In this document: positions 1 through 64,000 of the stretch, one piece after another
Position numbering within the stretch: position 1 is the stretch's first letter
How the letters are laid out: each line of letters starts with the position of its first letter
DNA from: Microglena sp. YARC
Lineage: Eukaryota > Chlorophyta > Chlorophyceae > Chlamydomonadales > Chlamydomonadaceae
DNA: 64,000 nt
Direction of reading: 5' to 3'
Assembly (NCBI GenBank): GCA_022414725.1
Contig: CM039463.1
Span: 36,160,863-36,224,862, forward strand
Program-made: the position numbers and the translations under genes
The notes under the pieces: generated by a model
The model's input: the letters and a program-made list of their open reading frames with translations, nothing else
The model's database searches: none
Told to the model about the DNA's origin: nothing

Positions 1-160
1 GGCTTCATGTGAACTTGGTTCCATGGCTTGGCTTGGCTTCATGTGAACTTGAACTTGGTTCCATGGCTTGGCTTGGCTTCATGTGAACTTGGTTCCATGG
101 CTTGGCTTGGCTTCATGTGAACTTGGTTACATGGCTTGGCTTGGCTTCATGTGTGTCAAC
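1..160. repeat. Short minisatellite, unit about 34 bp
   Basis: Direct repeats of a unit containing GAACTTGGTTCCATGGCTTG, four to five copies, running off the left edge of the window. The core AACTTGGTTnCATGG also occurs at the end of the small hairpin elements at 53.5-54.7 kb, so the array may have been seeded by one of those. No coding signal. Confidence 0.8.
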
Positions 161-185
161 GGGTGCACGAAAGCAGGTCAGTAGG

Positions 186-650
186 GCACAGTGAGTGGGG
201 AGGAGGCCCAAACAAGTTTGAATTAAAAAACAATACCCAAATGAATGCAGGTTCGAACCGCCCAGCGGAAGACTCTCTCCCACAAGAAGTGTGTTGATGG
301 TGGTTGGCGCAATATCATGGTGGTTGGCCCCAGTGCAAGCAAACAGGCTAAAACCCGCAACCTCAAGCCTCGATACAAGGCGCAATATATATTTATTTAT
401 TTATACAGGTTCAAACCGCCTAGCGGAAGACTCTCTCCCGTTAGAAGCGAATCGGCGTGCGAACAAAACCGGCTCAGTGTGGAACAGTGAGTGGGGAGGA
501 GGCCCGAACAAGTTTGAATAAAAAAACAATACCCAAATGAATGCAGGTTCAAACCGCCCAGCGGAAGACCCTCTCCCGTTAGAAGCGAATCGGCGTGCGA
601 ACGAAACCGGCTCAGTGTGGAACAGTGAGTGGGACGGAGGCCCAAACAGG
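186..650 (+). repeat. Acceptor-side exon-edge copies of the exon at 2709
   Basis: Three copies (near 190, 485 and 620) of the start of the downstream exon, recognised by CAGTGAGTGGGGAGGAGGCC, each preceded by the same intronic stretch (AGCGGAAGACTCTCTCCC and flanks). The complete exon begins at 2709. The copies keep only the first ~25 nt of exon and then diverge. A hAT element at 859-2126 later split the array. Confidence 0.65.
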
Positions 651-657
651 TTTCAAT

Positions 658-858
658 ATAAAACGGCTGGCCTGCAAAACAACCGGCAAAACAACCTGCA
701 AAACAACCTGCAAAACGGCTGGCCTGCAAAACAACTGGCAAAACAACCTGCAAAACAACCTGCAAAACGGCTGGCCTGCAAAACAACCTGCAAAACAACC
801 TGCAAAACAAACTGCAAAACAAACTGCAAAACAAACTGCAAAACAAACTGCAAAACAA
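658..858. repeat. 12-bp minisatellite (AAAACAACCTGC)
   Basis: About 16 copies of AAAACAACCTGC and variants (AACTGC, GGCTGGCCTGC). The period is divisible by three, which creates open frames on both strands that I do not treat as genes. The array ends in CAAAACAA, which became the 8-bp target duplication of the adjacent hAT element. Confidence 0.9.
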
Positions 859-1199
859 TAGGGATCAGCATCTAATATTAGCTAATAGGAAAAACCCCTA
901 TGTTCAGTGATATTAACAAATATTAGTATGTTAGATTTCAGTTTTTTGTCCAAATCAACTTTTGAAAAATGGAATCAAATATTTCATTGAATAAGTAAGC
1001 TAGCAATGGAGCCGGATTTTGATGGGAGCCAGTCTGGATGGTTACAAAAATGAAACAAAGCATTTGTAACGCGGAACTAGCGTAACACGGAACTGGCCCG
1101 TGGCCTAATGCCCAATCAAAATTGTGCCCAAACATTGTGGGCTTGGCCAGCAGAGGTAGTGTAGTAACACTATGTCTGAATCATCAGGAGAAGCTGCCA

Positions 1200-1351
1200 G
1201 CAGCAGCTTCCAGGCAGCTCTGTGAGCCAGCCGCTGGGCTATGTCCTAGGATTTTAGTAGTGAAAGAAATTTAATTATTCTAGCTTCAAGGTGCACTAGC
1301 TTGTTTTGGGTTGGGCTGAATAGCCAGCCAGGGGAGCTGCCTAGAAGCTGC
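1200..1351. repeat. Foldback element of the AGCAGCTTCTAGGCAGCTC family
   Basis: It begins AGCAGCTTCCAGGCAGCTC and ends GAGCTGCCTAGAAGCTGC, so the two ends form a near-perfect inverted repeat around a ~110-bp interior. It is nested in the hAT element. Related copies lie at 7661-7815, 7912-8085 and 51966-52116. Confidence 0.7.
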
Positions 1352-1367
1352 ATTCCATCGCATGTGT

Positions 1368-1590
1368 TTGTGTATGAGTGTATGTATGTCAGTATGTGTG
1401 CGTGTGTTTGTGTGTATGTCTGTGTTTGTGTGGAAGTCTGTGTTTGTGTGGAAGTCTGTGTTTGTGTATGTGTGTGTTTATGTATTCATGTGTTCGTGTA
1501 CGTGAGTGTGTGTGTATGTGTGTTTGTGTACGCCAGTATGTGTGTATGTGTGTGTGTTTGTGTACGTCAGTATGTGTGTTTATGCGTTAG
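1368..1590. repeat. TG-rich microsatellite
   Basis: Imperfect (GTGT/TATG)n tract, low complexity, inside the hAT element and probably within an intron of its former transposase gene. Open frames here are low-complexity Cys/Val runs and are not coding. Confidence 0.85.
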
Positions 1591-1857
1591 TGACAACCTT
1601 CCTTGTGCTGTCTGGTGCGGATTTGGGGCGGAGTACGTGTTGCTGCAGTGCTTGCAAGACATCACAACAGCCCCGAGAGTGCCTGGGTCCTTGCTGATGA
1701 CCATGTCGAATTGGTCATGGTAAGTGAACGTGCTCCGGTTAAGGTGAGCTAGTAGCACCTCCGGCTTCCACAGTGAACCGGAGTGTTGCTGCATTCCATC
1801 GTCGTTCAGTTGCTTGAGCAACGTTCTACCGCACTTGGCCGTGGCTTTCGGGGGCAT
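1567..1857 (-). pseudogene. Remnant N-terminal exon of a hAT-like transposase
   Basis: A minus-strand frame starts at ATG 1855-1857 (MPPKATAKCG) and contains FDMVISKDPGTLGAVVMSCK followed by HCSNTY. A CKxC-type pair in this setting resembles the first half of the BED zinc finger found near the start of hAT transposases. The frame runs to a possible donor (GGAAG/GTTGTC) near 1600 and then into TG repeats. Nothing resembling the DDE core or the C-terminal dimerisation domain follows, so it is a relic inside a non-autonomous element. The family assignment rests mainly on the host element's ends. Confidence 0.45.
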
Positions 1858-2126
1858 CCCTGTCGCGCACTAACAGAAACGAAAATACGAGAACGCACGT
1901 TGCCTAGGCAAGCTGTGAGGGTGCGATAAGGTAGGAAGATGCGAGAAGAAAGAAAGTGCAATGCCGCGCACGCGCAGAGCAGCGCGCAAGGCGCAATAAA
2001 GAGGAAAAGGCCTGAAGTACAGGCAGTACAAAACCGTATAATATTAGTCGGCTCCGCCGTCTAACATTAGTTAATGTTAACTAATCTTGGTTATTAACTA
2101 ACATTTATTAACATAGCCGATCCCTA

Positions 2127-2708
2127 CAAAACAATACCCAAATGAATGCAGGTTCAAACCGCCCAGCAGAAGACTCTCTCCCACAAGAAGTGTGTTGATG
2201 GTGGTTGGCGCAATATCATGGTGGTTGGCCCCAGTGCAAGCAAACAGGCTAAAATCCGCAACCTCAAGCCTCGATACAAGGCGCAATATATATTTATTTA
2301 TTTATACAGGTTCAAACCGCCCAGCGGAAGACTCTCTCCCACAAGAAGCGAATCGACGGGCGAACTAGAGCGGGTCAGTGGGGCACAGTGAGTGGGGAGG
2401 AGGCCCATACAAGTGTCAATACAAAACAATAGGCCTGCAAAACAACCTGCTAAGCAATACCCAACTGAATACAGGTTCAAACTGCCCAGCGGAAGACTCT
2501 CTCCCACAAGAAGCGAATCGACGGGCGCACAAGAAGGGGTCAGTGGGGCACCGTGAGTGGGGAGGAGGCCCATACAAGTCTCAATACAAAACAACAGGCC
2601 TGCAAAACAACCTGCTAAGCAATACCCAACTGAATACAGGTTCAAACTGCCCAGCGGAAGACTCTCTCCCACAAGAAGCGAATCGACGGGCGCACAAGAA
2701 GGGGGCAG
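2127..2708 (+). repeat. Acceptor-side exon-edge copies, second block
   Basis: It continues the array at 186-650 beyond the hAT insertion. Two further ~165-bp units contain CTGCCCAGCGGAAGACTCTC, a GGGTCAG acceptor and GTGAGTGGGGAGGAGGCCCA, and lead directly into the complete exon at 2709. Around 2224-2310 there is an inverted copy of the 90-bp dispersed repeat also seen at 4675-4760. Confidence 0.7.
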
Positions 2709-4396
2709 TGGGGCACCGTGAGTGGGGAGGAGGCCCAAGCCGTGATCCCTGTGGAGGACCTTGCTGCTATCATTCGGAGGGTGGAGGAGCTGGACAAGGC
2801 GCACCAACGGGCCATGAACAACTTCACTGGCCAACTGCCTACACAGGTAGGGTGTTTGTATATCAGCTGTCTATGTATGCACATACACTGTGTATACAAG
2901 CATTATACACGTATATTTTTATTTTTGTATTTATTTATACTAGCATTATATAGGTAAGGACAGAGCAGGACAAGCGCACCAACGGGCCATCAACACCTTC
3001 ACTGGCCAACTGCCTACACAGGTAGGGTGTTTGCATATCAGCTGTATATATTTTTACATTCAGATCATTATACAGGTATGCATTTATTTATTTGTTTATT
3101 TATTTAATTATTTTATATACTAGCATTATACAGGTAGGGGCAGAGCTGGACAGGGCGCACTAACGGGCCATGAACAACTTCATTGGCCAACTGCTTGCAC
3201 AGGTAGGGTGTTGCCTGCACAGGTAGGGTGTATATCAGCTGTATATTGTTGTATTTATTTATAGTAGCACTGTAGGAGCATATTGTATATTTATATCAGC
3301 ATATATATTGTGTATATGTATTCAAGCATGTATTTTGTATTTATTTATACAAGTATTATACAGGTAGGGACAGAGCAGGACAAGGCGCACCAACGGGCCA
3401 TGAAAGACTTCACTGGCCAACTGCCTACACAGGTAGGCTGCTTGTATATCAGCCTTTTAATTTATATACTACCATTATACAGGTAGGGGCAGAGCAGGAA
3501 AGGGCGCACCAACGGGCCAACACCAAGCGCAGGCGCAGTTGCGGTCTGCGAAACCAAATAAACCCAACCTTCTAGCCATTCTCCAGAATGTACGGTACAT
3601 GCAAACGGGAGGGTTCCTTCAATCTCACGTCCTGTGGCAGCTCGTACTAATTTTCAATTTGTTTACAGTCCAGGGGTAGCCTACTAGGATCAGGATACTA
3701 CTTCTTGCCAAATTGGTCAGCGCTTAAAGCGCACAAACGTCAAATTGGTCAGCGCTTCGTAGTGCAAAAAGCGCAAAAACTGCGCGCTGCGCCCATAGGG
3801 GGTTGAAAAAACTGCGTGAAACGCGCGGTGGGGCTCAAAAAGTGTGCGCGAAATCGCGCTGCCGTGCGCGCTTTGTAGTTCCCTGGCTAGGATAAAGGGA
3901 CTTGCCTAACCTCAAAAACTCAAGAAACTCATCTAATATCTGTGTCCCAAAAATTATGTAATAAACATTTAATGTATAGATTCATATTAGACATGTGTCC
4001 CAATTTCACTTTGATTCCAGGCACATGACCAAGTTCGATATAATACCATTTCACTTTAATTTCACTTTAATTTTACTTCGATTTCAGACACATGACGAAG
4101 TTTGCTTCCACTTTGATTTCAGGCACATGACGAAGTTCGATATCAAACAATATAATACCATTTCACTTTGATTTCACTTTCATTTCACTTTGATTTCACT
4201 TTGATTTCAGGCACATAACAGAGTTGGATATAATACAATATAATACAATCTCACTTTGATTTCACTTTGATTTCAGGCACATGACGAAGTTCGCTTCCTC
4301 TTGTATCGCCTGGACTACACCGAATTCTACAAGAGGCGCGCAACCGTGGATGGAGAGGGTGACGATGATGATCAGGGTGATGCCATGGAGCAGTAA
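2709..4396 (+). CDS. 3' end of an unrecognised acidic-tailed protein gene, two exons
   Basis: Exons 2709-2846 and 4277-4396 (stop TAA 4394-4396) join in phase 0. Exon one starts after a GGGGGCAG acceptor and ends CCTACACAG/GTAGGG. Exon two starts after TTTGATTTCAG. The visible 85 residues include EDLAAIIRRVEELDKAHQRA, FTGQLPTQ, then AHDEVRFLLYRLDYTEFYKR and a tail GEGDDDDQGDAMEQ. The first half is probably a helix, possibly a coiled coil, and the tail is strongly acidic. The start lies upstream, probably beyond the window. I do not recognise the family. The case for a real gene is the phase match, the good splice sites and normal amino-acid composition beside repeats. Both exon edges are multiplied in the flanking introns and the last exon's end is multiplied downstream, so transcripts could vary. 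Confidence 0.6.
2847..3521 (+). repeat. Donor-side exon-edge copies downstream of exon 2709-2846
   Basis: Four copies of the last ~70 nt of the exon (CAAGGCGCACCAACGGGCCA through CTGCCTACACAG) plus the GTAGGG donor: about 2947-3022, 3134-3203, 3362-3433, and a truncated one at 3482-3521. An extra short GCACAGGTAGGG lies near 3225. Each is separated by AT-rich intron with TATTTATTTATA. The first donor, at 2847, belongs to the only copy with a complete exon. Confidence 0.8.
3696..3890. repeat. Dispersed ~195-bp repeat, inverted copy at 31230-31430
   Basis: It contains CTTCTTGCCAAATTGGTCAG, repeated CAGCGCTT and CTGCGCGCTGCGCCCA. The reverse complement of 31230-31430 aligns along the whole length. 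The outer ends ACTAC and GTAGT are short inverted repeats, suggesting a MITE. I could not find a convincing target duplication. Confidence 0.7.
4010..4276 (+). repeat. Acceptor-side exon-edge copies before exon 4277
   Basis: Four copies of the acceptor plus exon start, CAGGCACATGACGAAGTTCG or close variants, near 4017, 4086, 4121 and 4206. Each is followed by TTTCACTTTGATTTCA polypyrimidine sequence. The fifth copy, at 4277, continues into the complete exon. One copy reads CAGACACATGACGAAG and one CAGGCACATAACAGAG. Confidence 0.8.
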
Positions 4397-4680
4397 CAGG
4401 GCCTAGGGTAGCAAGCCAAGCCAAGCTGGGTAGCAAGCCAAGCCAAGGAGAGGGTGCCGATGATGATCAGGGGATGCCATGGAGCAATAGCAGGGCATAG
4501 CCTTGGCTTGACTGGGCTGGGCAGCAAGCCAAGCCAAGGAGAGGGTGACGACGATGATCAGGGGGATGTCATGGAGCAATAGCAGGGCATAGCCTTGGCT
4601 TGGCTGGGCAGCAAGCCAAGCCAAGCCAAGGAGAGGGTGACGATGATGATCAGGAGGATGCCATGGAGCAGTAGATAAAT
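4397..4680 (+). repeat. Copies of the last-exon end and start of the 3' region
   Basis: Tandem units carry GGAGAGGGTGACGATGATGATCAGG-like sequence followed by GATGCCATGGAGCA and TAG or TAA, copied from the end of the preceding CDS, with AGCCAAGCCAAGG spacer. Three copies lie here and two more near 5337-5395 and 5424-5480. Confidence 0.75.
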
Positions 4681-4760
4681 AAATAAATAGTACGTTTTAT
4701 TACGAGGCGTGAGGTTGAGGGGGTTAGCCCGTTTGCTTTCACTTGGGCTAAACACCAAGG
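4675..4760 (-). repeat. Dispersed ~90-bp repeat
   Basis: AAATAAATA followed by GCGTGAGGTTGAGGGGG and GCCCGTTTGCTTTCACTTGG. The same element, as GAGGTTGAGGGGGCCAGC, occurs three times at 45475-45925 inside the FHA-gene array. Inverted copies lie at 311-395 and 2224-2310. Confidence 0.7.
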
Positions 4761-5130
4761 CAAAGAAGGACAGCCAAGGCAAAGGAGCCAAGCCAAGGCA
4801 AGGTAATGAAGCCAAGCCAAGGCACTGGGGCCAACCACCAAGGCAAAGAAGGACAGCCAAGGCAAAGGAGCCAAGCCAAGGCAAGGTAAAGAAGCCAAGC
4901 CAAGGCACTGGGGCCAACCACCAAGGCAAAGAAGGACAGCCAAGGCAAAGGAGCCAAGCCAAGGCAAGGTAAAGAAGCCAAGCCAAGGCACTGGGGCCAA
5001 CCACCAAGGCAAAGAAGGACAGCCAAGGCAAAGGAGCCAAGCCAAGGCAAGGTAAAGAAGCCAAGCCAAGGCACTGGGGCCAACCACCAAGGCAAAGAAG
5101 GACAGCCAAGCCAAAGAAGCCAAGCCAAGG
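4757..5130. repeat. 82-bp tandem repeat, 4.5 copies
   Basis: Unit begins CACCAAGGCAAAGAAGGACA and recurs near 4837, 4919, 5001 and 5084, almost identical. It is built from AGCCAAGGCAA submotifs. Open minus-strand frames (Leu/Trp/Pro-rich) are by-products. Confidence 0.9.
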
Positions 5131-5639
5131 CAAGGCTTGCTTTCACTTGGGCCAACCACCAATAATGAAGCGGTAGCAGGGCATAGGTTTTCCTTTCAGC
5201 TACCAGCAGCAGCTTTAGGGCAGCTCCTGAGCCAGCCACTGGGCTAAGCCGTAAGATCTCAAAGTATTCAAAACATGTTTTTGAATGATTTCAGAGGCAC
5301 TGCGTTGCTATAGGCTTGGCTGGGTAGCAAGCCAAGCCATGGAGAGGGTGACGATGATGATCAGGGGATGCCATGGAGCAGTTGCGGGGCATAGGTTTTG
5401 AGGTTTGGGTAACAAGCCTAGCCAAGGAGAGGGTGACGATGATGATCTGGGGAATGCCATGGAGCAGTAGCAGGGCATAGGTTTTATTTTCAGCCACCAG
5501 CAGCAGCTTCAAGGCAGCTCCCCAGCCAAGCCTATGGAGCATTAGCAGGGGAGCAGTAGCAATGCTGGCCACACACACGTACTTCTTCTACTCCTGCCCA
5601 GTGTTCAAATCGTCATGTTTCGCGCCCTAAAACACACAC
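5131..5639. repeat. Mixed repeat remnants, no gene seen
   Basis: It contains two partial foldback ends (CAGCAGCTTTAGGGCAGCTC near 5210 and CAGCAGCTTCAAGGCAGCTC near 5503) and two copies of the last-exon tail motif GATGCCATGGAGCAGT. No open frame with coding character. Confidence 0.6.
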
Positions 5640-6235
5640 ATTTTGGAGGGTATGTTAACTTGCACACACAGTTTTTAGGCCATGAAACGTAGATTTTGTG
5701 AACAGTTACGTCTCAAAACGTTATGTTTCACGCCCCAAACTCACATTTGGGAGGGTCTGCTACCTTGCACATACAGGTTTTGGGCCATCAAACTTAGTTT
5801 TGTGAACAGTTACGTCTCAAAACTGTCGTTCACTCATGTTATAGACCGGTTCTCCCGTTCCCGTTCAGGCCCAGAAACTCTTCTGATCGCTCAGGCACCC
5901 CGCTGGAACACCAGCCCCCCCCCCCCCCCCCTCTCTCAAAATTGTCGTGCACTCGTGTTATAGACCGGTTCTCCCGTTCCAGTTCAGGCCCAGAAACACT
6001 TCTGATCGCTCAGGCACCCCGCTGGAACACCAGCCCCCCCCCCCCCCCCCCCCCCTCTCAAAACTGTCGTGCACTCGTGTTATAGACCGGTTCTCCCGTT
6101 CCCGTTCCCGTTCCCGTTCCCGTTCCCGCTCAGGCACCCCGCTGGAACACCAGCCCCCCCCCCCCCCCCCCCCCCCCCTCAAAACTGTCGTTCACCCGTT
6201 CCCATACCCACGGAAACCAGGGAGTAAATCCCCTA
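5640..6235. repeat. ~120-bp tandem repeat with long poly-C tracts
   Basis: Three main units containing GTTATAGACCGGTTCTCCCG and CAGGCACCCCGCTGGAACAC, each ending in a C tract of 18 to 26 bases (near 5918, 6032 and 6152). The third unit has an internal (CCCGTT)n expansion. Confidence 0.9.
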
Positions 6236-6299
6236 TGATGAGATGATGATTTAATTATGTTGTAGAATTAAATGATCACTGTAGCACGAAGTCAGGGCC

Positions 6300-6440
6300 C
6301 CCGTCGGTAAAACGATTGTTTGGGGTTCAGATCATAAATGCTTTTTCTTTTTAAGCCCTTCATATCACGGTTGGGCAAGTCCCTTTAGCCTATTTGGCCG
6401 TCCCCTGGACTGTAACATACATACATGCATACAGATATAT
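6300..6440 (+). repeat. Dispersed repeat ending CTGGACTGTAACATACATAC
   Basis: GTCGGTAAAACGATTGTTTG through GGACTGTAACATACATACATG is closely matched at 46430-46565 in the same orientation. The last ~60 bp is matched again near 57945-58010. Function unknown, no ORF. Confidence 0.75.
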
Positions 6441-7130
6441 GCCATGGAGGGAAACCAGAGAGAGGGATGCCACGGGACGGCCCAGACCCAGAGAAAATGG
6501 GGTTTGGTGTTGAAGACCCTAGCATGGTCATTGCGTGCGCGGAGCTGACCCCCCCTGGTCTCTGCCCTGGTTGGAGCGCAACCAGGACAATTTCGAAACC
6601 CCATCACAGTCGACTCTCTTCCCCCAAGTTACTCGTTTCTTGGCCTCCCAATCCTCTTTAGTTCGAACCTGGAAGTGGGGTGGGTGGGTGGATGGTGGTG
6701 GGGTAGAAGACTATCGCTAGCCCCTTCTCGCCATGACTTACTAGGCGGACTTGGGCGCGAAGCCGTGGCCCGCAGCTGCGCTGAGCCCATGGTTCGATTT
6801 TCGAGGGGCAGGTTTGGGCAACAAACGAGAGAGAGGGGTGTTTCTTCGAGGCAGGCAGGTGGGGATTCGTTCACCTGGGCTGGGCTGCTTACATCAGATC
6901 TCTGGCTGACATGGGTAGGATCAGAGGCCCAGGACATGGGCAGGATCAGAGGGCAGGATTTTGCCCCCACAGCACAAGAATTATCCCGGTTCTCCCCTCT
7001 GATCTACTTTACTAGGCTGCCAGGTTCTGGTTGGAAGGCTTGGGGTGGATTGTGTGCTAATGGCTCCGACTTGTAGAATTTGCTTGTATTGATGGCTGGC
7101 AGTTCCCCCCCCCCCCCCCCCCCCCCATCT
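6441..7130. other. No supported gene; transposon-like fragments
   Basis: 6452-6500 (GAGAGAGGGATGCCACGGGA and flanks) is an inverted match to 9595-9650. The remainder is unique sequence with a 24-base poly-C tract near 7107. Overlapping frames are short and inconsistent, so I call nothing here. Confidence 0.5.
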
Positions 7131-7394
7131 CTATTGGACTTTTGAAGAGGCTAGAACATTTTTCGAGCGCTTCATGGTGACACCAGGTGAATAAAAAACT
7201 AGCATGTCTCGTTCCAATCTACCATCAATTACTACTAAATGTTTTTTCCGCATGTGAGGACTAGGTGGAGGCTCAACAATTTTGTAGCCATTACTCAACC
7301 CACTGTAATGTACACCCGCTGTTGCATGGCCAAGATTCTGCAGTTGCAGCACACTTCTTTTCAAGGGTAGCCCTGATTCATATTCACAAAACAA
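7131..7394 (-). CDS. Possible small ORF, 87 codons, unrecognised
   Basis: The minus-strand frame contains GHATAGVHYSGLSNGYKIVE and RKKHLVVIDGRLERDMLVFY, which read more like coding sequence than the repeats around them. There is no recognisable domain, no partner exon that I can join, and it lies between a poly-C tract and a (GAAT)n stretch. It could be a transposon fragment or an unspliced exon. Confidence 0.2.
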   Translation of the reverse strand: MFCEYESGLPLKRSVLQLQNLGHATAGVHYSGLSNGYKIVEPPPSPHMRKKHLVVIDGRLERDMLVFYSPGVTMKRSKNVLASSKVQ

Positions 7395-7611
7395 AACAAA
7401 AAACCCTTTCTTTCATGGGAGGCCGGTACGATTCTGAAGACCCCGACGGCTTTTCATGAGCCATCTATGGCTTTGGCCACTACAATGTTATGAACAGAGA
7501 TCTCTGGGTATGAATGAATGAATGAATGAATGAATTGGTCTTTGAGTGCACAAAAGCATACAAACAAAAACCGCCCGTTCGCAAGGTACACACAAGAAAT
7601 GAATTCCCCCC

Positions 7612-7842
7612 CTCCCTTCCCCTCCCCCCACCCCCACTGTTTTTCTTTTTGGCTACACATAGCAGCTTCTAGGCAGCTCCCCTGGCTTGCTATCCAGCCA
7701 AGCCTAAACCAAGCTCACGCGCCTTGAAGCTGACCTAATCAGCTTTCTAGCAATGCCGACATCGTGGGATGCAGCCCAGTGGCTGGCCCAGGGAGCTGCC
7801 TAGAAGCTGCTGCTCTTACCATAACAAAAACAGTTCCCCCCC

Positions 7843-7873
<31 letters not shown>

Positions 7874-8085
7874 CACCACCTCCCCCAATGTTTTTCTTTT
7901 TGGCTACACATAGCAGCTTCTAGGCAGCTCCCTTGGCTTGCCATCCAGCCAAGCCTAAACCAAGCTCACGCGCCTTGAAGCTGACCTAATCAGCTTTCTA
8001 GCAATGCCGACATCGTGGGATGCAGCCCAGTGGCTGGCCCATGGAGCTGCCTAGAAGCTGCCTAGAAGCTGCTGCTCTTACATTT
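7612..8085. repeat. Two tandem copies of a ~245-bp segment, each with a foldback element
   Basis: 7612-7830 and 7858-8085 are near-identical, both starting with CTGTTTTTCTTTTTGGCTAC-like sequence. Each includes a ~155-bp foldback element (7661-7815, 7912-8085) opening AGCAGCTTCTAGGCAGCTCC and closing GGAGCTGCCTAGAAGCTGC. A C tract and (CA)n separate them. The second foldback has an extra CTAGAAGCTGC and runs into the 3' end of the ORF at 8062. Confidence 0.85.
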
Positions 8086-9003
8086 AAGGTCCACCTGCTC
8101 CCCCAAGCCTGAGGGGGTAGAAGGAGGCTCAGCTTTCTTGGAGCCCTTCTTCTTGGAGCCCATCTTCTTGGAGCCTTGTATGGCGTCTGACTTCCGCTCA
8201 TCACACAATGCCACCTTGTCCACACTCGCCTTCTTGTTTGCCCCATAAAGAGAGAGTAGCTCGCGCGCCATGGCGTGTAGGTAGCGCTGCACAAAAAGGC
8301 CTTGTAGCTCCCGAAGCATGGCAGTCCTCCGTACTTCGCTACCCTCGCTGATACTGTAAGGAAAGGTAAGCTCCTTGTCCCACATGCGACACCATGCGTC
8401 CCACAAGGAGGTACAGGACTCTAGTCCTTGCTCCCATACCTGCATGGCAGTCGCACGCATCAACAACAAGGAATCAGTGGTCACAAGGGCAAGTACCTCT
8501 TTATGCATGGCCTCGCAGAAGCTGACAACGCACGGCTTGGCATTGAGTAGTGGGGTCTCTGCTCCAGCACTTGTGCTAGCTTCATCGAAGCACTCTGTGC
8601 TGAAGCTCTTCACCTGGCTGGTGCCCTTGAGCTCTTCCGCAAGCAATCGCATGGGCGACCCTCTAGACCCTGCCTTTGCCATCCTGCTGGTGGCCCAACC
8701 AGCAATGTGCGTCAAGGATGCTGTATTCACCTCCATTTCTTCTGCACGCCTGCCTGCCTCCCTAGCCTGCTTGGCTGCCTTTTTCTTAGCCTCGGGCAAC
8801 GTCCTCACACCAAACATGTGAGTGCGCCGTAGGCCATGGAAAATGAGCCCTGCCAAGGCTCGCTCCACAGGCTGCAACACGTCACTTGCACGAGATGGGA
8901 CCAGGATCTTCACCAGGACAGCATATGCATTGCTGACACGTACGTCTTGGTAGCACAGATCCCAAAGGTCTATTGGGTCAGAGCCCATGATGAGGGCGCC
9001 CAT
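8062..9003 (-). CDS. Orphan ORF, 313 codons, function unknown
   Basis: Uninterrupted from ATG 9001-9003 (MGALIMGSDPIDLWDLCYQD) to TAG at 8062. It is the only long non-repetitive ORF in the first 10 kb. An early segment is a basic/charged helix (LPEAKKKAAKQAREAGRRAE, about residues 68-90). The middle has Trp/Leu-rich helices (SLLLMRATAMQVWEQGLESC, then LWDAWCRMWDKELTF). The C-terminus is lysine-rich with three GSKK repeats. No signal peptide or membrane span. No known domain recognised; it might be a structural or accessory protein of a transposon, or a single-exon host gene. The last codons abut a foldback repeat, so the native C-terminus may have been altered. The start region is itself duplicated upstream (9000-9300). 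Confidence 0.5.
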   Translation of the reverse strand: MGALIMGSDPIDLWDLCYQDVRVSNAYAVLVKILVPSRASDVLQPVERALAGLIFHGLRRTHMFGVRTLPEAKKKAAKQAREAGRRAEEMEVNTASLTHIAGWATSRMAKAGSRGSPMRLLAEELKGTSQVKSFSTECFDEASTSAGAETPLLNAKPCVVSFCEAMHKEVLALVTTDSLLLMRATAMQVWEQGLESCTSLWDAWCRMWDKELTFPYSISEGSEVRRTAMLRELQGLFVQRYLHAMARELLSLYGANKKASVDKVALCDERKSDAIQGSKKMGSKKKGSKKAEPPSTPSGLGEQVDLKCKSSSF

Positions 9004-9300
9004 GGAAAACGCTACTCCTGCAACTAGGGGTCGACATGCGCCACGAAACTGCTAGTGCACAACAATGGTGCCCAATTACGTTGATCACTGAGTTTAGAAT
9101 CCAGCATTGTCGCGCAGCTGCGCTGCGCGACAGAGAGCTTTGATGAGGGCACCCAGGGAAAACGCTAAGGCTCCGACCAGGCGTCGACCTGCGCTACGAA
9201 ACTGCTAGTGCACAATTATGACGCCCAATTGCGTTGATTATTGTGTTTAGAAAGCTCACCTTGTCGCGCAGCGCAGCGCGCGACAGAGACCGGGGTCCTT
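9000..9300. repeat. Tandem duplication of ~145 bp upstream of the orphan ORF
   Basis: Two ~80%-similar copies containing GGGAAAACGCT, then CTACGAAACTGCTAGTGCAC, then TTGTCGCGCAGC. In the copy next to the ORF the repeated motif is CATGGAAAACGCT, which supplies the ATG; in the second it is CAGGGAAAACGCT. The palindromic TCGCGCAGCTGCGCTGCGCGA at about 9110 could form a hairpin. Confidence 0.75.
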
Positions 9301-10143
9301 CCTGGAAAATTTTGAGCCGACCAGAGCTCGGCAAGAGCAAGAATGCCTGCCCATGGGTGCCTCGGACCTTTTCCACGATTGGGATTGACAGGTCCAAGGT
9401 TCATTTCCGATATATCCATTTCCGACAGATCAACCAGAGCCAATGGCGACAAATCCGAATATGAGAACTTAGAGGTTGGGACTTCTGGAAGCGATCCCTC
9501 GATTGGGATCTTGTCGAAAACGGACACACAAGTCGAATGAAGGAAAACGTTGGTACTTCGGGTGTACGGCCCCGGGGCCAAACGTCAACATCCCGGCCGG
9601 GTCTGGGCCGCCCCCGTGGCATCCCTCTCTCTGAGGGAAACCCACCTCCTGGGGTGAAAATCCTTTCACAACTAGAAGAGTGGGGGGGGGGGGGGGGGGG
9701 CGGGGGGCCTGGCCACCCTGGCCCGGAGGAGGGTCTGCCCAAGTCTGCCACTCTGCCTACGACAATTGAACGCTCGCGCTCTGCAGGTGGCGTGGGCTCG
9801 CGGGCTTTGTCGCCGTCGAACCCTTAGGTTCGACTGCAGAGTCTGAACGTCCTCAAAATGGCGGAAAAGGTCGGCCCTAGTTGCCTTCAGATCCGATTAG
9901 ACCCGAATAATTGACATGGGCGTGTCTTAAATCAGCATCCGGTATGTGATTGCATTCTGCACTCTATAGTGTGCAGTAAGTAGTAACGTTCTTACTACCC
10001 ATGTTAGCTCTTTACTCTGCCTGCAGACGGTGAGCAGCTCCAAACAATTACCCGGCTAACAATCAAACTAAAGGGTAAAAGAAAGAAAGTACAGCCGGCA
10101 CGTAGTGGCCGAGGAAGATTAGCTTCCAGGGAGGGGGGGGGGG
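9301..10143. other. No supported gene; GC-rich with poly-G tracts
   Basis: 9590-9680 matches, inverted, parts of 6452-6500 and of 57533-57575 (GAAAATCCTTTCACAACTAG), so it is a dispersed-repeat fragment. A G tract lies at about 9683-9706. Another poly-G tract directly precedes the transposon target site. A weak copy of the GACGGTGAGCAGC hairpin motif is at about 10027. Confidence 0.5.
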
Positions 10144-10152
10144 GCGCGAGGG
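10144..10152. repeat. Left 9-bp target site duplication of the MULE
   Basis: GCGCGAGGG immediately precedes the left terminal inverted repeat. The same nine bases follow the right terminus at 28937-28945. Nine bp is the typical Mutator-superfamily length. Confidence 0.95.
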
Positions 10153-10207
10153 CCCTGCGTCAAGTAAACCCAGACATTACTTTTCCTAGACAATTGACGT
10201 CAGCAGG
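10153..10207 (+). repeat. Left terminal inverted repeat of the MULE (55 bp)
   Basis: Begins CCCTGCGTCAAGTAAACCCA and ends TTGACGTCAGCAGG. It is identical over all 55 positions to the reverse complement of 28882-28936. It contains a GACGTC palindrome that may be a transposase-binding or promoter site. Confidence 0.95.
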
Positions 10208-10571
10208 GGTTGACAGGTCATGGCCAGAAGACTACAGGTCATCGTTTGCAATACAATCGTCAAAGCGCCTGTTCGTACCCCTTTGGGACGTTGCATCTAA
10301 GAAGCGTAATTCTTTCTCGAAGGCAGATCGCTTGATTCGCTGGCTATTTTGCAGTTTCGCAGGCTTCAGATTGAACTTTCTACCTTTCTATGGAGACCCA
10401 CAAAAATACAAATGCTAGACGTAAGTCGTGCAACCATAATTTCGGGGGGTCTACTCCCAACACTGGCCCAAAGCGCAAGGCAACTTTTGACCCTTTCTGT
10501 TGTGGGACTTGTCCAGCTCCCCCGCCTTACAAGGTGGATCAAGGCCAACTCGTCAGACTTCTCCTTGTCCG
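10208..10571 (+). promoter_or_regulatory. Probable promoter and leader of the accessory gene
   Basis: Non-repetitive 364 bp between the left terminus and the ATG at 10572. MULE genes are usually driven from or next to the terminal repeats, so I infer the promoter lies here. No clear TATA box. Small open frames overlap but none is convincing. Confidence 0.35.
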
Positions 10572-11679
10572 ATGGCGGAGCAGATTGTTGAACCGGCCGC
10601 CCTTCAGTACAGCCAGCTGCGAGATTTCGGCAAGGGTTACCCTAAGACGTTTTACAACAGCAGCGATAAAACTGCTGTCAACGCCGCGACCCACTTTGTG
10701 ACTATGCTGGCACCCTGCTCGGGGATAGTGGGAACTCCGTTCATCCACGACCCCTCTGATGCTGACTTAGTTTCGTTTTGCTGCAGCAGCAAGTGCATGG
10801 CGAACCCTTGAACTAAGAAGAATGCCAAAAAGCAGGAAGTGAGAAGGCTGGACCCCAAGGGGGCCGTTGCCATTGCGATCCTCCTCACCCGAGATGGTCA
10901 GCGGAGCGGCGTCATCAAGAAGGAGCTGGTCCTCTTGGTGTCCCACCTAGAATGCGTGGTGAACCTTGCCAACAACGTCAGTTATGACAAATGTAAAGAC
11001 CAGAAGTTCTGGATGTCCCGTTGGTGTGAGTCCGATGAGCTGAAGTTTGGTCTGTCCAACACCCTGGCTTTAGCCATGGTGGAGCAGAAGGTGAGAATGA
11101 ATTTTGATGTGTGCAAACGTTAAGGTTCTGAGTCTAACTTGAAATGCCATACATTTATCACAATCAAACTACAATGATAGCTAACATGTAAGAAGCTTGA
11201 ACATAGGGGGGTGATGTAGAAGGCGCAAAATAATACATACATTCATGCAAACCAGTGTTGTTAAGATAGAACACTCTGTCTCACACTTGTGGGTGGACCG
11301 TAGCTTGGCAGGCGCTGATTTGAAACAAGCTGCAAATTTGTTAGGCCCCCTGAAGAACCCTTGTATAAATATATTCCAGTTGAATATTGTTTCAAATATT
11401 GCTATGCATAGGCATAACGACTACCAATTCACGCATGCATGCGCCATTTTGGCAAACACATATATACTACGTGGTTATTTATATAACATGGTTTGTTGTT
11501 TCCTTGATTTCATTCAGGTACCCACCCTTTTCCGAGAGATGTTGCAGTTCAACGCCGACGAGTTCGTCCAGAGCAAGCTTCCTGAAGTGCCCGGGACAGA
11601 TAAATTGGTATCGAAAGTCTATGCCTCAGCAAAGTGGGAACGGGTCGATGATGAGGAGGAGGACAATGAGGATCTGTAG
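10572..11679 (+). CDS. MULE accessory protein gene, two exons, interrupted by one in-frame TGA
   Basis: Exon 10572-11090 starts ATGGCGGAGCAG (MAEQIVEPAALQYSQLRDFG) and ends GAGCAGAAG/GTGAGA. Exon 11518-11679 follows TTGATTTCATTCAG and ends TAG. The junction is phase 0. The 226-codon frame includes GVIKKELVLLVSHLECVVNL, FWMSRWCESDELKFGLSNTL and an acidic end DDEEEDNEDL. Codon 80 is TGA (10809-10811), with the frame clearly continuing after it (TKKNAKKQEVRRLDPKG). This may be a disabling mutation, an assembly error or recoding; the tiny excision needed to remove it has no sensible splice sites. Position near the terminus opposite the transposase fits a mudrB-like accessory role, but I recognise no sequence similarity. 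No transmembrane segment or known domain. Confidence 0.6.
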
Positions 11680-12430
11680 GGGAATTGGCCCCTCTATTTA
11701 TGGGGACTAAGCATAGCAGCTTCTAGGCAGCTCTTTTCACCCGCCTTTTTGCAAAACCTGAAGCTAGCACGTGCGTATGATAGCTGGTATTTCAGGCATT
11801 CCACTGCAGTTGCCTTCGTGGTGTTTGACTAAGTCCCTAGCTATTGGAGCTGGGTGGAAGCTGCCACGTGTACCCCAAACTGAAACCTTTTCTACTTATG
11901 TGTGCACTTCGGATCTTGAGTGGAATTGGCCCCTTTATTTATGGGGACTGAGCTTAGCAGCTTCTAGGCAGCTCTTTTCACCCGCATTTGGCAAAACCTT
12001 AAGCTAGCTTGTGTGTATGACAACTGGACTGAGTCCCTAGCTAATGGAGCTGTGTGGAAGCTGTCACGTGTAATCCAGAACCGAAACCTTTTCTACTTAT
12101 GTTTGCACTTAGGATCTGTTGGGGAATTGGCCCCATTAATTACGGGGATTGAGCGCAGCAGTTTCTAGGCAGCTCTTATCACCCGCATTTGGCAAAACCT
12201 TAAGCTTGCTAGTGTGTATGACAACTGGACTTTCAGGCATTCCAATGCACTTGTACTGATGGGTTCAGACTAAGTCCCTAGCTAATGGGGCTGTGTGGAA
12301 GCTGCCACGAGTAACCCCCAACGGAAACCTATGCTACCTATGTGTTAACTAAGGATTTGTTGGGGAATTGGCCCCTTTATTTATGGGGACTATTTGTAGC
12401 ATCTTCTAGGCAGCTCCTTTCATCCGCCTT
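11680..12430. repeat. ~235-bp tandem repeat, four copies
   Basis: Each unit starts GGAATTGGCCCCTTTATTTA and includes AGCAGCTTCTAGGCAGCTCT, so it embeds half of the foldback family. The first copy starts at the stop codon of the accessory gene and would be its 3' region. Confidence 0.85.
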
Positions 12431-12579
12431 TTGATTTCTAAATTTCTCACAAGCGTGATGTTCTATATCTAATTATCGGTAATTGTTAGTCTGAGTCAGA
12501 TTATGCTGAATCATTATTTGTAATAATATTCGCCTTCCTACGCAGTTTTCCTCGATACAAATTGTGGAAGACGCAATGC

Positions 12580-12860
12580 TGTCTTGAACTTGAAATCCTA
12601 ATTCATGGATTCCAAGAAATTGCAATGCCGGCCACCCAAACCCTTATCCCCCATTTCTGGCCACCCCATACTCCCCAACCCTGTAAATGAATCCTGGAAC
12701 GCTGTAGACCTGGCCAGGACGCTCACCCCTGTACTGCGGCGCTGTCGATCTGCACTGGATTTCAAGAAATTGCAATGCCGGCCACCCAAATGATGTGCCC
12801 CATTTCTGGCCACCCCATACTCCCCAACCCTGTCAATGAATCCTGGTCACTTAATATAAA
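12580..12860. repeat. ~150-bp direct duplication
   Basis: Two copies of CAAGAAATTGCAATGCCGGC through CATACTCCCCAACCCTGT and CAATGAATCCTGG, at about 12608 and 12763. Confidence 0.85.
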
Positions 12861-14945
12861 TATTACTGGCCTGAACAATGACGAGTGTTTTCCAGCCTAC
12901 ACGCTTGATCGCCGTCTTAGGCAATAACATACTCAATCCGAATCTTCGCATTCGGATCAACCTAAGGAGGTCCGCTCTCTATGAATACACGCAATGCTGT
13001 CTTGAACTTGAATTACTTACATTTTGCAGCCTGCAAGGCCCTTTGCCGTCTTCATTAGTAAAAATACTTAATCGTTATCAACGCATTCAGATAAAATATA
13101 GCGGATCCGGTCAATTAATATAAACAGTGCTGGCCTGAACTATGGAGAGTAGTTTCCAGCTTGCACGCTTGATCGCCGTCTTCGCAATACCATACTCAAT
13201 CCGTGTCTTAGCATTCAGATCAAACTTATGATATCCGCTCTCTATGAATACACGCAACGCTGTTTTGAACTTGAATTCCTTACATCCTGCAGCCTGCAAG
13301 GCTCCCTGCCGTCTACATAAGTAAAAATACTAAATCGTTATCAACGCATTCAGATAAAATATAGGGGATCCGGTCACTTAATAGAAACAGTGCTGGCCTG
13401 AACTATGGCGAGTGGTTTCCAGCCTGCACGCTTGATCGCCGTCTTCGGAAATACCATACTCAATCCGTATGTAAGCATTCAGATCAAAATTAGGATATCC
13501 GCTGTGTATGAATACACGCAATGCTATTTTGAACTTGAATTCCTTACATCCTGCAGCCTGCAAGGCTCCCTGCCGTCTACATTAGTAAAAATACTAAATC
13601 GTTATCAACGCATTCGGATAAATATGTAGGGGATCCGTTCACTTAATAGAAACAGTGCTGGCCTGAACTATGGCGAGTGGTTTCCAGCCTGCACGCTTGA
13701 TCGCCGTCTTCGCAATAACATACTCAATTCGTATCTAAGCATTCATATCAAACTTAGAATATCCCCTCTCTATGAATCAGGCGATGCTATTTTGATCTTG
13801 AATCCCTTACATCCTGCAGCCTGCAAGGATCCTTCCCGTCTACATCAGTTAAAGACTAAATCGTTATCAACGCATTCAGATAAAATATAGGGGATCCGGT
13901 CACTTAATAGAAACAGTGCTGGCCTGAACTACGGAGAGTGGTTTCCAGCCTGCACGCTTGATCCCCGTCTTCGACAATAACATACTCAATCCGTATATAA
14001 GCATTCAGATCAACCTTCGGATATCTCCTATCTAATCATGCACGCAACGCTGTCTTCAACTTGAATTCCTTACATCCTGGAGCCTGCAAGGTTCCCTGCC
14101 GTCTACATAAGTAAAAATACTAAATCGTTATCAGCGCATCCAGATAAAATATAGGAGATCCGGTCACTTAATAGAAACAGTGCTGGCCTGAACTATGGCG
14201 AGTGGTTTCCAGCCTGCACGCTTGATCGCCGTCTTCGCAATAACATACTCAATCTGTATCTAAGCATTCAGATCAAAATTAGGATATCCGCTCTCAATGA
14301 ATGCACGCAACACTGTCTTGATTTGATTCCTTACATCCTGCAGCCTGCAAGGCTCCCTGCCGTCTACATTAGTAAAAATACTAAATCGTTATCAACGCAT
14401 GCAGATAAAATATAGGGGATCCGGTCACTTAATAGACAAACAGTGCTGACCTGAACTATGGAGAGTAGTTTCCAGCTTGCACGCTTGATCGCCGTCTTCG
14501 GCAATACCATACCCAATCTGTATCTAAGCATTCAAATCGAACTTAGGATATCCCCTCTCAATGAATGCACGCAACGCTGTTTTGAACTTGAATTCCTTAC
14601 ATCCTGCAGCCTGCAAGGCTCCCTGCCGTCTACATAAGTAAAAATACTAAATCGTTATCAACGCGATCAGATAAAATAAAGGGGATCCGGTCACTTAATA
14701 GACAAACAGTGCTGGCCTGAACAATGGAGAGTAGTTTCCAGCCTGCACGCTTGATCCCCGTCTTCGGTAATAACATACTGAATCCGTATCTAAGCATTCA
14801 GATCAAAATTAGGATATCCGCTCTCTATGATACACGCAACGCTGTCTTGAACTTGAATTACTTACATCCAGCAGCCTGTAAGGCTCCTTGCCGTCTACAT
14901 CAGTACAATACTAAAGCGTTATAAATGCATTCAGATAGAGGCTGT
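12846..14945. repeat. ~262-bp tandem repeat, eight copies
   Basis: Units begin near 12846, 13105, 13373, 13637, 13906, 14162, 14425 and 14690, with GTGCTGGCCTGAACTATGG, CAGCCTGCACGCTTGATCGC and CATCCTGCAGCCTGCAAGGC. Divergence between copies is mostly substitutions and small indels. No coding potential beyond chance frames. Confidence 0.93.
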
Positions 14946-14984
14946 TTGTTGCAGCAGAAAATAAAAGATCTGGGATAGAACCCT

Positions 14985-15600
14985 CAATCCATCCATTTGT
15001 TTAGGGACCTGCCTAGAAGTTGCCTCTCATAGCTGAAAAGAAAAGCTCTGCGATAGACCTGGCCTCCCACCCAATGGCCAAGGGAGCTGCCTAGAAGCTG
15101 CCGCTCGTAGCTGAAAATACAATATCTGCAATAGACCTGGCCTCCCACCCAATGGCTAAGGGAGCTGCCTAGAAACTGCCACTCATAGCAGAAAAGAAAA
15201 GCTCTGTGATAGTCCTGGCCTCCCACCCAATGGCTAAGGGAGCTGCCTAGAAGCTGCCGTTTGTACCTGAAAAGAAAAGCTCTGTGATAGACCCCTCAAT
15301 CCACTCATTTGCTTATGGAACTGCCTAGAAGCTGCCACTCATAGCTGAAAAGAAAAGCTCTGCATTAGACCCCTCCTTCCACTCATTGGCCAAGGGAGCT
15401 GCCTAGAAGCTGCCGCTCGTAGCTGAAAATAAAATATCTGCGATAGAACCCTCCATCCACTCATTGGCTTAGGGAGCTGCCTAGAAGCTGCCGCTTGTAG
15501 CTGAAAAGAAAAGCTCTGTGATAGACCTGGCCTCCCACCCAATGGCTAAGGGAGCTGCCTACAAGCTGCAGCTCATAGCTGGAATGAAAAGCTCTGTAAC
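14985..15600. repeat. ~79-bp tandem repeat containing foldback half-sites, eight copies
   Basis: GGGAGCTGCCTAGAAGCTGC recurs every 75-82 bp, separated by TAGCTGAAAAGAAAAGCTCTG and variants. This is the same 20-bp palindromic module that bounds the ~155-bp foldback elements elsewhere, here amplified in tandem inside the MULE. Confidence 0.9.
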
Positions 15601-15786
15601 CCCTCCTTATACCTTAAGGAGCGGGTGTTTTGGGCAGCCAATTACCTTTTTCTAGTTCTTGTTGTTACTAGTTATACTGATGTTGCCATTGCACACATGG
15701 GCGTTGAACAATGATTATTTCCAAAGGTATGCCTGCCTGTTGTGTTGGCTACTGTTGTTGGTAGTGGTGGTGCTGCTGCTGCGCTA
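15601..15786. other. Probable 3' region of the transposase gene
   Basis: Short unique stretch between the 79-bp array and the transposase stop. The alternative glutamine frame of the tail continues to 15749. No clear TGTAA signal on the minus strand. Confidence 0.3.
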
Positions 15787-16091
15787 TCAATCGTTGCAAT
15801 CTTTGAAGTTGTTGCTGCTGTAGCTGTTGCTGCTCTTCCTGGCTAAGTGGTGGGGCTGGCTGTTGTTGTTGTTGCATTTGTAGCAGTTGCTGCACTTGCT
15901 GGCTAGGGTACTGGGCTGTCTGCTGTTGCTGTTGCCTTTGTAGCACTTGCTGGCTAGGGTACTGGGCTGTCTGTTGTTGTTGTTGCCTTTGTACCACTTG
16001 CTGGCTAGTGTACTGGGCTCTCTGTTGTTGTTGTTGTTGTTGTTGCCTTTGTACTTCTTGCTGCACTTGCTGGCTAGTGTACTGGGCTGTC

Positions 16092-16131
<40 letters not shown>

Positions 16132-19100
16132 GCCTTTGTACTTCTTGCTGCACTTGCTGGCTAGGGTACTGGGCTGTCTACTGTGTTGTTGCCTTTGTAG
16201 CACTTGCTGCGCTTGCTGGCTATGGTACTGGGCTGTCTGTTGTTGTTGGTGCACTTGTAGTAGCAGTTGCTGCACGTCCTGGGTTGTTAGTCCTTGTTGT
16301 TGCAACTGCTGCAACTGCTGCAAGAGCTGAACCTGCTGTGCGAATTGCACTTGATGTGCAGTAGTTTGTTGTTGTCCTGGCTGCACACCTGATTGTTCGA
16401 GGCCTGATGTACCGTGACATGATGTATTTTCACGCACATGCTTTGTAGGAGTTAGCGGCTGTTTTTGTTGTTCTCGCTGTTGCTGTGGTTGTTCTTCCTC
16501 TTGATGCTGATTTGAGGTTGGTGTAACCCTGCCTCTGATTCGCTTTTCCAGGTGCCTTGTGGGAGTGTGCTGCGGTGATTGTTGTGGTGTTCTTTGACGT
16601 ACTGATTTCCCCTGAACCACATTGGTCTTGTTTTCTTTGGGTCCTTTTTGGTGTACGTTGCATGTGTCAGCGGCACAATGCGTTGGGCAAAATAAGCACC
16701 CCTTTTTCTGGATTGTGTTGCACATCTGAGTACGACAGTGAGAATTCTCTTTCTTATTTCTAGGCGCGTACGTGCTGTGGTGCTGTTCTGTGGTTGCATG
16801 GTGCTGTGTTACTGCGGTGCTGTGGTGCTCAGGTGCTGTTGTTCTGTGCTGTGTAATGGTTGCATGGTGCTGTGGTAATGTGGTACTGTGTTGCCGAGGT
16901 GCTGTGGTTCTTTGCTGTGCTTTGGTTGCATGGTGCTGTGGTGCTGTGGTACCGAGGTGCTGAGGTGCAGTGGTTCTGTGCTGTGCTGTTGCTGCGTGCT
17001 GTGCTGCTGCCTTTTTTTCAGCTTTTTGTGCGGCTATTTTTTTGACGTGTTCTAAGAGGTCTTCTTGGGCTATCACCTTCCGCTTTGCTTCTTCTTCCAG
17101 TTTCCAATTTTTTTCCTCCTCCCCGCTGAACACTAGCAAGTCCCAAACGTCTTCCTGGTCCTTGATAGCCTTCTGAGCTTTTCGGCTAGGCTCTGACAAG
17201 TGAGACCTGCAAACAGTGAAATACGGTTGTCATGCGGTGTGCAATGCGGCACTCAACTTTATCCTGCCCTGCCCTGCCCTGCTGCTCTATCCTGCTCTAT
17301 CTTGCCCTGCCCTGGTGCTCTATCCTGCTCTATCTTGCCCTACCCTATCCTGCCCTGCCCCATCCTGCCCTGACCTATCTTGTCCTGCCCGATCCTGCCC
17401 CGCACTGCTGATCTATCTTGCCCTGCAATGCCCTATCCTACCCTATCCTGCCCTGCCCTGCCCCTTCGTGCCCTGACCTATCTTGCCCTCCCTTCTACTG
17501 CCCTACTCTGTCCATCCTCCCCTATACTGCCCTGCCCGCCCAATCTGGTCCCATCTTACCCTGCCCTATCCTCCCCTTACGTACCAGGACTGGTTCAACC
17601 AATTTGCCATGAGGCCATGGTCACGGTGACTAGCCTCGCCAAAGTAGACATCCATCGATACGTGTTTTTCAGGAGTTGCAGTCCACAACCTTTTGTAACA
17701 CCGGTTCATGGATTCACAAGAGGAATTGGTGCGATGTGTTGATGCTCTCATGCCCTCAGGCAATTCGGTGGTGGTACCGACATATTGGTTGTGTGATGTG
17801 TCCTACCTGAGTCCTCAGTACGCATGAGATGTGCGTGTGCGGGGGGGGGGGGTGGAAGGGGTTGGCACTCACAGAGGTAGAAAAGCAATGTTGGCCAAAG
17901 TGGATGAAAGTGGCATAGATGAATAGGTATTTGCAAATGAGTAATGTCACTGAAAGTTTCATAAAAAAAAAATGAGTCTGATGTGTCCTACCTGAGTCCT
18001 CAGTACGCATGAGATGTGCGTGTGCGGGGGGGGGGTGGAAGGGGTTGGCACTCACAGAGGTAGAAAAGCAATGTTGGCCAAAGTGGATGAAAGTGGCATA
18101 GATGAATAGGTATTTGCAAATGAGTAATGTCACTGAAAGTTTCAACAAAAAAAAATGAGTCTGATGTGTCCTACCTGAGTCCTCAGTACGCATGAGATGT
18201 GCGTGTGCGGGGGGGGGGTGGAAGCGGTTGGCACTCACAGAGGTAGAAAAGCAATGTTGGCCAAAGTGGATGAAAGTGGCATAGATGAATAGGTATTTGC
18301 AAATGAGTAATGTCACTGAAAGTTTCATAAAAAAAAATGAGTCTGATGTGTCCTACCTGAGTCCTCAGTACGCATGAGATGTGCGTGTGCGGGGGGGAGG
18401 GTGGAAGGGGTTGGCACTCACAGAGGTAGAAAAGCAATGTTGGCCAAAGTGGATGAAAGTGGCATAAGATGAATAGGTATTTGCAAATGAGTAATGTCAC
18501 TGAAAGTTTCAACAAAAAAAAATGAGTCTGATGTGTCTACTGAGTCTCAGAGAGTGTGCATGAGATGTGCGTGTGCGGGGGGGGGTGGGAAGGGGCTTGG
18601 CACTCACGGAGCGGAGGTAGAAGAAGCAATGTTGGCCAAAGTGGATGAAAGTGGAGATGAAACTAGGTGCAATGAGTATGTCACTTGAAAGAGAAAGTGC
18701 AACACAAAAATGAGTCTGCATGTGTATGTCCTCCTACCTGAGTCCTCAGTACGCATGAGATGTGCGTGTGCGGGGGGGGGAGGGTGGAAAGTTGGCACTC
18801 ACGGAGTAGATAAGCATGTTGGCCAAAGTGGAATGAAAGTGGGATAGATTGAATGGTTTTGCAAATGAGCTAAAGGTGGCACGAAAGTTTGCATAAAAAA
18901 AAGATGAGTCTGATGTGTCTAACTGAGTCCTCAGTACAAATGAGAATGTGCGTGTGCGGAGGGGGGAGGGTTGAATAGGGGGTGGCACTCAAAGAGGTGA
19001 AGTAAATAGCAATGTGGCACAAAGTGGATGAAAGCATGGAATAGGCAAGATGGGATTTTTGCATGCAATGGTATTTGCAAATGAGTTAATGTCATGAAAG

Positions 19101-22100
19101 TTTCATAAAAAAACAATGAAGTCTGATGTGTGCCTACCTGAGTCCCTCAAGTACGCATAGAGATGTGCTGTATGCGGGGGGGAGGGTGAAGGGGTTGGCA
19201 ACTTCAAGAGGTAGAAAGCAATGTTGGCCAAAAGTTGGATGAAAGTGGCATAGATGAATAGGTATTTGCAAATGACTAAGTGTCACTGAAAGTCATAAAA
19301 AAATGAGTGTCTGATGTGTCCTACCTGAGTCCTCAGTACGCATGAAGAGTTGTGGCGGGGGGATGGTAGCGGGTGGCGTGGACTAAGGGTTGCACTCACA
19401 GAGGTAGAAAAAGCAATGTTGGAAAGTGGATGAAAGTGGCATAGATGGAATACGGTATTGCAAATGAGTAATGTCACTGAAAGTTTCATAAAAAAAAATG
19501 AGTCTGATGTGTCCTACCTGAGTCTCAGTACGCATGAGATGTGCGTGTGCGGGGGGGGGGTGGGTGAAGGGTTGGCACTCATCAGAGGTAGCCCAAAGCA
19601 ATGTTGGCCAAAGTGGATGAAAGTGGGCTAGATGAATAAGGTATTGCAAATGAGTAATGTCACTGAAAGTTTCACACAAAAAAATGAGTCTGATGTGTCC
19701 TACCTGAGTCCTCAGTACGCATGAGAGATGTGCGTGGTGCGGGGGGGAGGGTGGAAGGGGTTGGCAAAGTGTCAGCAAGGGGGTGTGAGAAAGGGATAGT
19801 GGATGACAAGTATAGATGAATAGGATTGCAAATCGCAGTAATGTCACTGAAAGTTTCGGCACCAAAAAAAATGAGTCTGATGTGTGCCCTACCTGAGTCC
19901 TCAGTAACATGCATGATCGTGCGTTGCGGGGGGGAGGGGTGGAAGGGTGGGGTTTTGCGCACTCAGCAGACGGTAGAAAAGCAATGTTGCGCCAAAGTGG
20001 ACTGGAAAGTGGCATAGATGAACACGTAAGGTTTTGGCAAATGAGTAATGTGCACTGAAAGTTTCAACAAAAAATGAGTCCTGATGTGTCCTACCTGAGT
20101 CCTCAGTACGCCATGAGAGTGCGTGTGCGGGGGGGGGTGGAAGGGGTTGGCACCACGGAAGCACTCACCCGTTGGCCCAAAGTGGATAAAGTGGCATAGA
20201 TGAATGGTATTTGCAAATGAGTAATGTCACTGAAAGTTTTCACAAAAAAATGAGTCTGATGTGTCCTACCTGAGTCCTCAGTATCGCATGAGATGTGCGT
20301 GTGCGGGGGGAGGCTGGAAGGGTGTGGCACTCACGGAGGTAGAAAAGCAATGTTTGGCCAAAGTGGAATGAAAGTGGCATAGATGAATAGGTTATTTGCA
20401 AATGAGTAATGTCACTGAAAGTTTCATAAAAAAAATGAGTCTGATGTGTCCTATCTGAGTCCTCAGTAGCGCATGAGATGTCGTGGTGCGCGGGGGAGGG
20501 TGGAGGGGTTTGGCACTCACAAGGTAGATAAACAATGTTGGCCAATAGTGGATTGAAAGTGGCATAGATGAATAGGTTTTGCAAATGAGTAATGTTCACT
20601 GAAAGTTTCAAACACAAAAAAATGAGTCTGATGTGTCCCTACCTGAGTCCTCAAGTACGCATGAGATGTGCGGTGCGGTGGGGGAGGTGGAAGGGGTTGG
20701 CACTCCACAGAGGTAGATAAAGCATGTTGGCCAAAGTGATGAAAGTGGCATAGATGAATAGGTATTTGCAATAAGTAATGTCATGAAAGTTTCAACACAA
20801 AAAATGAGCATGTGTCTACCTGAGTCCTTCAGTACGCATGAGATGTGCGTGTGCGGGGGGAGGGTGGAAGGGGTTGCACTACAAGCGGTAGAAAGCAATG
20901 TTGGCCAAAGTGGATGAAAGTGGCATAGAATGATATAGGTATTTGCAAATGAGTATGTCACTGAAAGTTTCAACACAAAAAATGAGTCTGATGTGTCCTA
21001 CCTGAGTCTAGTACGGCAATGAAGATGTTGCGTGTGCGGGGGGAGGGTGGAAGGGTTTGGCACTCACGGAGGTAGAAAACAATGTTGGCCAATGGTGAAG
21101 TGGCATAGATGAATAGGTATTTGCAAATGAGTATTACTGAAAGTTTCAACACAAAAAAATGAGTCTGATGTGTCCTACCTGAGTCCTCAGTAACGCATGA
21201 TGATGTTGCGTGTGCGGGGGAGGGTGGAAGGGTTGGCACTCACAGAGCAAGAAAGCAATGTTGGCCAAAATGGATGAAAAGTGCATAGATGAATAGGTAT
21301 TTGCAAATGAGTAATGTCACTGAAAGTTTCAACACAAAAAAATGAGTCTGAATGTGTCTAACCTGAGTCCTCAGTAAGCATGAGATGTGCGTGTGCGGGG
21401 GGGAGGGTGGAAGGGGTTGGCACTCACAGAGGTAGAAAAGGCAATGTTGGCCAAGTGGCTAAAGTGGCATAGATGAATAGGTATGTGCAAATGAGTAATG
21501 TCCTGAAAGTTTCAACAAAAAAATGAAGTCCCTGATGTGTCTACCTGAGTCCTCAGTACGATGAGATTGCGTGTGGCGGGGGGAGGTGAACGTTGCACTC
21601 ACAGAAGGTAAGAAAGCAATGTTTGGCAAAGTGGATGAAAGTGGCATAGATGAATAGGTATTTTGCAAATGAGTATGTTTCACTGAAAGTTTTCAAACAC
21701 CCCAAAAATGAGTCTCGATGTGTCCTAACCTGAGTCCTCAGTACGCATGAGATGTGCGGTGCGGGGGGGAGGGTGTGAAGGGGTTGGCAACTCACAGAGG
21801 TAGAAAGCAATGTTGGCCAAAGTGGATGAAAAGTGGCATAGATGGAATAGGTTTATTTGCAAATTGAGTAATGTCACGAAAGTTCAACATCAAAAAATGA
21901 GTCGATGTGTCCTATCCTGAGTCCTCAGTACGCATGAGATGTGCGTGTGCGGGGGGAGGTGGAAGGGGTTGGCACTCACAGAGGTAGAAAAGCAAATGTT
22001 GGCCAAGTGGATGAAAGTGGCATAGATGAATAGGTATTTGCAAATGAGTATATGTCACTTGAAGTTTCAACATAAAACAAATGATCTGATGTGTCCTACT

Positions 22101-25100
22101 GAGTCTCCAGTACGCATGAATGTGCGTGTGCGGGGGGAGTGTGGAAAGGGGTGGCATCTCTAAGCAGGTAAAAGCATGTGGCCAAAGCTGGAATGAAAAG
22201 TGGCATAGACTGAAATAGGTATTGCAATGAGTAATGTCAATGAAAGTTTCAACACAAAAAATGAGTCTGATGTGTCCTACCTGAGTCCTCAGTACGCATG
22301 AGATGTGCAGTGTGCGGGGGGAGGGTGAAGGGTTGCAACTCACAGAGGTAGAAAAGCAATGTTGGCCAAAAGTGGTATGAAAAGTGGCATAGATGAATAG
22401 GTATTTGCAAATGAGTAATGTCACTGAAAGTTTCAACAAAAAAATGAGTCTGATGTGTCCTACCTGAGTCCTCAGTACGCATGAGATGTGCGTGTGCGGG
22501 GGGGAGGGTGGAGGAAGGGTATGGGGCACTCAAGATGGTAGAAAAGCAATGTTGGCCAAGTGGATGAAAGTGGCATAGATGAATAGGTATTTGCAAATGA
22601 GTAATGTCACTGAAAGTTTCATAAAAAAAAATGAGTCTGATGTGTCCTACCTGAGTCCTCAGTACGCATGAGATGTGCGTGTGCGGGGGGTGGGGGGTGG
22701 AAGCGGTTGGCACTCACAGAGGTAGAAAAGCAATGTTGGCCAAAGTGGATGAAAGTGGCATAGATGAATAGGTATTTGCAAATGAGTAATGTCACTGAAA
22801 GTTTCATGAATAAAAAATATGAGTCTGATGTGTCCTACCTGAGTCCTCAGTTACGCAATGAGATGTGCGTGTGCGGGGGGGTGGGGGGTGGAAGCGGTTG
22901 GCACTCACAGAGGTAGAAAAGCAATGTTGGCCAAAGTGGATGAAAGTGGCATAGATGAATAGGTATTTGCAAATGAGTAATGTCACTGAAAGTTTCAACA
23001 CAAAAAATGAGTCTGATGTGTCCTACCTGAGTCCTCAGTACACATGAGATGTGCGTGTGCGGGGGGGAGGGTGGAAGGGGTTGGCACTCACAGAGGTAGA
23101 AAAGCAATGTTGGCCAAAGTGGATGGCATAGGTATTTTTGAGTAATGTCACTGAAAGTTTCATAAAAAAAAATGAGTCTGATGTGTCCTATGAGTCCCTC
23201 AGTACACATGAGATGTGCGTGTGCGGTGGAAGCGGTTGGCACTCACGAGGTAGAAAAGCAATGTTGCCAAAGTGGATGAAAAGGCATATGATGAATGGTT
23301 ATTTGCAAATGTACTGAAAGTTCAAACAAAAATGAGTCTGATGTGATCCGACCTGACGTCAGTAGTAGCGCATGAGAATGTGCGTGTGCGGGGGGTGGAA
23401 ACAGAGGTTAGAAAAGCAAAGGTTGGCTCAAAGTTGGATGAAAGTGGCATAGGATGAATAAGGGATTTTCTGAGTAATGTCAGAAAGTGAAGTCTGGAAT
23501 GTGTCTATAACTGAAGGCCCAGTAGGACGCACTAAGAAGCCACAATGTGCAAAGTCAAATGTTGGCCCAAATCAGGTATTTGCAAATGAGGTAATGTCAC
23601 GGAAAGTTTCATAAAAAAAAATGCCTGAGGTATGGTGCATGCCAAGTGTGAAAGTCGGCATTGCAAATGAGTAATGTCACTGAAAGTTTCACAACAAAAA
23701 AATGAGCTGAAGTACCTCACTCATGAGCGTAAAACTCACAAGAGGTAGAAAGGCAATGTTGGCCAAAGTGGATGAAAGTGGCTGATAGATGAATAAGGTA
23801 TTTGCAAATGAGTAATGTCACTTGAAAAGTTTCAACAAAAAAAATGAGTCTGATGTGTCCTACCTGAGTCTCAGTACGGACATGAGATGTGCGTGTGCGG
23901 GGGGGGGGTGGAAGCAGGGTTGGGCACTCACAGAGGTAGAAAAGCAATGTTGGCCAAAGTGGATGGATGAAAGTGGCATAGATGAGAGGTATTTGCAAAT
24001 GAGTAATGTCACTGAAAGTTTCAACACAAAAAATGAGTCTGATGTGTCCTACCTGAGTCCTCAGTACGCATGAGTGAGATGTGCGTGTGCGGGGGGGTGG
24101 GGGGTGGGAGGGGTGGAACGAGATTAGAAAAGCGTTGGCTCACAGAGGTAGATAAAGAATGAAAGTGGCATAGATGAATAGGTATTTGCAAATGACGTAA
24201 TGTTACTGAAAGTTTCACCAGAAAAATGAGTCTGATGTGTCCTACCTGATGTGTTCCTACCTGCAGGTCTCAGTACACACGCATGAGATGTGCGTGTGCG
24301 GGGGGGAGGGTGAAGGGGTTGGCACCTAGCACTCCACAGAGGTAGAAAATGCCAAAGTGGATGAAAGTGGCAATAGATGAATAGGTATTTGCAAATGAGT
24401 ATGTCACTTGAAAGTGAAGTCTGAATGAGAGTGGATTTGCGTGTTGGGGGGTGGAAGATCACAGAGGTAGAAAAAGCAATAAGTGGAATGAAAGTTATAG
24501 TGGCATAGGTATTTGAATAGGTATTCTTGCCAGCTGAAAGCTTTCATTGTCCACGCAAAGCTTTCAACAATGAGTACTGATGTGTCCATACCTGAGTCCC
24601 TCAGTACACATCAGGGTGACATGTTGGCAAAGTGGATGATGCATCAGATGCGTTGTCCGACATGAAAGCGGTTTCACAGACGGTAGAAAAGCAAAAAGTG
24701 GAATTGAAAGTGGCATGATGAGTGGCGCGGTGGCGGGGGGGTGGACGGAGTCCCTCAGTAAGGTCACTGAAAAGTTTCAACAAAAAATGTTGAGATGGCG
24801 TGTGCGGGGTGGGGGTGGAAGCGGTTGGCAGTTCAAATGAGATAATGTCAGAGCGGCTACCTACCTGAAGTACAGTACCACATGCAATTGCGGGCGGGGA
24901 CACATGTTGCTGCGTGTGCGGGGGGAGGGGTGGAAGGGGTTTGCAACAGAGGTAGAAGAAAAAAGCACAAACAAAAATGAGTGTGTGTCCTACGCTGAGT
25001 CTCACGCACTGAGTCATAAAACATTGAGTGTCTACCTGAGTCCTCAGTAGCGCATGAGATGGCGTGTGCGGGGGGTGGAAGGGTTGGCACTCACAGGGCG

Positions 25101-28100
25101 AGAAAAGCAATGTGGCCAAAGTGGATGAAAGTGGCATAGATGAATAGGTATTTGTAAATGAGTAGTCACTGAAAGCATATGAGTCTGATGTGTCCTACCT
25201 GAGTCCTCAGTATGCATGAGATGTCGTGTGCGGGATGGAAGGTTGGCGCTGAGGTAGAAAAGCAATGAGTATGAAATCATAGTATGCAAAATGGAGTGTA
25301 ATGTCACTGAAGTTGAAAGTGGCAAAAAAAAGTGTGAGTAATGTCTGAAAGTGTGTCCCGATCTCAGAGTCCGGGGGGTCAAGTAAGCGCATAAGATGTG
25401 CGTGTGCGAAGCAACTGGGAATTGGTGGGGGGTGGAAGGGGTTGGCACTCACAGAGGTAGAATAGCAATCAGAAGTGGATGAAAGTGGCATAGGTATTTG
25501 CAAATGAGTAATGACACTGAAAGTTTCATAAAAAAAAATGAGTCTGATGTGTCCTACCTGAGTCCTCAGTACGCATGAGATGTGCGTGTGCGGGGGGGTG
25601 GGGGGTGGAAGCGGTTGCACTCACAGAGGTAGAAAAAGCAATGTTGGCCAAAGTGGATGAAAGTGGCATAGATGAATAGGTATTTGCAAATGAGTAATGT
25701 CACTGAAAGTTTCAACACAAAAATGAGTCTGATGTGTCCTACCTGAGTCCTCAGTACACATGAAATGTGCGTGTGCGGGGGGGAGGGTGGAAGGGGTTGG
25801 CCCTCACAGAGGTAGAAAAGCAATGTTGGCCAAAGTGGATGAAAGTGGCATAGATGAATAGGTATTTGCAAATGAGTAATGTCACTGAAAGTTTCATAAA
25901 AAAAAAATGAGTCTGATGTGTCCTACCTGAGTCCTCAGTACGCATGAGATGTGCGTGTGCGGGGGGGTGGGTGGAAGGGGTTGGCACTCACAGAGGTAGA
26001 AAAGCAATGTTGGACAAAGTGGATGAAAGTGGCATAGATGAATAGGTATTTGCAAATGAGTAATGTCACTGAAAGTTTCAACAAAAAAAATAAGTCTTAT
26101 GGGTCCTACCTGAGTCCTCAGTACGCATGAGATGTGCGTGTGCGGGGGGGAGGGTGGAAGGGGTTGGCACTCACAGAGATAGAAAAGCAATGTTGGCCAA
26201 AGTGGATGAAAGTGGCATAGGTGAATAGGTATTTGCAAATGAGTAATGTCACTGAAAGTTTCATAAAAAAAAAATGAGTCTGATGTGTCCTACCTGAGTC
26301 CTCAGTACGCATGAGATGTGCGTGTGCGGGGGGAGGGTGGAAGGGGTTGGCACTCACAGAGATAGAAAAGCAATGTTGGCCAAAGTGGATGAAAGTGGCA
26401 TAGATGAATAGGTATTTGCAAATGAGTAATGTCACTGAAAGTTTCAACAAAAAAAAATGAGTCTGATGTGTCCTACCTGAGTCCTCAGTACGCATGAGAT
26501 GTGCGTGTGCGGGGGGGGGGATGGAAGGGGTTGGCACTCACAGAGGTAGAAAAGCAATGTTGGCCAAAGTGGATGAAAGTGGCATAGATGAATAGGTATT
26601 TGTAAATGAGTAAAGTCACTGAAAGATTCATAAAAAAAAATGAGTCTGATGTGTCCTACCTGAGTCCTCAGTATGCATGAGATGTGCGTGTGCGGGAGGG
26701 GGGTGGAAGGGGTTGGCCCTCACAGAGGTAGAAAAGCAATGTTGGCCAAAGTGGATGAAAGTGGCATAGATGAATAGGTATTTGCAAATGAGTAATGTCA
26801 CTGAAAGTTTCAACAAAAAAAATGAGTCTGATGTGTCCTACCTGAGTCCTCAGTACGCATGAGATGTGCGTGTGCGGGAGGGGGGTGGAAGGGGTTGGCA
26901 CTCACAGAGGTAGAAAATCAATGTTGGCCAAAGTGGATGAAAGTGGCATAGATGAATAGGTATTTGCAAATGAGTAATGTCACTGAAAGTCCTAGCACCA
27001 AAGTTGCCTTGACCTTACCTCAATGAGGTTATCGTAGTACTGCACAGCTTTGGTAAATTTGTGAAGCCCTCGAAACCGATCGCTCATGCCAATGTTTGAT
27101 AGCATCATGGGTAGCATCCATTCCCAAAACTTTTGCTCTTTTGTTCAGTGCGACGTGGACATGCAAGAGGGGAGAGAAGTGAGGCGTGACATGTTAGTAC
27201 GGGCAAAATAGGTTGGAGCTTAGTGTTCAGAACGCAAAGCTTATACAAAATGAGCAGTTTAAAGGGGACTAACTAACCACTGTTAGGTTTGCGGCGAGCC
27301 AGATAATATACGAAGGTGCACATTCAAAAGAACAAGTACCTTTCTTGGGCATTTTGCAGAACCCAGCTCCTCGGCTAGACAGCCGTTTCAATGCCTTCAT
27401 GTTGTGATACAAGCAAAGGAACAAATGCGTCTTGGAATTGATCTGCTCCAGTATCTTTTTCGCCCTGCAGCGTCAGAAATATTCAAAATTGTTTGTTTTG
27501 TTGTTATATTTATATTTGTTTACATTTCTTCTGTTATGCTTCAGCTGTTTTGTTTGCAGTTTATTTCTTCAGTTAGGCAGTCTCTAAAGGGAAACTGGGG
27601 GCGCTCCCCATGTACATGGACACTGGGGTCTGAGAGATCACCTCCTACATCCCCAACAGGCCCCCTATGGATATAAAAACCAATACTGCCTCCATGATCA
27701 AATTGGATTACTGCCACGACACAAACAACCACATTAAATTCCAGGGAAAGAGCTACCAACACAAGGAATTCCAACTCATTCTCACAAAATGGGCCTAAAC
27801 AATAACTACCTATTCTTCATCAGTGGAACCACTAGTACACTACACACTTCCAAACAGCTTCGGAGTAAGGAACGGCACGGTTATTACCACGCCCAACAAG
27901 CGTTATTTTCCTGTTATTTTTATTTATGTACTCATATTTATTATTATTTGTCATGATATGCTTTGTTGGTCATCTGTAAATAAAGCACAAACCTGTCATT
28001 GTCCCAACTATCTGTCTCCATTTGAAGTGATGTCATGAGCTCCATCATTTGCTCCAAGTAGGAATCGCGACCGACGCTCAGCCTGTAATTAATTGAAGGT

Positions 28101-28604
28101 GGGAAAGAGTTAGGATATACGTGCAATACATAGGTCACATTGACCTTAGTCTAAGTCAGCAAAGTACATGAACTCACTTTACTCCGTTGAAACATAACGA
28201 CGAGGCATTGATAAGAGCCTCATCCTTATCCGTCATGATGAAAAGTGGCTTTAGCTTAGATGAGGTTAATGTGACCCATTTTTTCCATTTTTTTGGGGTT
28301 CTTTGAATGAGGGGCTGAAGTGACTCTTGGGGAAGGGTACCATTGCCATCAGGATGTTCTTGATCTCAAAGTTGAGAGCATGGCCTTTCGCATTCAGAAT
28401 GTAGCGTTCGACATATGCTGCGTCTACAGGGATAGTAGCTCCTTCCGCCGCACCATACGGGGCTACACTAACAGTGCCCAATTTAGAGATGAAATTGGGT
28501 GTGGGCAACATCCTCATGGCAGAGACATCTTCGGTTGACAAGTTCAAGTGCGAAGCTTGAACTGCTAGAAGCCCTTCAACGAAAGCTAGGGAGCGAAAAG
28601 CCAT
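15787..28604 (-). CDS. MULE transposase gene, at least six exons
   Basis: Probable start ATG 28602-28604 in context GCCCACCATGG. Exons with good splice sites and matching phases: start exon 28604 to about 28370 (its end is uncertain); about 28364-28178; 28082-27993; 27464-27340; 27137-27019; about 17752-17585; 17206-15787. Conserved parts: PLFIMTDKDEALINAS with the second catalytic Asp; HLFLCLYHNMKALKRL with the C..H motif; HRTNSSCESMNRCYKRLW with the catalytic Glu. VDAAYVERYILNAKGHA in the first exon may hold the first Asp, tentatively. The last exon adds a charged helix, Gln/His/Thr-rich repeats, a cluster CX4CX7CX2CX3CX4CX2H (likely zinc-binding), then long Gln or Asn runs. The product would bind the element ends and cut DNA in the nucleus. 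The intron between 27019 and 17752 holds a 9.2-kb satellite. The frame between the first two exons needs either an unseen short intron or a frameshift. Confidence 0.8.
15790..16260 (-). repeat. CAA/CAG repeats encoding the transposase tail
   Basis: About eight units of CCAGCAAGTGCA... with CAACAACAA runs of 4 to 17 triplets. In one minus-strand frame they read QTAQYPSQQVQQ plus poly-Q. In the frame continuous with the upstream exon they read RQPSTLASKCSKKYKG plus poly-N. The change occurs near 16175, where one copy has an altered CTACTGTGTTG segment. Confidence 0.85.
17262..17575. repeat. CCTGCCCTATC minisatellite in a transposase intron
   Basis: Imperfect 5-10-bp units of CCTGCCCTATC. It fills the intron between 17585 and 17206, whose donor is GTACGT and acceptor TTTGCAG; phases match (TG/G, Trp). 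Confidence 0.85.
17795..26993. repeat. ~183-bp satellite, about 50 copies, inside a transposase intron
   Basis: Unit: CCTACCTGAGTCCTCAGTAC, then a G tract, GGCACTCACAGAGGTAGAAA, AGCAATGTTGGCCAAAGTGG, AGGTATTTGCAAATGAGTAA, CACTGAAAGTTTC and an A tract. Outer copies (17795-18500 and 25500-26993) are nearly identical. Those between carry many single-base insertions and deletions at all positions. It is bounded by transposase exons at 17752 and 27019. Chance minus-strand frames (SVTLLICKYLFIYATFIHFG) are repeat artefacts. Confidence 0.95.
27590..27880 (+). pseudogene. Possible decayed coding fragment within a transposase intron
   Basis: Plus-strand frame: YIPNRPPMDIKTNTAS, KLDYCHDTNNHIKFQGKSYQ, HKEFQLILTKWA, with stops near 27633 and 27798. 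Composition differs from the AT-rich intron around it and looks formerly coding, but I cannot name a family. It may be a fragment of another mobile element. Confidence 0.25.
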
Positions 28605-28881
28605 GGTGGGCCCAAAAGTGACAGACCGAAAAGACTATTTTGTTAGAGTGAAAAGAAAAGACAGCGTTACTTGCTGGTGAAGCGTGAGTGGCTTGATAGA
28701 TTGTCGGCGCGTTTTGCTTCCTTGAAAGTCGGCGTGACTTGCTTGATTTGTGAGTAGCTTGTGTGATTATGAGTGGCTTGTGTTATTGTGAGTGGCTTCG
28801 TGAGTACCTTCGCAGGGAACCCCGCTTACAATACAGCATGGCGAGTCGGCACACAGCGTGGCGTCGGTTAACCCTAAACTA
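28605..28881 (-). promoter_or_regulatory. Probable transposase promoter and leader
   Basis: 277 bp between the transposase ATG and the right terminal repeat, with short irregular repeats of GAGTGGCTTGTGTGATT. The position next to the terminus is where MULE promoters normally lie. No TATA box seen. Confidence 0.35.
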
Positions 28882-28936
28882 CCTGCTGACGTCAATTGTC
28901 TAGGAAAAGTAATGTCTGGGTTTACTTGACGCAGGG
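28882..28936 (-). repeat. Right terminal inverted repeat of the MULE (55 bp)
   Basis: Reverse complement of 10153-10207 without mismatch. Ends GGGTTTACTTGACGCAGGG. Confidence 0.95.
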
Positions 28937-28945
28937 GCGCGAGGG
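28937..28945. repeat. Right 9-bp target site duplication of the MULE
   Basis: GCGCGAGGG, identical to 10144-10152. Before insertion the site would have been one GCGCGAGGG between a poly-G tract and GGCTTCGCCG. Confidence 0.95.
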
Positions 28946-30200
28946 GGCTTCGCCGTTAATGAAAAGCAGGAAACAGGAGATATGCCACAAGCCAACTGTC
29001 TGCCAACGGTGCAAGTGCCACGTGTTGAGTGGGTTTTAGGAGATAACGCTGGCAATGTCCGAAACCAGTTGACCGGCAAGACCTGGGCACGAGCGAATTT
29101 ATGAACTTCTACGTGCCGAATGGCGCATGCTACTGGAGGCGCAGGCGCTTGATAAGTGGGGGAGCGAGGGGGAAATAGTAGCAACAACCTATGAACTTGC
29201 ACAATCATTCGGGCAGAATCATTTCTGTCTGACTTACTCCAGCCTCGTTTAATGGTGGAGGTGCTGGAGCCTCATTTCCAGCTTCGGTCTTTCATCGAAA
29301 TTTCAGCTGCCGCATGGCGCATCGTAGCAGCAGGTGCAGGTGCTTGGGGAGATACTCGCAACACCTAGTAATTCGACAATTATTCCAATCATGCGAACAC
29401 CTTGCTTCGTGCCTAGCAAAATTCTGGTGCTTAACCCTTCTTCAATGGCGGAGTTGATGGCGCCTGTTACCCACCTCGATCCCATGAGCTGGTGCTGGTG
29501 CGGTCTTGGCCTTCTTCTATCCATGCAAGCTGCAGGCGCAGGCGCTACAGAAGTAGGAAACGAGTGAAGAGATACTCGCAACAAAATCTCACGACTTCAT
29601 TATTTCTGAAACATCATGCGTACTCAGTCTCGTTTGTTCCCGAGTAAAACCCTGCAGTTACGTCTCTTTCATCAATGGCGAGGCAATCTATACAGCCTCG
29701 TCCAGTGTTTTCTTGGAGCATGCAGGTTGTTGTGGGACGTCTCGAGGCTGAGAGGTTGCGCCTATCTCTCTCCTCGCTCATCATTTCACCATGCGCCAGG
29801 TCCTGCTCCTTCAGATCTTCTTTTACCGATTAATTCGAAGGTACTGCATAGCGCATGCGAATTGCTGGCGCAGATACTAGAAAAGTACGGAGCGAGCAAA
29901 ATTATTCGCAACAAAATATCCAGACTTCATCTTCTCTGGAAACTAATGCGTCCAGTCTCGTGTTGTTCGTGTGTTATCCTACTGTAACGACTGTGTCAAA
30001 CATGGATAGGCTTCCTTATCAGCCTCGTTTAGATTGGTCTCCGACCTCGCTAATCACTTCCCGCGTTTGCGCCTGCGTCTACCCATGCGCCATTCCTTCC
30101 TGCCGGTCCAATGGTTTCGGACGATGCCAGCGTCATCTAGTAACACCTGGTTGTGAACTCGTGGCCATTTAAACACGTGGCAGTTTCTTGACAGGAAGGA
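28946..30200. repeat. Diverged ~300-bp tandem repeats, no gene seen
   Basis: Three to four degenerate units share GCCTCGTTTAATGGTGG or TCAATGGCGAGG, ATGCGCCA/TGGCGCATG motifs, GGCGCAGGCGCT, GAGATACTCGCAACA and a TTCATC run. Frames within them are inconsistent between copies, which argues against coding. Confidence 0.55.
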
Positions 30201-30342
30201 TGCTATACCCTAGATTCGAGAAGGAAAAGGAAAAAAAAAGTGTCAAAGAGTAAAGTAAAAGAAAAGAAAGACGAGGAACCCAAAGCTTATAGACTAGCTA
30301 AGCTAATCTAAAAGACCAGGTTAAGACGCAATATAGTGAGGG

Positions 30343-30511
30343 TAGGGCGATATGTTATCACACAATGCCGGCAGTCTGACGAGGCTAAAGTTATCATTTA
30401 TATACAATATCATATGATGCAATTTGTATGATAGCATATGATGCAATGTGTATGATATCATATGATATTATATTCGCCTTAGATCAACATCATATGATAT
30501 GCCGGTCCCTA
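30343..30511 (-). mobile_element. hAT-type MITE with ATCATATGAT palindromes, copy 1
   Basis: Ends TAGGGCGATATG and ATGCCGGTCCCTA, interior ATCATATGATGCAATTTGTA and GGCAGTCTGACGAGGC. It aligns over its length with the reverse complement of 32210-32369. The flanks no longer show a clear 8-bp duplication, so this copy is older or rearranged. Confidence 0.7.
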
Positions 30512-30860
30512 AATTTAGTCTGCCTGTGGATTGTGAGCCGCCTTAAGGCTGTTAGATTACTGAGCATTTGATTTCCCGTCCTCCAACTCCTCCGTCTTAT
30601 GCTTATACAATTTGGTGGGAACCGGATCAAAATTGCTGTTTAAGCCAACCTATTAAAAAGATGCTCGTTGGATGTAACACAGTGCCATACTATAAGTATG
30701 GCGGTAGAAACTAGGTCAGGATATACAGCGGGCCTTGTGTATCAAAGACTTATGGCCAATTACACAAATGGAAGTAGGGCAACTGACAACCAGGATTGTC
30801 CAGGACGATGAGTCTTCAGACGCAACGTAGGGAGGGTCCGTTGACTAGAATAATATTGTT

Positions 30861-30927
30861 TTACTGCCGAAGACGGGGAGCAGCCAAATAATTGGCTGAC
30901 GCTATGTCCCGTAACCAAGTACAAGTT
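30861..30927 (+). repeat. Small hairpin element (GAAGACGGNGAGCAGCC family)
   Basis: TTACTGCCGAAGACGGGGAG, CAGCCAAATAATTGGCTG and GTAACCAAGTACAAGTTG. CAGCCA/TGGCTG form a stem. See copies at 31481-31547, 32478-32526 and five or more at 53.5-54.8 kb. Confidence 0.75.
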
Positions 30928-31229
30928 GACCAGAAGGAAGGGTCCATTGAGTCCAGTGATTTTAATACGGATTTGGGCATAAACATTAAGTATCTGGCAG
31001 CCATATGCCCAGGTGTGGACTTTTATAAGTCAGAAACATTGAGTATCTAGCATTCTAGCAGCGCGATGCCCAGGTGTGGAATCTGGCGAGGCAGACACAT
31101 GAAGTATCTGGCTTTGCGCGATATTGCCCACGTTTGGTAAAAGAAGTATCAAAGTACGGTATCAAGCTGCACTATTTGCCTCCCATTTTGACCATCGAAA
31201 AACACTGTGGTCCTTGAAACTCATTTGCT

Positions 31230-31430
31230 GTCACAATATTCTGGTCAGGGTACTACTAAGCACACACGGCAGCGTGGTGACGAGCGGCCTTTTTTGAGCC
31301 CCTCCGCGTGTTTCGCGCAGTTTTTTCAACCCCCTGTGGGCGCAGCGCGCAGTTTTTGCGGTTTTGCACTAAAAAGCGCTGACCAATTTGACGTTTGTGC
31401 GCTTGAAGTGTTGACCAGTTTGGCAAGAAG
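31230..31430. repeat. Dispersed ~195-bp repeat, inverted relative to 3696-3890
   Basis: Contains CCCTGTGGGCGCAGCGCGCA, AAAAAGCGCTGACCAATTTG and TTTGGCAAGAAGTAG. Roughly 80-85% similar by eye to the other copy. Confidence 0.7.
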
Positions 31431-31480
31431 TAGTTCTTCCCTGATTCTGGTAACTCAATCCTTGTAACTTTTTTTTTTTT

Positions 31481-31547
31481 TGCTGCCGAAGACGGCGAGC
31501 AGCCAAATTGCTGGCTGAAGCTATGTAACCAAGTTCAAGTACAAGTA
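31481..31547 (+). repeat. Small hairpin element, best-preserved copy
   Basis: TGCTGCCGAAGACGGCGAGC, CAGCCAAATTGCTGGCTG, then TATGTAACCAAGTTCAAGTA. It follows a 12-T tract. Confidence 0.8.
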
Positions 31548-31800
31548 ACAAAATTCCAGTCTAGCTACCCTGATTCCTGAGAGCTCAATCATGTTAGCAA
31601 AAATCGAGTCCCACTATCCTGAAGACTCAATCCTAGGAAAACAAATCCACACAGCACTTTCTAGCCAGACTATCTTGATCACTCAATCCAGGTAACACAA
31701 TTCAATCATATTGACTCAATCCTAGTAACAAAATTCCAGCCAGACTTTCTTGGTAACTCAATTCCACAACCCTGAAATTGGCTTACGCAGTGGTGTCCTC
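31548..31800. repeat. ~65-bp degenerate tandem repeat
   Basis: Three to four copies of GACTCAATCCTAGTAACAAA with CCAGCCAGACTTTCTTG and TAACTCAAT. No gene. Confidence 0.65.
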
Positions 31801-31929
31801 AATTTCACGTCCAGTGAGTGACCAGCAAGCTACTGCACCTGGAAGCTGACAACACTAACTGTCTCGGTGTCCCGCACTGTTCAAGTATATGAGCCAACCC
31901 AATGGATGGCTCAGACAGCTGCAGAGAAA

Positions 31930-31985
31930 AAGTAATGATAACGCCTGGTGGGGCGTGGTATTAAGGGAGCCCCGTCTTATATAGG
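31930..31985 (+). repeat. ~55-bp mini-element (GATAACGCCTGGTGGGGCGT), copy 1
   Basis: Same as 62132-62186 over about 50 bp, from GTAATGATAACGCCTGG to GAGCCCCGTCTTA. ACGCC/GGCGT can form a stem. A diverged inverted copy lies at 27875-27910 in the MULE. Confidence 0.75.
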
Positions 31986-32034
31986 TACGGAACGGGCTGC
32001 TACTTTACCTGGACAAAGCTACCATGGCGGTTGA

Positions 32035-32200
32035 CAGCGATCGCTATCACTTAAGTGCACCCGTGGGGATTCGAACCCGGCACCTACGTCGTTCAAGGAG
32101 CTGCAGAGAAGAAGCTGGAGGAGGTCGTCCGCAAATTGCTTCCACAGATATTCCGAGGAAGATTCAAAGCTATTAGCCAGAAAAATCACCAGTGCCCTAA
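32035..32200 (-). ncRNA. tRNA-like pol III promoter pair, possible SINE head
   Basis: On the minus strand TAGGGCACTGGT resembles an A box, and about 110 nt on is a perfect B box GGTTCGAATCC followed by CCACGGGTGCAC. I could not fold a tRNA cloverleaf. The A-B spacing is too long for a plain tRNA, so a tRNA-derived SINE or pseudogene is more likely. A hAT MITE sits directly upstream. Confidence 0.3.
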
Positions 32201-32209
32201 CCCCATAGA

Positions 32210-32369
32210 TAGGGATCGGCAAATCGTATGATACTGACCAAAGGCGAGTATGGTATCATATGATATCATACAAATTGCATGATATGATATTGTATTTAAA
32301 TGTTAACTTTGGCCTAGTCAGACTGCCGGCATCATATGATATCAAATGATGCCATGTTGCCGTTGCCTA
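32210..32369 (+). mobile_element. hAT-type MITE with ATCATATGAT palindromes, copy 2, 160 bp
   Basis: Starts TAGGGATCGGCAAATCG, ends CCGTTGCCTA, and is flanked by a perfect 8-bp duplication CCCATAGA (32202-32209 and 32370-32377). The left end TAGGGATCGGC is the same as in the elements at 859 and 48451, so all four probably use one transposase. Confidence 0.85.
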
Positions 32370-32477
32370 CCCATAGATAGGGGGCTAGGGAGTTACTGAG
32401 TTGCTACCTTCCTCATTGTATGAGGAGAAGAGATCAAGCACATTTTGATAATAATGCTTTGCTTTGAATTGATTATG

Positions 32478-32526
32478 TTACTACCGAAGACTGTGAGCAG
32501 CCTTAAAGCAATGTAAACAAGTTCGA
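32478..32526 (+). repeat. Small hairpin element, diverged copy
   Basis: TTACTACCGAAGACTGTGAG, CAGCCTTAAAGC, ATGTAAACAAGTTC. The palindromic centre is decayed. Confidence 0.55.
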
Positions 32527-32536
32527 CTTTTTTGTG

Positions 32537-32725
32537 GAATGCGTCGCAAATTGAGCGACTCGGTGCTAATCCCAGTGCGACGCGCTTCCCCCCGAATTTG
32601 TTGCTTTGGGGGGCAGTTTTTGGTTACCCCCCCCCCCCCCCCCCTCCATACACACGCACACACGTCCTAGTTTAGCCAGACCCATGCAGCACCACGCAGC
32701 GAAGGAATGGCGAGGCGTCGTCGAA
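32537..32725 (+). repeat. Dispersed ~190-bp MITE-like repeat, sister at 55313-55502
   Basis: GCGTCGCAAATTGAGCGACT at one end and GGAATGGCGAGGCGTCG at the other, with GACCCATGCAGC near the end and a long poly-C tract in the middle. The sister copy has G-rich sequence in its centre. The ends (GCGTCGC / GGCGTCG) suggest inverted termini. Confidence 0.7.
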
Positions 32726-32929
32726 AAAAATAGTGCCAAGTTCAAGTTGCTACTTTCCAACTGCCAGCTCTGACCTACTGCCGGTCCACTCAACCAACAT
32801 TGCCTTGGCCTCATCTCGAGCATGCTCCTGTAGGAAAGCGAGATACAGGATTCAAAAGTTGGGATCTGTTGGTGAGATAGATTGTTGGAGAGGCACTCAG
32901 TTTATCACCCATCCAACTTGTTTGTTATC

Positions 32930-33405
32930 CAGGTACTCATTCAACCACCCAGTCAACTAGTTTGTTAGTTTACACTAGGCACTTATTTAACCACCCAGTC
33001 AACTAATTTGTTAGCTAACACTGGGCACTCATTTAACCACCCAGTCAAGTAGTTTGTTGGCCCCGCACCCAGTCTATCACCCAGGCAACTAGTTTGTTAG
33101 CTAACACTAGGCACTCATTCAACCACCCAGTCAACTAGTTTGTTGGCTCTGCACCTAGTCTATCACCCAGTCAACTAATTTGTTAGCTAACACTAGGCAC
33201 TCATTCAATCACCCAGTCAACTAGTTTGTTGGCTCCGCGCTTGGTCTATCACCCAGGCAACTAGTTTGTTAGCTAACACTAGGCACTCATTCAACCACCC
33301 AGTCAACTAGTTTGTTGGCTCTGCACCCAGTCTATCACCCAGGCAACTAGTTTGTTAGCTAACACTAGGCACTCATTCAACCACCCAGTCAAGTAGTTTG
33401 TCAGG
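32930..33405. repeat. ~62-bp tandem repeat
   Basis: About seven copies of ACCCAGTCAACTAGTTTGTT, alternating GCTAACACTAGGCACTCATT and GGCTCTGCACCCAGTCTATC, giving a ~124-bp higher-order unit. Confidence 0.9.
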
Positions 33406-33554
33406 GAATCAACATAGGATAATGCACATGCTCATTTATCTGTTTCAAATTCCTGTAGGTCAGGTCAGGTCAGGTCAGGTAGCAAAATGTGCTACAAACC
33501 GTCATGTAGCACAAAGCGCCGACTATGTTTGGGGGGGGGGAGGGGTAAGGGGAG

Positions 33555-36500
33555 CGTAGCCCATTTGATGATACGCATACATTTGATCATACGCATACAT
33601 TTGATGATACGCATACATTGGATGATGCACATATATTGGATGATACGCATGCATTGGATGATACGCATACATTGGCTGATACGCATACATTGGATGATAC
33701 GCATACATTGGATGATACGCATACATTGGCTGACACGCATACATTGGCTGATACGCATACATTGGCTGATACGCATACATTGGCTGATACGCGTACATTG
33801 GCTGATACGCATACATTGGCTGATACGCATACATTGGATGATACGCATACATTGGCTGGTACGCATACATTGGCTGATACGCATACATTGGCTGATACGC
33901 ATACATTGGCTGATACGCATACATTGGCTGATACGCATACATTGGCTGATACGCATACATTGGATGATACGCATACATTGGATGATACGCATTCATTGGC
34001 TGATACACGACCATTGGATGATACGCATACATTGAATGATACGCATACATTGGCTGATACGCATACATTGGATGATACGCATACATTGGATGATACACAC
34101 ACATTGGATGATACGCATACATTGGATGATACGCATACATTGGCTGATACGCATACATTGGCTGATACGCATACATTGGCTGATACGCATACATTGGCTG
34201 ATACGCATACATTGGATGATACGCATACATTGGATGATACGCATTTATTGGCTGATACACAACCATTGGATGATACGCATACATTGGATGATACGCATAC
34301 ATTGGCTGATACGCATACATTGGCTGATACGCATACATTGGATGATACACACACATTGGATGATACGCATACATTGGATGATACGCATACATTGGATGAT
34401 ACGCATACATTGGCTGATACGCATACATTGGATGATACGCATACATTGGCTGATACGCATACATTGGATGATACACACAGATTGGATGATACGCATACAT
34501 TGGATGATACGCATACATTGGATGATACGCATACATTTGATGATTTGCATACATTGGATGATACGCATACATTGGCTGATAGGCATACATTGGATGATAC
34601 GCATACATTGGATGATACGCATACATTGGATGATACACATACATTGGATGATACGCATGCATTGGATGATACGCATACATTGGATGATATGCATACATTG
34701 GATGATACAAATACATTGGATGATACGCATACATTGGATGATACGCATACATTGGATGATACGCATACATTGGATGATACGCATACATTGGATGATACGC
34801 ATACATTGGATGATATGCATACATTGGATGATATGCATACATTGGATGATACGCATACATTGGATCATATGATATAATTGATCATAAGCATATATTGGAT
34901 GATACGCATACATTTGATCATACGCATATATTTGATGATACACATACATTTGATGATACGCATATATTTGATGATACACATACATTTGATGATACGCATA
35001 CATTTGATCATACGCATACATTGGATGAAATGCATACATTGGATGATACACATACATTGGATGATAAGCATACATTGGATACGCATACATTGGATGATAC
35101 GCATACATTGTATCATATGATATAATTGATCATAAGCATACATTGGATGATACGCATTCATTTGATCATACGCATACATTTGATGATACACATACATTTG
35201 ATAATACGCATATATTTGATGATAAACATACATTTGATGATACGCATATATTTGATGATACACATACATTTGATGATACGCATACATTTGATCAAACGCA
35301 TACATTTGATCATACGCATACATTGGATGATAAGCATGCATTGGATGATACTAATACATTGGCTGATACGCATTCATTGGCTGATACGCATACATCTGAT
35401 GATACGCATACATTGGATGATACGCATACATTGGCTGATACGCATACATTGGATGATACGCATTCATTGGCTGATACGCATACATTGGCTGATACGCATA
35501 CATTGGCTGATACGCATACATTGGGTGTTACGCATACATTTGATGATTTGCATACATTGGATGATACGCATACATTGGCTGATAGGCATACATTGGATGA
35601 TACGCAGACATTGGATGATACGCATACATTGGATAATATGCATACATTTGATGATACACATACATTGGATGATACGCATACATTTGATCATACGCATATA
35701 TTTGATGATAAACATACATTTGATCATACGCATATATTTGATGATACACATACATTGATCACACGCATATATTTGATGATACACATACATTTGATGATAC
35801 GCATACATTTGATCATACGCATACATTGGATGAAACGCATACATTGGATGATACACATACATTGGATGATAAGCATACATTGGATACGCATACATTGGAT
35901 GATACGCATACATTGTATCATATGATATTATTGATCATAAGCATACATTGGATGATACGCATACATTGGATGATACGCATATATTTGATGACACACATAC
36001 ATTTGATAATACGCATATATTTGATGATACACATACATTTGATCATACGCATATATTTGATGATACACATATATTTGATGATATGCATACATTTCATCAA
36101 ACGCATACATTTGATCATACGCATACATTGGATTAAACGCATACATTGGATGATACGCATACATTGGATGATACACATACATTGGATGGTACGCATATAT
36201 TTGATGGTACGCATACATTTGATGATACGCATACATTTGATGATACGCATACATTTAATCATACACATACATTTGATGATACGCATATATTTGATGATAC
36301 ACATGTATTTGATGATACGAATGTATTTGATGATACGCACACATTTGATCATACGCATACATTTAATCATATGCATACATTTGATCATACGCATACATTG
36401 GATGATACGCATACGTTTGATCATACGCATACATTTGATCATACACATACATTTGATGATACGCATACATTGGATGATACAAATACATTGGATGATACGC

Positions 36501-39500
36501 ATACATTGGATGATACGCATACATTGGATCATATGCATCCATTGGATTATTCGCATACATTGGATGATACGCATACATTTGATCATACGCATACATTGGA
36601 TGATACGCATACATTGGATCATACGCATACATTGGATGATAAGAATGCATTGGCTGATACGCATACATTGGCTGATACGCATACATTGGCTGATACGCAT
36701 ACATTGGCTGATACGCATACATTGGCTGATACGCATACATTGGCTGATACGCATACATTGGATGATACGCATTCATTGGCTGATACGCATACATTGGCTG
36801 ATACGCATACATTGGATGATACGCATTCATTGGCTGATACGCATACATTGGCTGATACGCATACATCTGATGATACGCATACATTGGCTGATACGCATAC
36901 ATTGGCTGATACGCATACATTGGATGATACGCATTCATTGGCTGATACGCATACATTGGCTGATACGCATACATTGGATGATACGCATACATTGGATGAT
37001 ACGCATACATTGGCTGATACGCATACATTGGCTGATTCGCATACATTGGCTGATACGCATACATTGGCTGATACGCATACATTGGCTGATACGCATACAT
37101 TGGCTGATACGCGACCATTGGATGATACGCATACATTGGATGATACGCATACATTGGCTGACACGCATACATTGGATGATACGCATACATTGGATGATAC
37201 ACACACATTGGATGATACGCATACATTGGATGATACGCAAACATTGGATGATACGCATACATTGGATGATACGCATACATTGGATGATACGCATACATTT
37301 GATGATTTGCTTACATTGGATGATACGCATACATTGGCTGATAGGCATACATTGGCTGATAGGCATACATTGGATGATACGCATACATTGGATGATACAC
37401 ATACATTGGATGATACGCATACATTGGCTGATACGCATACATTGGATGATACGCATACATTGGCTGATACGCATACATTGGCTGATACAAATACATTGGA
37501 TGATACGCATACATTGGATGATACGCATACATTGGATGATACACATACATTGGATGATACGCATACATTGGATACGCATACATTGGATGATACGCATACA
37601 TTGGATCATATGATATAATTGATCATAAGCATACATTGGATGATACACATACATTTGATCATACGCATATATTTGATGATACACATACATTTGATCATAC
37701 GCATATATTTGATGATACACATACATTTGATGATACGCATATATTTGATGAAACACATACATTTGATGATACGCATACATTTGATCAAACGCATACATTT
37801 GATCATACGCATACATTGGATGAAACGCATACATTGGATGATACGCATACATTGGATGGTATGCATATATTTGATGGTACGCATACATTAGATGATACGC
37901 ATACATTTGATGATACGCATACATTTGATGTTACGCATACATTTGATCATACACATATATCTGATGATACGCATGTATTTGATGATACGCATGTATTTGA
38001 TGATACGCATACATTGGATCATACGCACACATTCAATCATATGCATTCATTTGATCATATGCATATATTTTATGATACGCATACATTTGATCATACGCAT
38101 ACATTTAATCATATGCATACATTTAATCATATGCATATATTTTATGATACGCACACTTTTGATCATACGCATACATTTGATCATACGCATACATTTGATG
38201 ATACGCATACATTGGATGATACGCATACGTTTGATCATACGCATACATTTGATCATACACATACATTTGATGATACGCATACATTGGATGATACGCATAC
38301 ATTGGATGATACGCATACATTGGGTCATATGCATCCATTGGATTATTCGCATACATTGGGTGATATGCATACATTGGATGATATGCATACATTGGATAAT
38401 ATGCATACATTGGATCATACGCATACATTGGATGATACGCATACATTGGATGATACGCATACATTGGATGATACGCATACATTGGATGATACGCATACAT
38501 TGGATGATACGCATACATTTGATCATACGCATACATTGGATGATATTCATACATTGGATGATACGCATACATTGATTGATACACATACATTGGATGATAC
38601 ACATACATTGGATGATACGCATACATTGGATGATACGCATACATTGGATGATACGAATACATTGGATCATACGCATAAATTGGATGATATGCATACATTT
38701 GATGATACACATACATTGGATGTTACGCATCCATTGGATGATACACATTAATTGGATGATATGCATACATTTGATGATACACATACATTGGATGATACGC
38801 ATACATTGGATGATACACATACATTAAATCATATGCATACATTGGATGATACGCATACATTGGATGATACGCATACATTGGATGATACACATACATTTGA
38901 TGATAAGCATACATTGGATACGCATACATTGGATGATACGCATACATTGGATGATACGCATACATTGGATCATATGATATAATTGATCATAAGCATACAT
39001 TGGAGGATACACATACATTGGATCATACGCATATATTTAATGATACACATACATTTGATCATACGCATATATTTGATGATACACATACATTTGATGATAC
39101 GCATACATTTGATCAGACGCATACATTTGATCAGACGCATACATTGGATGATACGAATACATTTGATCATACGCATACATTGGATGGTACGCATATATTT
39201 GATGGTACGCATACATTTGATCATACGCATACATTTGATGTTACGCATACATTTGATCATACACATACATTTGATGATACGCATATATTTGATGATACGC
39301 ATGTATTTGATGATACGCATACATTGGAACATACGCATACATTTAATCATACGCATACATTTGATCAGATGCATGTATTTTATGATACGCACACATTTGA
39401 TCATACGCATACATTTGATCATACGCATAAATTTGATCATACGCATACATTTGATGATACGCATACATTTGATGATACGCATACATTTGATCATACGCAT

Positions 39501-42500
39501 ACATTGGATGATACACATACATTGGATGATACGCATACATTGGATGATATGCATACATTGGATGATACGCATACATTGGATGATACGCATACATTGGATG
39601 ATACGCATACATTGGATGATATGCATGCATTGGATGATACGCATATATTGGATGATATGCATACATTGGATGATATGCATACATTGGATGATACGCATAC
39701 ATTGGATGATACGCATACATTGGATGATACGCATACATTGGATGATACGCATACATTGGATGATACGCATACATTGGATGATACACATACATTGGATGAT
39801 ACGCATACATTGGATGATACACATACATTGGATCATATGCATACATTGGATGATACACATACATTGAATGATATGCATACATTGGATCGTATGCATACAT
39901 TGGATTATACTCATACATTGGATGATACACATACATTTGATGATACGCATACATTGGATGATACGCATACATTGGATGATACGCATACATTTGATCATAC
40001 GCATTCATTTGTTGATACACATACATTTGATGATACACATACATTGGATCATACGAATACATTGGATGATACGCATACATTGGATGATACGCATACATTG
40101 GATGATACGCATACATTGGATGATATGCATACATTGGATTATTCGCATACATTGGATGATACGCATACATTGGATGATACGCATACATTGGATCATCGCA
40201 TACATTGGATGATACGCATACATTGGATGATATGCATGCATTGGATGATACGCATACATTGGATGATACGCATACATTGGATGATACGCATACATTGGAT
40301 GATACGCATACATTGGATGATATGCATACATTGGATGATACGCATACATTGGATGATACGCATACATTGGATGATATGCATACATTGGATGATACGCATA
40401 CATTGGATGATACGCATACATTGGATGATACACATACATTGGATGATACGCATACATTGGATGATACACATACATTGGATCATATGCATACATTGGATGA
40501 TACACATACATTGAATGATATGCATACATTGGATCGTATGCATACATTGGATTATACGCATACATTGGATGATACACATACATTTGATGATACGCATACA
40601 TTGGATGATACGCATACATTGGATGATACGCATACATTTGATCATACGCATACATTTGTTGATACACATACATTTGATGATACACATACATTGGATCATA
40701 CGAATACATTGGATGATACGCATACATTGGATGATACGCATACATTGGATGATACGCATACATTGGATGATATGCATACATTGGATTATTCGCATACATT
40801 GGATGATACGCATACATTGGATGATACGCATACATTGGATCATCGCATACATTGGATGATACGCATACATTGGATGATATGCATGCATTGGATTATATGC
40901 ATACATTGGATGATACGCATACATTGGATGATACGCATACATTGGATGATACACATACATTGGATGATATGCATACATTGGATGATACGCATACATTGGA
41001 TGATATGCATACATTGGATGATACAAATACATTGGATGATACGCATACATTGGATGATACACATACATTTGATGATACGCATACATTTGGTGATACGCAT
41101 ACATTTGATGATATGCATACATTTGATCATACGCATACATTTGATGATACGCATACATTTGATCATACGCATACATTGGATGATACGCATACATTTGATC
41201 ATACGCATACATTGGATGATACGCATATATTTGATCATACGCATACATTTAATGATACAAATACATTTGATCATACGCATACATTGGATGATACGCATAC
41301 ATTTGATCATACGCATACATTGGATGATACGCATACATTGGATGATACGCATACATTGGATGATACGCATACATTTGATCATACGCATACATTGGATGAT
41401 ACGCATACATTTGATCATATGCATACATTGGATGATACGCATACATTTGATCATACGCATACATTTCATGATACGTATACATTTGATCATACGCATACAT
41501 TGGATGATACGCATACATTTGATGATACGCATACATTTGATGATACGAATACATTTGATCATACGCATAAATTTGATCATACGCATACATTTGATGATAC
41601 ACATACATACATTTGATCATACGCATACATTGGATATACATACATTGGATGGTACGCATACATTGGATGGTACGCATACATTTGATGATACGAATACATT
41701 TGATCATACGCATACATTTGATGATACGCATACATTTGATGATACGCATACATTTGATCATACGCATACATTGGATGATACGCATACATTGGATGATACG
41801 CATACATTTGATGATACGCATACATTTGATGATACGCATACATTTGATGATACGCATACATTGGATCATACGCATACATTTGATGATACACATACATTTG
41901 ATGATACGCATACATTTGATGATACGCATACATTTGATAATACGCATACATTGGATGATACGCATACATTTGATGATACGCATACATTTGATGATACACA
42001 TACATTTGATGATACGCATACATTTGATGATACGCATACATTTGATGATACACATACATTGGATGATACGCATACATTTGATGATACGCATACATTTGAT
42101 GATACGCATACATTTGATGATACGCATACATTTGATGATACGCATACATTGGATGATACGCATACATTTGATGATACGCATACATTTGATGATACGAATA
42201 CATTTGATCATACGCATCATTTGATGTACGCATACATTTGATCATCGCATACATTGGATGACGCATACATTGATGATACGCATACATTTGATGATACGCA
42301 TACATTGATACATTGATCATACGCATACATTTGATGATACGCATACATTTGATGATACGCATACATTGATGATACGCATACATTTGATGATACGCATACA
42401 TTTATACATTTGATACATACATTGGATGATACGCATACATTTGATGATACGCATACATTTGATGATACGAATACATTTGATCATACGCATAAATTTGATC

Positions 42501-43915
42501 ATACGCATACATTTGATGATACACATACTTTTGATGATACGCATACATTTGATCATACGCATACATTGGATGATACGCATACATTGGATCAGCCGCAAAC
42601 ATTTGATCATACGCATACATTGGATGAAAGGCATACATTGGATGATACGCATACATTGGATGGTACGCATACATTGGATGGTACGCATATATTTGATGGT
42701 ACGCATACATTTGATGATACGAATACATTTGATCATACGCATACATTTGATGATACGCATACATTTGATGATACGCATACATTTGATGATACGCATACAT
42801 TGGATGAAACGCATACATTTGATGATACGCATACATTTGATGATACGCATACATTTGATGATACGCATACATTGGATGATACGCATACATTTGATGATAC
42901 GCATACATTTGATGATACGCATACATTTGATGATACGCATACATTTGATGATACGCATACATTTGATGATACGCATACATTTGATGATACGCATACATTT
43001 GATGATACGCATACATTTGATGATACGCATACATTTGATGATACGCATACATTTGATCATACGCATACATTTGATGATACGCATACATTTGATGATACGC
43101 ATTTTGATGATACGCATACATTTGATCATACGCATACATTGATGATACACATATACGCATACATTTGATCATACGCATACATTGATGATACGCAAACATT
43201 TGATCATACGCATACATTGGATGAAAGGCATACATTGGATGATACGCATACATTGGATGGTACGCATACATTGGATGGTACGCATATATTTGATGGTACG
43301 CATACATTTGATGATACGAATACATTTGATCATACGCATACATTTGATGATACGCATACATTTGATGATACGCATACATTTGATCATACGCATACATTGG
43401 ATCATACGCATACATTGGATGAAACGCATACATTTGATGATACGCATACATTTGATGATACGCATACATTTGATGATACGCATACATTGGATCATACGCA
43501 TACATTTGATGATACACATACATTTGATGATACGCATACATTTGATGATACGCATACATTTGATAATACGCATACATTTGATGATACGCATACATTTGAT
43601 GATACGCATACATTTGATGATACACATACATTTGATGATACGCATACATTTGATCATACGCATACATTTGATGATACATTTGGATGATACGCATACATTG
43701 GATGATACGCATACATTGGATGATACGCATACATTTGATGATACGCATACATTTGATGATACGCATACATTTGATGATACGCATACATTTGATCATACGC
43801 ATACATTTGATGATACGCATACATTTGATCATACGCATACATTTGATCATACGCATACATTTTATCATACGCATACATTGGATGATACGCATACATTTGA
43901 TCATTTGTTCATAAG
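33555..43915. repeat. 10.4-kb array of an 18-bp unit (GATACGCATACATTGGAT)
   Basis: About 575 copies of GATGATACGCATACATTG and point variants (TTGGAT/TTTGAT/TTGGCT; ACGCAT/ACACAT/ATGCAT). Because 18 is divisible by three and the unit lacks stops, frames on both strands stay open for hundreds of codons (THTLDD, IRIHWM, AYHPMY). Higher-order structure: a marker CATATGATATAATTGATCAT occurs five times (34866, 35113, 35916, 37608, 38970), and a 647-bp block is duplicated at 39548-40194 and 40195-40841. The left part is rich in TTGGCT variants, the right part in TTTGAT. Short deletions cluster at 42210-42420. Confidence 0.97.
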
Positions 43916-43959
43916 CCGCCTGAGAAATTTCGAAAACGTATGATTATACGCTTGTGACG

Positions 43960-44035
43960 GCGTACCCAAGTGGTGTACGGGTTAGAATGGTCACCACAAT
44001 GGGAGTAGTCCCCGGTTCGAATTTGCACCCCGACA
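43960..44035 (+). ncRNA. tRNA-like sequence, possible SINE or tRNA pseudogene
   Basis: TACCCAAGTGGTG resembles an A box, followed 45 nt later by CCGGTTCGAAT as a B box. ACCC/GGGT could pair as a D-stem and GGGAGTAGTCCC as a variable arm. The acceptor and T stems do not pair properly, so it is probably not a working tRNA. Confidence 0.25.
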
Positions 44036-44284
44036 TGTTCTCTAGAAATCCCCGGTTTCCGTGGTTCTCAAACGGGGGGTAATTGTTCGCCACAATGTGC
44101 AGACGGTTAGACGCCAAACCTGGCGTATAGAACCTTGCTACAATTATTCTAATGAGGACGAATGATTTTTCACTGCCAGCACTGACTGCACGAAGCTTAA
44201 GCACTGAACGATAAAGACAACAGCCTGTGGCATGCTTGTCTTTGCAAGTGAATAATCAGTCACGCGGTCTCCTATTCTACCAGC

Positions 44285-44800
44285 CTGTCTAATTTTCTGC
44301 CTACCTGTCAACTCTTTTGCTTGCCTGTCTGCCTACTCTTCTGCATGCCTGCCTGTCTACTTTTCTGCCTACCTGTCAACTCTTCTGCCTACTCTTCTGC
44401 CTGCCACGGTCTGCTTTTCTGCCTACCTATCATCTCTTCTGCCTGCCTGCCTGTCTACTTTTCTGCCTACCTGTCAACTCTTCTGCCTGCATGTCTGCCT
44501 ACTCTTCTGCCTGCCTGCCTGCCTATTTTCCTGCTTGTCTGCTTACTGTTCAGCCTACCTGTCAACTCATCTGCCTGCCTGCCTGTCTACGTTCCTGCTT
44601 GTCTGTCTACTTTTCTGCTTGCCTGCCTATTTTTCTGCCTGTCTGCCTACTTTTCTGCCTGCCTGCCTACGTTTCTGCCTGTCCACTTTTCTGCCAGCCT
44701 GTCTACTTTTTTGCCTGCCTGTCTACTCTTCTGCCTGCCTGCCTGTCTACTTTTCTGCCTATCTGTCAACTCTTCTGCCTGCCTGCTAACTTTTTTGCTG
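44285..44800. repeat. Minisatellite of CTGCCTGCCTGTCTACTTTT
   Basis: Irregular 12-24-bp units. It creates open Cys/Leu-rich frames on the plus strand that are not genes. Confidence 0.9.
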
Positions 44801-44829
44801 CGAATTTAGCTGTCATCTAGTGTCATTCC

Positions 44830-46024
44830 TGAATATTTTATATCTGTCATGCGATCTTGTCTCTCTACCAACTTCTGTGCAAATGTCTCATATTTTGAAT
44901 TTATGTATGAGACGGGCATATTTTTGAAATATCATGTGGTTTCCTGTCTCACCTCCAACTTCTGTGCAAATGTCTCATATTTTGAATTTATGTATGAGAC
45001 GGGCATATTTTTGAAATATCATGTGGTTTCCTGTCTCACCTCCAACTTCTGTGCAAATGTCTCATATTGTGAATTTATCTGCCATCCCTGAATATTTTAT
45101 ATCTATCATGCAATCTTGTCTTTCTACCGACTAATGTGCAAATGTCTCATATTTTGAATTTATATATGAGACGTGCATATTTTTGAAATATCATTTGATT
45201 TTTGCCTCTCATCCAAGTTCTGTGAAAAGGTCCCATACTGTGCATTTATCTACCGTCTCTGATTATAATATAATATATCTATTATGCGATTCTTGTCTTT
45301 CTAACGACTTCTTGCCAAATGACCCATAATTTGAATATAAATTAGAGACTTGCACATTTTATATATATAACATGTGTTTTCTTGTCTCACCTTAAACTTC
45401 TATGCAAATGTCTCATACTGCATATATATGTCAGCTGTGAGGCAGCCGTATATATTTTACAAGACATAAATACATAAATAAATAGAACACGTTATTACAA
45501 GGCATGAGGTTGAGGGGGCCAGCCCGTTTGCTCGCACCGGGGCCAACCACCTATATATATTTTAAATCTACCACATGATTCATATCTTACAGCCAATTTA
45601 TGTGCAAATGCTTCATATTGTGCAGTTGTATGTCAGCCGTCAGGCAGCTGCATAAACAACTAAAGAAATAAATAGCACACCATATTACGAGTCGTGAGGT
45701 TGAGGGGGCCAGCCTGTTTGTTCGCACCGGGGCCAACCACCAATATGTATTTTATATCTATGACATGATTCATGTCTTATCTCCAACTTCTGTGCAAATA
45801 TCTCATACTGTGCAGTTATATGTCAGCTGCCAGGCAGCCGTATCAATAAATAAATAGTACACATTATTACAAGGTGTGAGGTTGAGGGGGCCAGCTCGTT
45901 TGCTCGCACCGGGGTCAACTACCAATATATATTCTATATCTATCACATGATTCATGCCGTACCTCCAAATTCTGTACAAATGTCTCATACTGTGCGGTTA
46001 TATGTTGGCTGTAGGGCAGTCGTA

Positions 46025-46071
<47 letters not shown>

Positions 46072-46121
46072 ATAGATAAATATACATGTATTGTATATCA
46101 ATCACATGATTCATGTCTTAC
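44830..46121 (-). repeat. Donor-side exon-edge copies of the FHA-gene exon 46122-46202
   Basis: About ten copies of the exon's last ~30 nt plus donor (minus strand: CATTTGCACAGAAGTTGGAG/GTGAGA and variants), near 44868, 44954, 45044, 45128, 45215, 45303, 45392, 45591, 45781 and 45961. The distal ones are ~86 bp apart; the proximal ones ~185 bp because each gained the 90-bp dispersed repeat (GAGGTTGAGGGGGCCAGC). Several keep a usable GT donor; those at 45215, 45303 and 45781 have lost it. Intronic motif ATTTTATATCTATCACATGA is shared. Confidence 0.8.
46016..46085. repeat. (AAAT)n microsatellite
   Basis: About fourteen AAAT units within the exon-edge array, expanded from the AAATAAATA end of the 90-bp dispersed repeat. 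Confidence 0.95.
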
Positions 46122-49100
46122 CTCCAGCTTCTGTGCAAATGTTTCATATTGTGCTTGCATCAATTGCTCAATGCTGATGTCTGCTAACATCTGTGCCTCC
46201 ATCTGCACACAAGTTGGGGAAGAAGACAACATGCACACCGTTTCAGGCTCCTTGGTACGAACATCATGAATCACACAAACAAAATGGAGCTCTGGGCCAA
46301 GTACCCTGAGCAGAGCAGCGCACTGTTTCGCCTTTGAGCTAAGAGTAGCAGCCTCTAGACAGCTCTCTTTCCCTGCCAATTTCCCTGACAAATTTGGGGA
46401 CGAGGACAACATGCATATGTTTTCAAGCCCGTCAGTAAAACGATTGTTTAGGATCCAGGTCAACAATGCTTTTTCTTTTCAGCCCTTCCTGTCACGGTTG
46501 GGTAAGCCTGTTTAGCCTACTTGGCCTACCCTTGGACTGTAACATACATACATCTATTCATATATGGTTTCAGGCTGAAGGTTGGAGACAGCATGTATGC
46601 ATATCGATGGAGGATACGTGTATGTGTGGGTTTGGCCGCAAGGCGTTTGTGTGGGTTTAACTTTGGGTTCGGGGTTTAAGCGTTGTTTACGTTTTGGTTC
46701 GGGGTTTGGGTTTAAGTTTGGGTTCAAGAGTGGTTTAAGTTTGGGTTCAGGGTTTGGGTTTAAGTTTGGGTTCAGGGATTGGGTTTAAGTTTGTTTAAGT
46801 CTGATCAGATACCAAGAAGGCACTCGTGTCCTAGTAGTTCACGCTGACAATAATGCATGTTCCGGGAGGGAGACGATGATTACCCAGAGGTTCTGCTAGT
46901 CCACTGCCAAGCACGCACTCGGCTATTGGTCTAACGAATTGGGGGCAACTTAGTACTGATCAAGATCCGCACCCCGCCTGCGTCCCGCGACCTTCAGGGA
47001 GGGGTCAAACCCCCCCGTTTCCCTCCCAGGTCAGGCACTCGTGTCCTAGTAGTTCACGCTGACAGGTTCAGGGTTTGGGTTTAAGTTTGGGTTCAGGGTT
47101 TGGGTTTAACTTTGGGTTCAAATCTGGTTTAAGTTTGGGTTCAGGGTTTGGGTTTAAGTTTGGGTTCAAGAGTGGTTTAGGTTTGGGTTCAGGGTTTGGG
47201 TTTAAGTTTGGGTTCAAGAGTGGTTTAAGTTTGGGTTCAGGGTTTGGGTTTAAGTTTGGGTTCAAGAGTGGTTTAAGTTTGGGTTCAGGGTTTGGGTTTA
47301 AGTTTGGGTTCAAGTGTGGTTTAAGTTTGGGTTCAGGGTTTGGGTTTAAGTTTGGGTTTGAGTGTGGTTTAAGTTTGGGTTCAGGGTTTGGGTTCAAGTG
47401 TGGTTTAAATTTGGGTTCAGGGTTTGGGTTTAAGTTTGGGTCCAAGTGTGGTTTAAGTTTGGGTTCAAGTGTGGTTTAAGTTTGGGGTTCAAGTGTGGTT
47501 GAAGTTTAGGTTCAGGGTTTGGGTTTAAGTTTGGGTTCAAGTGTGGTTTAAGTTTGGGGTTAAAGTGGGGTTTAAGTTTGGGTTCAGGGTTTGGGTTTAA
47601 GTTTGGGTTCAAGTGTGGTTTAAGTTTGGGGTTAAAGTGGGGTTTAAGTTTGGGTTCAGGGTTTGGGTTTAAGTTTGGGTTCAAGTGTGGTTTAAGTTTG
47701 GGGTTCAAGTGTGGTTTAAGTTTGGCTTGTGGTTGGAGAAAGCAAGCACGTGTGTGAATGGAAGAGACGTGTGCAGGTGTGTATGTCTGCAAGGTGTTTG
47801 TGAGTGTGGGTTTGAGTTTGGCTTGAGGTTGAAGGCTGAAGGTTGGAGGTTGGAGAACGTATGCATCTATGTTGACGGAGGAGAAGTGTGCATGTGTGCA
47901 GTACAGTAATGTGTATGCACGAGTGCGAGTGTGGGTTTAAGTTTGGCTTGAGCTTGACGGTTAAAGGCTTGCGGTTGGAGAAAGCATGCAAGTGTGTGAA
48001 TGGAAGAGAGGTGTGTCTATGTGTGTATGTCAGCAAGGTGCTTGTGAGTGTGGGTTTAAGTTTGGCTTGAGGTTGACGGTTAACGGTTAAAGGCTTGCGG
48101 TTGGAGAAAGCATGCACGTGTGTTTATGAAAGACAAGTGTGCGTGTGTATGTGTGCAAGGTGTTTGTGAGTATGGGTTTAAGTTTGGCTTGAGGTTGAAA
48201 GCTGAGGGTTTGAGGTTGGAGAACACATGCATCTATGTTGACAGAGGAGAAGTGTGCATGTGTGTAGTACAGTTAGGTGTGTACATGAGTGTGCGTTTGC
48301 TTGCTTGCTTGCTTGAGGTTAAAGGTCGAAAGTTTGAAGTTGAAGGATGAATGTATGCATGTTGAAGGAAGAGAGGTGTGTATGCATGTATGACCGCAAG
48401 GTGTGTGTGTGTGTTTATGTGTGTATGACCTCATAGTGTGTGTGTATGTGTAGGGATCGGCACTAATATTAGTCTGGAAAAACACCTATGTGAACTAATA
48501 TTAACTAATATTAACTAATATTAGTATGTTAGATTTCAGATTTGATTTGCCCAAATCAACTTCTGAAAAATGGAATCAAATATGTCATTGAATAACTAAG
48601 CTAGCAATGGAGCCGGATTTTGATGGGAGCCAGTCTGGATGGTTGCAAAAATGAAACAAAGCAGGTGTACCGCGGAACGCAGAACTAGCGTAACACGGAA
48701 CTAGCCCGTGGCCTAATGCCCTATCAAAATTGTGCCCAAACATTGTGGGCTTGGCCAGCAGAGGTGGTGTGGTAACACTATGTCTGTATCACTAGGAAGT
48801 ACAAAATCCGTCTAATATTAGTCGGCTCCGCCGTCTAACATTAGTTAATGTTAACTAATATTAGTAATTAACTAACATTAACTAACACAGCCGATCCCTA
48901 TGTATGTGTGTATGACCGCACGGTGTGTGTACGTGTGTATGACTGCAAGGTGTGTGAGTTTGAGTTTGCCAAGAGGTTGATTGTTGACTGTTGAAGGCTT
49001 GCAGTTGAAGGATGGATGTTGATGAAAGAGAAGTGGGCATGCATGTTTGACAGAAAGGTGTGAGTGAGTGAGTGAGTGAGTGAGTGAGTGAGTGAGTGAG

Positions 49101-50227
49101 TGAGTGAGTGAGTGAGTAAGTGAGTGTAAGTTTGGCTTGCAGTTGATTGTTGTGTGTTGAAAGCTTTAATCTGAAGGATGTATGTTGATGGAAGAGAAAT
49201 GTGGATGTGTGGATGACAGCAAGGGGCAAGTGAGTGCATGTGAGTGTTCAAGCGTGTGTGAATTTATGTGCCCGATTGGACTCCAAGTGTGCCCGCAGTT
49301 TGTCTTTCGCAGTTATGGGGGACTTTTGACATTTGTTCAAGTGTGCTTGTGTGTGTGGGATAGAAGTAGGAGGTGGACGGATGCAGCTGTGCAAAGTGGT
49401 GAATGAGGGGTGTGAATGCGGGAGTGGTGCTTGTGTGTGTGGGATAATGGCTGGAGTCATGTTAACAAGTTCAAGGTTGAGTAACACGCTACAAGGACTC
49501 ACCTGAACGCTGGCTATACTATCAGTGCCAAACAAGATGGAGTCTCCTTGCTTCAGCACCACAAGCTCAACTGCATGGCGACATAGTGCAGCAGCATGGT
49601 GTTGGTGGGAGGGTGATGATGGATTATGTTTTTGATAGCATTTTGGGGTGCATCACTTGAGTGCATCATCATGCCTTTCACATTACATTGTCTTAGGCCA
49701 GCCATTGTTGGCCCAAGACAAGCCTGCTCCACACATCTGGGGGGGGCTTGCAATTATTCTCTGGCAGATAAATGAGCATAATTAAGGAAGAAACTAGGCA
49801 GTGAGGCGAAGGAGCAAAGGAGCAAAACAAAATGGTTTAGCGCTTGTTGTCTACATCATTTGTAGTCGACAGACAGTAAGGCGACATGAGATGCATGGAA
49901 CGATGTAATATTTATTTGTCTGCTACCTAGGGGCTGAAGCATGCGGCCATTTATCTGGGTCCCGTTGGAGCTGCCCAAATCTCGTAGAGCCCAGGAGCTC
50001 CCATTCCAAAAGATCTCGGCATGCTTTTCAGACACCGATGAATCTTTAATATGGATCTTGCTCGCCCTGGTGCGTCCAATTGAGAAGAAGAATCCCTTGG
50101 GGGCGTAGCCCTGCCCCCTGCACGGTCCTCCCGAGAGAGAGAGGCTGAATCGTGAGGGCACCTGGATACAGAGCTCTTCGACAGCTTCTTTGCCCTGAGC
50201 ATCGTTGCCAGAGGTGCTAGGCCCCAT
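46122..50227 (-). CDS. FHA-domain protein gene, N-terminal three exons
   Basis: ATG 50225-50227. Exons 50227-49927, 49570-49503 and 46202-46122 join in phases 1 and 0 with donors CTAG/GTAGCA, CAG/GTGAGT and GAG/GTAAGA. Residues about 40-115 form a forkhead-associated domain: FSIGRTRASKIHIKD with the Gly-Arg, then SVSEKHAEIFW with the Ser..His pair, then DLGSSNGTQING with the Asn-Gly, then VLKQGDSILFGTDSIASVQ as last strands. Those residues bind phosphothreonine peptides, so the product is probably a phospho-dependent adaptor in nucleus or cytosol. After the domain MEAQMLADISIEQLMQAQYE is a helix. No start-proximal targeting signal. The C-terminal exons are not visible and may lie beyond the 18-bp array. 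It diverges from the ASA8 gene. Plant FHA proteins, including the kinase-associated phosphatase type, are similar, but no phosphatase domain is seen. Confidence 0.78.
46430..46565 (+). repeat. Dispersed repeat, second copy of 6300-6440
   Basis: CAGTAAAACGATTGTTTAGG through GGACTGTAACATACATACAT; direct match to the first copy. It lies within an intron of the FHA gene. Confidence 0.75.
46640..47740. repeat. Minisatellite of TTTGGGTTCAGGGTTTGGGT
   Basis: Units of 18-20 bp combining GTTTAAGTTTGGGTTCA and GGGTTTGGG, with a ~60-bp higher-order unit (TTCAAGAGTGGTTTAAG). It resembles, but is not, a telomere repeat. Split at 46813-47065 by unrelated sequence. Open frames (GSGFGFKFGFKSGL, PNPEPKLKPHLNPN) are artefacts. 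Confidence 0.93.
46813..47065. repeat. Unique block bounded by 30-bp direct repeats inside the minisatellite
   Basis: GGCACTCGTGTCCTAGTAGT followed by TCACGCTGACA occurs at about 46819 and 47034. The ~185 bp between them includes GGGAGGGAGACGATGATTAC and CCCGCCTGCGTCCCGCGACC. It could be an insertion or a block that was tandemly duplicated with its flank. Confidence 0.7.
47741..48420. repeat. ~110-bp tandem repeat, five to six copies
   Basis: GTGTGGGTTTAAGTTTGGCT, TGAGGTTGAAGGCTGA and GAGAAAGCATGCA plus GAAGAGACGTGTG, with TATGTGTGCAAGGTGTTTGT between. A further copy at 46575-46650 lies before the minisatellite. Confidence 0.85.
48451..48900 (+). mobile_element. hAT-type MITE, 450 bp, with 8-bp target duplication
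   Basis: Starts TAGGGATCGGCAC and ends CAGCCGATCCCTA, with TGTATGTG duplicated at 48443-48450 and 48901-48908. It is very similar to both ends of the element at 859-2126 and lacks its ~830-bp interior. Inserted in TG-rich repeats within an FHA-gene intron. Confidence 0.92.
49055..49125. repeat. (GTGA)n microsatellite
   Basis: About seventeen GTGA units. On the minus strand this gives a Leu-Thr-His-Ser frame of no significance. Confidence 0.95.
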
Positions 50228-50756
50228 GCTGGAGAGAAAGATGCAGTGAATGGGAAAATGAAAGCGAAGGGGAGAGGCGAATTATACTGAGGGAGGAAGC
50301 AAAGAAAGAAGGGCTCAAAAGGAGTGGCTGAAGATGCCGGGCAGCGGGAGGAAATCGAGATCGAAGGGCAACGCAAGCGTGCAAGAGAACGGAAGGGCAA
50401 GGAGCAGGGGAGGTGTTTTGAGAAAGGACTTTTCGGGAGAGAGGGGATTAATGTGTGCGTCGCAGAATGAGAGGAAGAAGATAGTGGCAAGGCGAAGACT
50501 GCGCTGCGTGGTTGCGCCAGCTTGAATGGTGATCAGCTGACAGCTTATGAGAGGTTCAAACTGTCGAAAAACCGAGACGACCTGTACTGCAAGTCTGCGA
50601 GTTTCCAGGGGGAGCTCGCCGTGAACAGAAGCCGTACAAAGTTTGCGCGAACTACTTTTGGCTTGGACACAAGCGCAGTACATAGGCACAATCCCTATCA
50701 TTTCCTTCTTACGGCAGAAACCGAGTTGCAGTTTTCGTAACAGCATCAAAAGCACT
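50228..50756. promoter_or_regulatory. Divergent promoter region between FHA gene and ASA8 gene
   Basis: 529 bp separates the two start codons on opposite strands. It is free of tandem repeats, unlike almost everything around it. A frame of 72 codons at 50522-50740 on the plus strand ends before ASA8 and is more likely leader. No clear TATA box. Shared regulation is possible but not shown. Confidence 0.5.
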
Positions 50757-51124
50757 ATGACTCTCGGTGAGGCTTACCTTAAGGATATTCTGAGGCCACC
50801 ACCCACTGGCTTCGTGCCCCAGAATGTTGCCCATCCCTTCCAGAAGTCCTCTTACACGTACTTGACGAAGAAGTTCTTTCCCCGACATTGGTACCTGGCT
50901 GCTGGCTTCGCCTTCACCATCACCATGTATGGTCAGCTTGATGGTCTTCGTGAATCTGGAAAGAAGGGCGCCTACGATAGCGCTGTAGAGGCTGGAAAGA
51001 CCCCTTGTAAGTGAATTCACGATCGCTTGCGTCGACGATTGAGGTTTATCGCACCGCCCACTTCGATCATGCCACTGATGCACGTTCTCACTTTTCTGCT
51101 GCAGACACCGCCGGAGGCCATTAG
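50757..51124 (+). CDS. ASA8: Mitochondrial ATP synthase subunit ASA8, two exons
   Basis: Exon 50757-51006 ends ACCCCTT/GTAAGTG. Exon 51105-51124 follows CTTTTCTGCTGCAG and ends TAG at 51122-51124. The product is 89 residues, the length known for ASA8. It opens MTLGEAYLKDILRPPPTG, has HPFQKSSYTYLTKKFFPRHW, one membrane segment about residues 46-63 (WYLAAGFAFTITMYGQ), then LDGLRESGKKGAYDSA and the family ending GKTPYTAGGH, which only appears after splicing. ASA proteins (ATP synthase associated) form the large peripheral stalk and dimer contacts of the atypical F1Fo-ATP synthase in Chlamydomonas and Polytomella, replacing the usual stalk subunits; ASA8 is a small inner-membrane subunit. No cleavable presequence is evident. 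The exon-intron layout is compact, with no repeats in the 98-bp intron. Confidence 0.93.
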
Positions 51125-51205
51125 CGAGCAACTGTATTCCGAGGATAGAGCTTTCTTTGTTTGATGCGTATGCTGTTCTTATAGTCTGTATAACTTTCAA
51201 CTTTG

Positions 51206-51210
51206 TGTAA
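51206..51210 (+). terminator. Polyadenylation signal TGTAA of ASA8
   Basis: TGTAA occurs 81 nt after the stop codon. It is the standard poly(A) signal in chlorophycean algae. Confidence 0.65.
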
Positions 51211-51965
51211 GTCGTTAACTAATTCTTGTTCGCCCCCTGAGCCCCACTTCGCCTACTATTCGGCCCCCTCGCATTTCATCTCTTCATCCCACGCAGCTCG
51301 TGTTCTGCTAATATGGATGCTCTCTTTCACCCCAACTGCCCCAGCACTAGACCCCCACAAAGCCAAGCCTAGAACTATTGAAGTACCCCTGAGTTTCTAG
51401 CCTCGGGACCTGGCCCAGTTGCCAGCTGCCCAATTGTTTTTGCAGGCAATCATCCACTTACTGTGTTGCAGGCAATCAACCGCATATAGCACCTGTTGAT
51501 CTGTTATTGTTGTTCTGCCCAAGCATACTGTGGCCATCGTTAGACGTAGGCTTTCGAAATAGCCACTCCCAGTTTACTTACAAAATTACCCTTGCGACTC
51601 CGGAGCCAGATAAGGCTTTCCTTCGGCATCCATCCACTGTGTGGGAAGAGTAACTCAAGCACTCCAACCTGAACTTGAGCTTGAATTCTCGTCACCACCA
51701 CCATCATGGCCTTCATCTCATGTTGATCAACACCCCTACCTTCAGCAGCTGCAGCTGCAGTCATTTAAGGGATAGAACATGTGTGTTGCACTGCAGTTTG
51801 ATATCCAGTGTCATCAGCATCGTCGACATCCTCACTTCTGTCATAATCATTCATGAGGTCATCTTCTTCGACACTGTTGTTGTCTCATCAGCATCATTAC
51901 CTGCACCATAGTTGCACCTTCATCGTCATCAGCACCTTCAAATCTTTTATTTTCATCTACATGCA
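51211..51965. other. No supported gene
   Basis: Mostly unique sequence, then TCATCATC-rich DNA from about 51800. Short frames on either strand have no recognisable content. Confidence 0.5.
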
Positions 51966-52116
51966 ACAGCTTCTAGGCAGCTCCTCTGACCGGCTGTTCA
52001 GCCAAACCTAACACCACTTAGTGCGCCTTGAAGCTGACACAATTAGCTATCCAGAACTGCTGGGAATTTTGGGTGTAGTACAGTGCCTGGCTCAGGAAGC
52101 TGTCTAGAAGCTGCTG
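51966..52116. repeat. Foldback element, ~150 bp
   Basis: ACAGCTTCTAGGCAGCTCC at the left and GGAAGCTGTCTAGAAGCTGC at the right, interior GCGCCTTGAAGCTGACACAA. The interior matches the copies at 7661-7815 and 7912-8085. Confidence 0.8.
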
Positions 52117-52269
52117 ATACTAGTTGAAAAGGAATTTCACGAGCACCATCGTTATCATCATCGTAGTTGTTAGGACCATGATCGTAAAAATGATTAGAAG
52201 CTGCAGTGACAACAGCCATTTAGAGCAGTACTCCTGTGCATGTCGTACTGCAAACAACCTTCTAGCGTC

Positions 52270-53420
52270 ATCATCGCATTAACATCATCCTCATCATAAC
52301 TGCTGTATCACCTATGCCTCTTCCATCTGCTTTTGTACCATCACTATCAGCGGCGGCGGCACCATCAATATCATTGACGTCAACATCACCATCATCGCCA
52401 CCATTGTGTTCATCATCGCCATCATCATGGGCGGCGGCACCATCACCATTATTGGCGTCATCATCACCACCGTCATTGTTAGCATCACCATCAACACCAT
52501 CATTGATAGCATCACCACCATCATTGTTGGCATCACCACCACCATTATTGTTAGCATTACCACCATCATCACCATCATTGATATCATCGCCACCATCAAT
52601 ACCAGCATTGTTAGCATCACCACCATCATCACCATCATTGACGTCATCATCACCATGATGACCACCATCATCATTGTTAGCATCATCACCACCATCAGCA
52701 CCACCACCATCATTGTTAGCATCATTAGCACCATCATCATTGGGGGCGGCACCATTATTGTTATTATCATCTATCACACCATCATTGTTAGCATCACCAT
52801 CAACACCATCATTGTTGGCATCATCGCCACAGTCATGGGCGGCGGCACCATCACCATCTTAGGTGTCATCAACATCATCACCACCACAATTATTATTGTT
52901 ATCACCATCATCATCATCGCCATTATCATGGGCGGAGGCACCATCACCATCATGTTGTTATCATTATCATCGCCATCATCATGGGCGACGGCACCATCCT
53001 TGATGTCATCATCATGAACAACACCTTCAGTGTTAGCAACACCATCATCAGCATCATTGATGTCATCATCGCCATCATCAACAACACCATCATTGTTAGC
53101 ATTAGCATCGCCGTCATCATGGGCGGCGGCACCATCACCATCATGGACGTCATCATCGCCACCACCACCATCATTGTTAGCATCATCAACAACACCATCG
53201 TTGTTAGCATCACCATCGCCATCATCATGGGCGGCGGCACCATCACCATCATTGACGTCATCATCACCATCAACACCATCATTGATAGCATCTCCATCAT
53301 CATGGGCGGCGTTGCAACTACCATCACCACCGTCATTGACGTCGTCATCATCACCACCATCATTGTTATCATCATCAGCATCATCACCGTTACCACGTTT
53401 CATTCCACTATCAGCACTAC
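52270..53420. repeat. ATC/CAC trinucleotide minisatellite
   Basis: Irregular units such as GGCGGCACCATCACCATCAT and CATTGTTAGCATCACCATCA, all in multiples of three, so all frames stay open over long stretches (Asp/Asn/Gly-rich on the minus strand; Ile/Thr, Ser/Pro or Met-rich in other frames). No gene called. Confidence 0.93.
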
Positions 53421-53565
53421 CGCCACCACCATGGTCATAAGCAGAAGCCATCACGATCAGCAGCGGTGGGTGCAACCCCTGAACACGCACCCATATCGAT
53501 CCGCCTCGCACTATACCAAAATACTTTGTGGCGGCAGTGCTACTGTCAGATCGGTATTCAGGTGT

Positions 53566-54735
53566 ACTTGAACTTGGTTACATGGCTCCAGTCAGCAATT
53601 TGGCTGGTCACCGTCTGTGGCAAGAACATAAACAATTACAATCCAGTCATACAAAGAGCACCTAAGAAGCCTAGCAGAACAAACTCTGACTTGGCTGACT
53701 GGTTGCATGGCTCCAGCCTTTAAGGCTTCTCGCCATCTTTAGCAGTAACATATTACATTCAGACAGCAGAGCAACAAGTCCTATGCAGCGCTGCAAGCGA
53801 CGCTGAAATTTGGCGGAATGGGTTGGCAACAGAAAGGCAGGTGGCACCGATGGCGCTGGCCGAAGCCAGTTAGATACGACAGTTGGCTGACGTGTTAGGC
53901 TTCAAATTTTCGGTCAAACGGACAATAGGGTAACCCTGGGTCCCGTCCCCCACAAGGGTGGGCTCGGCCTAAAACAGCGGTATGTTGCGAGGACAAAAGT
54001 TATAATAATTATTGCATGGTATACGTCTGAAGAAGTCTAACCATCTGCAGTATACAATTCGTTATACAGCCAGAAAATTGGCTGCTCGCCGTCTTGGGCA
54101 GTAACAAAGCCAATTTAAATGAAAGAAATACCGGTATTATCACAAACGATTGTTCTTCAAAGAGACCAAAGCACAACGTCCTATATATACATCCCCAATA
54201 ATACCTTATCTCAGTGCGTTCAAAAAGCATGCGGCTCTGCTCCTGGGTGCAAGCAAACTTGAACTTGGTGACATACTGATAGCTTCAGCCAGGAATTTGG
54301 CTGCTCGCCGTCTTTTTCCTGGCAGTAAAAAAATACTGCCAGGAAAATGGTGCAAGCAAAGCATGCAGTAAATTTATGGATGCTTGCCAGGCATATTGAT
54401 CAGAGAGCCTAAGGCGTGCATGCCTCAGCAAACACAGGGAACAAAAGGCCACAGGGGATGGGAGAAAGATCACGAATTCACGAGCCAGCAAAAAAACGGG
54501 AGGCTTATAATACAGGCGAAACTACGGGACAAAGCAACAATATGGGCTAGGAACCTTGATTATCATAGAACTTGAACTTGGTTACATGGCTCCACCCAGT
54601 AAACTGGCTGCTCGCCATCTTCGACTGTATAAATAATGACCAGGAAATGTGATCACCAAAACAATCCAACTTGAACTTGGTATATGGCTACAGCCAGCCA
54701 ATTGGCTGCTCGCTGTCTTCGGCTGTATAAATAGT
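53566..54735 (-). repeat. Cluster of small hairpin elements, six copies
   Basis: Copies at about 53569-53629, 53700-53749, 54057-54106, 54259-54330, 54569-54634 and 54667-54731. They are inverted relative to those at 30-32 kb: ACTTGAACTTGGTTACATGG, then a CAGCCAnnnTTTGGCTG stem, then CTCGCCGTCTTCGGCAGTAA. Distances between copies vary, so they look independently inserted rather than tandem. Confidence 0.75.
53774..53935 (+). repeat. Dispersed ~160-bp repeat, sister at 59570-59735
   Basis: ACAAGTCCTATGCAGCGCTG, then TTGGCGGAATG, GTTGGCAAC, GAAGCCAGTTAGATACGAC, and ATTTTCGGTC. The sister copy lies inside an intron of the EDR2-like gene. Confidence 0.75.
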
Positions 54736-55312
54736 GACCAGGAAAATGTAATGATCACCAGAACAACTGTATCAACTAAAGTAGAGCATTCGCCTGCCAT
54801 TTCCCCCCTCGAAATCTATCTGGCCCACCTTGGGCTCACGTTCATTATATCAAAAGTTCAACACTCACATGACCATGAAAAATGTGCACCTAATTCTTAT
54901 ATATCGATGCAGCTAAGCCAGGCCAATTAGTACGTAAATCAATTAAACGATTCCATTACAAGCCAAGCTTAGCAACACGGATTCAGATATCCCTATCAAT
55001 GTGTCCGTCGTGTATACTATGCTTGCGACTTGTTGAGGAAATGAAGACCAGTTTATCAAGTGTTACTATCAATCAGCCCCTCCAGCCCCCCCTCTTGCCC
55101 CTCAGAAATAGAGAGCCGACCTTGATTGTTTGAGGATGGACTGGGGCAGGCAGCTCCCACGGCGGCATGCCAGGGTACTTCAGGAGGAGTACAATTGCGA
55201 CGCAACGGACCCTGCGGCATTGCGTTTGCGATGAAGGACGCAGCGTTCTTAACAGCCCTGGTGCATGCCCTACAAGACTGACCCAAACTACCCACATTCT
55301 TTTTTCTCCACG
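54736..55312. other. No supported gene
   Basis: Unique sequence with short frames only. Nothing recognised on either strand. Confidence 0.5.
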
Positions 55313-55502
55313 CATCGCAAATTGAGCGACTCAGTGCGAACCCTATGCGACGCGCTGTCCCCCAAACCTCACGGGTTGCGAAGCACATAGCCCGGGGTGT
55401 ATGGGTGGGTGGGTGGGGTGGGGGGGTGGGGGGGGGGACATTTCTGACTGACCGGACCCATGCAGCGCGATGCAGCGACACAATGGCGACACGTCGCAAA
55501 AC
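55313..55502 (+). repeat. Dispersed ~190-bp MITE-like repeat, sister of 32537-32725
   Basis: GCATCGCAAATTGAGCGACT ... GACCCATGCAGCGCGATGCA ... AATGGCGACACGTCGCA. The centre is GGTGGGTGGG-rich where the sister has poly-C. Confidence 0.7.
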
Positions 55503-55639
55503 AAAACAGTGGATATCCATATCAATGTCTCCAAGGGTTGGAAACCTCACTAGCGGTTTACCATGCACACAGCATCTGTTTACATCAAGTTAACCAGTTC
55601 AATCCAACCCAACCTCATCAAAACGGACCCAGATCATTT

Positions 55640-55969
55640 TCTCCAAGTACTGCCTCTCCCCATGTGCCGCCTGCCCATGTATTGCCTGCTTCCGATGTAC
55701 GTAGTACCCATGTACCGCCTGCTCCCCATGTACTGCCTGCTCCCCATGTACCGCCTGCCCCCCATGTACAAAGTACCCATGTGCATGAAGTTAACCGGAT
55801 CAATCCAATCTAACAGAATCAAAACCGATCCAGATTAATCCAAAACAGATCCAGATCCAGATCAATCCAAAACTGATCCAGATCCAGATCAGTCCAAAAC
55901 GGATCCAGATCCAGATCAATCAAAAACAGATCCAGATCCAGATTAATCCAAAACGGATCCAGATCCAGA
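55640..55969. repeat. Two short tandem arrays downstream of the EDR2-like gene
   Basis: 55655-55790 has about seven units of CCCATGTACCGCCTGCTCC. 55815-55969 has units of ATCCAGATCCAGATCAATCC with AAAACGG. Both lie in the presumed 3' region; a TGTAA on the minus strand at 55580-55584 is a possible poly(A) signal. Confidence 0.85.
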
Positions 55970-57125
55970 TCAGTGTCTCCAAGCAAATGCGCCAGGGTCG
56001 GCAACCTGCACTGGCGGTTCCATGGGGATCTCTGTCTCCAGGTCGATGGGCTTGCCTGCGTTGATGGTCAGGTCCAGGTGGTTGAGGCGCATGGTGCCCA
56101 GGGGGGCTTCAGGCAGCTCCCACGGGTGGATGCCCTCCAGCACAAAACCTGGGTGGCAGGGGTTTGGGTTTGGGTTTGGGTTTGGGGGGGGGGGGGGGGG
56201 AGTTGGGTTGAGGGGTTGGGGGGGGGGGGGATACAATGATATGATGGTGTCTGTGTGTGGGTTGCACGGGTGGATGCCATTCAGCACAAAACCTGGGTGG
56301 CAGGGGTTGGGGTTGGGGTTGGGTGGGTGGGCTGGGGTTGGGGGGTTGGGGGGGGGATACAGTGATATCAAGGTGTCTGTGTGGGGGTTGCACGGGTGGA
56401 TGCCCTCCAGCACGAAACCTGCATGGCAGGGGTTGGGGTTGGGTTGGGTTGTGGGGGGAGTTGGGTTGGGGTTGGGTTGGGTTGTGGGGGGGAGTTGGGT
56501 TGGGGTTGGGTTGGGTTGTGGGGGGAGTTGGGTTGGGGTTGGGTTGGGTTGTGGGAGGGAGTTGGGTTGGGGTTGGGTTGGGTTGTGGGGGGGAGTTGGG
56601 TAGGGGTTGGGTTGGGTTGTGGGGGGGAGTTGGGTTGGGGTTGGGGGGTGTGATACAATGATATTAAGGTGTCTGTGTGGGGGCTTCACGGTGGATGCTC
56701 GCGTAGGCTGAATAGAGGACGGGGAAAAGGCAAAGAAAGGCACAGAAAGGAAAGATATGAAAGCATGTACCTATGTCTACGACCAGCCTCTTGGTGGTCC
56801 CCCTCACAAGAGAAGTAGCATGGTTGGCAACCGCGCTTGCCGTATAGAGGACAGGAAAAGGCGAAGCAAGAAGAAAGACTAAGAAATTAAAAGAAATGAA
56901 GACACGCACCCATGTCAACGACCAGCTTCTTGGTGGCTCCCCTCACAAGAGCGGTAGCATAGTTGGCAACCGCGTTGGCTGAAATGTCAATGTCGATCTC
57001 AATGTACTGCGCCGTTTCGTGGTATGTCGTCTTCAAGGCCTGGAGAGAGGCAGCACACGGGTTAAGGGTTCACTCATCTAGCCAATGCCCACACTTATGT
57101 GTGCCTGTGTGTGTATGTGTGCGCC

Positions 57126-57156
<31 letters not shown>

Positions 57157-58519
57157 ATGTGTGCGTGCGTATGTGTGCGCCTGTGTGTGTTTGTGCGGGT
57201 GTGTGCGCGTCTGTGCGTGCGTATGTGTGCGTGGGTGTGTGCCTGTGTGTGTATGTGAGCGCCTGTGTGTGTTGTGTTGTGAGCGCCTGTATGTGTGCGT
57301 ATGTGTGCGGGTGTGTGCGCGTCTATGCGTGCGTATGTGTGCATAGATGTGTGCCTGTGTGTATGTGTGCGTGCGTGTGCATGTGTGTGAGCGTGTGAGT
57401 GTGCTCATGCTGCATTTATCTGTTCCTCTTTCATGGAGAGCTTGAGTGTGAGAGTGAGTGTGGGGTTTATGTTTATGTTTATGTTTATGATTAGGTTCTG
57501 TCCTCGCAAGTGCACGATGAGCTGCATTTGTTTAGTTGTGAAAGGATTTTCACCCCAGGAGGTGGGTCTCCCTACGCAAATCAGCGACCCGAGGATTTAG
57601 TTTGAATGGCGCTGCCACTCCTACAAAAGAGTAGGCGCACTTAAGGTCGGTGGGAGATACCGACCCTCGACCAAACGAACATTCACCGCCACCCCTATTG
57701 ACCACGACAGACGATGTGCTGCAATTTCAAGCTCATACGGAAGCCGTTGAGGCGTCTTACGTGCGTCTCGGTAGGGTGAGGGTAGGCTGAGGTGCGGTGT
57801 GGTGTGCTAGGCTGTGCTGAGCTGTGGTGACGCGGAATATGAACCTGAGTGCATGCGTGTCTGGTTGCGAGTTAATGCGCTTGTAATCGACAGAGTGTGC
57901 ATTTGTCTGCCCCTGGAACATATGCCCTTACTATTAAGATTGTTGGAGTTTGGACAAGTCCCTTTGGTTCATTTGGCTGCCCCTGGACTGTAACATAAAT
58001 ACATGCCTGTCTGCCCTATCTTCACCCACATACCTTGCCGATGATGACAGGCTTCACTCCCACTGCTTGCTTGATCATCCAAGGCCCGACCTCGATGTGG
58101 GGGATGAGCTTGAGCATTGTGTTGCGTGTGGCACAGTCCCCGTGGACGAACCTACACAACACGCAAGGAAGAGCAGATTATAAGGAAAGGTGAGCATGAA
58201 GTTGCATGTGGCGCAGTTCACATGGACAAACCTACATAACACGCAAAAAAGTGCAGATAAGGAAAGGTGAGCATGAAGTTGCGTGTGGCGCAGTCTACAT
58301 GGACGAACCTACATAACACGCATCACAATGCTCAAGCTCATCCCAAGTCAAAGGGCGTCCAGCCAATCCCCCCCCCCCCCCCCCCCACTCCCCTGCCCAA
58401 CCTGTCACTGCCCCCCCCCCCCCCCCCCACCCCACACACACACACCTGTGCAGCAGGAAGTCAAAGGGTGTTCAATCATGACCACCCTTGAGCATGGAGT
58501 TCTGTAGCCGCTCCCCCCC

Positions 58520-58550
<31 letters not shown>

Positions 58551-61500
58551 ACACACCTGTGCAGCAGGAAGTCAAAGGGCGTCCAATCATGACTGCCCTG
58601 CAGCATGGGGTTCTGTGGCCTCTCTCCCAACATACGCGGGTGGCTTTCGCTCACAAAGGACGCTACAAATCCTAGGAGTGGGGTGCCTGGCATGGTGATG
58701 TGGATGATGATGCCAAAAGGCATGCCGCTCCTCCGGATGGCGGGCAGGAAGCGAGCAATGTGGTCCATGGGGTGGGGCACGGGCACAATGTCGATAGAGG
58801 CCAGGGTGAACGCGCAACGACCAGCCGGGATTTTCTTGCGGTCTGTCAAGTACTTGGCGCCTCGTACCACAAAGGGGGCAGCCTGGGGCAATGGAGTTGA
58901 TCAGGTGATGTGGATGGTGATGTGGATGGTGATGTGGATGGTGATGTGGATGGTGATGTGGATGGTGATGTGGATGGTGATGTGGACAGTGATGTGGACA
59001 GTGATGTGTTCCATGGGGTGGGAAAACGGGCACAATGTCGATGGAGGCCAGGGTGAACGCACAACGACCAGCCGGGATCTTCTTGCGGTCTGTCAAGAAC
59101 TTGGCGCCTCGTACCACTAAGGGGGCAGCCTGGGGCAATGGGGTTGATCAGGTGATGTGGATGGCGATGTGGATGGTGATGAGTTCCATGGGGTGGGACA
59201 ACGGGCATAATGTTGATAGAGGCCAGGGTGAACGCACAACGACCAGCCAGGATCTTCTTGCGGTCTGTCAAGTAATTGGCGCCTTGTACCACAAAGGGGG
59301 TAGACTGGGGCAATGGGGTTGATCAGGTGATGTGGATGGTGATGTGTTCCATGGGGTGGGACAACGGGCACAATGTCGATAGAGGCCAGGGTGAACGCAC
59401 AACGACCAGCCGGGATCTTCTTGCGGTCTGTCAAGTACTTGGCGCTTCGTACCACAAAGAGGGCAGCCTGGGGCAATGGGGGGAATAAGGTCCTTGGTGA
59501 TGGTGATGTGGATGATGATAGCAAAGGGCAAGCCCCTCGTTCGGATGGAGGGTAGCCTGGGGCAATGGGGACAAGTCCTATGCAGCATCGCAAGGGACGC
59601 GGAAAAATGGCGGAGTTTGTTGGCAACGGAACGAAAGTTGGCAACGATGGAGCTGACCGAAGCGAGTTAGTTACGCGACCGTTGGATGACGTGTCAGGCT
59701 TTAAGCAATTTTCGGTCGGACAAACAGACAAATGGGTAAACATGGGGGCCCCCTTGAAGAGGGGGCTCCGCCAAAAATACAGGTACTGGTGATGTGGATG
59801 GTGATGATGATGATGATGATGATGATAACAAAGGGCATGCCGCTCGTCCGGATGGCGGGCAGGAAGCGAGCAATGTGGTCCATGGGGTGGGGCACGCGCA
59901 CAATGTCGATAAAGGCCAGGGTGAAAGCGCAACGACCAGCCAGGATCTTCTTGCGGTCTGTCAAGTACTTGGCGCCTCGTACCACAAAGGGGGCAGCTTG
60001 GGGCAATGGGGTTGATCAGGTCATTGGTGATGTGGATGGTGATGTGGTCCATGGGGTGGGACAACGGGCACAATGTTGATGGAGGCCAGGGTGAACACGC
60101 AACGACCAGCTGGGATCTTCTTCCGGTCTGTCAGGTACTTGGCGCCTCGAACCACAAAGGGGGCAGCCTGGTGTAACGTGTTCCCAAACAAGCATTTTGT
60201 GAGATGAGAGCAGTAGCCAATAAACAAACAAATGGCTAATGGGGATCTTTTGCCGTCGGTCAGCTACTTGGCCTCTCGAAAGACAAAGGGGGCAGCCTGG
60301 TGTAACGTGGTGCAAAACAAATATTATTTTATATAACAATTTGTATACAGTATTATTTGAAGTATTATTTTATACATTATTCCCTGCATTATTCGGGCAT
60401 TATTCTTTATTATTTTACCTTGCCAGGCACATGCAGCTGGTCCCATGTAGTGTGATCCAGCGTTGAAATACACAACTATCACATGCAGCAGCCTGGCACT
60501 ATGTAGTACATTTTGTGCCGCACCACACACACACACAAACAAACTCATACCGGTCACATACCCCCCTACAACCCCCTACAAAAGTACGACCCCAACACAT
60601 ACCCACCAACAACCCACACATACACACATACCTTGCCAGGCACATGCAGCTGGTCCCATGTAGTGTGATCCAGCGTTGAAACACACAACTACCACATGCA
60701 GCAGCCTGGCACTATGTAGTACATTTTGTGCTGCACCACACACACACACAAACAAACTCATACCGGTCACATACCCCCCTACAACCCCCTACAAAAGTAC
60801 GATCCCAACACATACCCACCAACAACCCACACGTACACACATACCTTGCCAGGCACATGCAGCTGGTCCCATGTAGTGTGATCCAGCGTTGAAATACACA
60901 ACTACTACATGCAGCAGCCTGGCACTATGTAGTACATTTTGTGCTGCACCACACACACACACAAACAAACTCATACCGGTCACATGCCCCCCTACAACCC
61001 CCTACAAAAGTACGACCCCAACACATACCTACCAACAACCCACACATACACACATACCTTGCCAGGCACATGCAGCTGGTCCCATGCAGTGTGATCCAGC
61101 GTTGAAATACATTACAATCCACAAGCAGCAGCCTGGCACTATGTAACACATTTTGTGCTGCACCATACACACACACACACACAAACAAACTCCTACCGCT
61201 GACATACCCCCCTACAACCCCCTACAACAGTACGACCCCACCAACAACCCACACATACACACATACCTTGCCAGGCACATGCAGCTGGTCCCATGCGGTG
61301 TGATCCAGCGTTGAAATACACAACTACCAAATGCAGCAGCATGAAACTATGTAACACATTTTGTGTTGCAGCACACACAAACAAACAAACTCATACTGCG
61401 CACATACCCACCTACAAACCCCTACAACAGTACAACCGCAACACATACCCACCAACAACCCACACATACACACACAAATGCACGCGTACCTTGCCAGGCA

Positions 61501-61950
61501 CATGCAGCTGGTCCCATGTAGTGTGATCCTTGTTTTTGCACCACACACACGCTCAGACACACACACACACACACACTCAGACACAAACGCACGCATACCT
61601 TGCCAGGAGACATGCAGCGGGTCCCATGTAGTGTGATCCTTGTCTTTGCATCACACCTTCATGCATCTGGTCCCATGAAGTGTGATCCAGCGCAGAAATA
61701 TGTTTTTACCACATGCAGCAGCATGAAACAATGTACAGATGCCGTGTTGCAGCACACACACACGCACACACATACACACACACACACGCACGCACGCACA
61801 CACGCACGCACGCACACACAAACACACACGCACGCACACACGCACGCACGCACGCACACACGCACGCACGCACACACTCTCACACACACACACACGCACG
61901 CACACACACACACACACACACGCACGCACGCACACACACACACACACACT

Positions 61951-61992
<42 letters not shown>

Positions 61993-62700
61993 CATACCGC
62001 GCACATACCCACCAACAACCCCCACATACACACACAAACATAGACCTAACTTGCCAGGTACATGCAGCGGGTCCCTCGTAGTTTGATCCAGTGTAGAAAA
62101 ACGTTATAACCACGTGCAGCAGCATGACAAAAAGAAGTAATGATAACGCCTGGTGGGGCGTGGTATTAAGGGAGCCCCGTCTTAACTATGTTAAACATGC
62201 TGTGTTGCAGCATACACACATACACACATACCTTGCCAGGCACATGCAGCTGGTCCCATGTAGTGTGATCCAGCGTTGACATCGCCCTAATCCTGTCGAT
62301 ATCTAACCCCACTCGTGTGCTGGCGGCAGTGCCATCGCTACTACTGGACGCTGCCTGCTCCTCCTCCCCCTCCTCTGCAGCTGGCCGGGCTAAGCCCCCC
62401 CCACTGCTGCCCTCCTCGTCTGAAGACACCCGCCTAGCTGGCATCTTGGCCTGAGCTGCCCGTAGAGCGATGGTGGCAGCGGCCCGTACCGCCTCCTCTG
62501 TTGTACCGCTGATTGAAGCGACGCCCACGCTCACGACCGCCCCCACCCCGGACTCCTCCTGGCTTTGGATCAGGATCTCCTCTGTACTGCAGGAGTACAT
62601 TCGCTGCTCTAGGGAATGCATTCGTTCGCCCTCAATGTGCGCCCCGTCGTCTAAGTCTATCATGGAAGCTGCTGAGAAGCTGCCTGCTGAGCTGGCTCCC
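55970..62700 (-). CDS. EDR2_C (DUF1336) domain protein gene, five visible exons
   Basis: Exons 62700-62232, 58882-58557, 58151-58034, 57039-56910 and 56148-55970 (stop TGA 55970-55972) join in phases 0, 2, 0 and 1, all with GT/AG ends. The last four encode a ~250-residue EDR2 C-terminal domain: [20 protein letters not shown], then [70 protein letters not shown] and [17 protein letters not shown]. The first exon is low-complexity (Ser/Glu/Ala) and ends [10 protein letters not shown]. In plants this domain follows PH and START lipid-binding domains in EDR2, a negative regulator of defence and cell death; a lipid-linked role is likely here but unproven. PH/START exons are not visible. Every intron carries copies of its flanking exon edges. 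Further 5' exons probably lie above 63100. Confidence 0.88.
56149..56909 (-). repeat. Intron of EDR2-like gene with exon-edge copies and G-rich array
   Basis: Three acceptor-side copies of the last exon's start (TTTTGTGCTGGAGGGCATCC-type) lie near 56257-56302, 56385-56420 and, degraded, 56678-56700. One donor-side copy of the preceding exon lies at about 56777-56846; read on the minus strand it gives [20 protein letters not shown] against the real [20 protein letters not shown]. Between them is a GGGTTGGGTTGTGGGGGGAG array (56430-56650). Confidence 0.85.
57085..57412. repeat. TG/CG-rich microsatellite
   Basis: (GTGTGC)n and (GTGTGCGTAT)n within the 57040-58033 intron. Confidence 0.95.
57413..58033. 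other. Intron sequence with dispersed-repeat fragments
   Basis: 57533-57575 is an inverted match to 9640-9680, and 57945-58010 matches the ends of 6300-6440 and 46430-46565. The ~250 bp between is unique; I see no exon in it. Confidence 0.5.
58152..58556 (-). repeat. Intron with two acceptor-side and two donor-side exon-edge copies plus poly-C
   Basis: Acceptor-side: about 58192-58235 and 58265-58310 repeat the first ~40 nt of exon 58151-58034 (TTCGTCCATGTAGACTGCGC type). Donor-side: 58446-58513 repeats the last ~60 nt of exon 58882-58557 with its GTGTGTG donor, and 58335-58365 is a shorter one. C tracts of about 18-24 bases lie at 58369, 58411 and 58514. Confidence 0.8.
58883..60300 (-). 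repeat. Acceptor-side exon-edge array in the EDR2-like gene
   Basis: About seven copies of the start of exon 58882-58557, with acceptor boundaries near 59129, 59304, 59467, 59556 (partial), 59997, 60167 and 60296. Each repeats up to ~130-190 nt (GCTGCCCCCTTTGTGGTACG, CTTGACAGACCGCAAGAAGA, then CCTCTATCGACATTGTGCCC). The copy near 59556 has a different, more internal exon piece joined to the acceptor. A GATGTGGATGGT minisatellite (58905-59000) lies between the real exon and the first copy. Confidence 0.88.
59570..59735 (+). repeat. Dispersed ~160-bp repeat inserted among exon-edge copies
   Basis: ACAAGTCCTATGCAGCATCG to AATTTTCGGTCGGACAAAC, sister of 53774-53935. It interrupts the acceptor-side array, so the array predates it. 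Confidence 0.75.
61740..61990. repeat. (CA)n/(CACG)n microsatellite
   Basis: Expansion of the (CA)n already present in each 213-bp donor-side unit. Confidence 0.95.
62132..62186 (+). repeat. ~55-bp mini-element, copy 2
   Basis: GTAATGATAACGCCTGGTGG through AGCCCCGTCTTA interrupts a donor-side unit. Neighbouring units read GCATGAAACTATGTAACAC without it, so this is a clean insertion of about 55 bp. Confidence 0.8.
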
Positions 62701-62703
62701 CTG

Positions 62704-63110
62704 TGAAGTGGGGCAGGGGTAGGTAGAGGGGTGGGGGTTGGTGTAGGGGTGGGTATGTAGGGGCAGGGTGGGGTGGGGGTAGAGGGGTGGGAGTTGGCAG
62801 AGGGGTAGGGGGGTGGGGGAGGGGTACAGGGGTGGGGGTGGGTGTAGGGGTGGGTGTAAGTGTTGTGTTGATGTGTGCCCCGTCTTCTAGGTCAATCATG
62901 AAGCTGCTGAGAAGCTGCCCGCTGAGCTGGTGCCCCAGTGAAGTGGGGTAGGTGGGTGGGTGGGAGGGGTAGAAGGGGAGGGGTTGGGGGGGTTGTTTTG
63001 ATATGCTCCTTGTTCCATGGTTGCCCCGTCGTCTAGGTCAATCATGGAAGCTGCTGAGAAGCTACCCTCTGAGCTGGCTCCCCTGTGAAAGCTGGGTAGG
63101 GGGGTGGGGG
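62704..63110 (-). repeat. Acceptor-side copies of exon 62700-62232
   Basis: Two copies of the exon start (minus strand GGGAGCCAGCTCAGAGGG, then GCTTCTCAGCAGCTTCCATG and ATTGACCTAGACGACGGGGC type), with boundaries near 62934 and 63082. The 63082 copy keeps CACAG; the 62934 copy reads CACTG and has lost the acceptor. GGTGGGGGTAGAGGGGTG repeats separate them. Confidence 0.8.
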
Positions 63111-64000
63111 TTTCATACCTGGAAGTAGTTTTTTTCTAGCTTCATGGTTTTAGGCCTCCTCCAGGGACAGCGTTTTGTTGAGTTTTGTTGCGTTTTGTTG
63201 CGTTTTGTAGCTTTTCAGGGCCATTTAGGTCTGCTGAAGGCTTTTTAGGCCATTTGGGGGGGGGATTTCATAGATGCAATTTGGCCCAAGTGGGGTCAGA
63301 AGTAGCGATTGCTATATATAGGGGGGAAACAAAACTAGGGAGAAAAGAAGCTCCAGTCGGCAAAGTTATCGGGTCCACAACTTCCGCTTGGAACTGCATG
63401 CGGAACAATCAACAGAACAACTACCTTTATCAATCGAATGATGCAAGGCACCCCCATGATACAGCATATATGATACAAGGGTAGACTACATCTTTAGCCA
63501 GTTTATTAACCTCCTTAGGCAGTGCCGATTACTTACATTTGAAGAGCGGGTTGCTTGGTTTTGTCTTGGCACAAGAAAAAACAACGATTACTTACACTTG
63601 AAGAGCGGGTTGCTTGGTTTTGTCTTGGCACAAGAAATAAACAACGCACCTGTGGAAGCTACTAGGAGGAGAAAAGAAGCTTTTGAATGCAAAATGAGCC
63701 TAATTAGACACCATAACACTAAGTGGTGGCTGAGAGAGTGGCTGTACAGTGGGTTCCGGAGCCGGGGGGAGGGGGGGGGGGGGGTCTGCAGAAGGGTGCC
63801 TCAGCACTTTTTTGTGATGGTGTTTTTCACTTTTTTTTGCCCTCCCTCCCCCCCCCCACCCCCCCGCCCCTGTGTGAATGCACAATTATCTGGTGCACTA
63901 CTTCCAAATGGAACTACAAGCAGAACAATCACCTGAACAATCCCTAACCCTATAAGTTAAATGATGCAAGGCACCCCCATGGTCCTGTGCACATGATGTA
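63111..64000 (-). repeat. Repeats that may hold a further 5' exon edge of the EDR2-like gene
   Basis: A 62-bp duplication (63527-63588 and 63590-63655) reads on the minus strand CCAAGCAACCCGCTCTTCAA/GTGTAAGT, an exon-like end (NPLFK) with a good donor. GATGCAAGGCACCCCCATG recurs at 63439 and 63963. A G tract lies near 63770 and poly-C near 63850. No complete exon could be confirmed. Confidence 0.35.

Follow-up and report, generated by a model that had tools for sequence, protein, structure and literature searches.

Tandem copies of exon–intron junctions within the introns of a green-algal genome

In the 64,000-nucleotide stretch of DNA analysed here (the window), the introns of three genes contain tandem copies of their own exon–intron junctions, and such copies were found across many genes and several chromosomes of the host assembly, a 568 Mb green-algal genome. 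The copies probably stem from frequent local tandem duplication that is blind to position, with units at exon edges surviving and the intron growing inwards. A repeat was counted as a crossing copy if it extended over an existing junction and included 12 nt or more of exon and 6 nt or more of intron.

Junction copies in the window

The gene models of the window were rebuilt before the junctions were tested, which gave 17 junctions in four genes. The EDR2_C-domain gene (55970..62663, minus strand) has exons at 62663-62232, 58882-58557, 58151-58034, 57039-56910, and 56148-55970 and encodes 394 aa with a match to Pfam PF07059 (E 5e-53); homologue alignments bridge all four of its exon joins, and a splice acceptor at 62700 may be an alternative to the ATG at 62663 as the start of exon 1. 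Scans of genome contigs and viral contigs with the EDR2 alignment found no relatives. The FHA-domain gene (44260..50227, minus strand) comprises exons 50227-49927, 49570-49503, and 46202-46122, together with 44271-44260 from a EukProt model, and its rebuilt spliced product equals the 153-aa EukProt protein P0075 and matches PF00498. The C-terminal exons of a gamma-tubulin complex component-like gene (GCP; 2739..4396, plus strand) lie at 2739-2846 and 4277-4396, with 2739 as a provisional 5' limit; its weak match to PF04130 (E 9e-5) is under the cut-off, yet it bridges the exon join. The ASA8 gene (50757..51124, plus strand) has exons 50757-51006 and 51105-51124 around a 98-nt intron, and the 81 aa encoded by its first exon match EukProt P0056 exactly; the last 8 aa agree by eye. 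The EukProt entries matching the ASA8 and FHA proteins are 'gene7197-305_t' and 'gene7198-306_t'. Pfam scans of the window at 7-13 kb and 27-31.6 kb gave weak matches under the cut-off only, one of which was MULE.

Copies crossing the junction were present within the same intron at 9 of the 17 junctions, namely both ends of EDR2 introns 1, 2, and 4, the donor of FHA intron 3, and both ends of the GCP intron; none were found at either end of EDR2 intron 3, FHA introns 1 and 2, or the ASA8 intron. An earlier note, which had described introns full of tandem junction copies in three genes of the window and an ASA8 intron free of them, was thus borne out on both points. Best scores at the affected junctions ranged from 71 to 160, and the top score among 100 shuffles of a junction was 20-35. 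In total, 36 copies were listed, of which 32 cross the junction by the set limits and four fall short of them, and the distance from the real junction to the farthest copy takes up about 79% of the length of the five affected introns (6184 of 7795 nt, one array limit being set about 20 nt too far).

EDR2 intron 1 has an array at each end. On its donor side (60419..62097, minus strand), eight listed copies of the end of exon 1 and its donor have their sites at 62050, 61599, 61490, 61267, 61058, 60845, 60632, and 60419, with a unit of about 213 nt that includes 40-51 nt of exon (TRF row 60416-61529, period 213); on its acceptor side (59004..60301, minus strand), six listed copies of the acceptor with 56-191 nt of exon 2 have sites at 60297, 60168, 59998, 59468, 59305, and 59130. 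EDR2 intron 2 holds one donor-side copy with 72 nt of exon (58417..58517, minus strand; TRF 58411-58628, period 111) and two acceptor-side copies with about 41 nt of exon 3 (58191..58322, minus strand; TRF 58121-58322, period 77). In EDR2 intron 4, one donor-side copy carries 63-68 nt of exon 4 (56751..56835, minus strand) and two acceptor-side copies carry 28 nt of exon 5 (56265..56445, minus strand), both of which would be in frame if used. FHA intron 3 has eight donor-side copies of the end of exon 3 (44839..45995, minus strand), each with about 33 nt of exon, none of which the EukProt gene model uses; this intron is the least secure case, since the last exon comes from the predicted model and the homologues are longer. 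The GCP intron contains donor-side copies with about 60 nt of exon (2963..3453, plus strand; listed sites 3021, 3202, 3222, and 3432) and four acceptor-side copies with 15-26 nt of exon (4003..4225, plus strand). The repeats are direct and head-to-tail, as in intronic minisatellites (VNTRs), which TRF confirms for the EDR2 arrays.

Similar copies lie at edges beyond the spliced introns. Beyond the GCP stop codon lie five copies of the end of its coding sequence (4447..5481, plus strand), four of them crossing the stop-codon edge; at this one edge, copies like those at the junctions occur without any splicing involved. Upstream of EDR2 exon 1, two copies of its 5' edge (62871..63102, minus strand) correspond to the start-codon edge or to the putative acceptor at 62700.

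A gene sample outside the window

The loci outside the window were drawn from three protein families (chaperonin, dynein heavy chain, and adaptin), a non-random choice made because these families were expected to be exon-rich; the PF00498 loci were left out of the junction count, and locus L024 was likewise unused. The exon hits were hand-picked while the match tables were being consulted, and single-exon genes, isolated hits, and fragments were excluded. Of partial hits that repeated one part of a profile, those that were shorter or lay further in were dropped, a choice that presumes which copy is real, and the later of two equal hits was taken at one adaptin locus. The 94 pairs of adjacent exon hits (46 + 48) yielded 64 introns that satisfied the splice criteria, 63 of them of sufficient length for testing; 26 of the 28 loci entered had at least one tested intron, and a single gene probably accounts for two of the four adaptin loci.

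In this sample, 181 crossing copies were found at 61 of 126 junctions, which belong to 43 of the 63 introns and to 22 of the 26 loci, as the earlier note had expected of a pattern reaching beyond the window. Shuffled junction queries, a control that it had asked for, gave no match in 630. Queries against the introns of other sampled genes gave 1 match in 630, antisense copies were seen at 0 of 126 junctions, edge copies in the far-side intron in 0 of 54 cases, and the exon-interior control gave 4 of 126; the copies are specific to their own intron and to the same strand. The median divergence of the copies was 10%, with 6 of 181 identical to the real junction, and one acceptor has 12 copies inside its own intron. 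Affected introns had a median length of 1374 nt as against 836 nt (p = 0.045). In the dynein heavy chain search rows, the decoys appear as repeated partial profile matches on the expected side, such as the five rows after C3:56953449 and the four before C1:29815188. Introns that occupy one position in apparent paralogues have almost nothing in common besides the exon and the copies of the exon edge, and they differ in both the amplified end and the arrays.

Origin and fate of the copies

Segments of tens to a few hundred bases are probably often duplicated in tandem and locally in this genome, at sites that bear little or no relation to gene structure. Duplications that change the protein would be purged by purifying selection, and those straddling an exon and the adjoining non-coding DNA could be tolerated because the outermost splice site (the first donor or the last acceptor) still gives the old mRNA. 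The inner copies would then turn into intron, repeated rounds could extend the intron inwards, and decoy splice sites would accumulate within it and drift, while exon definition may let the spliceosome pass over half-exons. Homology and one predicted protein model suggest that the outermost sites are those used, and both the duplication mechanism and the filtering by selection are what we infer from the DNA. Such a process would offer a concrete route for intron lengthening without transposons, seen at several divergence levels in one genome.

Counted in favour of blind duplication were the copy counts, the controls, the dynein rows, the paralogues, and the stop-codon copies, together with the raw rates, the simulations from short ancestors, the lack of a clear codon pattern, and the ORF-breaking decoys described below. 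Counted against it were the excess on single counting, the simulations with 400-700-nt introns, the overshoot in coverage, the repeat-family ratio, the pooled third-position excess, the rarer exon-part changes, the AG retention, and an inverted match in EDR2.

The main alternative, which is possible but clearly less probable, is that duplication is biased to borders: something at the junction, such as GT-rich donors, pyrimidine-rich acceptors, or R-loops or paused polymerase at splice sites, could provoke breaks or slippage and amplify junctions about 1.5 to 3 times more than the interior. The raw rates in the sample speak against it, since interior intron points are duplicated nearly as often (3529/7571, 47%) as junctions (48%), and so do the copies at the stop-codon edge. 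In the window introns, 1218 of 2180 interior points have crossing copies compared with 9 of 17 junctions, and specificity is therefore not demonstrable from the window. When each duplicated site was counted once, in contrast, junctions exceeded the interior (28/69 vs 23%; in a second version, 27/66 vs 22%). This excess vanishes under an equal-age correction only if the real exon hardly changes; with the frozen-exon assumption, no significant junction excess was seen up to x = 0.22, and the ratio of exon to intron divergence, measured at 0.79 (0.66-1.02), supports a partial correction.

Simulations of blind duplication depend on the ancestral intron length. From 150-nt introns 36-48% of junctions were hit, and from 250-nt introns 21-44%, so that the junction rate can be reached from short ancestral introns; in coverage-matched runs with 400-700-nt introns only 11-34% were hit, which favours a border bias. 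When a run reproduced the junction rate, its repeat-covered fraction came out too high (0.76-0.86 vs 0.47-0.63). For six related volvocine algae, PMC8226300 gives intron medians of 198-343 nt. Crossing families also outnumber internal ones by 56:34 (17:16 and 39:18), a ratio in which the low-complexity filter probably undercounts the internal families. Raw rates of duplication at junctions and in the interior thus match, and by other measures junctions may be favoured by as much as 2- to 3-fold.

The claim of the earlier note that introns lengthen generally by duplication across their borders stands as far as the many genes and chromosomes and the greater length of affected introns are concerned, but junction specificity is not established. 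The rule that donor copies follow their exon and acceptor copies precede theirs is true and uninformative, because tandem geometry forces it, and neither this rule, the stop-codon edge, nor the raw rates provide evidence for specificity. An outright statement of no junction specificity was rejected as too strong, since single-counting, the simulations, and more genes speak otherwise. A stronger reading, in which introns grow mainly by a junction-preferring ratchet, most genes carry competing near-identical sites, and splicing genome-wide needs an outermost-site rule, is possible but less probable. Intron growth would have a neutral explanation if duplication is blind to junctions; a biased rate would point to a source of DNA duplication linked to the junctions.

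The many intact candidate splice sites foreseen in the earlier note are present, with GT or AG retained in 31 of 36 window copies and, in the sample, in 71 of 86 donors and 85 of 94 acceptors. This retention could indicate that the copies function as decoy-site or pseudo-exon arrays that regulate splicing or make isoforms, which appears unlikely. Such a role would agree with the in-frame acceptor copies of EDR2 intron 4, with the AG upstream of the GCP donor copies, with an AG retention in sampled acceptor decoys slightly above expectation (81%, p = 0.02), and with the lower frequency of decoy-private changes in exon parts (66/1802) than in intron parts (65/780). However, these changes show no clear codon pattern in the window copies (25/601, 16/605, and 25/596 by codon position), splice dinucleotides in the window and chaperonin copies are retained no differently from other dinucleotides, use of a listed window decoy would break the ORF in 34 of 36 cases, and the amplified end differs between apparent paralogues. 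Pooling all exon-part mismatches, with some copies counted twice, gave a third-position excess (54, 33, and 74; p = 0.0003), which we attribute to substitutions in the real exon. The single acceptor with 12 copies and the protein-breaking window decoys provide a natural experiment on splice-site choice, and gene predictors and homology searches should be used with caution, as decoys appear as repeated partial exons.

An origin through RNA or a mobile element, by introner-like insertion or retro-copied pre-mRNA fragments, is very improbable: the units contain exon and intron like unspliced RNA, and the inverted match could be so explained, but the head-to-tail arrays and the antisense, far-side, and cross-gene controls point to local DNA duplication. 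Least credible is an assembly artefact of collapsed or misjoined reads, for which the few identical copies and the difficulty of assembling array copy numbers might be cited, against the 10% median divergence, the spread over 22 loci, and the cross-gene and antisense controls. Separately, a single short stretch of EDR2 intron 2 matches EDR2 exon 3 in inverted orientation, an arrangement that tandem duplication does not produce.

Relation to known systems

The closest precedent is an intron of the potato RdRp gene gained by tandem duplication across an intron–exon boundary (PMC4974935). Both systems involve a tandem segment that crosses the border, diverged copies, and splice signals from the old junction, and copies spanning the boundary in this way were found in the alga. 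In potato, a single duplication in a single gene created a new intron, whereas the alga has several copies per junction at nearly half of the sampled junctions and lengthens existing introns on donor and acceptor sides alike. An amplified, many-gene form of boundary-crossing duplication was not found in the literature searched, the single case being that from potato. The intron-gain model of tandem genomic duplication (AGGT) likewise doubles splice sites by local duplication and can leave the protein unchanged; in contrast, it duplicates an exonic segment with AGGT and places an intron where none was before, whereas the algal units straddle an existing junction. A 2007 study, whose title concerns introns derived from tandem arrays, reportedly dealt with intron creation rather than lengthening.

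In fission yeast (PMC3629103), introns are built of 24-nt tandem repeats that run on into the exons; there too the repeats of the intron occur in the flanking exon and are non-identical, but that case comprises two genes, short units, cryptic AGGC, and intron gain instead of lengthening. Introners (the topic of PMC9860276) resemble the present pattern in remodelling introns genome-wide; they are common to many genes, whereas the algal copies are private to one intron, with similar introns in other sampled genes limited to the one cross-gene match. Tandem exon duplication, as in cassette or mutually exclusive exons, would give whole exons with both splice sites, against which the far-side (0/54) and exon-interior (4/126) controls speak. 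Divergence and the cross-gene, antisense, and far-side controls led us to judge introners and whole-exon duplication unlikely, as with the assembly artefact. The AG upstream of the GCP donor copies, read from the sequence, is a partial exception with respect to whole exons.

Splice-junction copies in the window genes

Exons of the window genes were rebuilt independently of the repeats wherever homologues permitted. The EDR2-like gene, on the minus strand, encodes 394 aa that include an EDR2_C domain (E 5e-53), and aligned Gonium, Haematococcus, and Chlamydomonas eustigma homologues span all four of its exon joins. The spliced product of the FHA-domain gene is the 153-aa EukProt protein P0075, the model of which has its last exon at 44271-44260 and therefore bypasses all eight donor copies in the third intron; this last exon is uncertain because the C-terminus is longer in homologues. 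ASA8 exon 1 encodes 81 aa identical to EukProt P0056, and the final 8 residues match by eye. The gene at 2709-4396 is similar to the C-terminus of a gamma-tubulin complex component (GCP), with a match that crosses the join at an E value of 9e-5, under the Pfam cut-off.

When 60 exon and 30 intron bases of each junction were searched against its own intron, copies crossing the junction (at least 12 nt of exon and at least 6 nt of intron) were found at 9 of the 17 junctions in the four genes tested, with best scores of 71-160 compared with 20-35 for the best of 100 shuffles per junction, which bears out the earlier note's description of three genes whose long introns are built from tandem units spanning exon edges. 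The same own-intron search gave no crossing copy at the other eight junctions, those of EDR2 intron 3, FHA introns 1 and 2, and ASA8. The span from the junction to the farthest copy occupies approximately 79% of the five affected introns (6184 of 7795 nt, with one limit placed roughly 20 nt beyond its proper position). Searched against the whole window, the exons matched copies on the same strand as, and adjoining, their own gene. The sole opposite-strand match, 29 nt from the interior of EDR2 exon 3 (28/29 identical) at window 58316-58344 inside EDR2 intron 2, is a copy unexplained by tandem duplication.

The earlier note had also placed the copies on the intron side only. This holds in the genome sample, where exon-edge copies were found in the intron at the far side of the same exon in 0 of 54 cases, but tandem duplication from exon into intron necessarily leaves the extra copies between the two, so the rule is a consequence of the process rather than an independent observation. 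Of the edges that are not splice sites, the coding end of the GCP gene has five copies 3' of the stop codon, four of them crossing the stop edge, and the 5' edge of EDR2 exon 1, either a start codon or an unproven acceptor, has two upstream copies. No crossing copy was found in the window at the EDR2 stop, the FHA start, or the ASA8 start and stop, which gives 2/6 non-splice edges, or 1/5 if the EDR2 exon 1 edge is an acceptor. A 165-bp array at window 2304-2737 reaches the first GCP exon and extends only about 8 nt past the candidate acceptor, under the crossing limit.

Extent in the genome and relation to known work

The genome (568,105,699 bases in 2390 contigs, with the window at C2:36160863-36224862) was sampled through genes of three chosen families, chaperonin (PF00118), dynein heavy chain (PF08393), and adaptin (PF01602), with splice sites set by GT/AG, phase, and profile continuity; 63 introns from 94 adjacent exon-hit pairs were tested for copies of their own junctions. 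Copies occurred at 19/52 chaperonin junctions (13/26 introns) and 42/74 dynein and adaptin junctions (30/37 introns), giving 61 of 126 junctions (29 donors and 32 acceptors), 43 of 63 introns (18 at both ends), 22 of 26 loci, and 181 copies in total. Dinucleotide-shuffled queries gave 0/260 for chaperonin and 0/370 for dynein and adaptin, introns of other genes as target 1/260 and 0/370, the antisense control 0/126, and exon interiors 0/52 in the chaperonin test and 4/126 in the whole-sample test. Dynein decoys are visible in the profile search itself, independent of our junction-test script: on contig C3, five partial matches to profile positions 226/228-259 follow the exon hit that ends at 56953449, and on contig C1, four partial matches to 313/314-343/346 precede the exon hit at 29815188. 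Copy-bearing introns exceed the others in length (median 1374 vs 836 nt, p = 0.045). The earlier note had suggested a genome-wide process of intron lengthening, and the sample supports one that acts in many genes and on several chromosomes.

On the sequence evidence, intron growth by junction copying is genuine, takes an unusual form, and is present at most of the loci sampled in this genome. Tandem duplication is an established route of intron gain (PMC3443670, PMC2891723, PMC3629103). In potato, a duplication spans an intron-exon boundary in one gene (PMC4974935), whereas here junction copies are amplified in many genes. Among the matches listed, which cover the literature in part, none described introns being lengthened across many genes through amplified junction duplication; relative to known work, the remodelling of introns by tandem duplication takes a new form here.

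Blind duplication or a bias toward borders

Blind duplication, placed with little or no regard to gene structure, appears sufficient and is favoured over a bias by which junctions would be duplicated 1.5- to 3-fold more, the less likely reading. Raw rates are alike, 48% for junctions (61/126) and 47% for interior points of the same introns (1028/2707 in chaperonin and 2501/4864 in dynein and adaptin together). When interior sites are counted once each, however, junctions exceed them (28/69 vs 23%, p = 0.0015, window and chaperonin; 27/66 vs 22% in a second comparison), as a border bias would predict. Part of this excess may be an age effect, since a slowly changing real exon keeps its copies recognisable longer. 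With interior pairs at divergence x set against exon parts at x/2, no significant junction excess was found up to x = 0.22, and an excess was present at 0.26; the measured exon/intron divergence ratio of 0.79 (0.66-1.02) supports a smaller correction. In forward simulations of blind duplication, filtered solely for intact exons, 36-48% of junctions were struck from 150-nt ancestral introns and 21-44% from 250-nt introns, but only 11-34% from 400-700-nt introns, the last again in favour of a bias; a separate blind simulation of EDR2-like and GCP-like genes followed the same trend. Simulations that fit the junction rate exceed the repeat-covered intron fraction (0.76-0.86 vs 0.47-0.63 observed). 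Median introns measure 198-343 nt in six related volvocine algae (PMC8226300), and the mean intron of Limnomonas is 788 nt (PMC11228838).

State and turnover of the copies

In the sample, copies diverge from the real junction by a median of 10% (range 0-24%), with 6 of 181 identical, so copies of several ages probably coexist. Within the 213-nt unit repeated in EDR2 intron 1 (window 62231-60419), there appears by eye to be an earlier and now decayed copy of the exon edge that the unit carries, which suggests nested rounds of duplication. Changes private to window decoys (25/601, 16/605, and 25/596 by codon position, as plain counts) have no clear coding pattern. All exon-part mismatches in the window, some copies being counted twice, favour the third position (54, 33, and 74; p = 0.0003), the pattern to be expected were the real exon to accumulate silent changes as well. 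In the window, 65/780 intron-part positions carry private changes but only 66/1802 exon-part positions do, a surplus that misaligned unit ends explain in part but not fully.

GT or AG is retained in 31/36 window decoys. Across the 63 introns, donor decoys keep GT in 71/86 cases vs 79% for other dinucleotides, and acceptor decoys keep AG in 85/94 vs 81% (p = 0.02); in the window and chaperonin copies, retention was not significantly different (33/47 donors and 32/37 acceptors). Decoy use would break the reading frame in 34 of the 36 listed window cases, the exceptions being two EDR2 intron 4 acceptors (window 56149-56418) that, if used, would lengthen the protein in frame by a proline-rich stretch of 48 or 90 aa.

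Four pairs of chaperonin introns that share their position in apparent paralogues (exon edges 44-57/60 identical) were compared, and their likeness outside the aligned exons involves exon-edge copies, save one 27-nt match. Paired lengths are 2973 vs 855, 2700 vs 1504, 1374 vs 637, and 819 vs 944 nt. One of the pairs has five acceptor copies and one donor copy in one gene and two donor copies only in the other.

Of the window, 55% lies inside TRF arrays, including an 18-bp-unit array of about 575 copies over 10 kb (33562-43901) and a 183-bp-unit array of about 50 copies (17794-26990). FHA-domain matches number 27 genome-wide, and 11 lie in open frames that are each exactly 224 aa long (e.g., C1:6605911-6606150 and, on a further contig, C5:20918525-20918764), looking like a dispersed repeated element that carries the domain. 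A MULE transposase domain is weakly matched at window ~28157-28287 on the minus strand (E 0.012, under the cut-off). The stretches at window ~865-2127 and 48452-48899 have similar ends by eye (..gggatc.gc..aatattag.. and ..gccgatcccta) and look like a non-autonomous mobile element.
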